DNA of 64,000 nucleotides from Mugil cephalus (lineage: Eukaryota > Chordata > Actinopteri > Mugiliformes > Mugilidae). The position numbers were made by a program, and so were the translations under genes. Below are positions 1 to 64,000 of this stretch, one piece after another. The notes below the pieces were generated by a model. That model searched no databases. It was not told the origin of the DNA and was given only the letters and a program-made list of their open reading frames with translations. The DNA lies in NCBI RefSeq assembly GCF_022458985.1, contig NC_061771.1:22269501-22333500 (forward strand), in the 5' to 3' direction. Every line of letters begins with the position of its first letter. The stretch's first letter is position 1.

Positions 1-118
1 TAAACAGGCAAAGTTTTGTTCAGACCCTGTGAACAGTGAATGAATAGTCGGCAAAATGATTGAAGAGCTTTTGACTGTATGTGCTACTTTGCTATAAATG
101 CTTTTGCTGGTTGTGTAG

Positions 119-2772
119 GTAGTAAAGTGCTTGTGCGCTGTTTGAGGCTGGTAAAGCCGTACACACGGAAAGGCATAACCGAAGAAGAGGAAGACGACGA
201 CGACGACGATGAAGAATATGACGCCGGAGCAAGAAGCGTTTCCCCCTCAGAGGGTCGGCTCATGGAGCGGGACGCCATGTCGCAGGCCTATCACATCGGT
301 AGGTTTCTTCACGTCCTCCTTTAAAAAAACAAACAAAAAAAAAAGGTATTTCATCCTATTTGTTTAATTTCTGCTGTGCAAAGGAGATGCAGGAAATATC
401 ACTGATAAACCAGAGTGAGTCTTTGTCCTCCTCTGTTGTTACTGGACTCACAATTGGAGGATATTCCTGAAAGACTGTCAGACTAATTACTTACTACTTG
501 TAAACAAATGGGAAATAAATAGACTGTAGACAATGAAGCTACAGTTATCGTCCCACATAACTCTTTCCTGCCTGAATTACTGCTCGAGTCTGTTTACGTT
601 TTTTTTTTTTTTTTTAAATCAGGAAATGGGTCAATTTCACAGTGACTTCAAGACTGTGTTGACTTAAAGCGCATTTTATCCACAGCCTACTCTTAAAAAC
701 TGTGTAGCTGGTGCAACAAGCCCCAGGTGATGTGAGAAGTTACAGTAACGAGTGTTTGAAAAGGTGAAGGAAGTGAGAACAGGTTGAAAACACAGGTTGA
801 CGTCTTCTACTTCAGCATTATAATAGAGGCCAGAACCACATCATTGTATTTAGCATTTGGGTAAAAACGGTTAAGTTATAAACTGTAATTGGAAGGAATA
901 TTGTCCATGTAAATGTCAGTGCCCAGGAAATTGTTAATTATGCCGCCTCAGCCTCTCTACGGTTACTTATTGCATGGCTTTTAAGGCAATGAGGTAATTA
1001 TTTTTGTTTTGAGAGGGTGGACAATATGAGCTTTGGCTTTAGTCTAAAATAGGAAAGAATGAATGAAGTAGATTAGTGGACATTGTCTATGTTGGAGATA
1101 CGTCCTCTGTCTTTACTTCCTTAAAAATGTTCTTTTTGTTGATCATTTTTGTATGAGAAACTAATTGCAGCAAAAATTGCAACTGATCGGAAAAAATAAA
1201 ACTTACTTTCTTCTTCCGTTACAGTTTTGGCCTCCGGTACGAATGGAATCCCTAAGAGCGGGATCTCATTCAGGATGAACGTCGGTAAACTAGAGTCTCG
1301 CATGCTCTGCCGGAAGCTGGAGAGGGACGGTGTGATTAAGGTAAGATCTGGACAGATAATGACATGTTTCCTCCACAGATTTATCTTTCTTTTTTTTTTT
1401 TGACATCCAAATAAATTCGCTCCTTTCCAAAAACGCCATATTTCAATGTGTCGGTGGAAATCCACTGAAGCTGGTAAATCCATTAGAGTGGATTTGGAAG
1501 GGTCGCGCTTTGAATTGTCGGATGTCTGGGCTCCCACACCAGCCACCTCCTTCAGAGGTCAAAGCACCACAAAGACGGTCCTTCCTCTGGTGCCGTGCCG
1601 GGTTGTGTTGGTAAAATCGATAAGACTTGGAAAGTGTGTGTGGAGTAAAATGGAAATTTGTATAAATGGAAAGTTTTTTTGTTTTTTTTGCTTTTGTAAC
1701 AATAAGCTACATACGACATGCGAAGAAGACATTTTAATACAGGTTGGCCTGATAATCTGCTTTTTCACTTAGTGCTTCGTTCAGGAAATGTGTTTAGCTG
1801 GAGAAGATGCGTGTCTGTAGCCATGGTAACGGCAGCCTGTCCACAGACTTTTGGTCCAGGAGTGTGGTGACGTTAGCTTTACTGCCTCTACCGTTATTAT
1901 CCCTCTATGTCAACAATACGTCCTAGCAAACTCCAGCTTGATTGGTTGGCAGAGGCATTAGGACACGAGACAGCAAGTCTAGTTCTTTTAAATAACATCT
2001 CCCTGTTTTGATTCACAAACATTTTTTTTTTTTTTTACACAGCTATTCTTTATGCTAGTGGCTGAGTCCTGATGACCCTGGTGACGCCCTGAGATTTCCT
2101 GTTACCACTGTGTTCAGTAATTATGTTCATGGCCTGTTGCCAGCACAATTTAAGACGCTCACATAACAAGTTAAAAATAAATAAATGGAAACATTATAAA
2201 TGGCAGTAGAGAAGGAGAAATAAGTACTAAACATAACATTATTACTGAAAAGTCAAAGTATAAAATAGGTTTATTCTTGGTTGGAGACGAAGGATGAATT
2301 TATAGGATAACGTCCAATACAAATCCACAGTCAAATTAGTAGTTTGTACAAAAATAAGCTCTGGAAGTTAAAGGGATACACAAACCCCTTTGTGAAATTT
2401 AGTCACTCACCGTGTTCCCCAGAGTTGGATAAGTGAGAAGCACCTGAAAACCCTCAACTTCCGTCAACACACGGTCGTGACTGGTTTTCAGTAGTGATGT
2501 TCGATACCACCGTTTTCCTTTCCGGTCTGATACCGGGTAAAATTCAGACTGGTATTGGTGATACAGATCCGACACCGATACTTTGTGTCAAATGTGTCTG
2601 GTAAAACCTAAAAACTGTGGTGTGTTTCAAATCATAGCTTCATAAAGAAAACTAGTCATAGGAGTAATTTATTTATATTAAACTCAAGATGATACAGCAA
2701 CAAACCAAACAGTTTATCAAAACCTGCAAATAAAATATTAATTTTACGTTGTCTGTGTGCGTGTCTGTGTGT

Positions 2773-2834
<62 letters not shown>

Positions 2835-5800
2835 ATACAACATGGTGCTGGTGCTTTGCTGGGATATAGTCCCGAGTCTTCATGTTAATTACATTTTTTT
2901 TTTTTTTTTTTGCCTGAATTTATCTGCATAGTTGAACACCACAGGGTGTCAACATTATATGAGGTTGATGCAGTTATATTCTTGCAGCTGAAAGCTTTAT
3001 TACTTCAGTGCGTGAGTGTGACCATCACCAGCCTCCCTGGAAACCGTCCTGTTGATCTTTATTGAGTGTAGTGACCTTGTGTGGCAGGGAGGGCAGTGCT
3101 ACACCTCAGTGGATAGAGGGGGGAACAAAGGACAGAAAAGATGTAGAAGGATGGACAGTGGAGGAGATGCATGTGGTGCTAGTAGGAACTAGTGGAGTGT
3201 AGGGTTCTGTGCTTCCCAAGTCACCTCACTCAGGTTTGACTGGGTACAGGGGGGTGTTGTGTAGATCTCTGGAGAGATGAGAGAGTCCAGGGGGGTAAGG
3301 GTGGGTGAGGGGTGAGTTTATTTATCACTTTTGCAAACAACTGGCTATTTGGCAACAATACATTACAATGACTATGCTAAGCTAAAGCTAACAGCTGTGC
3401 TTCCGGATTAGGACAATGCCTGGACCGATTTAAAAAGACTTTTTCTCACTTATCCAACTCTGGGGAATATGGTCAGTGACTGGATTTCACATAGGCGTGG
3501 CGTATCCCTTTAAGTGGTATTAAATTCCCAATCTTTGTGTTATGCTTTGCACTACACTGTAAATGTGTTGCTGTCTTTCGTTTAATGTGCGTGATGTCTT
3601 ACGCTCTGTAGGGATTCATGGTGGACGAGGGTCGGCAGAGGACCACAAAATACATCAGCCATAAGTTCGTATCTATATAAGAATCCATTTCTAATCTTTA
3701 GTTTCACATTATGTCATATCGTATTATACTAAATGTTGTCCTGCCCACGTCCCCTGACAGGTGTGTGGGTGTGAGTGGTCAACTCAAACAGTTTGCTAAA
3801 GAGCAGGAAAGGAAGAAGCTGCTCTACTCGTCTGCTCCACACACGCCAAATACCGAACTAACCAAAACACCATCAGGCTCCGAGGCGACGGGGAAAGAAG
3901 ACGTCAAACTTTCTGCCACCAAAAAGGTTAAGAAAACGAATGGAGAGGGCGGCAAAGAAAGAGCGGTGGAAACAACGCTCTGCGATGATAGAAAAGAGGA
4001 TGAAGGAAATGGAGACAAAGAAAGAGTAAAGGCAGAAGCAACAAGAAAGGCGGAAGAGGAAAAAGGTGTCACAACAGCAAACGAAACACAGCCTGATATT
4101 CCCATCATACAACCTTCAACAGAGGAATGTGAGTACTCACTAAACTTCTGCTCAGTTAATAAAGGCCTGTGAGACTCAGTCCACACAACTATACCCTTTG
4201 ACTTGTGATAAAGTATAGGCTGGTAGTCACAACGCAGTGTTTTCCAGCATCAGTCTGGGTGACATGTTGCTGTTAATGTGCTTATGCAACTCGGTAGAGA
4301 TCGACCGATGTGAACTTTTTTTAGGGCTGATATCTGGAGCCGATACTGCTTTTCTTTCTCCTTTAATCTTCATGATAAAAGTGACACAATGATAACAAAT
4401 GTTAATTTGACCAAAAACATAAACATATATTGAACTTAAATAATATTTAATGCTCTTACGCATACAAAATAAACATTTAAAAGAGGTATAGCACAAGCGT
4501 TTTCCAGTTTCCAGCTGCACTCATTCTGCTAGTGTGGGAGGGTCAATGTATGGGCTGCACAGGTCTCCAGCACACAGGGCTGCATGTGGATGCGTCTTGC
4601 CGGGACAAAAATATTTTATGTGAACACAGATAAGATAAACTTTAGAAGCTGTAAAATATGGAGGAAAAAGAAACCTTCTATGGACCAAAACAAGGAAGGT
4701 TTTGGTCCGTTAGATTAGACCAAAACTCATCCTTAAAACTAAAACAAAAGGGCACAGTCGCATGATATTTGGGTTCATCACTATGTTCAGTCCCTTTCAC
4801 AGAGCGTCGTCATTTTATTTCTTGTCAGTTTAAAACATGAATTGTTGTAGCTTGAAAAATCTAAGACAGAGGTTCAAAAATATATTAACACATGTTATTA
4901 ATAGCAGAAACTCCTGTAATCAATCTAAAACAAAGTCACAAAGCCAGCAGGAAGAAACGCGTAAATTTGCAGCTTCCTTTGTTTTATTTGTGCAGACTTG
5001 ATTTAGCCTGGACCCAGATTCATTGTTTTATTTTATCATTCCTTCATCTCATCACATTTTGACGAAAATTCTAATATTTAACTTTAATGCAGCGGTTAAA
5101 TATAATCTAAAATATAAACTTATATAAATTTTCATTTTTATCATCCAAAAAAAATATATTTTTCCCGCTCATTCATCAAAAACATGAATTCATCTTCATT
5201 CATATGTGGATCTCTTCAGTGTTTTCGTTATTTTAACACCAACAATGACACCGTTAAGTTGTATTGTGGCTCTTCTGGCTCAACTTTCCTGCGGCTGTTT
5301 GATATTTCATTCGGATTTTCACAGGTGAGGCTGAGGAACAACCCAAGTCCACGTGTGCCGGCTCTTTGCCTCAGAACGAAGCGTTGAATGAAGGCGATGA
5401 CCCGACGAGTGACGACCCCGGGGTCATTAAAAGTGTTTCCGAGCTGAAGGTGAGTCGGGTTGATTTCGGTGTTGTGTTTTGTTATTTTTCCTCCCTCTGG
5501 CTACAATAAGTTGACGGTAATCTGCTTCAAACGGCGGAAGTAACAGTTCAGCGCGCTTCCCTCAGGCACCCAAAGGGACTTTGATGAGGACCCATGAGAC
5601 GTACCGTCTTCTGAGGAGGAAGAACCTGATTGTGGAGGCCATCCGTAACCTCAAAATCATAGAGGGGCTTTTCCCGTGAGTTTGCCTTGAGGCACTATTG
5701 TTTTCACGTTTCCCACATTAGAGGAGAGAGTAAAAATGTCAGTGTGCCTGTTTGTTTTGTTATTTGTTTTTTATAGGCTGCAGAAGATGATCAATGACGA

Positions 5801-8800
5801 AGAGAAGCAGGATGGTGTCAGCTCAAAGTGCTGCAAGAAGTCTATTGTACGACTTGTCAACAGTTTGTCCAGAGAAGGTTTGCTGAAGATTTACACCACC
5901 ACTGTCATACAAGACGGGATCACCAGGAAGGTACGATCACGACTCCGCTCTCCATGCATGAACACAACCCTAAAACAACTGTAATAACTAACTATAGGCA
6001 AAGAGCGATGATGAACTCATTTCTTTATTAGTCCTGCTAATTATTTATATTTTTAAACACATTACTTTGATTGCGTTGGTGCCTGTTGCAGTCTTATGTC
6101 TTACGTTGTGTCCGTCTGATGTTGTTACACGTGCAGGTTGAGATGATTGTTCATCCGTCCATTCAGCCCAACGACGACCTGATCAAAGACGTCATAGAGC
6201 AGATACGGTTCAAAATCTCCAGCTCTTACTCGGCCGTACGGTGAGCACAAAAACATTCACTTTTTTCTCAACGTGCTGTTGGTGCTGGGTCGGAAGCTTG
6301 AACCTTGTAAAGACACGTTTCAGCCCTTCAGTGCATGCTTTTGTTCCAGGTTTGTTGTGCTGCTATGCTTTGTTTTTTTGTTTTGTTTTCAACAGACAGT
6401 TGGTAAAAACCAAGCCACTTCCATATGTCAAAATGACGGAGCCTCTGCTCTCCACTGTCTGACTTCTGGGATGATAATTCACTACACACTTCCTCCTTAC
6501 TTAGGATTGGTCTTCAGTGTAGGACAATGTTTGTTCAATGTTGATGCTGATGGAGAGATTAAGTAGGGACTTCCTACCTACTATGTGTGTAAACTAATAT
6601 ATATGAAATTCAATGCCAGCTGTCTCCTTAGAATTGAATCCAAACTAAAGATAATTCTATTTTTGGATCTTCTCTCGTTTTCACTTATCAGCTGCTTATC
6701 GCTGGTGCTTTGTGAGCTGGAGGGTATCACTCGTGTGTTTGTGGACTTTGTTCTAGAAAGCGATCCATTTTGGCCTAATGGGAAGTCGCACTGTCGGCTT
6801 CTCTTCTGATAACATTACAGCGTGCTTCTGGGATTTACCTTGGGGACTGAATAGGCTCTCGGCCAATTGCGATGATTGGCTCTGCAGTGATGGGGGCGGG
6901 TCCTACTGTGAACTGGAGGTGTAGATTGGGAGGTCTGAAATGGTGCGGTGTTTAGATGGCTCCTGTATCGCTGAATGAAAGACAACGTCCTCTGCCTCCA
7001 TTTATCCCTTTACTAAAATATGTTGAATTCGTGGTACTTTGTATTTAAAGACATTTAAAACTGTGGAAAAAAAAATATATATATGTATATATATGTCTAA
7101 TCAACCAAAGATTTTGCGACCCCTGACCTCCCTGCAGTACCTCATGTTGAAGACCTATGGTGTAGAAGATGAACATTGGATCCTGTTTCTTATCTTATGT
7201 CTTATTGTTTCTTCCTCTTCTTTCTTCCAGTCTGCAACACGTCCAAGAGAAAGCCAAAGACCAAGAGAAGGAATCGGAGCAGTCGAAGTCTTCCAATGGA
7301 AGCATGAAAGATGACCCCGACTTCAAGCCAACAACAGGTTCTTCTGTTTTCTATCGTTGAATATAAAGAAAATACTCCGTCAATAAGAGAGAGTAAAAAT
7401 CTCAGTATGCCACCGATCCGAACCCATTTTCCTTCACTCCATCAACCAATGAGACGACTGTGTGAGCTCCATTTAAACAGGATTATTCGTGGTTTACATT
7501 GTGCTTAAAGATAAGGTGGATATCAGATACACTACAGCTTAAACCCTGGGGAACTCTCTTCATCAAGAGTAACATTAAAAGAAAAACATAGGACTCGAAC
7601 AAGTTAATAAACGCATTTGCACATCATTCGTAAGATCTAATATCTCTTCCCTAAATGTTTATCCTTTGTTTTTGTTTTTTTATGTACATATATAGTTCGA
7701 GGGTTGAGTAAAACGTTCGGCTTCCAGCCTAAGATGCATCGCCTGCGCGTCGTCCATAACTTCCTGTGGTACGTGATCTACGGGCACCCTCTCCAAAACG
7801 CCGACTCCAACTCCACCAGTCAAACAACAGCCGACCCCAGCGGCTCCGACTCCGACAGCCACGTAAAACCCAACACGAAAGAGCCAGGAAAAAACACAGA
7901 CGCGCGCGGGCAAACGGGCAAAACTGCAGACGATGCTGTACCCAACTTAGATGATGTGACATCAGGGGAAGAAGGAGAGGAGCCGAAGGATAAATCTGTA
8001 TCTAGTAACCTTCAGTCTGACATGAAAGGTGGGTGATATAGCTGCATGTTTGATTTGAGTTCTTGATTGCAGATTTTTCTTTTTCATTTTTCTCATTATT
8101 TTACTGTAATTCTCTGCACTTCTGCGATAGTGTACGTTGATGAAGACTCATGGAAGAAGTTCATCCCTCCCGTCCGCGTGCACAAAGACTTCACCCGTGG
8201 CTGGGCAATGGTGGGCGACCTGCTCCTCTGCCTGCCGCTCTCCGTCTTCGTGCAGGTCATACAGGTCAATTATAAGGTGAGCCTGTAGGTTCTTTTGTTT
8301 TTTGTTTTGTTTTTTATGGGACGGACAAAATCATCTAAATAGAAAAACATTATAAACTGGCAACTGAACATGAATTTTTCTCCACAGGTGGACGGCCTGG
8401 AGGAATATCTCAACGACCCCGTGAAGCAACATTACCTTGTTCGGGCGCTGCCTGCGAGCATGAAAAGACAGCTGCTTTACAAACGGTGACTTCCTTCCTG
8501 TTCCTGCTCAGTGTGAAATTAAATATTCAGAATGTATATTTACTGTCTTATTTACCTTTTTATTTTTATTTTTTTTTTGTTTTTTAGGAAATACATCTTT
8601 GTGTTTCATGAGAACCTCCAGAGGTTGATCTACATGGGTTTGCTGCAGTTTGGACCTGCAGAGAAATTCAAGGAAAAAGACCAGGTATGAAACGGCGTCA
8701 ATACAGTCTATCGCTGCAAATATGAAGTAAAAATGATAATAATAATAATTGCATTCATCTCAATGTTGCACTCATCTGTTCACTAAACACAGAAAATATC

Positions 8801-11800
8801 AAAGGAAATTTTAAAAGGAGATAAATATTAAAACAAATGTTATCCTCCAGTTTTATCTAAAATTTGTGAATGCACAAACCTGAACAGGATGACATCTTTT
8901 TAATGTTAAGTTTGAAATTAGTCAATTAAGGGTACTTTCACGCTTATGTATTATCACAATGCTGCATTTAATCATCGCATCACAAATGAGCGTAAAGTGA
9001 AAGTGACACTGGCATTTGTGTAAATCGTGTTCTCGCTGCAAATAAAATGCTCAGGAGAGTGACTGCAAGTGTAACTGATTGAACAACAAACTAAAAGAAA
9101 GTGCAAGTAATGACATTAAAATGTTGTTTAGAACTAAAATCAAGATTCAAGGTCACTTTATTGGTCCCAGCAGGGAAAACGTTTTGTCCAAGAGTCTCAA
9201 GATAACAGAGAAGATAAATGTGAACCAGATATAGACATAAGAAAACGAGTCAAGAAAAAAATAGAATAAGATAAAAAATAAAATAATCTTAAAAACAGTG
9301 TAAGAATGAGGTAGTAAAGTTACACAAAGTACAAAAAAATATACTAAAATATAAAGCTCAGCTGTGAGTCCATCAATTTTGTGAGTTACTTGTTTTCTAT
9401 ATTTCAGCAACAAAATAAGCAATAGGAGCAAAAATGAATTTAATGAATCAGTGTTTGTTGAGTCTTACACTGTTTTTTTATGAGTTCTCTTTTCAAACTC
9501 CTCATGTTCAGTTTCAGTTCATATGATTTAACCCGCCCCCCTCAAAGAAGCGAAACTTACTTTTAACACAAAATACGAGTCCAAATTGTGCCGACCTCAC
9601 CCTTCCTGTCTCTAATCTCAAGTTCCTCCCCCTCCCTCCCTCCGCTCTGACCCAGGTGTTTGTGTATCTGAGACGCAACGCCACTATTGTTGACACCACC
9701 AGTGCCGAGCCTCACTACTGGCTGGTCACAGAGTCACCGGACAAACCGTTCGAGAGGCGTCAGTACACATTCAACACTGCTGACGACGTGGAAAGCTACT
9801 GGTTTGACCTGATGTGTGTCTGCCTCAACACGCCACTGGGTACATGCACACAACACAACGTATAAAATCACTGTGACGTTGAGAGATCTGGAAGTCGTAC
9901 AGAAAAAATGAATCTTCCTGTTTCCATTTTTAGGGGTAATCCGTAACAAGAGGAGTTCCACGGAGGAGGAGACTGCTCCTCCCTTCGTGCGTGAACGCAG
10001 TGTGTTTGTGGGAATGGCTCACCTGCTGAAGTAGGTGGATTGTGATTTGTGTTCACTTTTCGTGCACATGGCCCATTTCTTTTCTAAATAAGGTGTCAAT
10101 GTGCACGTGGTACGTGGGCTGTCAGTCAGACACTTCTATGCAAAAGGGTCTAACTGAGTGATTTTCAACCCCTAGTGGTCCGTGGTGAAATTGCAAGGGG
10201 TCTGTGAAATAAGATCTTTAAAAAAGATCGTGTGACATTTATAGAAATAGGATTTTTTTTTCTCTAATTACATCTGTTCCGCAAGATTAATTTACTGTAT
10301 TTTATTAAGAGATCTTGCTCCTGGTTGCATTGTTCAAAGTTACTGCATGACGCTGTAAATACAAACTTAACACGATCTGCATCCTTTTCAAATTATGAGG
10401 TTCTTACTGTTTGAGTGAACATACACCATTCATTTCTTAACAATGCTCTTATTGTGAAACATCTACAGGAAGGTGTGAGCTTGCATGTTCAGGTTGTCTA
10501 CCCTGAGGATGGTCAGACAGTAGTTGTGATCTGGCTATGAGATAAAGCATCTGTAGTGATCAAAATACATTTAACTTGTTCTTCCTATTCCTTTTGCTTT
10601 TCTTCCCAGTTTAAAGTCAAACTGATTGAATATGTGTTTCTATGCAGGGGCAGTCTGGAAGTGTGTGATAACGGGCTCATACCAGGAGACGGTAAAGGAG
10701 CAGGAGGTCTGGACTCTGAATTCTTTGCTCATCTGAAACGCAACTGGTTGTGGACCAATCACCTGCTCGCTGTCAAAAAGGTATGTACCCAAAACACAAG
10801 TTAACCCGTTTTTGACTAATTTTGGTTTTATCTTTGTATTTCATCAACTGTTTGTATCGCCTTGTTTGGTTTCATTCTGTTCAGCACAACCTCACCTGTG
10901 TCATTTTACAATTTTTATTTTTATTTTTTTTTCATTTTGACAAACTGTATTAACACATTGGACCTAAAACCACAGTAAAACCACACAATTCCAGTAGGAT
11001 AAAGTTTCTCTGTGAAAACCACAAACACGATTAAAAAAAGACATTTTTATAACTTAGAAATCTAAAGTGTAAATTTCAAAAGTTCATGTACAAATTTAGC
11101 CAACACCAACGCTGTTTAGAACTATTTACATCAAAATGCAGGAACTGCATCACACATTTTTGTAAAGCTATTTACAACCATGACAGGATGCATTTTTCCC
11201 CAATAGGAAAGGGGGTGTCATTTGTTCGCTTTGTTTTGTTTTCGTGCAATTGAAGCTGGTTAGCGATCTCCGCTTGCTAGACTTTTCCTTTCCACTGTTT
11301 CTCCTGTGAACCAGTCTGGCACCAACATGACGGAAATATCCAGGAAAAGGTGTGGTGTCTAGTTGTACTTGGCCTATCAACACAAAAAAATTGTTATTTT
11401 GGTTAAAGGTAGTACTTTCCACAAAAGTTGAAATGGAGACTCTGTGACGCTGCTTCTTGCTGCTACGTCGTCTTACATTGGTGATTTGGAAGCACCGGTG
11501 CGTCCTTCGACTCCAGAGGGTTAAACATGTAAACGTGCACGTGCAGACGATATTGGAATTTTTTCATCTTCCTTTCATCAAAGATGATTTTATTCCGCCA
11601 CTGGCATTAGTCTGTTGTCTGCAGCTCTTCATCCAGCAGCTCTTTGTGGTTTCTTCATCTTCTTCTGAACTGTTGTAAAGTGATTCACTGACAAATAAAT
11701 ACAAAATTACATCTTTTATAAGGTTATGTCTTAATTGTATTATCTCATTTAGTGACAAACAGTGACTTAACAGACAGTTATTTAGATTAAACTCTTAGAG

Positions 11801-14800
11801 ATATGCACTATAAGTTTTATTCTTTGTGCTTTTGTTTGTTATTTTTTTATTGTTATTGTAGAATCCAAGTGGTTTAGAGGCAGAGGACACCAAAATCAGA
11901 CTGAAAAGCCTCCTGAGTAAAAATGCTCTCAGGATTGCACTTAAAGCTGGTGAGTTCCCTCGACCATTATGAATTTCTCCTTGTAATCACCTTCTGTTTG
12001 TAATCCTGATTACACTGTGCCTTAAATTAACACTAGTCCCTATAACAACAGGAGAGAGCACTTCACCTCGTTATCTGACCGCCAAGCGACCGCTGATAAT
12101 AGAAAATGTGGAGGTAAGTTTTCTATCAAAATTATCTATTTTCTCCTTTTTTACTTCCAGTTGCCATTTTTTGAACCTTCTTAAGATGTTTTGATATAAG
12201 TTTAAGATCATTTTGGAGATTTCATTACATTAGATTTGAGGAGTTTCTTAATAATATTTCATTATACACGGTGCTATTGAACTTCTTTACTAAAACCTTG
12301 GTGATATGAAGTTGAGTGATCAAGAAACATCTGGCTAACAACACAACCCACAGCTTCCTAAATTATATTAGGTTTGAATCAAATGGACATTATATAAAAT
12401 ATACCCATAACCGTGAAGTTCAGGATTAACACGTAGTATTTATTCATTGCTACACTCCACAATTCTTACTTATGAAGCCCAATTTTAATAGTTTTTAAAG
12501 TCGTGTCACAACTTCACAGCGTTATTTAGTGTTATATTATTTTGTTCAAACAGTCTTCTCTCCTCCCGTGTTTTTGGAATCAGGTGGATATTGAACCTGC
12601 TTCCAGAAACCAGCGCGTGGTCGGAGGAAAGAAACAGAAAAGGAAGAGAACCAAAAAGGAAGTTGTCAAGGTCTCGCGAAAGAAGAAGAAAGGTACAGTC
12701 TGTGCTGGTGAACGTAAAAAAAATAAAAAAATGTACGCATGTGTTTGATGGGCTAGAGAGGAGAAAGCTGACAGATTGTGTTTGCGTGTCATCTGCTGTG
12801 AAGAGCCAAAGAAACGCACCCCTGCCCACGACGAGGCCGACCACCGGGCCTTGAAAATGATGACCAGACAGAGAGTCTACTGGTCGGTACAAGAAGACTC
12901 GCTGATGATGCTCTGTTGTGTAGCTTCACACCTGCTCAACGGCAAGGTACACACAAACACACAAATACATCAAACCTATGTTTTCTCAATCAGTGCGTTT
13001 ACAGCTTAATGGAGCTGTGCTCAAAATTGGAGTTTCTGAATGTGGTCCTTGTCACAGTTCACATGCAACGGAGAAAATCCAATAACTGACGGGAACATGT
13101 CCTCCTCCTCTACACTAGGTGGCGATATGTGTCTTGTCAGTGGGTCAATACGGCCCCCTTTCTTTTTTTTAATCTCTTACGTAATGTGCGCTCTACTTCT
13201 GGTGCAGATAAGATGTGCGCTATCCTTCAGTTGGTTCTTCTACTGACTCCGTTTACCTTCTTCTTCTTCTGTGACCAGCTTTTTTGGATGGTTTTGCTCC
13301 AGGGTCACACGCCAGCACAGCCGTTGCGTTGAGCATGTGCACACGTGTTGTCCAGTTAAAGTCCAATTAAAGCGTATACATGCTGGAGAAAATCAATTTT
13401 CAATCGCATTATCTGCGTGTCCTTGTCAGAGAACTTTTATTTTAGTCGGAGTGATGTGTTTACATGCGCTTAATTTGTCCAGTTAAAGTCGGATTAAGGC
13501 AGTAATTGACTGTTGAGTGTTTTCTTCTAGTGACCCTTGAAAACAAAGCAGTGTCTTCTTAAAGCCTCTCTTCACCTGTTTAACAGGACAAGAAGCAGAT
13601 CGTTTTACTTCCAAAATGATTTCAATATGAATGAAAAAAAAATATAAATCACTCTTCGCCTTAAATAAGTTAATGACAAGAATCTCAACATAAAAATTGA
13701 ACCAACTACAATACAAAATTTTCCCAACAATAGGTTCTTTTGTCTGTAGTTTTCTTCTTTTGTGTTATTTTACAGTTTTCTTTATTCCGTGTGAACCCTT
13801 TTATGTATCCCTTTTATAATACATCGTGTGTATTTTTTTAATTCTCACTTGTGGCTTGTTTTGTGTGTTCCAGTTAAAACGTCCCTTCATACCTCACTGC
13901 GTGGTGAGAGACCTGCTCCACACAGAGTTTGATATATCCATAGATAAGACGTCTCTCTCTGTCTCACGACGCTCAAGATACATCCTCAAAAATCCCCAGA
14001 CGCTCCTGAACTACAGGTTGGTTGAACAGTTAATAACGTTAATTTTGAAACGCAGTAAACCACCGTGTGGGTTTTATTTAGACTTTCTGTTTGATGCAGG
14101 ATCTGTCTGGCTGAGGTTTACCAGGATAAAACTATGATGAGAGTGTTGGAGGAGAAGAAACCTGCTGACCCCGATAAACCAGAGGTCTGCTTTTTTTTTT
14201 CTTTCCGTCATTGCTCAAGTTTAATTTTCTCGTTTTAAGATCTTTTTTTAGTTGACTCCATCTTGAGAGCTGAATATTTCTGTCTGTGCTGTTTCAGGAT
14301 TGCGTCAAAGCGTTCTCAGAGTACGTCAGGCTGCTCAGGCAGAAGTTCAGCTCTGTCATGAGCGCTCACGAGATGATCATTCCTGACACGAAGCAGGAGC
14401 TGTTCTCACGGTAAGTAGCAGTGGATGGAGAAGGGTATCTTGAAATGTAGTCACTCAACCCAGAATTAGATAAGTGAGAAAAAGAGTTTTATAAGTCAGT
14501 GCAGGCGTTGTCCTAATCCGCCTGCGCAGCTGTTAGCTTTAGCTTAATGGTGCTAATTTTTCTAATTACTTCTTGTGACCTGTACATTCACATTGAGTAC
14601 TTAGGGCTATATTCTTACAAATACACCACGCAGCACCTGAAAACCAGTCACGTCGGTGTGTTGACGGAAGTTGGGGGCTTGTGACTAAATTTCACATAGC
14701 AGTGACATATCCCTTTAAGGTTTTGTCCGATACCGGTGCCAAACCGGTACTTTTGAAATGGTGCTGCTGCTTAAAAGGCACCTGAACCCGGTCCTTAAAG

Positions 14801-17800
14801 AATGGAAAACATACAACTTTGTCCATAAACTGCCTTTTTAGTTTTAAGGCGTTTTGTGAGGTGCAAGTTGAGCAGAATATTCATTTAAATAACATAAATG
14901 CAACTAAGACTAAGAAATAAATTAACAAATATAAATTAAAATTTGCGATAAACAGTTATAATTATCGTAATGAATTATCGTCTCTATCACAGACGCTACA
15001 TTTCTCTGCCTTTAAAAAAGCGCTGTATCATCAGATGTTTAATCAAATTCCAGGTGTTGCCTCCTTTGCACAATATCGCCTTCGAGCTCTTGTTGCAGGT
15101 TGCAGAGTCTGCGTCTTTTGAGATGAAGTACAGCCACATTTTTAGCTGTTTAACAGGCTGGAATTAAACATTCAGTGGCACCATAATCTGTGTTGCTTTT
15201 CGGTCTGGTTGCTACTGTTGACCATCCTGAGCAGTGGAGGTTTGATTCTGTGACATGAGACTTTATTGTAACACAGTGTGTTCTTTACAGGTTTAAGGTT
15301 TCTGCAATAGACAACGAAAAACAGGTGTCGTCCAAAGACACTCTCACCTGGTAAGGATTCAGGTTAGAGTTTTAGATGTTATTCCATTTAACATAAATGT
15401 TTTTACGATTGCAATTAATGTTGTGTCTTCTCCACAGCACTGATGACATTCATGCCACGGTGTTGCATAATTTAATCCAGAGCACTCTGGCCATGACCAA
15501 CAATCAGATGAAATCCTCAAGATCCTTTCAGGTGCAGCCTTCCTTCACAGTCTCAGCTTTTATTTCTACATAATCACACAGTGGAAAAACATGACAGAAA
15601 TACTAAGAAGAACAACACATCCAAACGTGTTATTCCTCTAATTCTCTCTCTCTCTCTTAGACCTTCCACATGTACAGTCAGTACAACCAGGAGCTGCTCT
15701 GCCAAGTGTTCATCCAGTGCAGGAGGAGGGGGCTGATCAATCGGCGTCGGGTCAGTCAGCCGTTCGGGCCGAAGAAAAACCGAGCGCTGCCCATCCTGCC
15801 CATGTCCTACCAGCTGTCCCAGTCCTACTACAGGTCCGTCCCACTCAGTCCGTTACTTCTACCACTAAAGCTCGCAACACTACGTACTGTTATTCCTCAT
15901 GTTATGAGGGACAATTCCCCATTGTAAGGCACAATCTATATTGTGTGCTGCCTTTTAATGTTTTGAGTTCCTGGCTCCTGGCAGGGGTTGATAATATGCC
16001 GCACAGTCTGAATGAGTATTGTTTATGAAAGAGCACGTTCTATCTCACCATCTAACACTGTGGTGTGCCACTTGACATTTTCTTTTTACAATTTGTCCAG
16101 CTGCAAACACGTAAAGCATGTTGGAGAACAGAGAAAGCAAAATGGAAGATAATGGAGCCTCTGGTCCTTAGATCTTGAATCCAGATGTTTTGAATTAGCC
16201 ACACACTTATGAGAAAGTGAAAGAGTTAAAAGCTTCAGCAGCTGAGATGGGAGAGGCTCTGCTGTCTCTTCAAAGGTGAAGCTCGTATTATTAACTTTTG
16301 GTCAGAGTTCAACCAAAGACTTGTGGATCTAATGAGGCCAGAATAAAGATTTTTTTTTTTTTGGAAACTGTGCTCGGAACCCGCTCAACTCCACAAACAG
16401 AACAGACTTTGACGGCTCGTGAATGTCAAGAGCTGGTTAGATGAATGCAGCACAATCTAGGGAAATCCTGGAGGACAGGACAGGTCAGTCTGCGATAGAG
16501 CCACACCCTGGGAGAAGACTTATTTTCCACCAAGACAATGGCCTTAAGTGTAAAATTAACTTTACACCGTGACCACAAAATGAATCATCTGCTGCAGCAG
16601 AGTCGATGCCTCTGTCCGGTAGAGAAGTGGAGTCTGGTTGATTTAGGTTCATCCACACGGACTCAGCGCTGTGACTGCAGATAAAGATGCATCTATGAAC
16701 TAAAACTAATAACTTAGTTTGTAAGAAATTGGTTTACACTGGTAGAGATTTTAAATTATTATTATTATTTTTCTTTGTAGTTTTTTTTTAATAAAATGAA
16801 ACTGAAACACAGTTACATTTACTAAAAACAACTTTATCTGCTGGTTAACTGAGTTGTCTGTGAGGCAGAAAAAGCTTGAACTCTGCTGTTAAAGTACGTT
16901 CAAAAATTACTGGCACTAAGCAGAACAACTTGTGCGCGGTCCGATAAGAACGAGTCGCTCAGAGATAAAAATCAACAATAAACTCAATCAGATCGCATTT
17001 TGTCGAGTGAGTTTTTATGTTTTCCTTCTGGCTGCCGCTGTATTGTGCCCAACGGTGGGACAAAACGTGACCCAGAGGCTTTTACTCCTTTTTAAACCGC
17101 GCTCATTTCAGATGGAACTTTTAAGGTTTTATCTTTTTATTTATTCTATTTAATCATGGGATTTGTTTCTTCGATCTCAATGAGCAGTGAATTTATGATC
17201 GATTATTATGTGTTTCCTGGGCTTGTTTATTTATTTTTTTTTTATTTTTGATTGACTGTGTATGGGATACATGTGGAAAAGCTGAAAATGACTTATCCTG
17301 TTGGGATTTATAAAGTTCTCTGCAGCAATAAGTGGGAAAAAAAAAAATTCACTGGGGTGAATAATTGTGTCAGTGCTGAAAGACATGCACAACAACAAGG
17401 CTGCTTCCTGTTTCTTCACACTTACAATACGGCTTTGTCCGGCAGGGCATAAGTAAGTCAGTTTGTGCAGGAAACTGCAGCCAAAATGTCTGCCTTCAGA
17501 GGTAATTTCCTTTAAGATTGCGATCGAAAAGAAAGCAGAATAACTCAATAACATGTAGCACACATCTGTGACACCTTTTTTCTGTTAGACTCCATTCTCA
17601 CATTTTTACACCTGTTCAAAACACACAGTTGAATCATGATGATGTATTCCTGGCGTAAAAGACTATGTGTTGGGCTGTGACAGGAATAAAAATGTAAGGA
17701 AGCTTTTTCCAGATTTTTAGGTTCTCTATTGTTAACTGTGGTATCGGAGTCCTTGTATTCTGCATCCGATGGCATTTGACCCAACTTTTCCCTCTTCCTT

Positions 17801-20800
17801 CCTCATAGGTGCTTTTCGTGGCGGTTTCCTTACTCGCTGTGCACCGACTCCTTCTGCTTCTTGAAGTGTCTTCTAGACAACGGGGCCAGAGACGACCGGC
17901 CCGTTACTCAGATTTACCACGAAACCGAAAACCGGCTGCACAGCGCGGAGGAAGCGCTGGAAAGAAGGCCTGCGTCAAAAAGGAAAGAAAAACAAAGCGG
18001 AGAAAAAGAAGAAGACGGACCATCGAGTGAAGCTGCAGAGACGGGAGACAACCAAAGTCAGATAGGAGGAGGAGGAGAGAAGTCCATGGAGTCCGACATA
18101 AGCAACATGAAAACTGAGGACGTGAGCAAAGCAGACGAGCAGAAAAGCACGGAAGATCGCCTCGCGTCCGGTTCGTCTGAAGTCGAGGAGAACCAGGAGC
18201 AGACGGATGATTGTCCGACCGAAGAAGAGCCAGTGGGGGCGTCGGCCACGCCTCAGGCTCCAGAGGGTCCTCCAGATGTGTCGGAGATGCTCCAGTTCTC
18301 TCTGGACTCTCCTGGAGGAGCCTGCGCCGTCTCGCTGGGCCTCATGTCTCTCGGACTGCTGAGCGTGTACCTGTCCGTACCCAAGCAGATGGTGGTGGTG
18401 GACAGCAACCTGGTGGACAACGATGTGGTTAAGAGGTCAGTTATTATTCATGTTTGACTGTATGAGTGCTGCCTTTCACAGCCTCGCGCTCACAAAATCC
18501 ATCTTTGACGCATGAAGCAGCCTCCAAATAGAGATTTTAATTTAAAAGACTGATATTCTACTGAGATAATTGTAATGTCTACAGTACAATATGTATCAGC
18601 TAATCAAACATAAAACAACTAAGTCTCCATCTAAGACCTCTTATTTACACCAAAAAGTAAAGATGACTTATCTTTCCAGTATGGCAGCATTGGAAGAAGA
18701 AGAAGATGACGACTACGACGGTGAGGAGTTTGAAGGCAAGAAAAAGCTGCAGGTGAAGGCGCATCAAGCGTCACACACCAACTACCTGATGATGCGAGGG
18801 TACTGCTCTCCCGGCATAGGTGAAGATTTACTTCTCTGTTTTTATGTGTAATATAAAAGTGAGGTGTCTTTTCCTGGTGCATGTCTAATGCTGTAGTTAC
18901 TGTGCTGTTTTGAACAGTTTAACTTGTTTATTTCAAATACGTGGTTGGTTTATTGACATTTTATTTGGCTGTTCAGCGTTCAGTGTCCCTCACGTACATA
19001 TATACAAACATTACAGCTCTCCAGTATTAGCACGTCAGTGGGAGTGGATTGTTTATCTGCGACAGGACGTTCTCATCGAGGGGTCATGGGAGACACTCGA
19101 AGTGTGTTCCTTTGCGTTTCCTTAGATCATTTGTGGTTTGAACACAGAATGGGGTGAAAGTGGATATGCCCATCAGAGAAATTAGTTCTTATTTCACTTT
19201 TGTTTAGTTTAAATCTGTGGGATGGATGGACTTAACCTCCTGAGACCCGGTGTCTTCATATGGGGACGTTGGACTTTAGGTTTGGGCAGTTTATTCTGCC
19301 TCATTTAGACCTATTGTCCTCATAAGGAGACACTTTTGTTTGCCGTGTACTTGTAACGAAGGGTTGATGTACTTGTTTATTTATGTTTATTGAGTTTTCT
19401 AGTTTGATATGACTTTGACAAATTCACAAGTACTCATTTGAGGATGTTGGGACTTCGTCATTTCCAATTCTGCTTTTGCATTAAAGTAAACAGTTTTATA
19501 TTCTGGTAAATGGTAAAATACAGTGAAATAACCCCTGCTCTTACTACTCGTTCCAGTTCAAAGATGATGCTTATTTATTTATTTATTTTTATAATTCTTA
19601 GGTCCTACTAATCCCAAACACCTAAAGAACTTAATTTACAAATTGTGATTTTATTGAATCAGTCGTCTACCTGCTTTATATCCTTAAATGCTGTTTCTCT
19701 GCATCATTTTAAATGATTTGCCAAAGTACAGTGACAGGAGTTGTTAACTGCAGACTCGTAATGATTTGTAAATTGCTCTGTTTAATTCATGTTTTTGTTG
19801 TATTTATTTATTTTTTTTTAGTCAAACTTCGTAACCTCAACACCAACGACAACATTGTGATGGAGTCGTGTACGATGAGGTTGCAGCTGCGCAACACGCC
19901 GGCTCACGGCATCTTCAGCGTAGAGAGTGAGTGTGAACGCGTTCCAGACTTTTGCAACATATTTTCAGTCAGCGGAAAATGATATTTCATCTATTTCTTT
20001 TTCCTTTTTCTTTTTTTCCCCCATTTTTAGACTCTGTACCGCTGGACTTGACTAGATGCGGCCCGTCCCTGCTGCCCTCCATCCTGACCTACTCTGTGCG
20101 CTCATCCCGCTCTTCTCCGCCCAGTGTGGAGGAGTGCGACGGGCGTTTCATCCAGCAGAGAGGATACAGCCCTCAGGACCTTGAAGCGTGTGCTCGGCTC
20201 AGGAGGAGCTTAGAGGAAGCCGGTGAGAACGGTTTGGACGTGCACGACCTCCACGAGGCTCACACGGACCTGCATGAGCCGCAGTCCGGACGCACCAGGA
20301 GCCTGGATCAGTACGTGAAGGTAAACGCACGCACAGCTCGTCTAAATGAAAGCTGCATTATTGTCCTCTTCTCTCTCCTTACCCCCCATCTTTTTTACCA
20401 CAGGACCTACAAGAAGAAGGTCAGGTGGTAAGAGTCGGGAGCTCGGGCGTCCGCTGGGTGCTCATGCAGCACGCTGATCCGTGGCTGCTGACCGTGAACT
20501 CCAAGCAGAGGACTCAGTCGCGCTCTCTGGAGAGCAAGCACAGCCTCGTCTTCATGCGCAAGAGGAGAAGGAGCAGAAGCCTCTGTCAGGACGCCGATGA
20601 ATCGCCGGCTAAAAAAGTATCTGTGGACGAAGAGAAGAGCGCCGACGCAGAGGAACAGGGCGGAGCGGCGAGCAGCGTTACGGGAGAGAAGCCCGACGAG
20701 GAGCAGGTGGAGAAGGAGAAGGCCGGCGAGGAGCAGGTGGAGAAGGAGAAGGCCGACGAGGGGAGAGGAGGGACGGCGCCGGACGTGGAAGAGGAGAGAG

Positions 20801-21489
20801 GAACGCAGACGGAGCCTGAGGAGAAGAGAGAGGAGGAGAGCGTGGACATTCAAAAAAGACAGGGACAGGAGAGAGAACAGAGTGACAACGAAAGAGACGA
20901 GGAGGAATGCTCTTCGCCTTCAGGATCAGCTGACGACGAGTACGTGTCACTTGTGCATTTTTGTAATTATCTTATTTCTGCTGTTTTATTTTATCTTATA
21001 TTTTATTTCCTCCTCGCAGCGAAAACGTGAGCTTCATCAGCCGCCCGTGGCGCATGGTTGACGGAAAGCTGAACCGGCAGGTGTGCAAGGGCATGCTGGA
21101 GGCCGTCCTCTACCACATCATGTCTCGGCCCGGAATCACCCAGCAGACGCTGGTAGAGCATTACAAGGATTTGCTGCAGCCGGTGGCGGTGCTGGACCTC
21201 GTGCAGGTAAATGGAAACACTCTCTCAGCTGATTAGCTCACCCCTCTGTAGCATTTCAGCTGATGTTTTACCGTCTCTCCTGCAGGCGCTTATAGACATT
21301 GGCTGCGTGACGAAGAAAGTCCTGAACAAACGTCCCAAACCCTCGCTGTTCGCCCGCTGCCAGGCAAACCAACGCAGGGCGAACACGGAGGAACCGGACA
21401 CTGTGTTTTATGAGCCCACCATCAGCTGCTGCCTGCGGCTCTGCCAGGCGTTACCCAACGAACGACACTGGAACTACTGTGTGCCCTGA
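119..21489 (+). CDS. gtf3c1: General transcription factor 3C subunit 1 (TFIIIC220), 5'-truncated by window edge, 33 exons
   Basis: Largest TFIIIC subunit: in the nucleus it binds the B-block of tRNA-type promoters and helps recruit TFIIIB and RNA polymerase III. Exons read: 119-298, 1225-1340, 3612-3664, 3761-4128, 5325-5449, 5566-5675, 5777-5930, 6137-6240, 7231-7337, 7696-8028, 8131-8276, 8388-8485, 8588-8684, 9656-9839, 9934-10030, 10648-10780, 11862-11949, 12052-12113, 12584-12692, 12804-12946, 13874-14016, 14100-14184, 14298-14410, 15291-15350, 15438-15531, 15661-15833, 17809-18435, 18680-18819, 19822-19926, 20031-20320, 20404-20939, 21020-21206, 21286-21489. They sum to 5,564 nt, which is two split-codon bases plus 1,854 codons, so every junction is in frame. 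Recognisable blocks include [10 protein letters not shown] (end of the B-block-binding winged helix), [16 protein letters not shown] and [11 protein letters not shown] (extended winged helix), [41 protein letters not shown]...[24 protein letters not shown], and the C-terminal [12 protein letters not shown] and [14 protein letters not shown]. Linkers are acidic, Lys-rich and poorly conserved. The acceptor of the 12,804 exon and the GTTCGT donor at 3,665 are the least certain splice sites. The N-terminal roughly 200 residues lie upstream. Confidence 0.95.
2368..3513. mobile_element. TTAA-flanked MITE with long imperfect terminal inverted repeats
   Basis: The two ends in a gtf3c1 intron are inverted copies of one another over about 75 bp. 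The left end begins TTAAAGGGATAC and runs through AGAGTTGGATAAGTGAGAA. The right end carries the complement and finishes GGCGTATCCCTTTAA. A TTAA at each extremity (2,368-2,371 and 3,510-3,513) fits a TTAA target duplication, as in the piggyBac superfamily. No transposase is visible, so it is non-autonomous. The inside is not homogeneous and includes a GT microsatellite. Confidence 0.65.
2759..2832. repeat. (GT)n microsatellite
   Basis: About 74 bp of almost pure GT dinucleotide, with a few CT interruptions at its left end. It produces a spurious His-Thr ORF on the minus strand. Confidence 0.95.
6870..7120 (+). repeat. Dispersed repeat, intronic copy
   Basis: About 250 bp in a gtf3c1 intron, closely related to 22,441-22,696. 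Shared pieces include ATGATTGGCTC, GGGGCGGG, CCTTTACTAAAATATGTT and a terminal AT-rich microsatellite followed by ATGTCTAATCAA. The repeat class is not recognised. Confidence 0.6.
9135..9310 (-). repeat. Probable retroposon 3'-tail fragment, antisense
   Basis: AAGATTCAAGGTCACTTTAT followed by TGGTCCCAGCAGGGAAAAC resembles, in reverse orientation, the 3' ends of fish SINE/LINE elements (a CAATAAAG-like end with a TTGAATCTTG tail). The full extent is unclear. Confidence 0.35.
14431..14718. mobile_element. Shorter relative of the TTAA MITE at 2368-3513
   Basis: It starts AAGGGTATCTTGAAATGTAG and ends CATATCCCTTTAA. Its interior shares ACTCAACCC-AGA-TTAGATAAGTGAGAA and the TGTTAGCTTTAGCTTAA region with the larger copy. 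It lies in a gtf3c1 intron and has no coding capacity. Confidence 0.5.
16441..16565 (+). mobile_element. Tc1/mariner transposase relic
   Basis: The + strand reads [13 protein letters not shown] followed by [13 protein letters not shown]. This matches the form of the Tc1 transposase segment YRDILDENL...GRRFTFQQDNDPKHT, including the QDN around the second catalytic Asp. The rest of the transposase is not readable and the copy is decayed. It sits in the large intron between the 15,833 and 17,809 gtf3c1 exons, a 1.98-kb intron with no other strong feature. Confidence 0.5.
20695..20760 (+). repeat. gtf3c1: 30-bp in-frame tandem duplication inside a gtf3c1 exon
   Basis: A 30-bp unit coding (D/G)EEQVEKEKA occurs twice in direct succession (20,695-20,724 and 20,725-20,754), followed by a partial third start. 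It lies in the fast-evolving acidic linker of gtf3c1 and keeps the reading frame. Confidence 0.9.
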
Positions 21490-21690
21490 AAGTGTTCACC
21501 GGCCTCGCCGGGGCTGCACTTTCCCTTCCTTTCGAGATGATACGATAAAGGTTTTTGTGTTTAAGCCTCCAAGTGAACGCAGCAGTCGGGATATTGTCAT
21601 ATGTAAATAAGACATGTTTGTTTCTTTGTGCTTTTTTTTTCATTTGCTTGGACTTTAACTTAAAATTCTAAATAAAAACACGTGACTTAA
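21490..21690 (+). other. gtf3c1: gtf3c1 3' UTR with poly(A) signal
   Basis: Short sequence after the TGA stop. A canonical AATAAA is at 21,671-21,676, about 185 bp downstream of the stop, followed by T/G-containing sequence. No other gene signal is visible here. Confidence 0.7.
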
Positions 21691-22440
21691 ACATGTGTTG
21701 CAGCAAAGTGTCAGGTTTAGTGGGGACCGAATACATCTGTTGTTGAATCTATCATTGTGTTCTTGAGTTCAACAGGTCCAGGTCTGAACTGCATGTCCTG
21801 TTCTTTTCTAATAAACACTTCTGGATTTATTCTTGCTAATAATTGCGTATCTGCTGAGGGAGTCTGCTTGTTGTCGTTGGCGGAGCTTTTCTTATTTCTG
21901 TTGCCAGGTGTCCAAATTTGTCTCACATGGTTTTGTAATCGCTTACATAAAGCCTCATTCAGTTTCCTGAATAGCAACGGTAAAACTAGGGGAGGTCAGA
22001 TCCGGCCGTTGGATGCCTCGCGCGTGTGAAGTATCTCCGCGCCACGCTTTATTAACGCCTCGCGCCTCCATCTAGCTGCACACGTGAACTGGAGAGTAAA
22101 CAGATAAAAACACTGCATGTTGGAATGATGTTGGCCCTCGTATGGAATAAGTGAGAGACCTTTGGAGGGTGTGACTTCCCAAAGTTACCATGGCACGGCT
22201 TCGAGTAAACGGTGATTAAGATCCCCGGGAAGTAGCGGAATGTGCTGTGGGTCAGATCTGTTTCCACAAAACTTGGAGCACAAAACCCCAAAAGACCTGT
22301 TAAAGTTACAGCCGTAGAGCCATACATCCTAATGATTAAGGAATAAGTGTGTGTGGGGGGGGCAAATCAGTGGGAGACAAGAGTCTGCAACTGCCACAAA
22401 CACACACACATATACATATATATATATATATATGCAGCCT
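21691..22440. other. Intergenic stretch with no supported gene
   Basis: Between the gtf3c1 poly(A) site and the first array-associated repeat. Short open frames on both strands have no recognisable domain or splice structure. An AT-dinucleotide run lies near 22,410-22,432. Confidence 0.6.
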
Positions 22441-22696
22441 CATGATTGGCTCAGTAGTGATAGGGGCGGGGCCTACTGTGTACAAGAGGCTTAGATTGAC
22501 AGGAGCTCAGTGTGAAATAGTGCGCTGTGGAGACAGCTGAATGAGTGAAGTGGTGACTGAGACATAACGTCTTCTACCTCCATTTACCCCTTTACTAAAA
22601 TATGTTAGTTCATGTTAATGTGTATTTAAATTAAATTTATGGAAATAATTAATAAATATATATATATATATAAAATGTCTAATCAATCAAAGATTC
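22441..22696 (+). repeat. Dispersed repeat, copy at the array boundary
   Basis: Related to 6,870-7,120 inside gtf3c1 (see that entry). It ends in a (TA)n run plus TGTCTAATCAATCAAAG, and the first ICAM-like relic (G0) begins immediately after it. It therefore marks the left edge of the array. Confidence 0.6.
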
Positions 22697-23650
22697 TCCT
22701 GCTTCTGGCTTCACTGCCACAGTTTCACTTTCTCATGTTTGCAGCTTTGATGGGATGACCAGAAAGGAAAAAGAAAAAAAAAAAAAAACTTCAGAGAGGA
22801 TGTGGTGTTAAAAGGGGTGCATTCAAACATTGTTTTCGACAATAAAAATGGGAGGGGCACAGAGCTTTCACTTCTGTCTACTTTTGGTGATTCATGTTGG
22901 GGGAATTTTTTTCTACGACCCTTTAAATTTGTCCCAGAAACTTGGTTCATACGTTGTTTCTAAGGTTTTTCTCTGGCTGAATTTCGTTTCATGTTCCCCT
23001 TGAGTGTCCATCTTGTTTTGGGGGTACAATTTCACCTTTATTGTCTTGAGTCTATGATCTGTTTACAACTACTCACGTATTTATTTGTATGTTTGCTGTA
23101 ATAGTACCATCTCTTAAGCTCATGTATGTTTTATTTTTTTCTGCATTTCTTTGGGTATATAAAACTTCCGTGTATTGTGTTGATTGCTTTAGCGGTTGCG
23201 ACCAAGTTTAGTATGTTCAGGAACTGTCAAGTTGGACTTTTTACCAAACTGCTTCATTTGATCAGAATTATTTAAAATTTCATTTGTGAAGATAGTCTTT
23301 GTTAAAGTCTAAATAAGTTTCATGGATGAGTGCTATGTAAAGTTTAACTGTAATGTTTTTGTGTTGGTATTGTGTACAAAAGTAATAATACACTTGATAC
23401 ATACTGTACATTGAGCATGGGGAGATGTTTATTGGGATTTAGCCCGTGCTTATATTACACAAGAACAATAGAAACATGTCAGATATAGTATAAATCCTTT
23501 TTATTGTTATCATTAAGATTAAACTGTGAGGTTAAACCTGTGTTCACTCCATCCAGTCGGCTAATGAATAATGTGACTGAATACGACTCAATCTATCATT
23601 GTTCCTTGTATTAATATTTCCTGTCACTGTAGTGGTTATTGGAAGATATC
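22697..23650 (+). pseudogene. G0: decayed ICAM-like gene relic
   Basis: Most degraded member of the array. CTGCTTCTGGCTTCACTGCC and AGTTTCACTTTCTC (22,721-22,734) correspond to the promoter of intact copies. GTCCCAGAAACTTGGTTCA and TTTTTCTCTGGCTG (about 22,930-22,985) correspond to the 5' UTR and signal-peptide exon, with no usable ATG. AAACCTGTGTTCACTCCATC (about 23,534) is the start of the domain-1 exon, which loses homology after about 25 bases. No reading frame survives. Confidence 0.75.
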
Positions 23651-23694
23651 TCAGTGGATTAAGGTAATCAAAAATGGAATACATTTGCTTTGTC

Positions 23695-24240
23695 GCCTTG
23701 ACAGTTCACTGCCACAGCTTTCACTTTCATTTCACTTGTTGGATTGACAATGCTGAAAAAAAAACAGGATGTGTGTGTATAAAACATGGTGTCAACTTGT
23801 CTACACATAAAAGGAGGAACTTGCACAGAACATTCACTTTTTAATTTCAGTTGGACACTTTTTTTACGAACGGCTTCATTTGATCCCAGAAACTTGCTTC
23901 AGTACGATTTTGTCTGATTTTTCTCTTGGCTGTTCTGCATGTCCACCATGTGTCAGCTTGGTGAGTACAGAGTTGTCACTCTTTATTGTCTTGTCTATTC
24001 TGTGTCAAGTACTCAGAGATTTCTTGTAGTGTTTGCCTGAAGACATGTTGTCCAGTCATGCTTGTTTATTTTTTCTGCATTGTCTTTGGTATATTTCCCC
24101 TGTGATTGTGTTATTGCAGCGTATTCGACAAAGTTAGTAGTTAGTAACTGGCAGATGGTGACAACTCTACATCTTGAAAAAGAATAATTGGTGAAATCAG
24201 TGAAGCACTTCTACAGAGATGCTGATTGATCTAACTTCAG
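23695..24240 (+). pseudogene. G1: ICAM-like promoter and signal exon relic
   Basis: The promoter keeps TTTC repeats (about 23,719) and the TATA-like CATAAAAGG (23,806-23,814). The signal-peptide exon equivalent is 23,907-23,960. Its ATG has become ATT and it has an in-frame TGA and a small deletion before the GTGAGT donor. Intron sequence continues to about 24,240. Domain-1 and domain-2 exons are absent. The next family sequence is the orphan stalk exon at 26,955. Confidence 0.75.
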
Positions 24241-24715
24241 TTAAAGTAGTGATGATGTGATGTGAAACTTACTCATGATACATACTAGTAAAGTTAGAAG
24301 GAGTCAGTCTGTGGAAGCCAACTAAATGGACTATAGAAAACGTCATTGGTGATAAAACATTGCTTATTACTGTACTGTACAAAAACCGTAACTTTACGTA
24401 GTACACAGTGATGAACTTTACATATCTTGTAATAATCCTGCCGAGGAACCTCTCGTTCTGTATTTAAAAAGACATAAAGGAATCGGTACTTGACAGAACT
24501 ATCCAATGGACTACGAGTTTATTAAAGGAAACATTTATCAAGATATTAACAGTTTTATAATTACTTGTCTTCTATGACTAACTGGATAAAAAGAGTTCAT
24601 TTACGGTACAGTGGCACTACTTAGAGCTGCATGTCTGTTTTTCCTCCCTCATATGTCATCGCGTACATTGCAGATAACATTTGTTATCTGCAACATACAT
24701 ACATACCTTAAAAAT
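24241..24715. other. Unassigned junction sequence with a perfect hairpin
   Basis: Links the G1 relic to the inverted-repeat arm. It contains a 12-bp perfect inverted repeat, TTGCAGATAACA (24,668-24,679) and TGTTATCTGCAA (24,682-24,693), separated by two bases. The corresponding place in the second unit (about 32,020-32,040) has the hairpin partly destroyed. No gene is seen. Confidence 0.6.
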
Positions 24716-26335
24716 ACATTCATCAGTCATTAGGATGTATGGATCCATAACATCAACAGGTCTTTTGGTGATTATACACACAAGTAAAATCACCCTGAAG
24801 ATTTGTGACGTTTTGTGCTGAAACAGATCAGAGCCACAGGACATTGACTTCCCAGTGTATTTTTATTATTGTTTCCTAGAAGTCCTGATATGGCCAATGT
24901 GAGCAGTCACGCCCTGTAAATGTCTCTTATTTGTTCTCTGTGAGTCTCAACACGATACCAACATTCAGTTTTTTTTACTCTGCAGTTAAAGCCTTAATTT
25001 AGACTTTTTAGACTTTATAAAGACTTTATTCACAACAAACATCTTACTAAAGTAAGTTTCTGGGGATCAATTGAAGCCGTTTGGTAGAAAAAAGTGTCCC
25101 AACTTGAAAGTGTTTCCTGGAAGTCCTGATATGTTAAATGTGGGTGGTCACACCCTCTAAATGTCTAAATGTCTAAATGTCTAGCCTTAACACAATACTG
25201 ACGTGAAGCTTTTTTTACTCTCCAGTTACAGAATGATCATTTTATGTGAGATACGCAATTAATGCATGAAGCTTGCTCAACATGCAGTGCATATGGTCAC
25301 TTTATTAGTTTATACTGTTAACATGATTACAGCATTAACAATGTAAAATCTCAATACACGGGTGTAGTAGTTATGTGAAGTCTCTTCATAGCATAGCATA
25401 ACATAATGTTCTGATTCTATTCTTCACTGATATGGTGAATGTTTAAGAATGAAATATAGCGTGATCTTTGAAAAATGGAGTGAAAAATAGCCACGGGGCA
25501 TTATTTTTAAACGGAGGGTCCTGTTATTTATTGTGGATTCCCAGTTGAATTTGTTGGACCCCTCAAAAACAAGATGGTTCATCTCAAGGGGCTAACCATG
25601 AATAAATTTGTTACGTATTTATGTCTATTGCACAGAGCAACCTTTCCAGAAACAAGCTGAATGCCTCCAGATGTTTGACCCAAAAGGCCGTTTGGTCACC
25701 TGCAGTTTTTACCGTCCAAAAACAATGTTATGCTTTGGGTCCCCCCCACTTCTGAAATCAAAATTTCGTCCTTTCCCTCCAGAGCTGGTTGGTTTTGTTC
25801 TTCATATTTATGCACTAAGGGTGTGGACAGCATCCAGTATTTGTACTTGTTGAGGGGAAAGCTGGCTCTTGGAACATGGAACGCCATTACTTATTACTTT
25901 TTAGTTACTTTCACCAAAATATAATATTTACGCATGGCATTACAAAATGAAGGTGGCAACATTTTGTCATGGCAAATAGTACTTTAATATTTTTCACCTT
26001 ATTCTTTTAATCTACTACAAGTATTTTTCCTCAGACACTGAGACACAAATCTCTAGTGACTCATAACTTATGTATTTCTATCCATATGTTTTCTTATTAG
26101 AGTTTTGTTCATTATACACCACAGTCTCATTTATGAGTACTGTAAAACACGGAGATGTATTATTGTTACTGTTAAAGTATTCTGACATGATGTGACAATA
26201 ACAACCATGAAAATCCCTCTGCAAACACAACTGACTTAAGAAATTAAAACGATTTTTAATCATTGAATCACCACTAACACGACCTGTAGTGTCTCATCCT
26301 AAATGAACTATTGGTCTAAATGTGTTTATACCTTA
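24716..26335. repeat. Left arm of large inverted repeat, unit 1
   Basis: About 1.6 kb that reads as the reverse complement of 29,017-30,603. It contains inverted pieces of the upstream region of the ICAM-like genes (including a 5' UTR copy near 25,040-25,110) and an inverted piece of the hAT relic. Short ORFs in it (for example one starting MLRIYVYCTEQ) recur in every copy but are not a recognisable protein. Confidence 0.85.
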
Positions 26336-26954
26336 AACATACATTCATATGATGAGGGACTCTCAAACCCAGCTTTTCAATGAATAAATCACTGTGTCCT
26401 GCACAGAGCCCGATATCTGCCTCCGAATCCCCTCTTTCCTCAGATGCAGAGCGCTGTCATGATCGTTAAAGTGTGGGAGATCATTATACAAGCTGGATAT
26501 AAACACAGTCGCCGTTCACCTATGCGCTTCCATTAACAATAGTGTAACAACACATTTGATTTGTTTGATTGAAAAAAAAAAGTAACAATAATCTCTGGCC
26601 TTCAGAGATCGGTCTTTATGGGAGAAGATCAAAACATGTTTTTGAGCTTAAGCTTCTACAGTGATACAGTCTGTCAGGCCTCTAGTCAGAATGTAACAGG
26701 CAGATAAATCAGCATCAGAGAGAAAAAACCCGGGATGACCCGGTCCAACATGTGACTGCTCACAGCTTTTCCTCCACATTCGGCATTTCTGCCGTTTACC
26801 TCTGTTAGTTTGGTGTGGGTGTGATTTGTGTACTTATGGGTAATTATGGGTGGGTTTATTATTATTGTTGTTATTTAGTATCACTAGTATCAATGGCCAC
26901 TCAGTGCCTCATCCAAAGATGCTGACTAACAAGCTTTAACGTCTGTGTTCACAG
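26336..26954 (+). other. Intron sequence upstream of orphan stalk exon, unit 1
   Basis: Over 90% alike by eye to 33,663-34,214. It leads into the splice acceptor TGTTCACAG before the stalk exon. The nearer part (from GGGTGGGTTTATTATTATTG) is also present before 38,947. No separate gene is seen. Confidence 0.6.
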
Positions 26955-27220
26955 ATACGGAGCCAACCACAACCATGGCCACGACCACAGCAACTTCAGA
27001 ACCAACGACGATGACAATGACAATGACAACGACTCCGATGACATCTGCGACAACAACCGCAGCAACTACAGCAACGGCTACGAAGGCAGCTACGACAACA
27101 ACCAGAACAACTACAACAACCGCAAAGACAACCACTGGACCTACCAACAGCAACAACAGCCTAACATCAGCTTACAGATCCATAGTGTGTTTTATGCTTC
27201 TGTTCTCTGCTCTTGTTTAA
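26955..27220 (+). pseudogene. Orphan terminal exon: long Thr-rich stalk plus GPI-type tail (unit 1)
   Basis: Last exon of the ICAM-like family, stranded without domain-1 or domain-2 exons on its 5' side. After a CACAG acceptor it encodes a stalk of about 65 residues dominated by Thr and Ala (TEPTTTMATTTATSEPTT, later KAATTTTRTTTTTAKTTT). This is a probable mucin-type O-glycosylated spacer. Then come SLTSAYRSIVCFMLLFSALV and a stop. The hydrophobic end with no cytoplasmic residues is what a GPI-anchor signal looks like. The frame is open, so it could still be spliced to an upstream donor, but no partner exon is visible within 3 kb. Confidence 0.7.
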
Positions 27221-28330
27221 GAACATAACTGCACAGCTCATTTTTATTTTCATCCTTTTTCACTTCAGCTCAATGATGTCACTCCAATTAGTTTCCTAAA
27301 CTCACCTGGAGACCTTAAGTTGTGTATAACACAAACTTTCTGTAATACAGATTTGCTATATGTACTGGATGACATTAGCTTGTATGTAGCTTGGTTTCTA
27401 TGTTTGTGTATATGCAGAATATTTTGTAATAACCGATGAGTAAGAGTGCTTTTATTTTCTAGATAACAACAGTCTATCTGTCTGGTGATGTGAACTGTAT
27501 AGCCTGCTGTGTAGAGCCTGGACTATTTTAATGTAACATCTTAACATCCTAATATGTGTGTCAGATATTGGACAAACACATGCCATCTGTGCAGGTTTTA
27601 CTAAACTGGTAAATCCATTTACACGATAAACACAACTTTGAAACAGTTAGTAAAAGAAGAGGTATTTCTGTTGTCTATCTTTGTGAGTGTGTACATGTGT
27701 TAGGACCTTTACAGAAAGTGAGAATCCCCACTCACTCGCCAGAACATTAGGTTAGATTTCGCCCACTAGTTGATATCAGAAGCTGTCATCATTCAGACAG
27801 AACTACAACTATGGTGTCAGGTCAGTGTTGTTCTGCTCCCCTGAGGACACGTGCATCTTCGGGATCGTTTTAAGTTAATCCAAGTTAACAGAGACGTTGT
27901 GACTAAAGTCAGAAGTCATTAAACGGTAAATCACTTAAATTCATACGTCTTCAACAGGGAGTGTATAGAAGAGCTGGCAAATCAGGCCAAAACAAACCAC
28001 TGGCGGTAAATACAAATACCCCCATAATCAGTGTTTATTTGTGTTGCTGGCATTTGTTGACCGGAAAACACGTGAAATGTCTAATGTTAGCCAGGCTTAT
28101 AATATTGTCGTTGCCGTGCGACGTTACATAGAAAACTTGAAAAAATAGGGGTCGTATGTCCATATAACCTACCTACCGAGAAATGCATCAACATTTACTG
28201 CATTCACTACTTTGACTTCCTAACATGAATTTTGAATTTTTAACATAACTAAAAAAATCCGACAACTGACATTAGCTAACGTTAGCATCATCATGATTTA
28301 GTGTTTGCCGCACACGGACACACAGTGCAC
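27221..28330 (+). other. 3' flank of the stalk exon, unit 1
   Basis: Conserved downstream flank of the gene family. The first part (to about 27,620) also follows the G4, G5 and G6 tail exons. The remainder is shared with 34,475-35,599 and partly with 39,250-39,628. No open reading frame of interest and no AATAAA close to the stop. Confidence 0.6.
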
Positions 28331-29468
28331 CAGTGTTGGAGGTAACGCGTTTAGGCAGTAACGGAGTAATATAACGCGTTACTAGCTATATTTTAGTAAT
28401 ATTATTACAGTTACTGAGTCGCTTTACAATCCGAGCTGTCGCACAGGCGGAGATTTCGAAAAAAAAAACAACACAGGCACAACAGCCGTAAATAAAGAGG
28501 AGAAGAAGAAGACGGGTTTAAATCAACAGAAGAAGAAGACGGTTTTAAATCAACAGAAGAAGAAGAAGACGGCAAGATAGCAACAGCTGAGTCGACGTTT
28601 TCTAAGTGGTTACACTCGCACTAGTCTATGTTGAATTTGCCACAGAAACGGATAAGAACCTCACAGCAAGGTGCACTTCATTTGCTGGTTAGAGGCCGAG
28701 GGAACTATCTGCGGCTAAAAATAGTACAAGTAACCTGAAGAAACACCTGGAGTTAAAGGCTAATCGACCTCTTGCTAGCAAACAGACGGAAGATGACGGC
28801 GCGAGCAAATCTAAAGGGCGAAAGTTGTATTTCTCCAGACCAGAGATGAAGATGTTTGACCCAGGAGAAGTGAGGAGGCTGGTGGCTGAGTGTGTCCTGG
28901 AGGATGAGCTGCATCTTTCTACAGTTGAGTCGCCGGCGTTTCAAAAGCTTGTCGGCAAAATCCCTGTTCGATCAAGTGACAAGGTAAAAACAAATCTCTA
29001 ATGATATAGTCCTGTTGTTAAGGTAAAAACACATTTAGAAAGATAGTTCATTTAAGACCAGACACTACAGGTCGTGTTAGAGGTGATTCAATGATTAAAA
29101 ATCGTTTTAATTTCTTAAGTCAGTTGTGTTTGCAGAGGGATTTTCATGGTTGTTATTGTCACATCATGTCAGAATACTTTAACAGTAACAATAATACATC
29201 TCCATGTTTTACAGTACTCATAAATGAGACTGTGGGTGATAATGAACAAAGCTCTAACTAAGAAGAAATATGGATAGAAATACATAAAGTTATGAGTCAC
29301 TAGAGATTTGTGTCTCAGTGTCTGAGGAAAAATACTTGTAGTAGATTAAAAGAATAAGGTGAAAATATTAAAGTACTATTTGCCATGACAAAATGTTGCG
29401 CACCTTTATTTTGTAATGCCATGCCGTAAATATTTATTTTGGTGAAAGTAACTAAAAAGTAATAAGTA
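28331..29468 (+). mobile_element. hAT relic with BED-finger transposase exon, right end missing (unit 1)
   Basis: Begins with CAGTGTTGGAGGTAACGCG, the form of a hAT terminal repeat. It has a GAAGAAGAAGACGG run and then a transposase exon. That exon reads STSNLKKHLELKANRPL (end of a BED zinc finger) and ends DELHLSTVESPAFQKLVGKI, typical of hAT transposase N-termini, before a GTAAAA donor near 28,983. In-frame stops (TAG) are shared with the other copies, so it was dead before duplication. The right terminus is replaced at AGTAATAAGTAA by unrelated sequence. Only 39,629-41,581 keeps both ends. Confidence 0.7.
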
Positions 29469-30603
29469 ATGGCGTTCCATGTTCCAAGAGCCAGCTTTCC
29501 CCTCAACAAGTACAAATACTGGATGCTGTCCACACCCTTAGTGCATAAATATGAAGAACAAAACCAACCAGCTCTGGAGGGAAAGGACAAAATTTTGATT
29601 TCAGAAGTGGGGTTGACCCATAGCATAACATTGTTTTTGGACGGTAAAAACTGCAGGTGACCAAAACGGCCTTTTGAAAAAGTGCAGGGGACATGTCCCC
29701 TGTGCTCCCACCCCCCCAAATTACGTCTGGGCTGGAGGGTGTGGACATGGAGATGAGGAAATGTGTTCAGATCCTCACCACAGTTTGGGTCAAACATCTG
29801 GAGGCATTCAGCTTGTTTCTGGAAAAGTTGCTCTGTGCAATAGACATAAATACGTAACAAATTTATTCATGGTTAGCCCCTTGAGATGAACCATCTTGTT
29901 TTTGAGGGGTCCAACAAATTCAACCGGGAATCCTATGCTATGAAGAGCTATGAAGAGACTTCACATAAACTACTACACCCGTGTATTGAGATTTTACATT
30001 GTTAATGCTGTAATCATGTTAACAGTATAAACTAATAAAGTGACCATATCCATGTTGAGCAAGCTTCATGCATTAATTGCGTATCTCACATAAAATGATC
30101 ATTCTGTAACTGGAGAGTAAAAAAAGCTTCACGTCGGTATTGTGATGAGTCTAGACATTTAGAGGGTGTGACCACCCACATTTAACATATCAGGACTTCC
30201 AGGAAACAGTTTCAAGTTGGGACACTTTTTTCTACCAAACGGCTTCATTTGATCCCCAGAAACTTACTTTAGTACGATGTTTGTTGTGAATAAAGTCTTT
30301 ATAAAGTCTAAAAAGTCTAAATTAAGGCTTTAACTGGAGAGTAAAAAAAACTGAATGTTGGTATTGTGTTGAGACTCACAGAGAATAAATAAGAGACATT
30401 TAGAGGGCGTGACTGCTCACATTGGCCATATCAAGACTTCTAGGAAATGATAATAAAAATATACTGGGAGGTCAATGTCCTGTGGCTCTGATCTGTTTCA
30501 GCACAAAACGTCACAAATCTTCAGGGGGATCTTACTTGTGTGTATAATCACCAAAAGACCTGTTGATGTTATGGATCCATACATCCTAATGACTGATGAA
30601 TGT
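29017..30603. repeat. Right arm of large inverted repeat, unit 1
   Basis: Reverse complement of 24,716-26,335, and in the same orientation as the sequence upstream of G4, G5, G6 and G7. It overlaps the end of the hAT relic. It holds a stray copy of the family 5' UTR and first codons at about 30,207-30,280, cut off after ACGATGTTTGTTG. The copy ends at GATGAATGT. Confidence 0.85.
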
Positions 30604-30849
30604 GTGTGTGTCAAACCAGTGTGTTCACTTTAACCCCAGCAGGCTACAATGAAAAAAGTGCACTGAATACGTACAGTCAAACAATCAGTGTAGCTCCAGT
30701 CAGTGATTATTTGATTCATTCATTTCCTTTCACCTGTCAGTGGCTGTAATGTCAGGCCTGATCGGTGACCTGTGTGATTGAACGTAATCCAAGTGGGAGA
30801 GGAGACAGACTTGTCCTGCTTCTGGTCGCCTGACAGTTCACTGCCACAC

Positions 30850-30958
30850 TTTCACTTTCACTTTCACGTGTTGGCAACTTTGATGACATGGCTGCAAAAA
30901 AAAACAGAGGATGGGTGTGTGTAAAAACATGGTGCATTGCTCTTCACAACAGGAAAGG
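30850..30958 (+). promoter_or_regulatory. G2 promoter: triple TTTC (ISRE-like) and altered TATA-like box
   Basis: TTTCACTTTCACTTTC at 30,850-30,865 matches the TTTCNNTTTC core of interferon-stimulated or IRF elements. The TATA position, 108 bp before the ATG, reads CAGGAAAGG (30,950-30,958) where other copies have CATAAAAGG. Confidence 0.45.
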
Positions 30959-31057
30959 AGGAACTGTCACAGAACATTCACTTTCTTAAATTTCAAGTTG
31001 GGACACTTTTTTCTACCGAACGGCTTCATTTGATCCCCAGAAACTTGCTTCAGTACG

Positions 31058-31893
31058 ATGTTTGTCTGCGTTTTTCTCTTGGCTGTTCTGCATGTCCACC
31101 ATGTGTCCAGCTTTGGTGAGTACAGAGTTGTCACCTTTATTGTCTTGAGTCTATTCTGTGTACAAAGTACTCAGAGATTTCCTTTGTAGTGTTTGCCTGA
31201 AAGACTATTGTCCTGCAGTTCATCTACGTTTATTTTTTTTCTGCATTGTCTTTGGATATTATTTCTCCTGTGATTGTGTTATTGCAGCGTGTTCGACAAA
31301 GTTAGTTGTTAGTAACTGGCAGCTGGTGACTGTTCTACATCTTGAAAAAGAATAATTGGTGAAATCAGTGAAGATCAGATCTTTGTTAACTGACATAGAG
31401 ATGCATGGATGAGTGCTACAGTATACAGTGTTAAGCATGTACGTGTATGTTTTGTTTGGCTATTGTGTACAACATGTAGACTACATACACTATGATATAC
31501 ATACTGTACATTAGAGCAGGGGAGATGTTTCAGTCTGTGGATTTAGTCGTACTTATACTACCAAGGAACTAATAGAAAACATGTCAGATATGAGGTATAA
31601 ATACATTTGTTTATATTACAGATTACAACTGTACAGATAAACCTGTGTTCACTCCATCCAGTCTGGTAGTGAAGTATGGAGACCCGACCTCTGCTACATG
31701 TGTTGCTTGTAATAATTCCTGCCAGGACCCTGGTTTGGAAAAATCTCAGGGAAAGAAAACAGTAAATGGAACTACGTTGGTGTGGACCGTTGACAGAATA
31801 ACTGAATGGGACTCAACTCTGATGTGTTATTACAACACTGCTGATAAACAGTGTGTAGAATTGCATAGACACGTACTTACACAGAACTTTTAA
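31058..31893 (+). pseudogene. G2: ICAM-like gene truncated in Ig domain 1
   Basis: Signal exon 31,058-31,115 is intact (MFVCVFLLAVLHVHHVSS). The domain-1 exon starts at 31,622 after TTACAG and keeps the paired cysteines (CVACNNSC), the NGTTLVWTVDRITEW block and GLEKSQG with Glu at the presumed integrin-contact position (codon 31,738-31,740). Homology stops at about 31,856 within DKQC. The frame then runs into foreign sequence and stops at 31,893, with no splice donor. Domain 2 is absent, and an orphan stalk exon follows at 34,215 after an inverted-repeat arm. Probably non-functional. Confidence 0.8.
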
Positions 31894-32061
31894 TATTTAT
31901 TGCCCCTCAGACCCCAACTGGTAGATATATAAGGCTTTCACATCGGTACAAGTCCCGGGTCGGACCTCCACCTGTGAGAGCTGCATGTCTGTTTTTTCCT
32001 CCCTCATACGTCATCGCGTATAACGTTTGTTATCTGCAACATACATACATACCTTAAAAAT
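31894..32061. other. Junction sequence between G2 and inverted-repeat arm
   Basis: About 100 bp (to about 31,975) seen nowhere else in the window, then CTGCATGTCTGTTTTTTCCTCC as in 24,626. It marks the breakpoint that truncated G2. Confidence 0.5.
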
Positions 32062-33662
32062 ACATTCATCAGTCATTAGGATGTATGGATCCATAACATC
32101 AACAGGTCTTTAGGTGATTATACACACAAGTAAAATCACCCTGAAGATTTGTGACGTTTTGTGCTGAAACAGATCAGAGCCACAGGACATTGACTTCCCA
32201 GTGTATTTTTATTATCATTTCCTAGAAGTCTTCTTATGGCCAATGTGAGCAGTCACGCCCTCTAAATGTCTCTTATTTATTCTCTGTGAGTCTCAACACA
32301 ATACCAACATTCAGTTTTTTTACTCTCCAGTTAAAGCCTTAATTTAGACTTTTTAGACTTTATAAAGACTTTATTCACAACAAACATCGTACTAAAGTAA
32401 GTTTCTGGGGATCAAATGAAGCCGTTTGGTAGAAAAAAGTGTCCCAACTTGAAAGTGTTTCCTGGAAGTCCTGATATGTTAAATGTGGATGGTCACACCC
32501 TCTAAATGTCCAGACTCATCACAATACCGACGTGAAGCTTTTTTTACTCTCCAGTTACAGAATGATCATTTTATGTGAGATACGCAATTAATGCATGAAG
32601 CTTGCTCAACATGGATATGGTCACTTTATTAGTTTATACTGTTAACATGATTACAGCATTAACAATGTAAAATCTCAATACACGGGTGTAGTAGTTTATG
32701 TGAAGTCTCTTCATAGCATAGCATAACATGATGTTCTGATTCTATTCTTCACTGATATGGTGAATGTTTAAGAATGAAATATAGCGTGATCTTTGAAAAA
32801 TGGAGTGAAAAATAGCCACGGGGCATTATTTTTAAACGGAGGCTCCTGTTATTTATTGTAGATTCCCAGTTGAATTTGTTGGACCCCTCAAAAACAAGAT
32901 GGTTCATCTCAAGGGGCTAACCATGAATAAATTTGTTACGTATTTATGTCTATTGCACAGAGCAACCTTTCCAGAAACAAGCTGAATGCCTCCAGATGTT
33001 TGACCCAAAAGGCCGTTTGGTCCCCTGCAGTTTTTACCGTCCAAAAACAATGTTATGCTATGGGTCAACCCCACTTCTGAAATCAAAATTTCGTCCTTTC
33101 CCTCCAGAGCTGGTTGGTTTTGTTCTTCTTATTTATGCACTAAGGGTGTGGACAGCATCCAGTATTTGTACTTGTTGAGGGGAAAGCTGGCTCTTGGAAC
33201 ATGGAACGCCATTACTTATTACTTTTTAGTTACTTTCACCAAAATAAATATTTACGGCATGGCATTACAAAATGAAGGTGCGCAACATTTTGTCATGGCA
33301 AATAGTACTTTAATATTTTCACCTTATTCTTTTAATCTACTACAAGTATTTTTCCTCAGACACTGAGACACAAATCTCTAGTGACTCATAACTTTATGTA
33401 TTTCTATCCATATGTTTTCTTAGTTAGAGCTTTGTTCATTCTCACCCACAGTCTCATTTATGAGTACTGTAAAACATGGAGATGTATTATTGTTACTGTT
33501 AAAGTATTCTGACATGATGTGACTGTAACAACCATGAAAATCCCTCTGCAAACACAACTGACTTAAGAAATTAAAACGATTTTTAATCATTGAATCACCT
33601 CTAACACGACCTGTAGTGTCTCATCTTAAATGAACTATCTTTCTAAATGTGTTTATACCTTA
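32062..33662. repeat. Left arm of large inverted repeat, unit 2
   Basis: Near-identical to 24,716-26,335 in the same orientation, and inverted relative to 36,309-37,285. The two left arms are about 7.35 kb apart, which gives the spacing of the duplicated unit. Confidence 0.85.
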
Positions 33663-34214
33663 AACATACATTCATATGACCTGAAGAATGGACCTGTCAA
33701 ACCCTCTGCGCTGTCATGATCGTTAAAGTGTGGGAGATCATTATACAAGCTGGATATAGACACAGTCGCCGTTCACCTATGCGCTTCCATTAACGATAGT
33801 GTAACAACACATTTGATTTGTTTGATTGAAAAAAAAAAAGTAACAACAATCTCTGGCCTTCAGAGATCGGTCTTTATGGGAGAAGATCAAAACTTGTTTT
33901 TGAGCTTAAGCTTCTACAGTGATACAGTCTGTCAGGCCTCTAGTCAGAATGTAACAGGCAGATAAATCAGCATCAGAGAGAAAAAACCCGGGTCGACCCG
34001 GTCCAACATGTGACGGCTCACAGCTTTTCCTCCACATTCGGCATTTCTGCCATTTACCTCTGTTAGTTTGGTGTGGGTGTGATTTGTGTACTTATGGGTA
34101 ATTATGGGTGGGTTTATTATTATTGTTGTTATTTAGTATCACTAGTATCAATGGCCACTCAGTGCCTCATCCAAAGATGCTGACTAACAAGCTTTAACGT
34201 CTGTGTGTTCAAAG
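33663..34214 (+). other. Intron sequence upstream of orphan stalk exon, unit 2
   Basis: Counterpart of 26,336-26,954, with a short internal deletion after CATATGA. The acceptor before the stalk exon is TTCAAAG rather than TTCACAG. Confidence 0.6.
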
Positions 34215-34474
34215 ATACGGAGCCAACCACAACCATGGCCACGACCACAGCAACTTCAGAACCAACGACAATGACAATGACAACGACTCCGATGACATCT
34301 GCGACAACAACAGCAGCAACTACAGCAACGGCTACGAAGGCAGCTACGACAACAACCAGAACAACTACAACAACCGCAAAGACAACCACTGGACCTACCA
34401 ACAGCAACAGCAGCCTAACATCAGCTTACAGATCCATAGTGTGTTTTATGCTTCTGTTCTCTGCTCTTGTTTAA
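34215..34474 (+). pseudogene. Orphan terminal exon: long Thr-rich stalk plus GPI-type tail (unit 2)
   Basis: Same exon as 26,955-27,220 but two codons shorter in the MTMT run. The frame is open to the stop and the hydrophobic tail IVCFMLLFSALV is kept. The splice acceptor has changed from ACAG to AAAG, which is still AG. No domain-2 exon lies upstream before G2's truncated domain 1. Confidence 0.7.
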
Positions 34475-35599
34475 GAACATAACTGCACAGTTTATTTTTA
34501 TTTTCATCCTTTTTCACTTCAGCTCAATGATGTCACTCCAATTAGTTTCCTAAACTCACCTGGAGACCTTAAGTTGTGTATAACACAAACTTTCTGTAAT
34601 ACAGATTTACTATATGTACTGGACGACATTAGCTTTTATGTAGCTTGGTTTCTATGTTTGTGTATATGCAGAATATTTTGTAATAACCGATGAGTAAGAG
34701 TGCTTTTATTTTCTAGATAACAACAGTCTATCTGTCTAGTGATGTGAACTGTATAGCCTGCTGTGTAGAGCCTGGACTATTTTAATGTAACATCTTAACA
34801 TGCTAATATGTGTGTCAGATATTGGACAAACACATGCCATCTGTGCAGGTTTTACTAAACTGGTAAATCCATTTACATGATAAACACAACTTTGAAACAG
34901 TTAGTAAAAGAAGAGGTATTTCTGTTGTCTATCTTTGTGTGTGTGTACATGTGTTAGGACCTTTACAGAAAGTGAGAATCCCCACTCACTCGCCAGAACA
35001 TTAGGTTAGATTTCGCCCACTAGTTGATATCAGAAGCTGTCATCACTCATTCAGACAGAACTACAACTATGGTGTCAGGTCAGTGTTGTTCTGCTCTACT
35101 GAGGACACGTGAATCTTCGGGATCGTTTTAAGTTCATCTAAGTTAACAGACACGTTGTGACTAAAGTCAGAAGTCATTAAACGGTAAATCACTTAAATTC
35201 ATACGTCTTCAACAGGGAGTGTATAGAAGAGCTGGCAAATCAGGCCAAAACAAACCACTGGCGGTAAATACAAATACCCCCATAATCAGTGTTTATTTGT
35301 GTTGCTGGCATTTGTTGACCGGAAAACAAGTGAAATGTCTAATGTTAGCCAGGCTTATAATATTGTCGTTGCCGTGCGGCGTTACATAGAAAACTTGAAA
35401 AAATAGGGGTCGTATGTCCATATAACCTACCTACCTACCTACCGAGAACTGCATCAACATTTACTGCATTCACTACTTTGACTTCCTAACATGAGTTTTG
35501 AATTTTTAACATTATAACTAAAATACTCGGACGACTGACATTAGCTAACGTTAGCGTCATCATGATTTAGTGTTTGCCGCACACGGACACACAGTGCAC
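34475..35599 (+). other. 3' flank of the stalk exon, unit 2
   Basis: Near-identical to 27,221-28,330, with small indels such as an extra CTAC tetranucleotide repeat near 35,430. No gene is seen. Confidence 0.6.
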
Positions 35600-36760
35600 C
35601 AGTGTTGGGGGTAACGCGTTTAGGTAGTAACGGAGTAATATAACGCGTTACTAGCTATGTTTTAGTAATATTATTACAGTTACTGAGTCCGGTAACGCTT
35701 TACAATCCGAGCTGTCGCACAGGCGGAGATTTCGAAAAAACAACAACACAGGCGCAACAGCCGTAAATAAAGAGGAGAAGAAGAAGACGGTTTTTAAATC
35801 AACAGAAGAAGAAGAAGACGAAGAAGAAGACGGTTTTAAATCAACAGAAGAAGAAGACGACGGCAAGATAGCAACAGCTGAGTCGACGTTTTCTAAGTGG
35901 TTACACTCGCACTAGTCTATGTTGAATTTGCCACAGAAACGGATAAGAACCTCACAGCAAAGTGCACTTTATTTGCTGGTTAGAGGCCGAGGGAACTATC
36001 TGCGGCTAAAAATAGTACAAGTAACCTGAAGAAACACCTGGAGTTAAAGGCTAAACGACCTCTTGCTAGCAAACAGACGGAAGATGACGGCGCGAGCAAA
36101 TCTAAACGGTGAAAGTTGTATTTCTCCAGACCAGAGATGAAGATGTTTGACCCAGGAGAAGTGAGGAGGCTGGTGGCTGAGTGTGTCCTGGAGGATGAGC
36201 TGCATCTTTCTACAGTTGAGTCGCCGGCGTTTCAAAAGCTTGTCGGCAAAATCCCTGTTCGATCAAGTGACAAGGTAAAAACAAATCTCTAATGATATAG
36301 TCCTGTTATTAAGGTATAAACACATTTAGACCGATAGTTCATTTAAGATGAGACACTACAGGTCGTGTTAGAGGTGATTCAATGATTAAAAATCGTTTTA
36401 ATTTTTTAAGTCAGTTGTGTTTGCAGAGGGATTTTCATGGTTGTTATTGTCACATCATGTCAGAATACTTTAACAGTAACAATAATACATCTCCATGTTT
36501 TACAGTACTCATAAATGAGACTGTGGGTGAGAATGAACAAAAATCTAACTAAGAAAACATATGGATAGAAATACATAAAGTTATGAGTCACTAGAGATTT
36601 GTGTCTCAGTGTCTGAGGAAAAATACTTGTAGTAGATTAAAAGAATAAGGTGAAAATATTAAAGGACTATTTGCCATGACAAAATGTTGCGCACCTTCAT
36701 TTTGTAATGCCATGCCGTAAATATTTATTTTGGTGAAAGTAACTAAAAAGTAATAAGTAA
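35600..36760 (+). mobile_element. hAT relic with BED-finger transposase exon, right end missing (unit 2)
   Basis: Same structure as 28,331-29,468. The left terminal repeat starts CAGTGTTGGGGGTAACGCG, with an expanded GAAGAAGAAGACG run and a transposase exon to about 36,274. It is truncated at the same AGTAATAAGTAA junction as unit 1, so the truncation predates duplication of the unit. Confidence 0.7.
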
Positions 36761-37285
36761 TGGCGTTCCATGTTCCAAGAGCCAGCTTTCCCCTCAACAA
36801 GTACAAATACTGGATGCTGTCCACACCCTTAGTGCATAAATAAGAAGAACAAAACCAACCAGCTCTGGAGGGAAAGGACGAAATTTTGATTTCAGAAGTG
36901 GGGTTGACCCATAGCATAACATTGTTTTTGGACGGTAAAAACTGCAGGTGACCAAAACGGCCTTTTGAAAAAGTGCAGGGGACATGTCCCCTGTGCTCCC
37001 ACCCCCCCAAATTACGTCTGGGCTGGAGGGTGTGGACATGGAGATGAGGAAATGTGTTCAGATCCTCACCACAGTTTGGGTCAAACATCTGGAGGCATTC
37101 AGCTTGTTTCTGGAAAGGTTGCTCTGTGCAATAGACATAAATACGTAACAAATGTATTCATGGTTAGCCCCTTGAGATGAACCATCTTGTTTTTGAGGGG
37201 GTCCAACAAATTCAACTGGGAATCTACAATAAAATAACAGGAGCCTCTGTTTAAAAATAATGCCCCGTGGATATTTTTCACTCCT
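36309..37285. repeat. Right arm of large inverted repeat, unit 2 (shortened)
   Basis: Inverted relative to the inner part of 32,062-33,662. It breaks off at GGATATTTTTCACTCC and joins the G3 promoter directly (TTGTGACTTGTCCTGC), so about 0.6 kb of the arm is missing compared with unit 1. Confidence 0.85.
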
Positions 37286-37424
37286 TGTGACTTGTCCTGC
37301 TTCTGGTCGCCTGACAATTCACTGCCACACTTTCACGTGTTAGCAGCTTTGATGACATGACTGGGAAAAAAACAGAGGATGGGTGTGTGAAAACATGGTG
37401 CTTTGCCAACATTGTTCTACACTA

Positions 37425-37433
37425 CATAAAAGG
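37425..37433 (+). promoter_or_regulatory. G3 TATA-like box
   Basis: CATAAAAGG 108 bp before the ATG. Upstream, the TTTC cluster has shrunk to one unit (CACACTTTCACGTG, about 37,327-37,340), so the ISRE-like spacing is lost in this copy. Confidence 0.45.
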
Positions 37434-37532
37434 AGGAGCTGGCACAGAGCATTCATTTTCTTAAATTTCAAGTTGGGACACTTTTTTCTACCAAACGGCT
37501 TCATTTGATCCCCAGAAACTTACTTTAGTACA

Positions 37533-39410
37533 ATGTTTGTCTGCGTTTTTCTCTTGGCTGTTCTGCATGTCCACCATGTGTCCAGCTGTGGTGAGTACAA
37601 AGTTGTCACCTTTATTGTCTTGAGTCTATTCTGTGTACAACGTACTCAGCGATTTACTTTGTAGTGTTTGCCTCGAAGACCATCATTTTAGAGCTCATGT
37701 ATGTTTATTTTTTTCTGTGTTTCCTTTGGATATTCTTTTTAAAAGTTGTTTTTATCATGTAAATGTAACTTCCAGTTTAGTAAAACCTGCACAGATGGCA
37801 TGTGTTTGTCCAATATCTGACACACATATTAGCATGCTAAGATGTTACATGAAAAAACAGTCAACACTATACAGCTCACATCACCAGACAGATAGATTGC
37901 TGTTATGTAGAAAATAAAGACACTTTAAAAACTTTTAAAAACATCGCTGCTGTTATTGCAGCGTGTTCGACAAAGTTAGTTGTTAGTAACTGGCAGCTGG
38001 TGACTGTTCTACATCTCGAAAAAGAATAATTGGTGAAATCAGTGAAGATCAGATCTTTGTTAACTGACATAGAGATGCATGGATGAGTGCTAGTCTCTAG
38101 TTTGCTTTGTGTGTCTCTCTACATCTTTGTCTCCTCAGAGACTCCAGAACATGTGTCCATCAGCTTTGTCCATCACACTGGGCCGATGGTTGAGGGTCAT
38201 CAGTACCAGCTGCAGTGTACCGTGGAGAACGTAGCTCCTGCTAAACACCTTGTTGTGACTTTCTACAGAGGAGAGACAGTCCTGGATCAACCTCAGTCTA
38301 AAAGTAGTGAACCCTATAAACCAGTGACTGAAACCTTCACTCTGAACATCAACGTTAGTAAAGAAGATAATGGAGCTCAGTTCTGGTGTGAAGCCAAACT
38401 AGAACTGGGACCTGAAGGACCACAACCCCCTCCAGTGGTGAAATCAGAAAACATCACTGCTACAGTCAACTGTGAGTCTGATAAGAAAAACACTCAAATT
38501 TAAGTAGTAGCTCAGTGGCATGGAAACATCTTTCAACAAACAGTCTTCTAACTAACTCACTGCTCGATGATGATAAAACTCTTGTGTCTGTACTTTAACA
38601 AATGACAAAAGGAGATCCAGGACTAGACAGCAACATTCCCAAACTGCACTAAGAAAGTTTATTTTTTAAAGGACATTTTATCAAATATAAACAATCTCTT
38701 AATTTACTTGTTCTTCTATGCACTAAAACAAATGGAAAAAAAGAGAAGTTATTTACAGATTACTATGCCATAATGTTACTGGTCTGGCCCACTTCAGATC
38801 AAACTTGGCTGTATGTGACCAACTAAAATTACATTATGGGTGGGTTTATTATTATTGTTGTTATTTAGTATCATTAGTATCAACGGCCACTCAGTGCCTC
38901 ATCCAAAGATGCTGACTAACAAGCTTTAATGTCTGTGTGTTCACAGATACGGAGCCAACCACAACCACGGCCACGACCACAGCAACTTCAGAACCAACGA
39001 CGATGACAATGACAACGACTCCGATGACATCTGCGACAACAACCGCAGCAACTACAGCAACGGCTACGAAGGCAGCTACGACAACAACCAGAACAACTAC
39101 AACAACCGCAAAGACAACCACTGGACCTACCAACAGCAACAGCAGCCTAACATCAGCTTACAGATCCATACTCCACACTCTCTGGGTACGTTTGCCTTGT
39201 ATACCTTGTATTCCTGTAACATTATCCCCTGTCATAGTAGCTACATACAGAGTGTATAGAAGAGCGTGGCAAATTAGGCCAAAACAAACCACTGGCGGTA
39301 AATACAAATACCCCCATAGTCAGTGTTTATTTGTGTTGCTGGCATTTGTTGACCGGAAAACAAGTGAAATGTCTAATGTTAGCCAGGCTTATAATATTGT
39401 CGTTGCCTAG
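37533..39410 (+). pseudogene. G3: ICAM-like gene lacking domain 1 and GPI tail
   Basis: Signal exon 37,533-37,590, domain-2 exon 38,139-38,471 (333 nt, TPEHVSISFVHHTG to the ACT|GTGAGT donor) and a long Thr stalk exon from 38,947. The domain-1 exon is cleanly deleted (junction near 38,089). Because all introns are phase 1, signal and domain 2 still join in frame. In the last exon homology ends after AYRSI. The frame continues about 80 residues (LHTLWVRLPC...) to a stop at 39,410 with no GPI-type tail, so any product would be secreted or misfolded. A roughly 185-bp inverted piece of the family 3' flank sits in its first intron (37,742-37,926). Could be an expressed single-domain variant, but I lean to pseudogene. 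Confidence 0.65.
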
Positions 39411-40762
39411 CGATGAAAGGCGACGTTAAAAATAGGGGTCGTATGTCCATATAACCTACCTACTTACCTACCGAGAAATGCATCAACATTTACTGCATTC
39501 ACTACTTTGACTTCCTAACATGAATTTTGAATTTTTAATATTATAACTAAAAAACTCGGACGACTGACATTAGCTAACGTTAGCGTCATCATGATTTAGT
39601 GTTTGCCGCACACGGACACACAGTGCACCAGTGTTGGGGGTAACGCGTTTAGGTAGTAACGGAGTAATATAACGCGTTACTAGCTATATTTTAGTAATAT
39701 TATTACAGTTACTGAGTCCGGTAACGCTTTACAATCCGAGCTGTCGCTCAGGCGGAGATTTCGAAAAAAAAAAACAACACAGGCGCGACAGCCGTTTTTA
39801 AAGAGGAGAAGAAGAAGACGGTTTTAAATCAACAGAAGAAGAAGAAGACTGTTTTTAATCAACAGAAGAAGAAGAAGAAGACGGCAAGATAGCAACAGCT
39901 TGGTCGACGTTTTCTAAGTGGTTACACTCGCACTAGTCTATGTTGAATTTGCCACAGAAACGGATAAGAACCTCACAGCAAAGTGCACTTTATTTGCTGG
40001 TTAGAGGCCGAGGGAACTATCTGCGGCTAAAAATAGTACAAGTAACCTGAAGAAACACCTGGAGTTAAAGGCTAATCGACCTCTTGCTAGCAAACAGACG
40101 GAAGATGACGACGCGAGCAAATCTAAACGGTGAAAGTTGTTTTTCCTCAGACCAGAGATGAAGATGTTTGACCCAGGAGAAGTGAGGAGGCTGGTGGCTG
40201 AGTGTGTCCTGGAGGATGAGCTGCATCTTTCTACAGTTGAGTCGCCGGCGTTTCAAAAGCTTGTCGGCAAAATCCCTGTTCGATCAAGTGACAAGGTAAA
40301 AACAAATCTCCAATGATATAGTCCTGTTGTTAAGGTATAAACACATTTAGAAAGATAGTTCATTTAAGATGAGACACTACAGGTCGTGTTAGAGGTGATT
40401 CAATGATTAAAAATCGTTTTAATTTCTTAAGTCAGTTGTGTTTGCGAAGGGATTTTCATGGTTGTTATTGTCACATCATGTCAGAATACTTTAACAGTAA
40501 CAATAATACATCTCCATGTTTTACAGTACTCATAAATGAGACTGTGGGTGATAATGAACAAAGCTCTAACTAAGAAAACATATGGATAGAAATACATAAA
40601 GTTATGAGTCACTAGAGATTTGTGTCTCAGTGTCTGAGGAAAAATACTTGTAGTAGATTAAAAGAATAAGGTGAAAATATTAAAGCACTATTTGCCATGA
40701 CAAAATGTTGCGCACCTTCATTTTGTAATGCCATGCCGTAAATATTTATTTTGGTGAAAGTA

Positions 40763-41450
40763 CCGTATTTTCCGCACTATAAGGCGGACCGGATTATAAT
40801 GCGCACCTTCAATGAATGGCCTATTTTAAAACTTTGTTCATATATAAGGCGCATAGAATAGACGCTACAGTAGAGGCTGGGGTTACGTTATGCATCCATT
40901 AGATGGAGCTGCGCTAAAGGGAATGTCAACAAAACAGTCAGATAGGCCAGTCAAACTTTATTAATAGATTACAAACCAGCGTTCTGACAACTCCGTTCAT
41001 TCATCTCGCTTTGTTCCCTCGGAAACTGTTTAGTCTTCTTTACTTGGCGCAGGTCATCTTGTTGCTTCCTCCACTTCAACACCATTGATTCGTTAATGTT
41101 AAATTCTCTCGCTGCTGCTCTATTCCCGTGTTTTACTGCGTGACTGATCGCCTTGAGTTTAAACCCTGCGTCGTAAGCGTGTCTCTTAATAGGAGCCACT
41201 TTGGGGTCTTTACATAAACACACAAATGGAAATGAAACGGCACGCCTCGCGCAGTCATATATCCCAGCATGCACCGCGCGCTTCTTCTTCTACGGGGGAA
41301 AATGAAGTCGGCGGCTGCTTACCGTAGTACCGAGACCTGTTGTGGCTCAATATTGGGCCATATATAAGGCGCACCGGATTATAAGGGGCACTGTCAGCTT
41401 TTGAGAAAATTGGAGGTTTTTAGGTGCGCCTTATAGTGCGGAAAATACGG
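40763..41450 (-). mobile_element. Pogo/Tigger-like non-autonomous DNA transposon
   Basis: Terminal inverted repeats CCGTATTTTCCGCACTATAA... (left) and their complement (right) match at 27 of 28 positions and are flanked by TA on both sides (40,761-40,762 and 41,451-41,452). Paralogous sequence at 29,447-29,468 and 36,739-36,760 shows the uninserted site GAAAGTAACTAAAAAG, proving insertion at a TA. The minus strand keeps a transposase N-terminal fragment (see 40,969-41,274). Confidence 0.9.
40969..41274 (-). pseudogene. Transposase N-terminal helix-turn-helix fragment of the pogo-like element
   Basis: 101-residue frame whose core, KRHAYDAGFKLKAI followed by HGNRAAAREFNINESMV and LKWRKQ, has the pattern of the CENP-B/Brinker-type DNA-binding helix-turn-helix of pogo-family transposases. 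The DDE catalytic domain is absent. Not an independent gene. Confidence 0.7.
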
Positions 41451-41581
41451 TAACTAAAAAGTAATAAGTAACTTATTACTCTACACAGAAGTTAATATTG
41501 TAAAGAAACTTATTACTTTCAAATGCAAGTAACTTGTAATATGAAATATATTACATTTTGGAAGTTACTTGCCCAACACTG

Positions 41582-42250
41582 CAGCATACACATCAGCTAT
41601 CAGGGTCCTATGGCTTTCTATCTTTCTCCACCCGTTTTATGGGTGGCTCCCCTCTTGAGGGGAGCAGAGAAAATCTCAGTTGTACCTTTTAAGTTGTTCC
41701 AAGAACAATGCAGAACTCCCCACATCTCCTTTGTGTTAATCCATAGGGGGGGTGGCCTTACCATTGACGAACTCTGCCATGCATTGACGTCACTGCTGCC
41801 CGGGGCCACGCCCCCCTGAGTGACAAAAACATGGTGGAACATGGGCGTAAATACAGCGAGACCAGGAAAAATGTGGATTATCAGATCAAATTAATTGGAC
41901 TCGACAATGATCCATATGAGCAAGTATGGATAATGCAACGATTAACAACCTTATGTTCGAACATGGTGTTAGTTATGGACAGACTGCGACTCATACAGAA
42001 GTCCATTATCTGAACACTGCTCAGGTTCAGATCAGGCAGGCTGTTCCTCCCAATCATGTCCCACCAGGTCACGCTGTCGTTACCCACGTCAGGACAATGG
42101 AGTCCCCAGTGTTCCTCCTAGGGCTGCCAACAAGGGTGGGTCTTGAGGTGAGGCCGTCTGTATCTAGATGAAAGCCCTCCACCTCTTCCCCAAGCTTTGG
42201 TTCCTTCCCCACCAGAGACGTGGCGTTCCATGTTTCAAGAGCCAGCTTTC
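41582..42250 (-). mobile_element. Mixed sequence with antisense LINE fragment
   Basis: 41,582-42,020 is not recognised. It has a short + frame (41,831-42,013, starting MVEHGRKYSETRKN) without a known domain. About 42,025-42,250 (GGCTGCCAACAAGGGTGGGT, CCCCACCAGAGACGTGGCG, TTCCATGTTTCAAGAGCC) resembles the antisense 5' half of a fish LINE. It contains the source of the GGCGTTCCATG junction found in the truncated hAT copies at 29,468 and 36,760. Confidence 0.4.
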
Positions 42251-43090
42251 CTCTCAACAAGTACAAATACTGGATGCTGTCCAAACCCTTAGTACATAAA
42301 TATAAAGAACAAAACAAGCCAGCTCTGGAGGGAAAGGACGTGGGGTTGACCCATAGCATAACATTGTTTTTGGACGGTAAAAACTGCAGGGGACCAAAAC
42401 GGCCTTTTGAAAAAGTGCAGGGGACATGTCCCCCGTGCCCCCCCTCGAGGGGGTCGAACAAATTCAACTGGGAATCTACAATAAATAACAGGAGCCTCCG
42501 TTTAAAAATAATGCCTCGTGGATATTTTTCACTCCATTTTTTAAAGATCACGCTATATTTCATTCTTAAACATTCACCATATCAGTGAAGAATAGAATCA
42601 GAACATCATGTTATGCTATGCTATGAAGAGACTTCACATAGACTACTACACCCGTGTATTAAGATTTTACATTGTTAATGCTGTAATCATGTTAACAGTA
42701 TAAACTAATAAAGTGACCATATGCACTGCATGTTGAGCAAGCTTCATGCATTAATTACGTATATAACATAAAATGATCATTCTGTAACTGGAGAGTAAAA
42801 AAGCTTCACGTCGGTATTGTGTTGAGGCTAGACATTTAGACATTTAGAGGGTGTGACCACCCACACTTAACATATCAGGACTTCCAGGAGCCGGTGATAA
42901 AGATCACGTGGGAAGTCAAGGAATGTCCTGTGGCTCCGATATGTTTCAGCGCAAAACGTCACAAATCTTCAGGGAGATTTTTACTTGTGTGTATAATCAC
43001 CAAAAGACCTGTTGATGTTATGGATCCATACATCCTAATGACTGATGAATGTGTGTGTGTCAAACCAGTGTGTTCACCTTAACCCCAGCA
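42251..43090 (+). repeat. Array upstream module before G4
   Basis: Right-arm sequence in the orientation seen before each gene copy, continuing through TAACTGGAGAGTAAAAAAGC to a block with a frame ending RPVDVMDPYILMTDECV. The same block occurs near 30,470-30,640, 47,680-47,870, 56,190-56,370 and 62,460-62,640, and inverted near 24,720-24,845 and 32,066-32,190. Role unknown. Confidence 0.7.
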
Positions 43091-43493
43091 GGCTACAATG
43101 AAAAAAGTGCACTGAATACGTACAGTCAAACAATCAGTGCAGCTCCAGTCAGTGATTATTTGATTCATTAATTTCCTGTCAGCTGAAACACCAGCCCTGC
43201 TGTCAATAAATGATGTGCACAAATAATCAATATGCAATAAATCAACCTTTATGAGTTTCTATTAATTTTTTTTTTTTTTGGGTTAATTATAATTAATTAC
43301 ACTAAGATGACCACACACCTGCATTGGAGGAGAACTCATCAGTCAGTGTCTGTAATGTCAGGCCTGATCGGTGACCTGTGTGATTGAACGTAATCCAATG
43401 CAACTGTTCTACCACAAAGTCTATCACATGTTTACAGTGGGAGAGGAGACAGACTTGTCCTGCTTCTGGTCGCCTGGCAATTCACTGCCAAGC

Positions 43494-43603
43494 TTTCACT
43501 TTCACATGTTGGCAGCTTCGATGACATGGCTGGGAAAAAAAACAGAGGATGGGTGTGTAAAAACATGGTGCTTTGCCAACATTGTTTTACACAACAGAAA
43601 AGG
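43494..43603 (+). promoter_or_regulatory. G4 promoter: double TTTC (ISRE-like) and altered TATA-like box
   Basis: TTTCACTTTC at 43,494-43,503. The TATA position reads CAGAAAAGG (43,595-43,603), 105 bp before the ATG. Confidence 0.45.
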
Positions 43604-43699
43604 AGGAACTGTCACAGAACATTCACTTTCTTAAATTTCAAGTTGGGACACTTTTTTCCAAACGGCTTCATATGATCCCCAGAAACTTACTTTAGTACG

Positions 43700-46600
43700 A
43701 TGTTTGTCTGCGTTTTTCTCTTGGCTGTTCTGCATGTCCACCATGTGTCCAGCTGTGGTGAGTACAAATTAAACCACTGTCACTTTTATCGTCTATTGCA
43801 GCGTGTTCGACAAAGTTAGTTGTTAGTAACTGGCAGCTGGTGACTGTTCTAAATTTCAAAAAAAGAATAATTGGTGAAATCAGTGAAGATCAGATCTTTG
43901 TTAACTGACATAGAGATGCATGGATGAGTGCTACAGTATACAGTGTTAAGCATGTACATGTATGTTTTGTTTGGCTATTGTGTACAACATGTAGACTACA
44001 TACACTATGATATACATACTGTACATTAGAGCAGGGGAGATGTTTCAGTCTGTGGATTTAGTCGTACTTATACTACCAAGGAACTAATAGAAAACATGTC
44101 AGATATGACGTATAAATACATTTGTTTATTTTACAGATTACAACTGTACAGATAAACCTGTGTTCACTCCATCCAGTCTGGTAGTGAAGTATGGAGACCC
44201 GACCTCTGCTACATGTGTTGCTTGTAATAACTCCTGCCAGCACCCTGGTTTGGTAAATCCTCAGGGAAAGAAAACAAAAAATGGAACTACGTTGGTGTGG
44301 ACCGTTGACAGAATAACTGAATGGGACTCAACCATCTCATGTTTTTACAACACTGCTGATAAACAGTGTTGTACTGACCTGAATGTAACTGTCTACCGTA
44401 AGTAAACTTGACCAAAACACTTTTAACATTGATGGTTTTATCATTTATAATCAGAATTTATTCTCTTTATTAGCTCAGATTAACAGTAGTTGCAGGGATT
44501 TGTAGTCTCTAGTTTGCTTTGTGTGTCTCTCTACATCTTTGTCTCCACCCTTGTCTCCTCAGAGCCTCCAGAACATGTGTCCATCAGCTTTGTCCATCAC
44601 ACTGGGCCGATGGTTGAGGGTCATCAGTACCAGCTGCAGTGTACCGTGGAGAACGTAGCTCCTGTTAAACACCTTGTTGTGACCTTCTACAGAGGAGAGA
44701 CAGTCCTGGATCAACTTCAGAATAAAAGTAGTGAACCCTATAAACCAGTGACTGAAACCTTCACTCTGAACATCAACGCTAGTGAAGAAGATAATGGAGC
44801 TCAGTTCTGGTGTGAAGCCAAACTAGAACTGGGACCTGAAGGACCACAACCCCCTCCAGTGGTAACATCAGAAATCATCACGGCTACAGTCAACTGTGAG
44901 TCTGACAAGAAAAACAAATGACACTAAAATTTCAATAATCACTCAGTGGCATGGAAACACCTTTCAACAAACACAGCACATGGGATCAGACGGCCAAGAT
45001 GACGCTGTGGTCAGGCTTCTGTCTTCTTTAGCCATCCGTTTGACACACGGCCGTTACGCTCTCTTTAAACTTCTTAATAATGATGATAGAACTTTTATAT
45101 CTGTACTTAGAACTTTGTAGCGTACCTTAGCATAGACTGAAAACAGTAGCACAGGGCTTGACTAGTGTCATCCTGCAAGAACAGAAAAGTTAAAGGCTGG
45201 AACGTGACCAAGATGTCCACGGCGACGTGTCAACATTTAAAATAATAACAGTTTCCAACAGGTTGTGTATTCAAGATTCAAGAAGCTTAAACTGGGCAAT
45301 GAAATTCTTACTTTGCGAGTTCCCTCCACAAAGCTAAAATAAACATAATAATAAACTATAGTAAAATGATAAATAAACACACGTCCTGCGGGCCAAACTT
45401 CTGTTCCTAATTTGTCCATTGTTTTATTCCGAGAAGTGGACAGAACACAAGACTGAGACCCAGGACTAAACAGCAGACAGGAACGGGCCCAAACTACACT
45501 AAAACATTTTATTAAATGTAAACACTCTCCCAATTTACTTTTTCTTTTTTACTCTAAAACAAATGAAAACAGGTTATTTATAGGTTACTATGCCATAATG
45601 TTACTGGCCCGGCCCACTTCAGATCAAACTGGGCTGTATGTGACCAACTAAAATGACACACCTGGTCTAACAGGATGTGTTTTGTCAGGCTGCTGAACGC
45701 TCAGGTCGACTGTATTATTATTATCATTGATATGATATGATCCTTTTATTGTCACTAGTACAAGTACCAGCGAAATTAGCCATCAACCCGTCCATACATA
45801 TACAAAACATACATACACTTTGACAAAATGGGGGTAGACAGAACAGGAAGGCAGAGATGGTAAATAGAAATACAAAGTCACGTGAGGAGAGGGGAGGAGA
45901 AAAAACAACAACCCCCATACTATGCTCCTGTGAGGAGTACAGTGTGGGAACATGAAAAAAACCTCAGCCACATAAGCACATAATAAGTACATTTTACCAA
46001 CATGAAAAACTCAGGACTTGCAACAGGGAGCGGGATAGGGGTAGAGGTAAAACCCAGTGCAACCTAGCAGCCGTCCGTTCCTGCAGCCCATCGGGCGCTG
46101 TACTTGGACCCGCTTGTCACACCAGGGGGTAAAAGCACAAAGGCGTTGGATGTGGGGGTAGGGGGTGTGATTGCATATCTGTCCATATGTGTGTGTCTGT
46201 GTAGCCCTGGAGAGCTGCTTCGCCTAGAATCACAATCTTGGTGCCTCAGTCAAGAGACGACCTTGATCGTGCCCCAAGCACTACTACCAGCAAGTGTCTG
46301 TGGGAGTGGGGCAGGAATACAAGAGCGTCTCACTGCAATGATCTTCAGGGGAGTTGTTGTTCCAGCAGCGGCCTTGAACAAGGCCAGTGCTGTGTGAGGG
46401 TGCCAAACCAGATAAGAGTGGGATTGTTTGGTCTTGGTGCAAGTAGACGCATTGTTTTTCACGACTACACTATTTGTCCACTATGGCCTCTGAATCGTTC
46501 CATTTCCCTTTGCAAAGCCGAAAGCTTCTCCAAGATGTTATCCATGTTGCGGTTCAAGTTCTGAATAACAAGTTCTGAAGTTTGAGCGCCAACAGCTCTG

Positions 46601-47287
46601 CCCATCGCTCCAAGCTTTTTGGGCAGCTTTATGGGGCTTTGGACAGCTGTCACCATTTTTTGAATTCCTCGATACATCAGGGCATTGCCTAATCCAGTCA
46701 GCAAGAAACCTGTGATCATGGTTCCGAATAGATAGATGTCTTCAATGTCCTCCACGGAAAGAGCTGCCAGACACAAGACACGCCACCTCTCCCACGCGTC
46801 CATCGTGTAGCCAGCTGCGAATGTTCTGGCAGCGCAGTCCGGCTCCCCCGAACCCAGGCTTCTCGTCAAAAAAATTGTGTCAATAGCGTTGACAGGCCAG
46901 TTGATCAAATCCATGTTTTTTGTAGTTCGGAGAGCAGTGCAGAGAGAGTCTCTCAAAAGTATGGACAGGAGACACACGAGACGAGAGGAGCAAAGCAGGG
47001 AAGGGAGAGGAGAGGGAGGAGAAAATGAGACCGCCTTCGTTGAGATTATTATTATTATTATTGTTATTGTTGTTGTTATTATTATTAACTTTGTGTAGTA
47101 TCATTTGTATCAATCGCTGCCCTGTGCCTCATCCAAAGCTGCTGATTAACAAGCTTTAACTGTCTGTGTGTTCACAGATACGGAGCCAACCTCAGCAGCA
47201 ACGACTATGACGACATCTACCAACAGCCTAACATCACTTTACAGATCCACAGTGTGTTTTATGCTTCTGTTCTCTGCTCTTGTTTAA
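43700..47287 (+). CDS. G4: ICAM-like two-Ig-domain protein with short stalk and GPI-type tail, complete
   Basis: Four exons, all introns phase 1: 43,700-43,757 (signal peptide MFVCVFLLAVLHVHHVSS), 44,137-44,397 (domain 1), 44,563-44,895 (domain 2), 47,178-47,287 (tail). They total 762 nt, 253 residues. Domain 1 (about 20-106) has paired cysteines (CVACNNSC and CFYN...CC) and WTVDRITEWDS, the layout of ICAM domain 1. Domain 2 (about 107-217) has EGHQYQLQCTVENVAP, VVTFYRGETVLDQ and AQFWCEAKLEL, close to ICAM domain 2. The tail is a short Thr/Ser stalk then STVCFMLLFSALV and stop, a likely GPI signal. N-glycosylation sequons include NNS, NGT, NVT, NAS and an NYT created at the last splice. The residue aligned with the ICAM integrin-contact Glu is Val (GLVNP, codon 44,253-44,255). 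Probable role: cell-surface adhesion or immune recognition, inferred. The last intron holds a retroposon. Confidence 0.75.
45270..45345 (-). repeat. Retroposon-tail-like segment in the family's last intron
   Basis: TTCAAGATTCAAGAAGCTTA then GGGCAATGAAATTCTTACTT. It recurs at about 54,917-54,990, 58,189-58,256 and 58,391-58,457, so it belongs to the duplicated intron. In reverse it resembles a SINE/LINE 3' end. Confidence 0.4.
45729..47041 (-). mobile_element. Single-ORF retroposon-like insertion in the last intron of G4
   Basis: About 1.3 kb inserted in an (ATT)n microsatellite that is uninterrupted in G5 and G6. Read on the minus strand it has a pyrimidine-rich 5' leader, one ORF (46,914 to 46,465), about 730 bp of 3' sequence, an AATAAA just before the end, and a short repeated TCATA tail. 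This layout fits a reverse-transcribed mRNA or a LINE-mobilised non-autonomous element. No reverse transcriptase is present. Confidence 0.6.
46465..46914 (-). CDS. Unrecognised 149-residue membrane/coiled-coil protein in the retroposon
   Basis: Starts MDLINWPVNAIDTIFLTRSL (a longer frame opens at 46,977, but this ATG follows an adenine-rich AAAAAAC context and begins the conserved-looking part). The middle, DIYLFGTMITGFLLTGLGNA, is one strong hydrophobic segment. The C-terminal quarter, ELVIQNLNRNMDNILEKLSA, has the heptad-like pattern of a coiled coil. Two cysteines lie in the N-terminal third. I do not recognise the family. The frame has no stops, so the copy is young or selected. It may be the mobile unit's own product or a captured host gene. 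Confidence 0.5.
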   Translation of the reverse strand: MDLINWPVNAIDTIFLTRSLGSGEPDCAARTFAAGYTMDAWERWRVLCLAALSVEDIEDIYLFGTMITGFLLTGLGNALMYRGIQKMVTAVQSPIKLPKKLGAMGRAVGAQTSELVIQNLNRNMDNILEKLSALQREMERFRGHSGQIV

Positions 47288-47664
47288 CAATATGACTGCA
47301 CAGTTCATTTTCTGCTTCAGCTCAATGATGTCAATCTAATTAGTCTCCTAAGCTCACCTGGAAACCTCAAGTTATGAATAATGTAAATCCTCTGTAATAC
47401 CGATATTTACTGTATCCACTAGATGGCATTAGCTTGTTGTGGACGTAGCTTTCATGTTTGTGCATATGCTGAATATTTTGTAATAAGCAATGAGTTAGAG
47501 TGTCTTTATTTTCTAGATAACAGCAATCTATCTGTCTGGTGATGTCAACTGTATAGTGTTGACTGTTTTTCATGTAACATCTTAGCATGCTAATATGTGT
47601 GTCAGATATTGGACAAACACATGCCATCTGTGCAGGTTTTACTAAACTGGTAGTTACATATACA

Positions 47665-47880
47665 TGAAGGAAACAATAATAAAAATATACTGGGAAGTCA
47701 ATGTCCTGTGGCTCTGATCTGTTTTAGCACAAAACGTCACAAATCTTCAGGGTGATTTTACTTGTGTGTAGATCACCAAAAGACCTGTTGATGTTATGGA
47801 TCCATACATCCTAATGACTGATAAATGTGTGTGTGTCAAACCAGTGTGTTCACCTTAACCCCAGCAGGCTACAATGAAAA
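47665..47880 (+). repeat. Array upstream module before G5 (short copy)
   Basis: Starts inside the module described at 42,251 (CTGGGAAGTCAATGTCCTGT) and runs to CCAGCAGGCTACAATG. The preceding 47,288-47,660 is the family's 3' flank from G4. Confidence 0.65.
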
Positions 47881-48074
47881 AAGTGCACTGAATACGCACA
47901 GTCAAACAATCAGTGCAGCTCCAGTCAGTGATTATTTGATTCATTCATTTCCTTTCACCTGTCAGTGGCTGTAATGTCAGGCCTGATCGGTGACCTGTGT
48001 GATTGAACGTAATCCAAGTGGGAGAGGAGACAGACTTGTCCTGCTTCTGGTCGCCTGACAGTTCACTGGCACAC

Positions 48075-48180
48075 TTTCACTTTCACTTTCACGTGTTGGC
48101 AGCTTTGATGACATGGCTGGGGAAAAAAACAGAGGATGGGTGTGTGAAAACATGGTGCTTTGCTCTGCACAACATAAAAG
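48075..48180 (+). promoter_or_regulatory. G5 promoter: triple TTTC (ISRE-like) and TATA-like box
   Basis: TTTCACTTTCACTTTC at 48,075-48,090 and CATAAAAG at 48,173-48,180, 107 bp before the ATG. This is the best-preserved promoter of the array, although its gene is broken. Confidence 0.5.
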
Positions 48181-50050
48181 GAGGAACTGTCACAGAACAT
48201 TCACTTTGTGGATTTCAAGTTGGGACACTTTTTTCTACTGAACGGCTTCATTTGATCCCCAGAAACTTGCTTCAGTACGATGTTTGTCTGCGTTTTTCTC
48301 TTGGCTGTTCTGCATGTCCACCATGTGTCCAGCTGTGGTGAGTACAGAGTTGTCACCTTTATTGTCTTGAGTCTATTCTGTGTACAACGTACTCAGAGAT
48401 TTACTTTGTAGTGTTTGCCTCGAAGACCATCGTCTTACAGCTCATGTATGTTTATTTTTTTCTGCACTTCCTTTGGGTATTATTTCTCCCGTGACAAATT
48501 TAGTAGTCATTAGCAGATGGTGACGACTCTACATCTTGAAAAAGAATAATTGGTGAAATCAGTGAAGATCAGATCTTTGTTACCGGCATTGAGATGCATG
48601 GATGAGTGCTACAGTATACAGTGTTAAGCATGTACATGTATATTTTGTTGGGGTATTGTGTACAACACGTAGACTACATACACTATGATATACATACTGT
48701 ACATTAGAGCAGGGGAGATGTTTCAGTCTGTGGATTTAGTCGTACTTATACTACCAAGGAACTAATAAAAATCATATCAGATATGAGGTATAAAAACATT
48801 TTGTTGTTTATCTTACAGAGTACAACTGTACAGATAAACCTGTGTTCACTCCATCCAGTCTGGTAGTGAAGTATGGAGACCCGACCAATGCTACATGTGT
48901 TGCTTGTAATAACTCCTGCCAGCACCCTGGTTTGGAAAAACCTCAGGGAGAGGTAACAGAAAATGGAACTACGTTGGTGTGGACCGTTGACAGAATAACT
49001 GAATGGGACTCAACTCTGACGTGTTATTACACTGGTGATGAACAGTGTTGTACTGACCTGGATTTAACTGTACTGTAAAAAAAAAAAAATATCTTAAAAA
49101 AAAAACGGTAAATTTCTGGCAGCAGGGGTGCCATAAAAATACCGTAAAATAACGGAAAATTACTTTCTCATATAAATACAGTTATTTTCCATAATTAAAA
49201 TACAGTTTGTACTTGTTATTTTAACAAGATTTGCCGTATTTTCGGGTTGTTTTAACGTTTAATTAGAAACATTTCACATTTTAAAACAGTTAAATCACCT
49301 AGAAATATGGTAAATAATAATGCTTACACTTACAGAAATGTGCTGTTATTAATCGGTTTTAATGACATTTTATGGGAAGAGATTGTATAATAATTTATAT
49401 TTGATGTAATACAACAGTATGTGGCACAAAATAATGTGATTGATCTTTCAAAATACGTCAAAAAACTGTTGCAAAACTAGATAGATTGCAAGAATTTTAA
49501 TTTTAGAAAACATCAAATGGATATTTAATTGTTTTACGTTGTTTTTAACGTTTAATTTCAAACATTTTACATTTTAAAATAATGAAATTACCCATAAAGA
49601 CGACAAATTAACATTGTAATATGAATAATAATGCTTAAAGTTGGAGAAATGTGCTCTTATTAGTTGTTTTTAATGGCATTATTTTATTTAAAAGGGCTGC
49701 AGGCCTATTAGATTAGATGTAATATAACAGTATACAACAATAATTTGATCTTTTCAAAACATGAGAAAAAATGAGACCAAGCTGAACAAGAACAGCTACA
49801 ATTTCCCATTCTCCGTATTTTTATTCAACTGTAGCAGGTAGCCATTATTAAAGCAATATTCAAAAATCTATTCAATTAAAATGACTGGTTCTGAAACAAA
49901 AAAAAACCCCAATAAAATTCAACTGAACTAGTAATGAAAGAAAAAAGTAAAAAAAAAAAATAGTTCAGTTACCAATTTACATACAAGTCACCATACATCC
50001 ACAACACTGATTAGAAACTTGATAAAACATCACTGGAAATTAATCCATAC

Positions 50051-50741
50051 CAGGGGTTGGCAACACTCAAAGAGCCATTTGGAAAGAAAACACTGGGAGC
50101 CACAAAACCCCTTTGACATCTAAAATGAAGTTACACTGCATATATATCGTTTTCACCTCTATACTAGGCCTATAGTGTGTTGCATTTATGAAATAAATAG
50201 AAAACGAAAATTGCATTATGCATACATAACGGGGATTTATCCATGGTTGGCTTATCTGGGGTCGAAAAGTTCAATAAATAGCGAGCTGGACCTGCCGGCG
50301 GGTGTCGCACGTCGGCAGTTGTGGCGTATATCTTGTGCAACAAAAAATTAAATACATTTTTTTTAATGTTAAAAGATCACCATCAATTCAAATTTAGAAT
50401 TATATTTAAAAAAACTAACGCACTAAAATAAAAATACATTTGAATTAAATACTCGACAGCAACTACTAAATGAGCTGCAATGCACTCTGGGAGTTCAGTG
50501 TTTTTTGGTTGATGTTACAACCATGAGTGTGGTGTGGCATTCAGTGTCATTCAGTTGTTGTGTAACTCTCGCTCGTTCACTGATGAATGACTAGTTGCCG
50601 CTATTCTGAGGCAGTTAGTTAGCGTGAAAAAGTGAACGGCTTTGATCAGCATCCTTGCTCTGCAGCGCTCGCTGCAGAAAGCTGTAACAGAGGAACGAAA
50701 GAGCCGCATGCGACTCCGGAGCCGCGGGTTGCCGACCCCTG
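50051..50741. mobile_element. Non-autonomous hAT element nested in the CACTA-like element
   Basis: Termini CAGGGGTTGGCAACACTC and GGGTTGCCGACCCCTG are inverted. Flanking octamers ATCCATAC and CTCTATAC agree at 6 of 8, in line with an 8-bp hAT target duplication. 691 bp with no transposase. It lies next to the minus-strand Ser/Thr-rich exon of its host. Confidence 0.75.
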
Positions 50742-51390
50742 CTCTATACAGTTGACGAGGTGTAGTGTCCATACTTGAACTACTTGTTGATCGTAGTGAA
50801 GTTGCAGTTTCTGAGCTGTAACCACCTGAAAAGAAGGCAGAAAATATTCGCTGTTATTAATAATATAGTTAGCTGTTATTAAATAATAACAGCTAATACC
50901 AGTTTAAGAGGCAGGACCAGGATAAAGGTGCAAGAAGATACAGCCTTTTCCAACACCACAGCAGTCACACGAGTCCCACTATAGATGACACCGTTGCTTT
51001 GGGACAGACAAGCTTGCAAGATCTCAACATAACACACTACAAAGAAAATACACACCAGACTGACTATACATGGGAACTAAATGAACAACATATTGTTGTT
51101 GGGGGAACTATTGCTACTGTTGGATACAAAAGTCATTTTTTTCTGTACATTGTGATAAAGTATCCTGTGTTCATCCCATAATCCCATCCCATCATTAGTT
51201 GTGTGTCATTTGCTACCGAATCAGAATCTAGAGAAGATAGACCCAACTGATGATACTGATTTATAAGCATACTGTCAATTCACTGCTGCTGATTGTACTA
51301 TATTACACTAAGTTACAGGTAGATTATGTTATTTTTCAGCCCATCTAACCCAAAAGAGTAATTGTGTGCAACAGATGCATGTACTCACCA

Positions 51391-51505
51391 GAGAGGGGCA
51401 TCTGGTCAGACTGTGTTACTGGACTTGTAGTGGTACTGGTACTGGCTCTGCTCAACTGTTGGTTGCTCTGGCTGCTTGGAGGACTGTCCAAGACATGTTG
51501 TTGGC
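51391..51505 (-). CDS. Ser/Thr/Gln-rich linker exon of the CACTA-encoded antisense gene
   Basis: The minus strand reads QQHVLDSPPSSQSNQQL and TSTTTSPVTQSDQMPLS, ending at a GTGAGT donor. A similar exon fragment (SSETATSLRSTSSSSSMDTT) lies at about 50,750-50,825, interrupted by the nested hAT. Splice limits are approximate. Confidence 0.4.
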
Positions 51506-51872
51506 CTTATTAAAGGACAGATAGTAGTAATATTTAAACACAGACATCACATAGCTCATTCTGGGTATATTATTACCTAACATAATTATATCCTCAGTAG
51601 CCATTGGTATATTTTAAACTGTTCCTTTCTCAATATAATGCAGTACACCACCACTAAGACCCACTATGAAATCAATGATGAACAAGGTGTAGTGTATAGT
51701 CATCACCTTTTTCAAAACATCAACAAAAATGTAGAGAAGATTCTTTGAAGTATAATTCATAGTAGAACTGCTGTATTGGACTGCATTGATTAGTACAGGT
51801 GGACCTAATAAGTAGATTATGCACATTTTTTTAATGTGAAAGTTTATCTGTACAAATTGAAACACATACTTG

Positions 51873-52056
51873 TCTTTTTGAGCAGTGACAGACGTTTCCT
51901 GGCTTCAACTGGTCTGAGGACAGACACAAGGTCACTCTCCTGCAGGTAGCTCAGGTCCTTAACTCCTAAACATTGCAGATGCTCCAGCAAAGGCTCAGGG
52001 TCTCTCAGTTTAGGCACTGATTTGATGAAAGACAGAAGCGGACTCTCTGCATCCAT
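51873..52056 (-). CDS. SAM-like domain exon of the CACTA-encoded antisense gene
   Basis: MDAESPLLSFIKSVPKL then LEHLQCLGVKDLSYLQESDL and PVEARKRLSLL. The helix pattern, with GVKDLSYLQESDL in the middle and a final PVEARKRL helix, resembles a sterile alpha motif. It ends at an ACAA|GTATGT donor. Probably not a host gene. Confidence 0.45.
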
Positions 52057-52240
52057 GACTGGAAGGACTAGAAGGGATGAAAAATACTGTTACTGTCAGA
52101 TTTTAATCTCTCAAACTCCAGATTACTCAGAGTCAACAGTGCTATGCTTAAGTGAAATTACTCTTGTCCCACAAAGCTTGTACACATGCGAATGGTAATA
52201 ATCTAGTTTCTGCTCAGGCTTCCAACATTTCATGCTTGTT

Positions 52241-52540
52241 TCACTTTATACAATGCAAATGCTGGCACATAGGAAACATCATGAGGTGAACAATAAAGTA
52301 TACGTGCTGGTCCTGCATCACAAGCATGAGCTGAATCCGTCTGAATTCAAGTGCCTCACCTTGGTTTAAACACAGAAAGACCTTTTTTGTACTGAGTGCC
52401 TTTCCACTGCACTTCGGTAGCTGCTCAACATTGAGTTCTTTGACTGAGGTTTCTCCTACTGTGAAGTGCACTGCTTCACTGTACAGTTCAGCATGGAAAG
52501 GAGTGGAGTTCTTAACCACCAGTTTATGCCATGAAATCAA
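52241..52540 (-). CDS. Unrecognised exon of the CACTA-encoded antisense gene
   Basis: 100-codon frame with KLVVKNSTPFHAELYSEAVH and EALEFRRIQLMLVMQDQHVY. It lies upstream of the SAM-like exon on the same strand and is probably part of the same transposon-encoded protein. The true splice ends and start are not settled. Confidence 0.35.
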   Translation of the reverse strand: MISWHKLVVKNSTPFHAELYSEAVHFTVGETSVKELNVEQLPKCSGKALSTKKVFLCLNQGEALEFRRIQLMLVMQDQHVYFIVHLMMFPMCQHLHCIK

Positions 52541-53636
52541 CTCTCACCACTTATCTGCAGAGAGAAAGAAAAAAAATGATGAATCATGAAATTTGCCAAA
52601 ATCAAAAAAAAAATGCTATTGGTTGTGAAAAAGTCGACCTAAACCGTGTTAGCAGATCTCCCCTCAATAAACTAGAAGATGATCGTTAGCTTATCCTTTA
52701 CATATTTTTCAGTATTGTTTTGAATTTCATGTTGACCACTGGTTAGTGTTGCACCAAAATTAAAATTTGAAAAACCTTGAAAAAGGTAGAGTAGGTCGCT
52801 CCTCCTATATTTGTGAGAGGCAAGAGGAAGATGAAAATATTAGTTTTAAGAAAGAGTAATTGGTTGAAGTAAACCATTACCAAATCTCAGTATCATTTAT
52901 AAAACATTTGTTCTCTCTTCTTTGGAAGAAAATACACTTAAAATGTCTCATTAGCGACACCTGCATGTGGAGGAGTAGGAGCAGTCTGGTTGGAAAGAAG
53001 ACTTTGACATTTTGACAAGTTCCATAAAATCCAGCTTCCTATCCTAGCCAGAAATCATGCCATTTCAAGACACGCAGTAAAAGTCATGGCCAAAAAACTA
53101 GTGAAAATGTAGAAGAGGGTTAATAATCGATTATTGTTCAGTGTTGCAGCTCTAAACAAATGTTGTTCCTCTTTCTCTCTGCATGTGTCAGTCAGTTCAC
53201 AAAAGTAAACGTAATGACTGTTAAGTGCTAAGCTGATGTTAGTGTAAATAAAATAAAAAGTGTGTGGTCTGGCTGACTACTAACACTCATATATATATAT
53301 ATATCTATGACTAACACTGGCAGACGCCACGTGAAGACGCCGCCGCCGGCCATTCTTTTGTCATCATAGTTAGCTAACATTTCAATTGACGACATGCTAG
53401 CGGATTCGTTTTGTAGACTGAGTAAAGTAAGAGGCATGGTGGTAAATAAAGCTAATACTACTAAGCTTCAGTTTGATACTTGCCTTCTGCCTTTGTTCTT
53501 CCTCCAGCCTCGACATTAGCTGCTTTTTGCTCCAAGTTTCTGTGACCAAATGGGAACAGCCGCGTGGTGGTTGTTGACCTTGTTAAGCGTAACGTCAAAG
53601 ACGGATGTTCAGTGTCCCAACAGCCAATGGCATATC

Positions 53637-53667
53637 TTCTTCTTCTTCTTCTTCTTCTTCTTCTTCT
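53637..53667. repeat. (TTC)n microsatellite
   Basis: About ten TTC units inside the CACTA-like element near its right end. It causes spurious poly-Glu and poly-Leu ORFs. Confidence 0.9.
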
Positions 53668-56029
53668 CCAACCGTTTCTGTCGACCAATCGAAACGGGAC
53701 CCGCGCTTTTCAAAGCACGCACCCCAATGACATGTCGCGTTCATGTTTTTTCTTTTCTGTTTGTGCAGGGAGACGTTGCAGCAGTAAAATGTCTCCTGAC
53801 TACACGTGTTTTGTTCAGACATGCTGTGAAATAATTCAAGACGTTGTGATTTCTTTTTGTAAAAGAACAAAAATATCATGTTTTCATACGTAATTTCACA
53901 GCTACAATGATTTCATGATATTTTAGATTTGATATGTAAAATCACAGTCTCTTTTCGTTGATTGTCCAGATTGTTTCTGTATTTTAAAAATACAGAAATA
54001 ATCTGTAAAAATAAACAATAAAATTTCATATATTACAATTATTACAGTGTGTCTACCGTAACTAAACACTTTTAAGATTGATGGTTTTATCATTTATAGT
54101 CAGAATTTAATCTCTTTATTAGCTCAGATTAACAGTAGTTACAGGGATTTATAGTCTCTAGTTTGCTTTGTGTGTCTCTACATCTTTGTCTTCATCCTTG
54201 TCTCCTCAGAGCCTCCAGAACATGTGTCCATCAGCTTTGTAAATCACACTGAGCCGATGGTTGAGGGTCATCAGTACCAGCTGCAGTGTACCGTGGAGAA
54301 CGTAGCTCCTGTTAAACACCTTGTTGTGACCTTCTACAGAGGAGAGACAGTCCTGGATCAACCTCAGTCTAAAAGTAGTAAAAACTATAAACCAATGACT
54401 GAAACCTTTACTGTGAACATCACTGCTAGTAAAGAAGATAACGGAGCTCAGTTCTGGTGTGAAGCCAAGCTAGAACTGGGACCTGAAGGACCACAGCGCC
54501 CTCCAGTGGTGAAATCAGAAAACATCACCCCTACAGTCAACTGTGAGTCTGATAAGAAAAAAAAAATGACACTAAAATTTCAATAATCGCTCAGTGGCAT
54601 GGAAACACCTTTCAACAAACACAGTACATGGGATCAGACGGCCAAGCTGACGCTGTGGTCAGGCTTCTGTCTTCTTTAGCCATCCGTTTGACACACGGGC
54701 GTTACGCTCTCTTTAAACTTCTTGATGATGATAATAAACTTTCATATCTGTACTTAGAACTTTCTAGCATAGCTTAGCATAGACTGAAAACAGTAGCACA
54801 GGGCTTGACTGGTGTCATCCTGCAAGAACAGAAAAGTTAAAGGCTGGAGCGTGACCAAGATGTCCATGGCGACGTGTCAACTTTTAAAATAATTACAATT
54901 TCCAACAGGTTGTGTATTCAAGATTCAAGAAGCTTAAACTGGGCAATGAAATTCTTACTTTGCGAGTTCCCTCCACACAGCTAAAATAAACATAATAATA
55001 AACTATAGTAAAATGATAAATAAACACATGTCCTGCGGGCCAAACTTCTGTTCCTAATTTGTCCACTGTTTTAATCAGAGAAGTGGACAGAACACAAGAC
55101 TGAGACCCAGGACTAAACAGCAGACAGGAACGGGCCCAAACTACACTAAAACATTTTATTAAATGTAAACACTCCCAATTTACTTTTTCTTTTTTACTCT
55201 AAAACAAATGAAAACAGGTTATTTACAGGTTACTATGCCATAATGTTACTGGCCCGGCCCACTTCAGATCAAACTGGGCTGTACGTGACCAACTAAAATG
55301 ACACACCTGGTCTAACAGGATGTGTTTTGTCAGGCTGCTGAACGCTCAGGTCGACTGTAGTATTATTATTATTGTTGTTGTGTGTTATTATTATACAGTG
55401 TGTTTTATGCTTCTGTTCTCTGCTCTTGTTTAACAATATGACTGCACAGTTCATTTTCTGCTTCAGCTCAATGACGTCAGTCTAATTAGTCTCCTAAGCT
55501 CACCTGGAAACCTCAAGTTATGAATAATGTGAATCCTCTGTAATACCGATATTTACTGTATCCACTAGATGGCATCAGCTTGTTGGTGGACGTAGCTTTC
55601 ATGTTTGTGCATATGCTGAATATTTTGTAATAAGCGATGAGTTAGAGTGTCTTTATTTTCTAGATAACAGCAATCTATCTGTCTGGTGATGTCAACTGTA
55701 TAGTGTTGACTGTTTAGTTAAAGGGGAAAAAAAGAACCAAAAAAGTAAAAGAAGAGGTGTTTCTGTTGTCTATCTTTGTGAGTGTCTGTGTGTGTACATT
55801 TATTAGGACCTTTACAGAAAGTGAGAACCCCCACTCACTCGCCAAAACATTAGGTCCACAGGTGATTTCGCCAACGTGTTGATATCAAAAGCTGTCATCA
55901 TTCAGACAGAAGTACAACTATGGTGTCAGGTCAGTGTTCTTCTGCTCTCCTGAGGACACGTCTCCAAGATGCAGCTTTATTTTATTTTTTTAAGTTCATC
56001 TGAGTTAATAGAGACGTTGTGAATAAAGT

Positions 56030-56375
56030 CTTTATAAAGTCTAAAAAGTCTAAATAAAGGCTTTAAGTGGAGAGTAAAAAAAACGGAATGTGGGTATTGT
56101 GTTGAGACTCACAGAGAACAAATAAGAGACATTTACAGGGCGTGACGGCTCACATTGGCCATATCAAGACTTCTAGGAAATGATAATAACAATCCGCTGG
56201 GAAGTCAAGGAATGTCCTGTGGCTCTGATCTGTTTCAGCACAAAACGTCACAAAGCTTCAGGGTGATTTTACTTGTGTGTATAATCACCAAAAGACCTGT
56301 TGATGTTATGGATCCATACATCCTAATGACTGATGAATGTGTGTGTGTCAAACCAGTGTGTTCGCCTTAACCCCA
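56030..56375 (+). repeat. Array upstream module before G6
   Basis: Copy of the block described at 42,251. It starts in TAAAGTCTAAAAAGTCTAAA, passes through GGAATGTCCTGTGGCTCTG, and ends in TGTTCGCCTTAACCCCAGC. The preceding 55,434-56,029 is the 3' flank of G5. Confidence 0.65.
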
Positions 56376-56624
56376 GCAGGCTACAATGAAAAAAGTGCAC
56401 TGAATACGTACAGTCAAACAATCAGTGCAGCTCCAGTCAGTGATTATTTGATTCATTCATTTCCTTTCACCTGTCAGTGGCTGTAATGTCAGGCCTGATC
56501 GGTGACCTGTGTGATTGAACGTAATCCAATGCAACTATTCTAACACAAAGTCTATCACATGTTTACAGTGGGAGAGGAGACAGACTTGTCCTGCTTCTGG
56601 TCGCCTGACAATTCACTGGCACAC

Positions 56625-56725
56625 TTTCACTTTCATGTGTTAGCAGCTTCGATGACATGGCTGGAAAAAAAAACAGAGGATGGGTGTGTAAAAACATGGT
56701 GCATTGCTCTGCACAACATAAAAGG
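56625..56725 (+). promoter_or_regulatory. G6 promoter: double TTTC (ISRE-like) and TATA-like box
   Basis: TTTCACTTTC at 56,625-56,634 and CATAAAAGG at 56,717-56,725, 109 bp before the ATG. This is the only complete gene in the window that also keeps the consensus TATA form. Confidence 0.5.
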
Positions 56726-56825
56726 AGGAACTGTCACAGAGCATTCACTTTCTTAAATTTCAAGTTGGGACACTTTTTTTCTACCGAACGGCTTCATTTG
56801 ATCCCCAGAAACTTACTTTAGTACG

Positions 56826-58804
56826 ATGTTTGTCTGCGTTTTTCTCTTGGCTGTTCTGCATGTCCACCATGTGTCCAGCTGTGGTGAGTACAAAATTAAA
56901 CCACTGTCACTTTTATCGTCTATTGCAGCGTGTTCGACAAATTTAGTAGTTAGTAACTGGCAGCTGGTGACTGTTCTAAATTTCGAAAAAGAATAATTGG
57001 TGAAATCAGTGAAGATCAGATCTTTGTTAACTGACAGAGATGCATGGATGAGTGCTACAGTATACAGTGTTAAGCATGTACATGTATATTTTGTTTGGCT
57101 ATTGTGTACAACACGTAGACTACATACACTATGATATACATACTGTACATTAGAGCAGGGGAGATGTTTCAGTCTGTGGATTTAGTCGTACTTATACTAC
57201 CAAGGAACTAATAGAAAACATGTCAGATATGACGTATAAATACATTTGTTTATTTTACAGATTACAACTGTACAGATAAACCTGTGTTCACTCCATCCAG
57301 TCTGGTAGTGAAGTATGGAGACCCGACCTCTGCTACATGTGTTGCTTGTAATAAATCCTGCCAGTACACTGGTTTGGTAAAACCTCAGGGAGTGGTAACA
57401 AAAAATGGAACTACGTTGGTGTGGACCGTTGACAGAATAACTGAATGGGACTTAACTCCGACGTGTTTTTACAACACTGATGATGACAAACAGTGTTGTA
57501 CTGACCTGAATGTAACTGTCTACCGTAAGTAAACTTGACCAAAACACTTTTAACATTGATGGTTTTATCATTCAGAGTCAGAATTTATTCTCTTTATTAG
57601 CTCAGATTAACAGTAGTTACAGGGATTTATAGTCTCTAGTTTGCTTTGTGTGTCTCTCTACATCTTTGTCTCCATCCTTGTCTCCTCAGAGCCTCCAGAA
57701 CATGTGTCCATCAGCTTTGTCCATCACACTGGGCCGATGGTTGAGGGTCATCAGTACCAGCTGCAGTGTACCGTGGAGAACGTAGCTCCTGTTAAACACC
57801 TTGTTGTGACCTTCTACAGAGGAGAGACAGTCCTGGATCAACCTCAGTCTAAAAGTAGTGAACCCTATAAACCAGTGACTGAAACCTTCACTCTGAACAT
57901 CAACGCTAGTAAAGAAGATAATGGAGCTCAGTTCTGGTGTGAAGCCAAACTAGAACTGGGACCTGAAGGACCACAACCCCCTCCAGTGGTGAAATCAGAA
58001 AACATCGCTGCTACTGTCAACTGTGAGTCTGAAAAGAGAAATCAACACTTAAATTTAGATATGATGGATGGAAACATCTTCCAACAAACACAGCACATGG
58101 GATCAGACGGCCGTTACACTCTCTTTAAACTGCTCGATAATGATAAAACTCTCATGTGTGTACATGTCTGAGCAGGTTGTGCATTCCAGATTCAAGAAGC
58201 TTAAACTGGGCAATGATATTCTTACTTTGTGTGTTCCCTTCACTCAGCTAAAATAAACTTATTCTAGGCATAGAAGAATGAAATATATATATATAATATT
58301 AATTTGTGCATAAATGACAGAAGAACTGCAAGATGTCCACGGTGACGTGTCAACATTTAAAATAATTACAGTTTCCAACAGGTTTCCGATTCAAGATTCA
58401 AGAAGCTTAAACTGGGCAATGAAATTCTTACTTTGCGAGTTCCCTCCACACAGCTAAACCATAATGTTACTGGCCTGGCCCACTTCAGATCAAACTGGGC
58501 TGTACGTGACCAACTAAAATGACACACCTGGTCTAACAGGATGTGTTTTGTCAGGCTGCTGAACGCTCAGGTCGACTGTACTATTATTATTATTATACAT
58601 TATACATTATTAATGTATCATTAGTATCCATGGCTGCTTTGTGCCTCATCCAAAGCTGCGGATTAACAAGCTTTAACTGTCTGTGTGTTCACAGATACGG
58701 AGCCAACCTCAGCAGCAACGACTATGATGACATCTACCAACAGCCTAACATCACTTTACAGATCCACAGTGTGTTTTATGCTTCTGTTCTCTGCTATTTT
58801 TTAA
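56826..58804 (+). CDS. G6: ICAM-like two-Ig-domain protein with short stalk and GPI-type tail, complete
   Basis: Compact copy: exons 56,826-56,883, 57,261-57,524, 57,690-58,022 and 58,695-58,804. These give 765 nt and 254 residues, all introns phase 1 with GT-AG borders. Domain 1 (about 20-107) has one extra Asp (NTDDDKQCC) relative to G4, and GLVKPQG with Val where ICAM has its integrin-contact Glu (codon 57,377-57,379). Domain 2 (about 108-218) differs from G4 at few positions (DQPQSKSSEPY). The tail reads YTEPTSAATTMM, then LYRSTVCFMLLFSAIF and stop, probably a GPI signal. It is the best candidate for a functional gene of the array: intact frame, TATA-like box, no insertions. Alternative reading: a secreted or VCAM-like Ig receptor rather than a true ICAM orthologue. 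Confidence 0.78.
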
Positions 58805-59600
58805 CAATATGACTGCACAGTTCATTTTCCGCTTCAGCTCAATGATGTCAGTCTAATTAGTCTCCTAAGCTCACCTGGAAACCTCAAGTTATGAATAATG
58901 TGAATCCTCTGTAATACCACTAGATAACATCAGCTTGTTGGTGGACGTAGCTTTCATGTTTGTGCATATGCTGAATATTTTGCAATAACCGATGAGTTAG
59001 AGTGTCTTTATTTTCTAGATAACAGCAATCTATCTGTCTGGTGATGTCAACTGTATAGTGTTGACTGTTTTTTCATGTAGCATCTTAGCATGCTAATATG
59101 TATGTCAGATATTGGACAAACACATGCCATCTGTGCAGGTTTTACCAAACTGGTAGTTACATTTACATGATAAAAACAACTTTTAACAATGTATTGTACC
59201 AAGTTAAAGAAAAAAAAAAGAACCAAAAAAGGTAAAAGAAGATGTGTTTCTGTTGTCTATCTTTGTGGGTGTCTGTGTGTGTACATTTGTTAGGACCTTT
59301 ACAGAAAGTGAGAACCCCCACTCACTCGCCAGAACATTAGGTCCACAGGTGATTTCACCCACGCGCTGATATCAGAAGCTGTCATCATTCATACAGAACT
59401 ACAACTATGGTGTCAGGTCAGTGTTGTTCTGCTCCCCTGAGGACACGTCTCCAAGATGCAGCTTTTTATTTAAGTTCATCTGAGTTAATCTAAGCTAATA
59501 GAGACATTTTGGATAAAGTCAAAAATAATCAAACTCCAAATCACTTAAATTATCAATAAATATTTTACAGTAACTCATAGAAAGAAAAATCACCAGAGGT
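58805..59600 (+). other. 3' flank of G6
   Basis: Family downstream sequence with AACATTAGGTCCACAGGTGA and TATGGTGTCAGGTCAGTGTT, as in 55,440-55,970 and 27,240-27,860. No gene is seen. Confidence 0.6.
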
Positions 59601-59639
59601 TGAGGTGCTAATAAAAGTTTCCTCACTGAACATCCTTTC

Positions 59640-60630
59640 TGTTAGTGACGCAGGAAAAAATAGTTCATGCATTTGTGTCTTCCAGGCTGGATTATTGTAA
59701 CTCATTACTGTCTGACTGTCCAAATAGCTCTTCAAAAAGCTTCCAATTGATTCAAAACACTGCAGCAAGAGCACTGACGGGAATTAGCAAGAGAGACCAC
59801 ATTACCTCAGTTTAAGCTTCTCTTCATTGGCTCCCTTTAAAATCTAGAATTGAATTTAAATCCTCCTCCTTACATACAAGGCCCTGAAAGGCCTAGCTCC
59901 ATAATATATGAAAGATCTCATAGTACCATACTGTCCCAACAGATCACTACGATCTCTAAGTGCAGGTCTACTTGTGTAGTACTTCATTTTCCAAAAGTAA
60001 AGTAGGAGGTAGAGCCTTCAGCTATCAGACTCCTCTCCTATGGAGCCAGCTCCCAGTTTGGATTCTGGAGGCAGACACAGTCTCTACTTTTAAGGTCAGG
60101 CTTAAGACTTTCCTTTTTGATAAAGTTCATAGTTAGGACTGGACTTAACCATCCCTTAGTTATGCTGCTATAGGCCTAGGCTGCAGGGGGACGATGCACT
60201 GAGGACATGTCCTCTCCTCTCTCTTCTCTGACTCCTTTCCTCCAATATCTTATAATTTATTTTCCACCTCTTATAATCTATTTTCTGTTACTAACTGCTG
60301 TGTCTCACTCTCTCCCCTCGCCCTCCCTCCCCCTCCATCTCCTTGTGAGGGTCTCTGGTCTGGAGTGCTGTGTAGTTTGTTTATCTTGTTTCTCCTGTTC
60401 TTCTTTTCTCTCTGTCTTCTCTGTTTCTACCCGGCTGGCCTTTTGGCAGACGGGTCCCTCCATATGGGCTGGGTTCTGCTCAAGGTTTCTTCCTGTTAAA
60501 AGGGAGTCTTTCCTTGCCACCGTCGCCCTCGACTTGCTCTGGAGGTTGCAGGTCGGTTTTTGTAAAGAGTCTTTAGACAATTTGTATTGTTATTGGCGCT
60601 ATATAAATAAAATTGAATTCAATTGAACCA
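59640..60630 (+). mobile_element. L2-like LINE, 3' fragment
   Basis: The broken + frame reads LDYCNSLLSDCPN, then QLIQNTAARALTGISKRDHI and LHWLPLK, the C-terminal part of a fish L2/CR1-group reverse transcriptase. It is followed by the 3' UTR and the characteristic end GGCGCTATATAAATAAAATT GAATTCAATTG. Several frameshifts, so it is dead. The short ORF at 60,207-60,626 is only its 3' UTR. Confidence 0.75.
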
Positions 60631-60639
60631 TAATACAAA

Positions 60640-61985
60640 CCATGTGGAAATAAACATCGTATATGTGTCTGGTACCAAGACATCAGCACTCAAACCTGAC
60701 GAATGAGGTGCTGAAACATCTGGGATTAGACAAGTCTGTCTTCTGTCTCTTATCTGGGTGCGGCTCAGGGAAGCCCAGGTGGCCCTCTCCCCGGTCACTT
60801 CCGCCAGCTCCTCGGGAGGAATCCCCGGGCACTCAGATGGGAGATATAATCCCTCTATTGTGTACTTGGCCAGCCCTGAGGCTTCCTTCCTTTCTTCCAC
60901 CCGAAACTCTATAATTGGAGGCTTCTGGGAGGCATCCTTATTCGATGCCCAAACCACCTCAACTGATATCTCTCAACGTGACTGTTAAGACTTTAGTTAC
61001 CTTGAGGTGTGTATTTCCTCCTCTCTTATTCTCTTAGGTCTCAGCTTGTAAAACACAAATGCTCCTTCCTAAAAGGAGTTGTTTTGGCTTGTCTACAACT
61101 TTGCACACTTAGATAGTAAAGATAGACTCAAGAGTTGTCACATTCCTTTAAAACCAGATATGGCCGGCTATTGTGCATAGCTGGACTATCCTTTTCCAAA
61201 AGGTATAAATATCCTGGGCTGCAGGAGAGGAAAATATCCTCCTTAACATGATGGAACACTGGTGCTACTCCGAGCTCTTCCTGTTTGCCCAAAGTTCATG
61301 GCCATAGGTAAGGGCCTTTCCACTTAGCTCTCTGACCACGACAGACCATTCAAGCGCCCACATCACTGCAGACGCCGCTCCGATCCGTCTGTAAAACTTG
61401 AACCCCTCCACTTGAGGCAGGACCTCCTCCGACTGGGGACCATGGCCTCAGACTTAGAGGTGCTGACCTTCATCCCAGCCACATCACACTCAGCTACGAA
61501 CTGCCCCAGTAGGAGCTGGAGGTCGCAGTTTGCTGAAGCTAAGAGGACCACATAAACCACAAAAAGCAGGGACGAGATCTTCCGATCACCGAACTAGACA
61601 CCCTCCACCACCCGGCTGCACCTGGAGATTCTGTCCATAAAAGTCATGAACAGAACTGGTGACAAAGGGCAGCCAACCATCGATCGCACCCTCTTTTCCA
61701 GCACCTTGGTATAGACTTTCCCAGGGAGGCTGAGGTGTGTGATCCACCTTTAGTTGGAATACGCCCTCTGGTCCCCTTTCAGGTTGGGACCACCACCCCG
61801 GTCTGCCATTCCAGAGGTGCTGCCCCCTGATGTCCACACAGTGTTGTGGTGGCGTGTCAACCAGGACAGCCCTACAACATCCAGAGCCTTTAGATACCCA
61901 GGGAAGATCTCACCTTGTCCTGGAGCTCAGGTGCCAAGGAGTTGTTTCACTGCCTCATCAACCCCAGGTCCTCTGGCTCTGTTTC
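60640..61985 (-). mobile_element. LINE fragment (Rex1/RTE-like group), antisense
   Basis: The minus strand has reverse-transcriptase pieces: LLASANCDLQLLLGQFVAEC with DVAGMKVSTSKSEAMV (61,363-61,560), and nearer the 3' end GLYLPSECPGIPPEELAEVT with GERATWASL (60,619-60,957). Several internal gaps and frameshifts. The exact clade is not settled. A second AAATTGAATTGAA stretch at about 61,990 matches the L2 tail at 60,608, which suggests insertion within that tail. Confidence 0.65.
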
Positions 61986-62059
61986 TAGTTGAGTTGAAAT
62001 TGAATTGAACACGGGTCTCCATTTAAAATAATTCCGCTGTGGCTATTTTTCACTCATCA

Positions 62060-62718
62060 ATTATTATTGCGCTGTTTTCAAAGTTCACGCTGTATTTCAT
62101 TCTTAAACATTCGCCATATCTGTGAAGAATAGAATCAGAACATCATGTTACGCGATACCAGCTGAATGACAAGACTTTACAGACACACTTTACAACTACT
62201 GCACCCTTGTATTAAGATTTTACATTCTTAAAACTGCTGTAATCATGTTAACAGTATAAACTAATAAAACGGCCATATGCACTGCGTGTGGAGGACGCTT
62301 AATGCATTGATTATCTCATATAAAATGATCATTCTTTAACTGGAGAGTAAAAAAACTGAATGTTGGTATTGTGTTGAGACTCACAGAGAATAAATTGGAG
62401 ACATTTTAAGGGTGTAACTGCTCACATTGACCATATCAGGACTTCCAGGAAATGATAATAAAAATCCACTGGGAAGTCAAGGAATGTCCTGTGGCTCTGA
62501 TCTGTTTCAGCACAAAACGTCACAAATCTTCAGGGAGATTTTGACTTGTGTGTATAATCACCAAAAGACCTGTTGATGTTATGGATCCATACATCCTAAT
62601 GACTGATGAATGTGTGTGTGTCAAACCAGTGTGTTCACCTTAACCCCAGCAGGCTACAATGAAAAAAGTGCACTGAATACGTACAGTCAAACAATCAGTT
62701 CAGCTCCAGTCAGTGACT
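62060..62718 (+). repeat. Array upstream module before G7
   Basis: Begins with the same sequence as 42,520 (TCACGCTGTATTTCATTCTT), includes TAACTGGAGAGTAAAAAAAC and the RPVDVMDPYILMTDECV frame, and ends at CAGTCAGTGA, where foreign sequence is inserted. Confidence 0.65.
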
Positions 62719-63300
62719 TAAGCAATATTATAAGTAATATATAAGTAATATTGTGATTATACAACAATTACCAACAAAATAAAGTGTGTAATTAAATATA
62801 TATTCATGTTGATGGACATTTTGCTCTCAAAATTTTGTTTTTTTTGCGAGCGTGCTTCCCGTTTCCATGGAAATAAATGGGGTCTGACTAATAACTGGAA
62901 CACATCAGTCACGTCAGTAGACTCCTATGTGTAATTCTGTTCAGCTCTTCTTTTGTCACAGTTGTGAAAATCTACATCTTGCTTGGTGGTTTTCAGATAG
63001 TCCTGGAAACATCTGACTGCCCAAGACATTGATCTGGCCATGGTCCATTCATTCCTGGACAATTCCAGTTGATTCAGTTCTTTATCCGAAATAGGCACAA
63101 TTCTTTCTTTGTATTTTTTATTTTATTTTGGTTATTCTCATCCTCCTCCAACCATTCATCAAAACTGAGACCACCAAATAAATCGAAATTTACAACAAAC
63201 CAATCCATTTCGTAGTGTATTTTTCAGCTGCTTCCTGCTCCAGCTCTGACAGTTACAGTGTTACAGTGTTGGAGATGGATACAATGATGCCACAGACTTG
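62719..63300. other. Insertion of unknown origin upstream of G7
   Basis: About 0.58 kb absent from the other copies, between CAGTCAGTGA and GCAACTGTTCTACCACAAAG. AT-rich, with TAAGTAATAT repeats at its left. Just before its end, the frame GYNDATDLTEQLFYHKVYHG runs on into conserved flank sequence. Not recognised. Confidence 0.5.
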
Positions 63301-63936
63301 ACAGAGCAACTGTTCTACCACAAAGTCTATCACGGGAGAGAGGGGACAGACTTGTACTGCTTCTGGTCCCCTGACAATTCGCTGGCACACATTCACATGT
63401 CAGCGGCTTTGATGACTTGACTTGAAAGGAAAAGAGTGGATGGGTGGTGTAAAACCATGGTACTTTCCCAACATTGTTTCTTGAATTTCAAGAAAGTGAA
63501 AGCTCTGTGACAGCCCCTTTTTGAGTGTGTGCCAAACGGCTTCATTTGATCCCCAGAAACTTGCTTCAGTACGATTTGCGATCTGCGTTTTTCTCTTGGC
63601 TGTTCTGCATGTCCACCATGTGTCCAGCTGTGGTGAGTACAGAGTTGTCACCTTTATTGTCTTGAGTCTATTCTGTGTACAAAGTACTCAGCGATTTGCT
63701 TTGTAGGGTTTGCCTCGAAGACCTGCAGTTCATCTGCGTTTAATTTTTTTCTGCGTTTCCTTTGGGTATTCTTTCTCCTGTGATTGTGTTATTGCAGCGT
63801 GTTCGACAAATTTAGTAGTCATTAGCAGATGGTGACAACTCTACATCTTGAAAAAGAATAATCGGTGAAATCAGTGAAGATCAGATCTTTCTTACTGGCA
63901 TTGAGATGCATGGATGCACTGACCTGGATGTAACTG
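63301..63936 (+). pseudogene. G7: ICAM-like gene relic
   Basis: The promoter has lost the TTTC cluster (CACACATTCACATG). The signal exon equivalent, 63,574-63,632, has ATT instead of ATG and a +1 change. The intron is followed at about 63,916 by a deletion that fuses ATGCATGGATG to CACTGACCTGG, removing nearly all of domain 1 and its acceptor. The last bases of domain 1 run into the CACTA-like element. Confidence 0.8.
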
Positions 63937-64000
63937 CACTGTAAAAAAAAAAAATCTTTAAAAAACGGTAAATTTCTGGCAGCAGGGGCGCCATAAAAAT
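63937..64000. mobile_element. CACTA-like element, left end (runs off the window)
   Basis: CACTGTAAAAAAA followed by ACGGTAAATTTCTGGCAGCA, the same left end and the same exon insertion point (after AACTG) as 49,071. The rest lies beyond the window. Confidence 0.8.

Follow-up and report, generated by a model that had tools for sequence, protein, structure and literature searches.

In the 64,000-nucleotide window (the whole stretch of DNA analysed here), we observed about eight tandem copies of one four-exon, phase-1 gene on the + strand, situated past the 3′ end of gtf3c1. The flanking gene was recognised from an open reading frame at 21211–21483 that matches 8cli chain A, General transcription factor 3C polypeptide 1, with an E value of 5.9e-8, which bears out the tandem family next to gtf3c1 proposed in an earlier sequence-only reading. 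That reading had also counted eight copies, two of them complete, and our count agrees with it: we distinguish copies A0, A1, B, C, D, E, F and G, of which D (43700–47287) and F (56826–58804), taken as its G4 and G6, are intact. The other six of the eight are broken, and the notion that every copy is a working gene was rejected. The features are as follows, with E1 to E4 standing for exons 1 to 4.

21211–21483, + strand: gtf3c1, last coding part (flanking gene; open reading frame matching 8cli chain A)
22891–23568, + strand: copy A0, a decayed relic with 73% similarity to copy B; E1 trace, E2 fragment at 23463–23568
23853–27220, + strand: copy A1; decayed E1 with the start codon lost, open long Thr-rich E4 with tail at 26955–27220
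30999–34474, + strand: copy B; E1 31058–31115, E2 31622–31854, long Thr-rich E4 ending at 34474
37474–39170, + strand: copy C; E1 37533–37590, E3 38139–38471, long E4 from 38947
43700–43757, + strand: gene D exon 1, signal peptide MFVCVFLLAVLHVHHVSSC, phase 1
44137–44397, + strand: gene D exon 2, Ig domain 1 (ICAM_N-like), with the C–D stretch GLVNPQGKKTKN, which has no acidic residue
44563–44895, + strand: gene D exon 3, Ig domain 2, C2-like
47178–47287, + strand: gene D exon 4, short Ser/Thr linker, hydrophobic C-terminal tail and stop (putative GPI signal)
48221–55433, + strand: copy E; E1 48280–48337, E2 from 48819, E3 from 54210
56826–56883, + strand: gene F exon 1, signal peptide
57261–57524, + strand: gene F exon 2, Ig domain 1 (GLVKPQGVVTKN)
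57690–58022, + strand: gene F exon 3, Ig domain 2
58695–58804, + strand: gene F exon 4, short linker, hydrophobic tail and stop
63532–64000, + strand: copy G; E1 with lost ATG, running off the window

The signal exon E1 occurs at seven places, together with a decayed trace in A0 that is visible solely when A0 is aligned with copy B. The domain-1 exon (E2) was found at four places plus one fragment, the domain-2 exon (E3) at four, and E4 at five plus one bare tail remnant. Four further matches to the E1 query consist only, or almost only, of sequence upstream of E1 and were left out of the count; a match at 23238, considered as an E1 fragment of A0, was rejected as its position is that of the upstream flank. 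Much of 22697–64000 consists not of genes but of repeats or transposon-like sequence, and Rfam gave no match on the whole window. An ISRE-like motif was rejected as evidence of regulation, being common by descent. Because copy G runs off the window, the array may extend past it.

No E2 or E3 was found in copy A1. In copy B, the end of E2 has been replaced and E3 is absent, with GLEKS retained, and copy C has had E2 deleted and its anchor tail lost. The E2 of copy E, which retains GLEKP, is broken at its end, at ~49072, by an insert of ~5 kb ending near 54048 and reads into a stop; of E4 there remains just the tail, at 55397. The beginning of this insertion is also present in copy G, most of whose E2 is deleted. 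Copies D and F, which are 94% similar over 1.67 kb (far beyond chance), each retain four open exons bounded by consensus splice sites, and their stops coincide in position. The domain-1 cysteines, FYRGE motif and phase-1 introns noticed by eye are all real. The mucin-like stalk is a feature of the broken copies A1, B and C, the only ones with the long Thr-rich stalk exon (in A1 and B, 57–59% Ser/Thr ahead of the final 15 residues), and not of the intact D and F, in which the linker is short at ~23 residues.

We sought sequence relatives of spliced D and F among solved structures. With spliced D, phmmer returned 15 matches to PDB sequences at E values up to 10; the best, at 2.3e-13 across domains 1 and 2, was ICAM-1 (CD54), and 13 of the 15, all ICAM-1, -2 or -5 or VCAM-1, reached 1.6e-6 or better; the remaining two were an antibody (0.36) and a further ICAM-1 chain (0.65). 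For spliced F, 23 matches were obtained at E up to 1, with ICAM-1 first (2.3e-12), the same 13 chains in the lead (2.1e-6 or better) and no E value below 0.19 among the ten others. VCAM-1 was weaker than ICAM-1 in both searches (E about 2e-6), and the best relatives over the two domains together are ICAMs. A domain-2 profile likewise ranked the same 13 chains first among 17. Against the cut-off of 21 bits for Pfam ICAM_N (PF03921), spliced D scores above (25.7) and spliced F below (15.1); the domain-1 exon of D scores 19.2 bits with flanks and 17.7 alone, that of B 18.7 alone, and those of E and F give no ICAM_N match at E up to 0.1. For the domain-1 exon of B, Lep_receptor_Ig and ICAM_N score alike, both below cut-off; that of E matches solely Lep_receptor_Ig, sub-threshold, and that of F alone has no Pfam match. 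The sequence evidence from domain 1 by itself is thus weak, and a search with domain 1 of copy B reaches ICAM-1 at no better than E 0.48, closely followed by antibody light chains. NCBIfam gave no match for domains 1 and 2 of copy D, and an IMG/VR scan with its domain 2 gave 39 pattern matches and no relative.

The model of domain 2 (pLDDT 76.7) points to the same family: its 12 best Foldseek matches are VCAM-1 or ICAM-1, -2 or -5, with query-normalised TM scores of 0.73–0.84, followed at positions 13 and 14 (E under 0.001) by a nanobody-complex entry and a RIFIN–LAIR1 entry. The model of domain 1, made from four near-identical sequences, failed, with a pLDDT of 36.9. By sequence, we class domain 1 as ICAM_N-like, and domain 2 as ICAM/VCAM type by both sequence and modelled fold. 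The proposed ICAM-type ancestry therefore stands on the phmmer matches and the domain-2 fold, with Pfam ICAM_N agreeing for D and not for F.

The double disulphide of ICAM domain 1 joins a CxxxC in the B strand to a CxxxC in the F strand. In the fish domain 1, we find CNNSC, the B-strand CxxxC shared with ICAM-1, and a single cysteine where the F-strand pair would lie. The second cysteine of the ICAM-1 F strand aligns with a Thr in the fish sequence, and C97/C98 (in D numbering) may serve as the second partner. Further domain-1 cysteines lie at 19, 23 and 46. Copy B additionally matches the MCYxN stretch of ICAM-1, which differs from the fish proteins in having five Ig domains (PMC10886500, available portion).

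ICAM-1, -3 and -5 bind the αL I domain through a glutamate in the C–D stretch, according to the accessible part of PMC4237329. In the intact D and F, there is no D or E anywhere in this stretch, and a valine occupies the place of the ICAM glutamate; a glutamate at the integrin-binding place is found only in the broken copies B and E. A nearby gap makes the alignment with ICAM-1 ambiguous here, one alignment setting the fish E against E34 and another leaving ICAM-1 E34 opposite the gap. Because the acidic MIDAS residue is absent, we term D and F ICAM-like rather than ICAMs proper, and because they have none to offer to the integrin metal site, we expect them, on balance, to be poor canonical I-domain ligands. 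They may instead be decoys or bind another partner. The integrin-ligand role implied by the sequence-only reading is weakened for the same reason.

A possible alternative, in our view somewhat unlikely, is that these are ordinary teleost ICAM-2-like integrin ligands that arose by routine lineage-specific expansion, with loss of the acidic residue tolerated or the residue supplied elsewhere. The two-Ig layout is that of ICAM-2 (CD102), which is related over domains 1 and 2 (E 5.8e-11 for D) and resembles domain 2 in fold (TM 0.84, query-normalised). The ICAM-family matches of D and F and the acidic residue in B and E also speak for it, as does a fish gene annotated ICAM2 that goes up in vaccinated catfish (PMC13211737, in the part available). 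It is opposed by the C–D stretch of D and F and by the use that ICAM-1, -3 and -5 make of that glutamate. ICAM-2 has a transmembrane segment, and the fish proteins differ from it in their extra domain-1 cysteines. It also has a cytoplasmic tail (PMC10886500, same portion), and D and F have none.

Between copies, domain 1 is conserved least at its tip. Seven LFA-1 contact positions given in the accessible parts of PMC7796194 and PMC9146328 were hand-mapped on the alignment of copy B domain 1 with ICAM-1, and five of the seven are variable vs 17 of 77 domain-1 positions overall (P = 0.005; 0.0049). These published positions replaced a six-residue list (E34, K39, M64, Y66, N68 and Q73; five of six variable, P 0.0016). 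Between D and F, intron 1 shows 5 differences in 376, and E2 shows 0 in its first 92 bases and 8 in the next 60, the C–D part (Fisher 6e-5). The rest of E2 exceeds the intron for B/D and B/F (Fisher 4e-4 and 7e-4), which brings the pairs with an excess over the adjacent intron to three of six (B/D, B/F and D/F); the three pairs with copy E show none (Fisher 0.72–1.0). Thirteen two-versus-two sites, 7 DF|EB and 6 DB|FE, are interleaved, a sign of mosaicism. Gene conversion could account for part of the domain-1 excess, and conversion of introns could mimic an excess over intron. A hand count gave 23 non-synonymous and 5 synonymous changes, not above neutral expectation (P 0.32). With this ratio non-significant and the excess confined to three pairs, proven positive selection was rejected.

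Such figures are also what a mostly dead cluster would leave, with D and F open but not meaningfully expressed and the domain-1 variation a neutral mosaic from patchy gene conversion; the ratio of changes, the pairs with E, the six broken copies and the repeated and transposon-like sequence between copies all fit. The four open exons, consensus splice sites and shared stop of D and F count against it, as do the first 30 domain-1 codons, which hold 1 of the 17 variable positions (P 0.001), a near-invariance that speaks for constraint. We regard a dead cluster as unlikely.

Copies D and F end in a 12-residue hydrophobic stretch of mean hydropathy 2.45–2.51 with nothing after it; the stop falls at the end of this stretch, and a transmembrane segment with a cytoplasmic tail was not found in either copy. 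By hydropathy, both have the layout of a GPI protein, an N-terminal signal peptide and a terminal hydrophobic tail, with Ser residues shortly before the tail as candidate omega sites by eye. The tail is probably exchanged for a GPI anchor; otherwise the protein would be secreted. Secreted decoys, released because a 12-residue tail is too weak an anchor, seem rather doubtful to us: the best 19-residue tail window reaches just 1.5–1.6 in D and F, the tail is lost in C and the E2 of copy E runs into a stop, but the tail is near-unchanged in A1, B, D and F with a remnant in E, and its retention across copies fits a needed anchor signal.

Within this family, VCAM-1 (E 1.5e-6 over domains 1 and 2, and the best Foldseek match for domain 2) offers a precedent for GPI linkage in a mouse three-Ig splice form (PMC9735769, as far as available), although there it arises by alternative splicing of a gene with seven Ig domains, whereas no end other than the hydrophobic tail was found for the fish genes. 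ICAM-type genes have already been named in fish (PMC13211737 and PMC8592016, in their accessible parts). The combination that had been called unusual is, with these two precedents, less so. Among the literature matches listed, with subscription papers and genome annotation outside the scope, no GPI-anchored or tandem ICAM family in fish is described. The NITRs of teleosts have V-type domains. In the available parts of PMC2442602 and PMC3022915, NITRs and NILTs resemble the present array as clustered fish Ig gene families; they differ in carrying cytoplasmic ITIM or ITAM motifs, where the array genes have no cytoplasmic tail, and the NILTs in having V-type rather than ICAM-type domains.

A two-Ig protein without a cytoplasmic tail in a birth-and-death cluster, as envisaged from the letters, fits these observations. 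With a probability of about 0.72, we read the locus as a birth-and-death array of ICAM/VCAM-type two-Ig genes, probably of a teleost judging by the sequence-only reading and the overall character of the DNA, with two intact members that encode putative GPI-anchored, tail-less ligands. The protein would be a short surface ligand whose domain-1 tip meets a counter-receptor on another cell, unable itself to signal or bind the cytoskeleton, and versions of it would arise and be lost through duplication, deletion and insertion, and probably also through conversion among the gene copies. A stronger form, which we consider improbable, is a fish-specific system of tail-less, GPI-anchored ICAM-like molecules in which tandem copies trade short segments by gene conversion and diversify precisely at the integrin-contact tip, the intact copies being variable decoys or pathogen or partner receptors without integrin binding and the E-bearing versions having been lost.

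If D and F are expressed, they would be fish ICAM-type ligands uncoupled from both the cytoskeleton and the classical glutamate–MIDAS contact. The evolution of leukocyte adhesion ligands outside mammals, and diversifying pressure on the domain-1 tip in fish, would then be directly testable.

Behind the 3′ end of gtf3c1, the window is repeat-rich to its end and carries a tandem array of ICAM/VCAM-type genes. By exon searches of the window, we located the signal-peptide exon (E1) in seven places plus a decayed trace in A0, the exon for Ig domain 1 (E2, D1) in four places plus one fragment, that for Ig domain 2 (E3, D2) in four, and the end exon encoding the linker or stalk and C-terminal tail (E4) in five, with a bare tail remnant. 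In order, these exons make up eight copies, A0, A1, B, C, D, E, F and G. C, D, E and F share an E1 that is identical in all 58 bases. The gtf3c1 reading frame has one other match at E up to 1, to a viral packaging protein (0.013).

Features of the locus
21211-21483, + strand: gtf3c1 3′ end, last open reading frame (E 5.9e-8 to General transcription factor 3C polypeptide 1, 8cli)
43700-43757, 44137-44397, 44563-44895, 47178-47287, + strand: gene D exons 1-4, open frame, consensus splice sites
56826-56883, 57261-57524, 57690-58022, 58695-58804, + strand: gene F exons 1-4, open frame, consensus splice sites
49072-54048: insertion in copy E, ends ACTGTAA...TTACAGT
63940-64000: start of the same insertion in copy G
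23719, 30850/30856, 43494, 48075/48081, 56625, all - strand: GAAAGTGAAA sites

The intact copies, D and F, have four uninterrupted phase-1 exons each and predict proteins of 253 and 254 residues, respectively, with an AATAAA ≈390 bases (D) and ≈750 bases (F) downstream of the stop. Intron 3 of D (≈2.3 kb) also contains an unrelated open frame of 188 codons (46465-47031, - strand), for which no clear relative was found in Pfam or the PDB. The D protein has cysteines at 19, 23, 46, 49, 53, 88, 97 and 98, an even count when Cys19, a possible mature N terminus, is included; its D1 has more cysteines than an ICAM D1.

The other copies are broken. A0 and A1 are decayed. B retains E1 and most of E2 before different sequence takes over, and the exon searches of the window found no E3 in it; C is missing both E2 and the anchor tail; in G, which continues beyond the window end, the start codon and the bulk of E2 are gone. 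In E, the ≈5 kb insert lies a few bases 5′ of the E2 splice donor, so that the E2 reading frame runs into a stop. Because G has the start of this insertion at the same place in E2, the insertion may predate the duplication that made the two copies. Long Thr-rich stalk exons occur in A1, B and C only, and those of A1 and B are included in a segmental duplication of ≈5.3 kb at 95-97% identity (24623-26352 with 31977-33679, and 26451-29932 with 33708-37224). A reading frame at 40969-41289 (- strand) is transposase-like; Pfam places a Brinker DNA-binding domain in it at 33 bits, which is over the cut-off.

The motif GAAAGTGAAA, which we take to be ISRE/IRF-like, lies ≈186-208 bases 5′ of the start in five of the seven copies with a clear E1. 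It is absent upstream of C and occurs on the opposite strand in G (63492); A0 has one at 22723. The looser GAAANNGAAA occurs 18 times across the window, and no NF-κB consensus was found. The common placement of GAAAGTGAAA may be due to shared descent.

A phmmer search of the PDB with spliced D gave 15 matches at E up to 10, of which the top 13 are ten ICAM-1/2/5 and three VCAM-1 chains (2.3e-13 to 1.6e-6), followed by an antibody at 0.36 and a further ICAM-1 chain at 0.65. With spliced F there were 23 (E up to 1), headed by the same 13 chains (2.3e-12 to 2.1e-6), with the other ten at 0.19 or above. These 13 also lead the 17 matches (E up to 1) of the D2 profile by itself. The best 12 Foldseek hits of a D2 structure model (pLDDT 76.7) are all VCAM-1 or ICAM-1/2/5; entries for a nanobody complex and for RIFIN-LAIR1 also fall below E 0.001. 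D1 is a weaker case than D2. Its model is poor (pLDDT 36.9), probably because the input comprised only four near-identical sequences. Searched by itself, D1 of copy B has ICAM-1 as a match at E 0.48, closely followed by antibody chains. Spliced D exceeds the Pfam ICAM_N cut-off and spliced F falls short of it; isolated D1 exons give sub-threshold ICAM_N or Lep_receptor_Ig at most, and that of F has no Pfam match. Judged by these matches, the family is ICAM-like by descent.

Two ICAM features that we tested, the acidic residue and a transmembrane segment with a tail, were not found in the intact copies. D ends in TVCFMLLFSALV and F in TVCFMLLFSAIF, each preceded by a Ser/Thr-rich linker and with no residues after. 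These ends have the shape of a GPI signal and are a putative anchor, for which a three-Ig splice form of mouse VCAM-1 with GPI linkage (PMC9735769) provides an in-family precedent; alternatively, both proteins may be secreted.

Differences among the four D1 exons are unevenly distributed. Leaving out a one-residue insertion of F, 17 of 77 compared positions vary, only one of them within codons 1-30 (P 0.001). For the D/F pair, 5 of 376 aligned intron-1 bases differ, against none of the 92 bases that open E2 and eight of the following 60 (Fisher 6e-5). Later E2 also exceeds the intron in divergence for B/D (4e-4) and B/F (7e-4); the three pairs with E show no excess (0.72-1.0), since their introns have diverged to the same extent. 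The LFA-1 contacts of ICAM-1 given in PMC7796194 and PMC9146328 are E34, P36, K39, Q62, M64, Y66 and Q73; placed by hand on the D1 alignment of copy B with ICAM-1, they fall on five variable and two invariant positions (P 0.005). At the equivalent of E34, D and F carry Val, and B and E carry Glu; the gap placement is ambiguous, as the PDB alignment of spliced D sets E34 opposite a gap. In D and F, an acidic residue is absent throughout the C-D stretch around this position. We read the first part of D1 as constrained and change as concentrated at the tip. The ratio of non-synonymous to synonymous changes is not above neutral, either overall (23:5, P 0.32; hand count) or in codons 31-47 (12:1, P 0.15), and homogenisation of intron 1 by conversion could alone make E2 seem fast; diversifying selection at the D1 tip is therefore our hypothesis. 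The 13 two-versus-two sites fall into conflicting, interleaved groupings (7 versus 6), which implies segment exchange between copies or parallel mutation.

D and F would most likely be short ICAM-like ligands without a tail, GPI-anchored or secreted, that would show a glycosylated D1-D2 to a counter-receptor; D has seven sequons and F six, including one where D2 meets the linker. Because ICAM-1, -3 and -5 donate a glutamate to the αL metal site (PMC4237329), binding of αL by D and F through the same contact would be unlikely, and a decoy role or a different partner would be more likely. Published work names ICAM-type genes in fish, ICAM2 in catfish (PMC13211737) and icam-1 in zebrafish (PMC8592016), and the excerpts returned by our literature search include no tandem or GPI-anchored ICAM family in fish.
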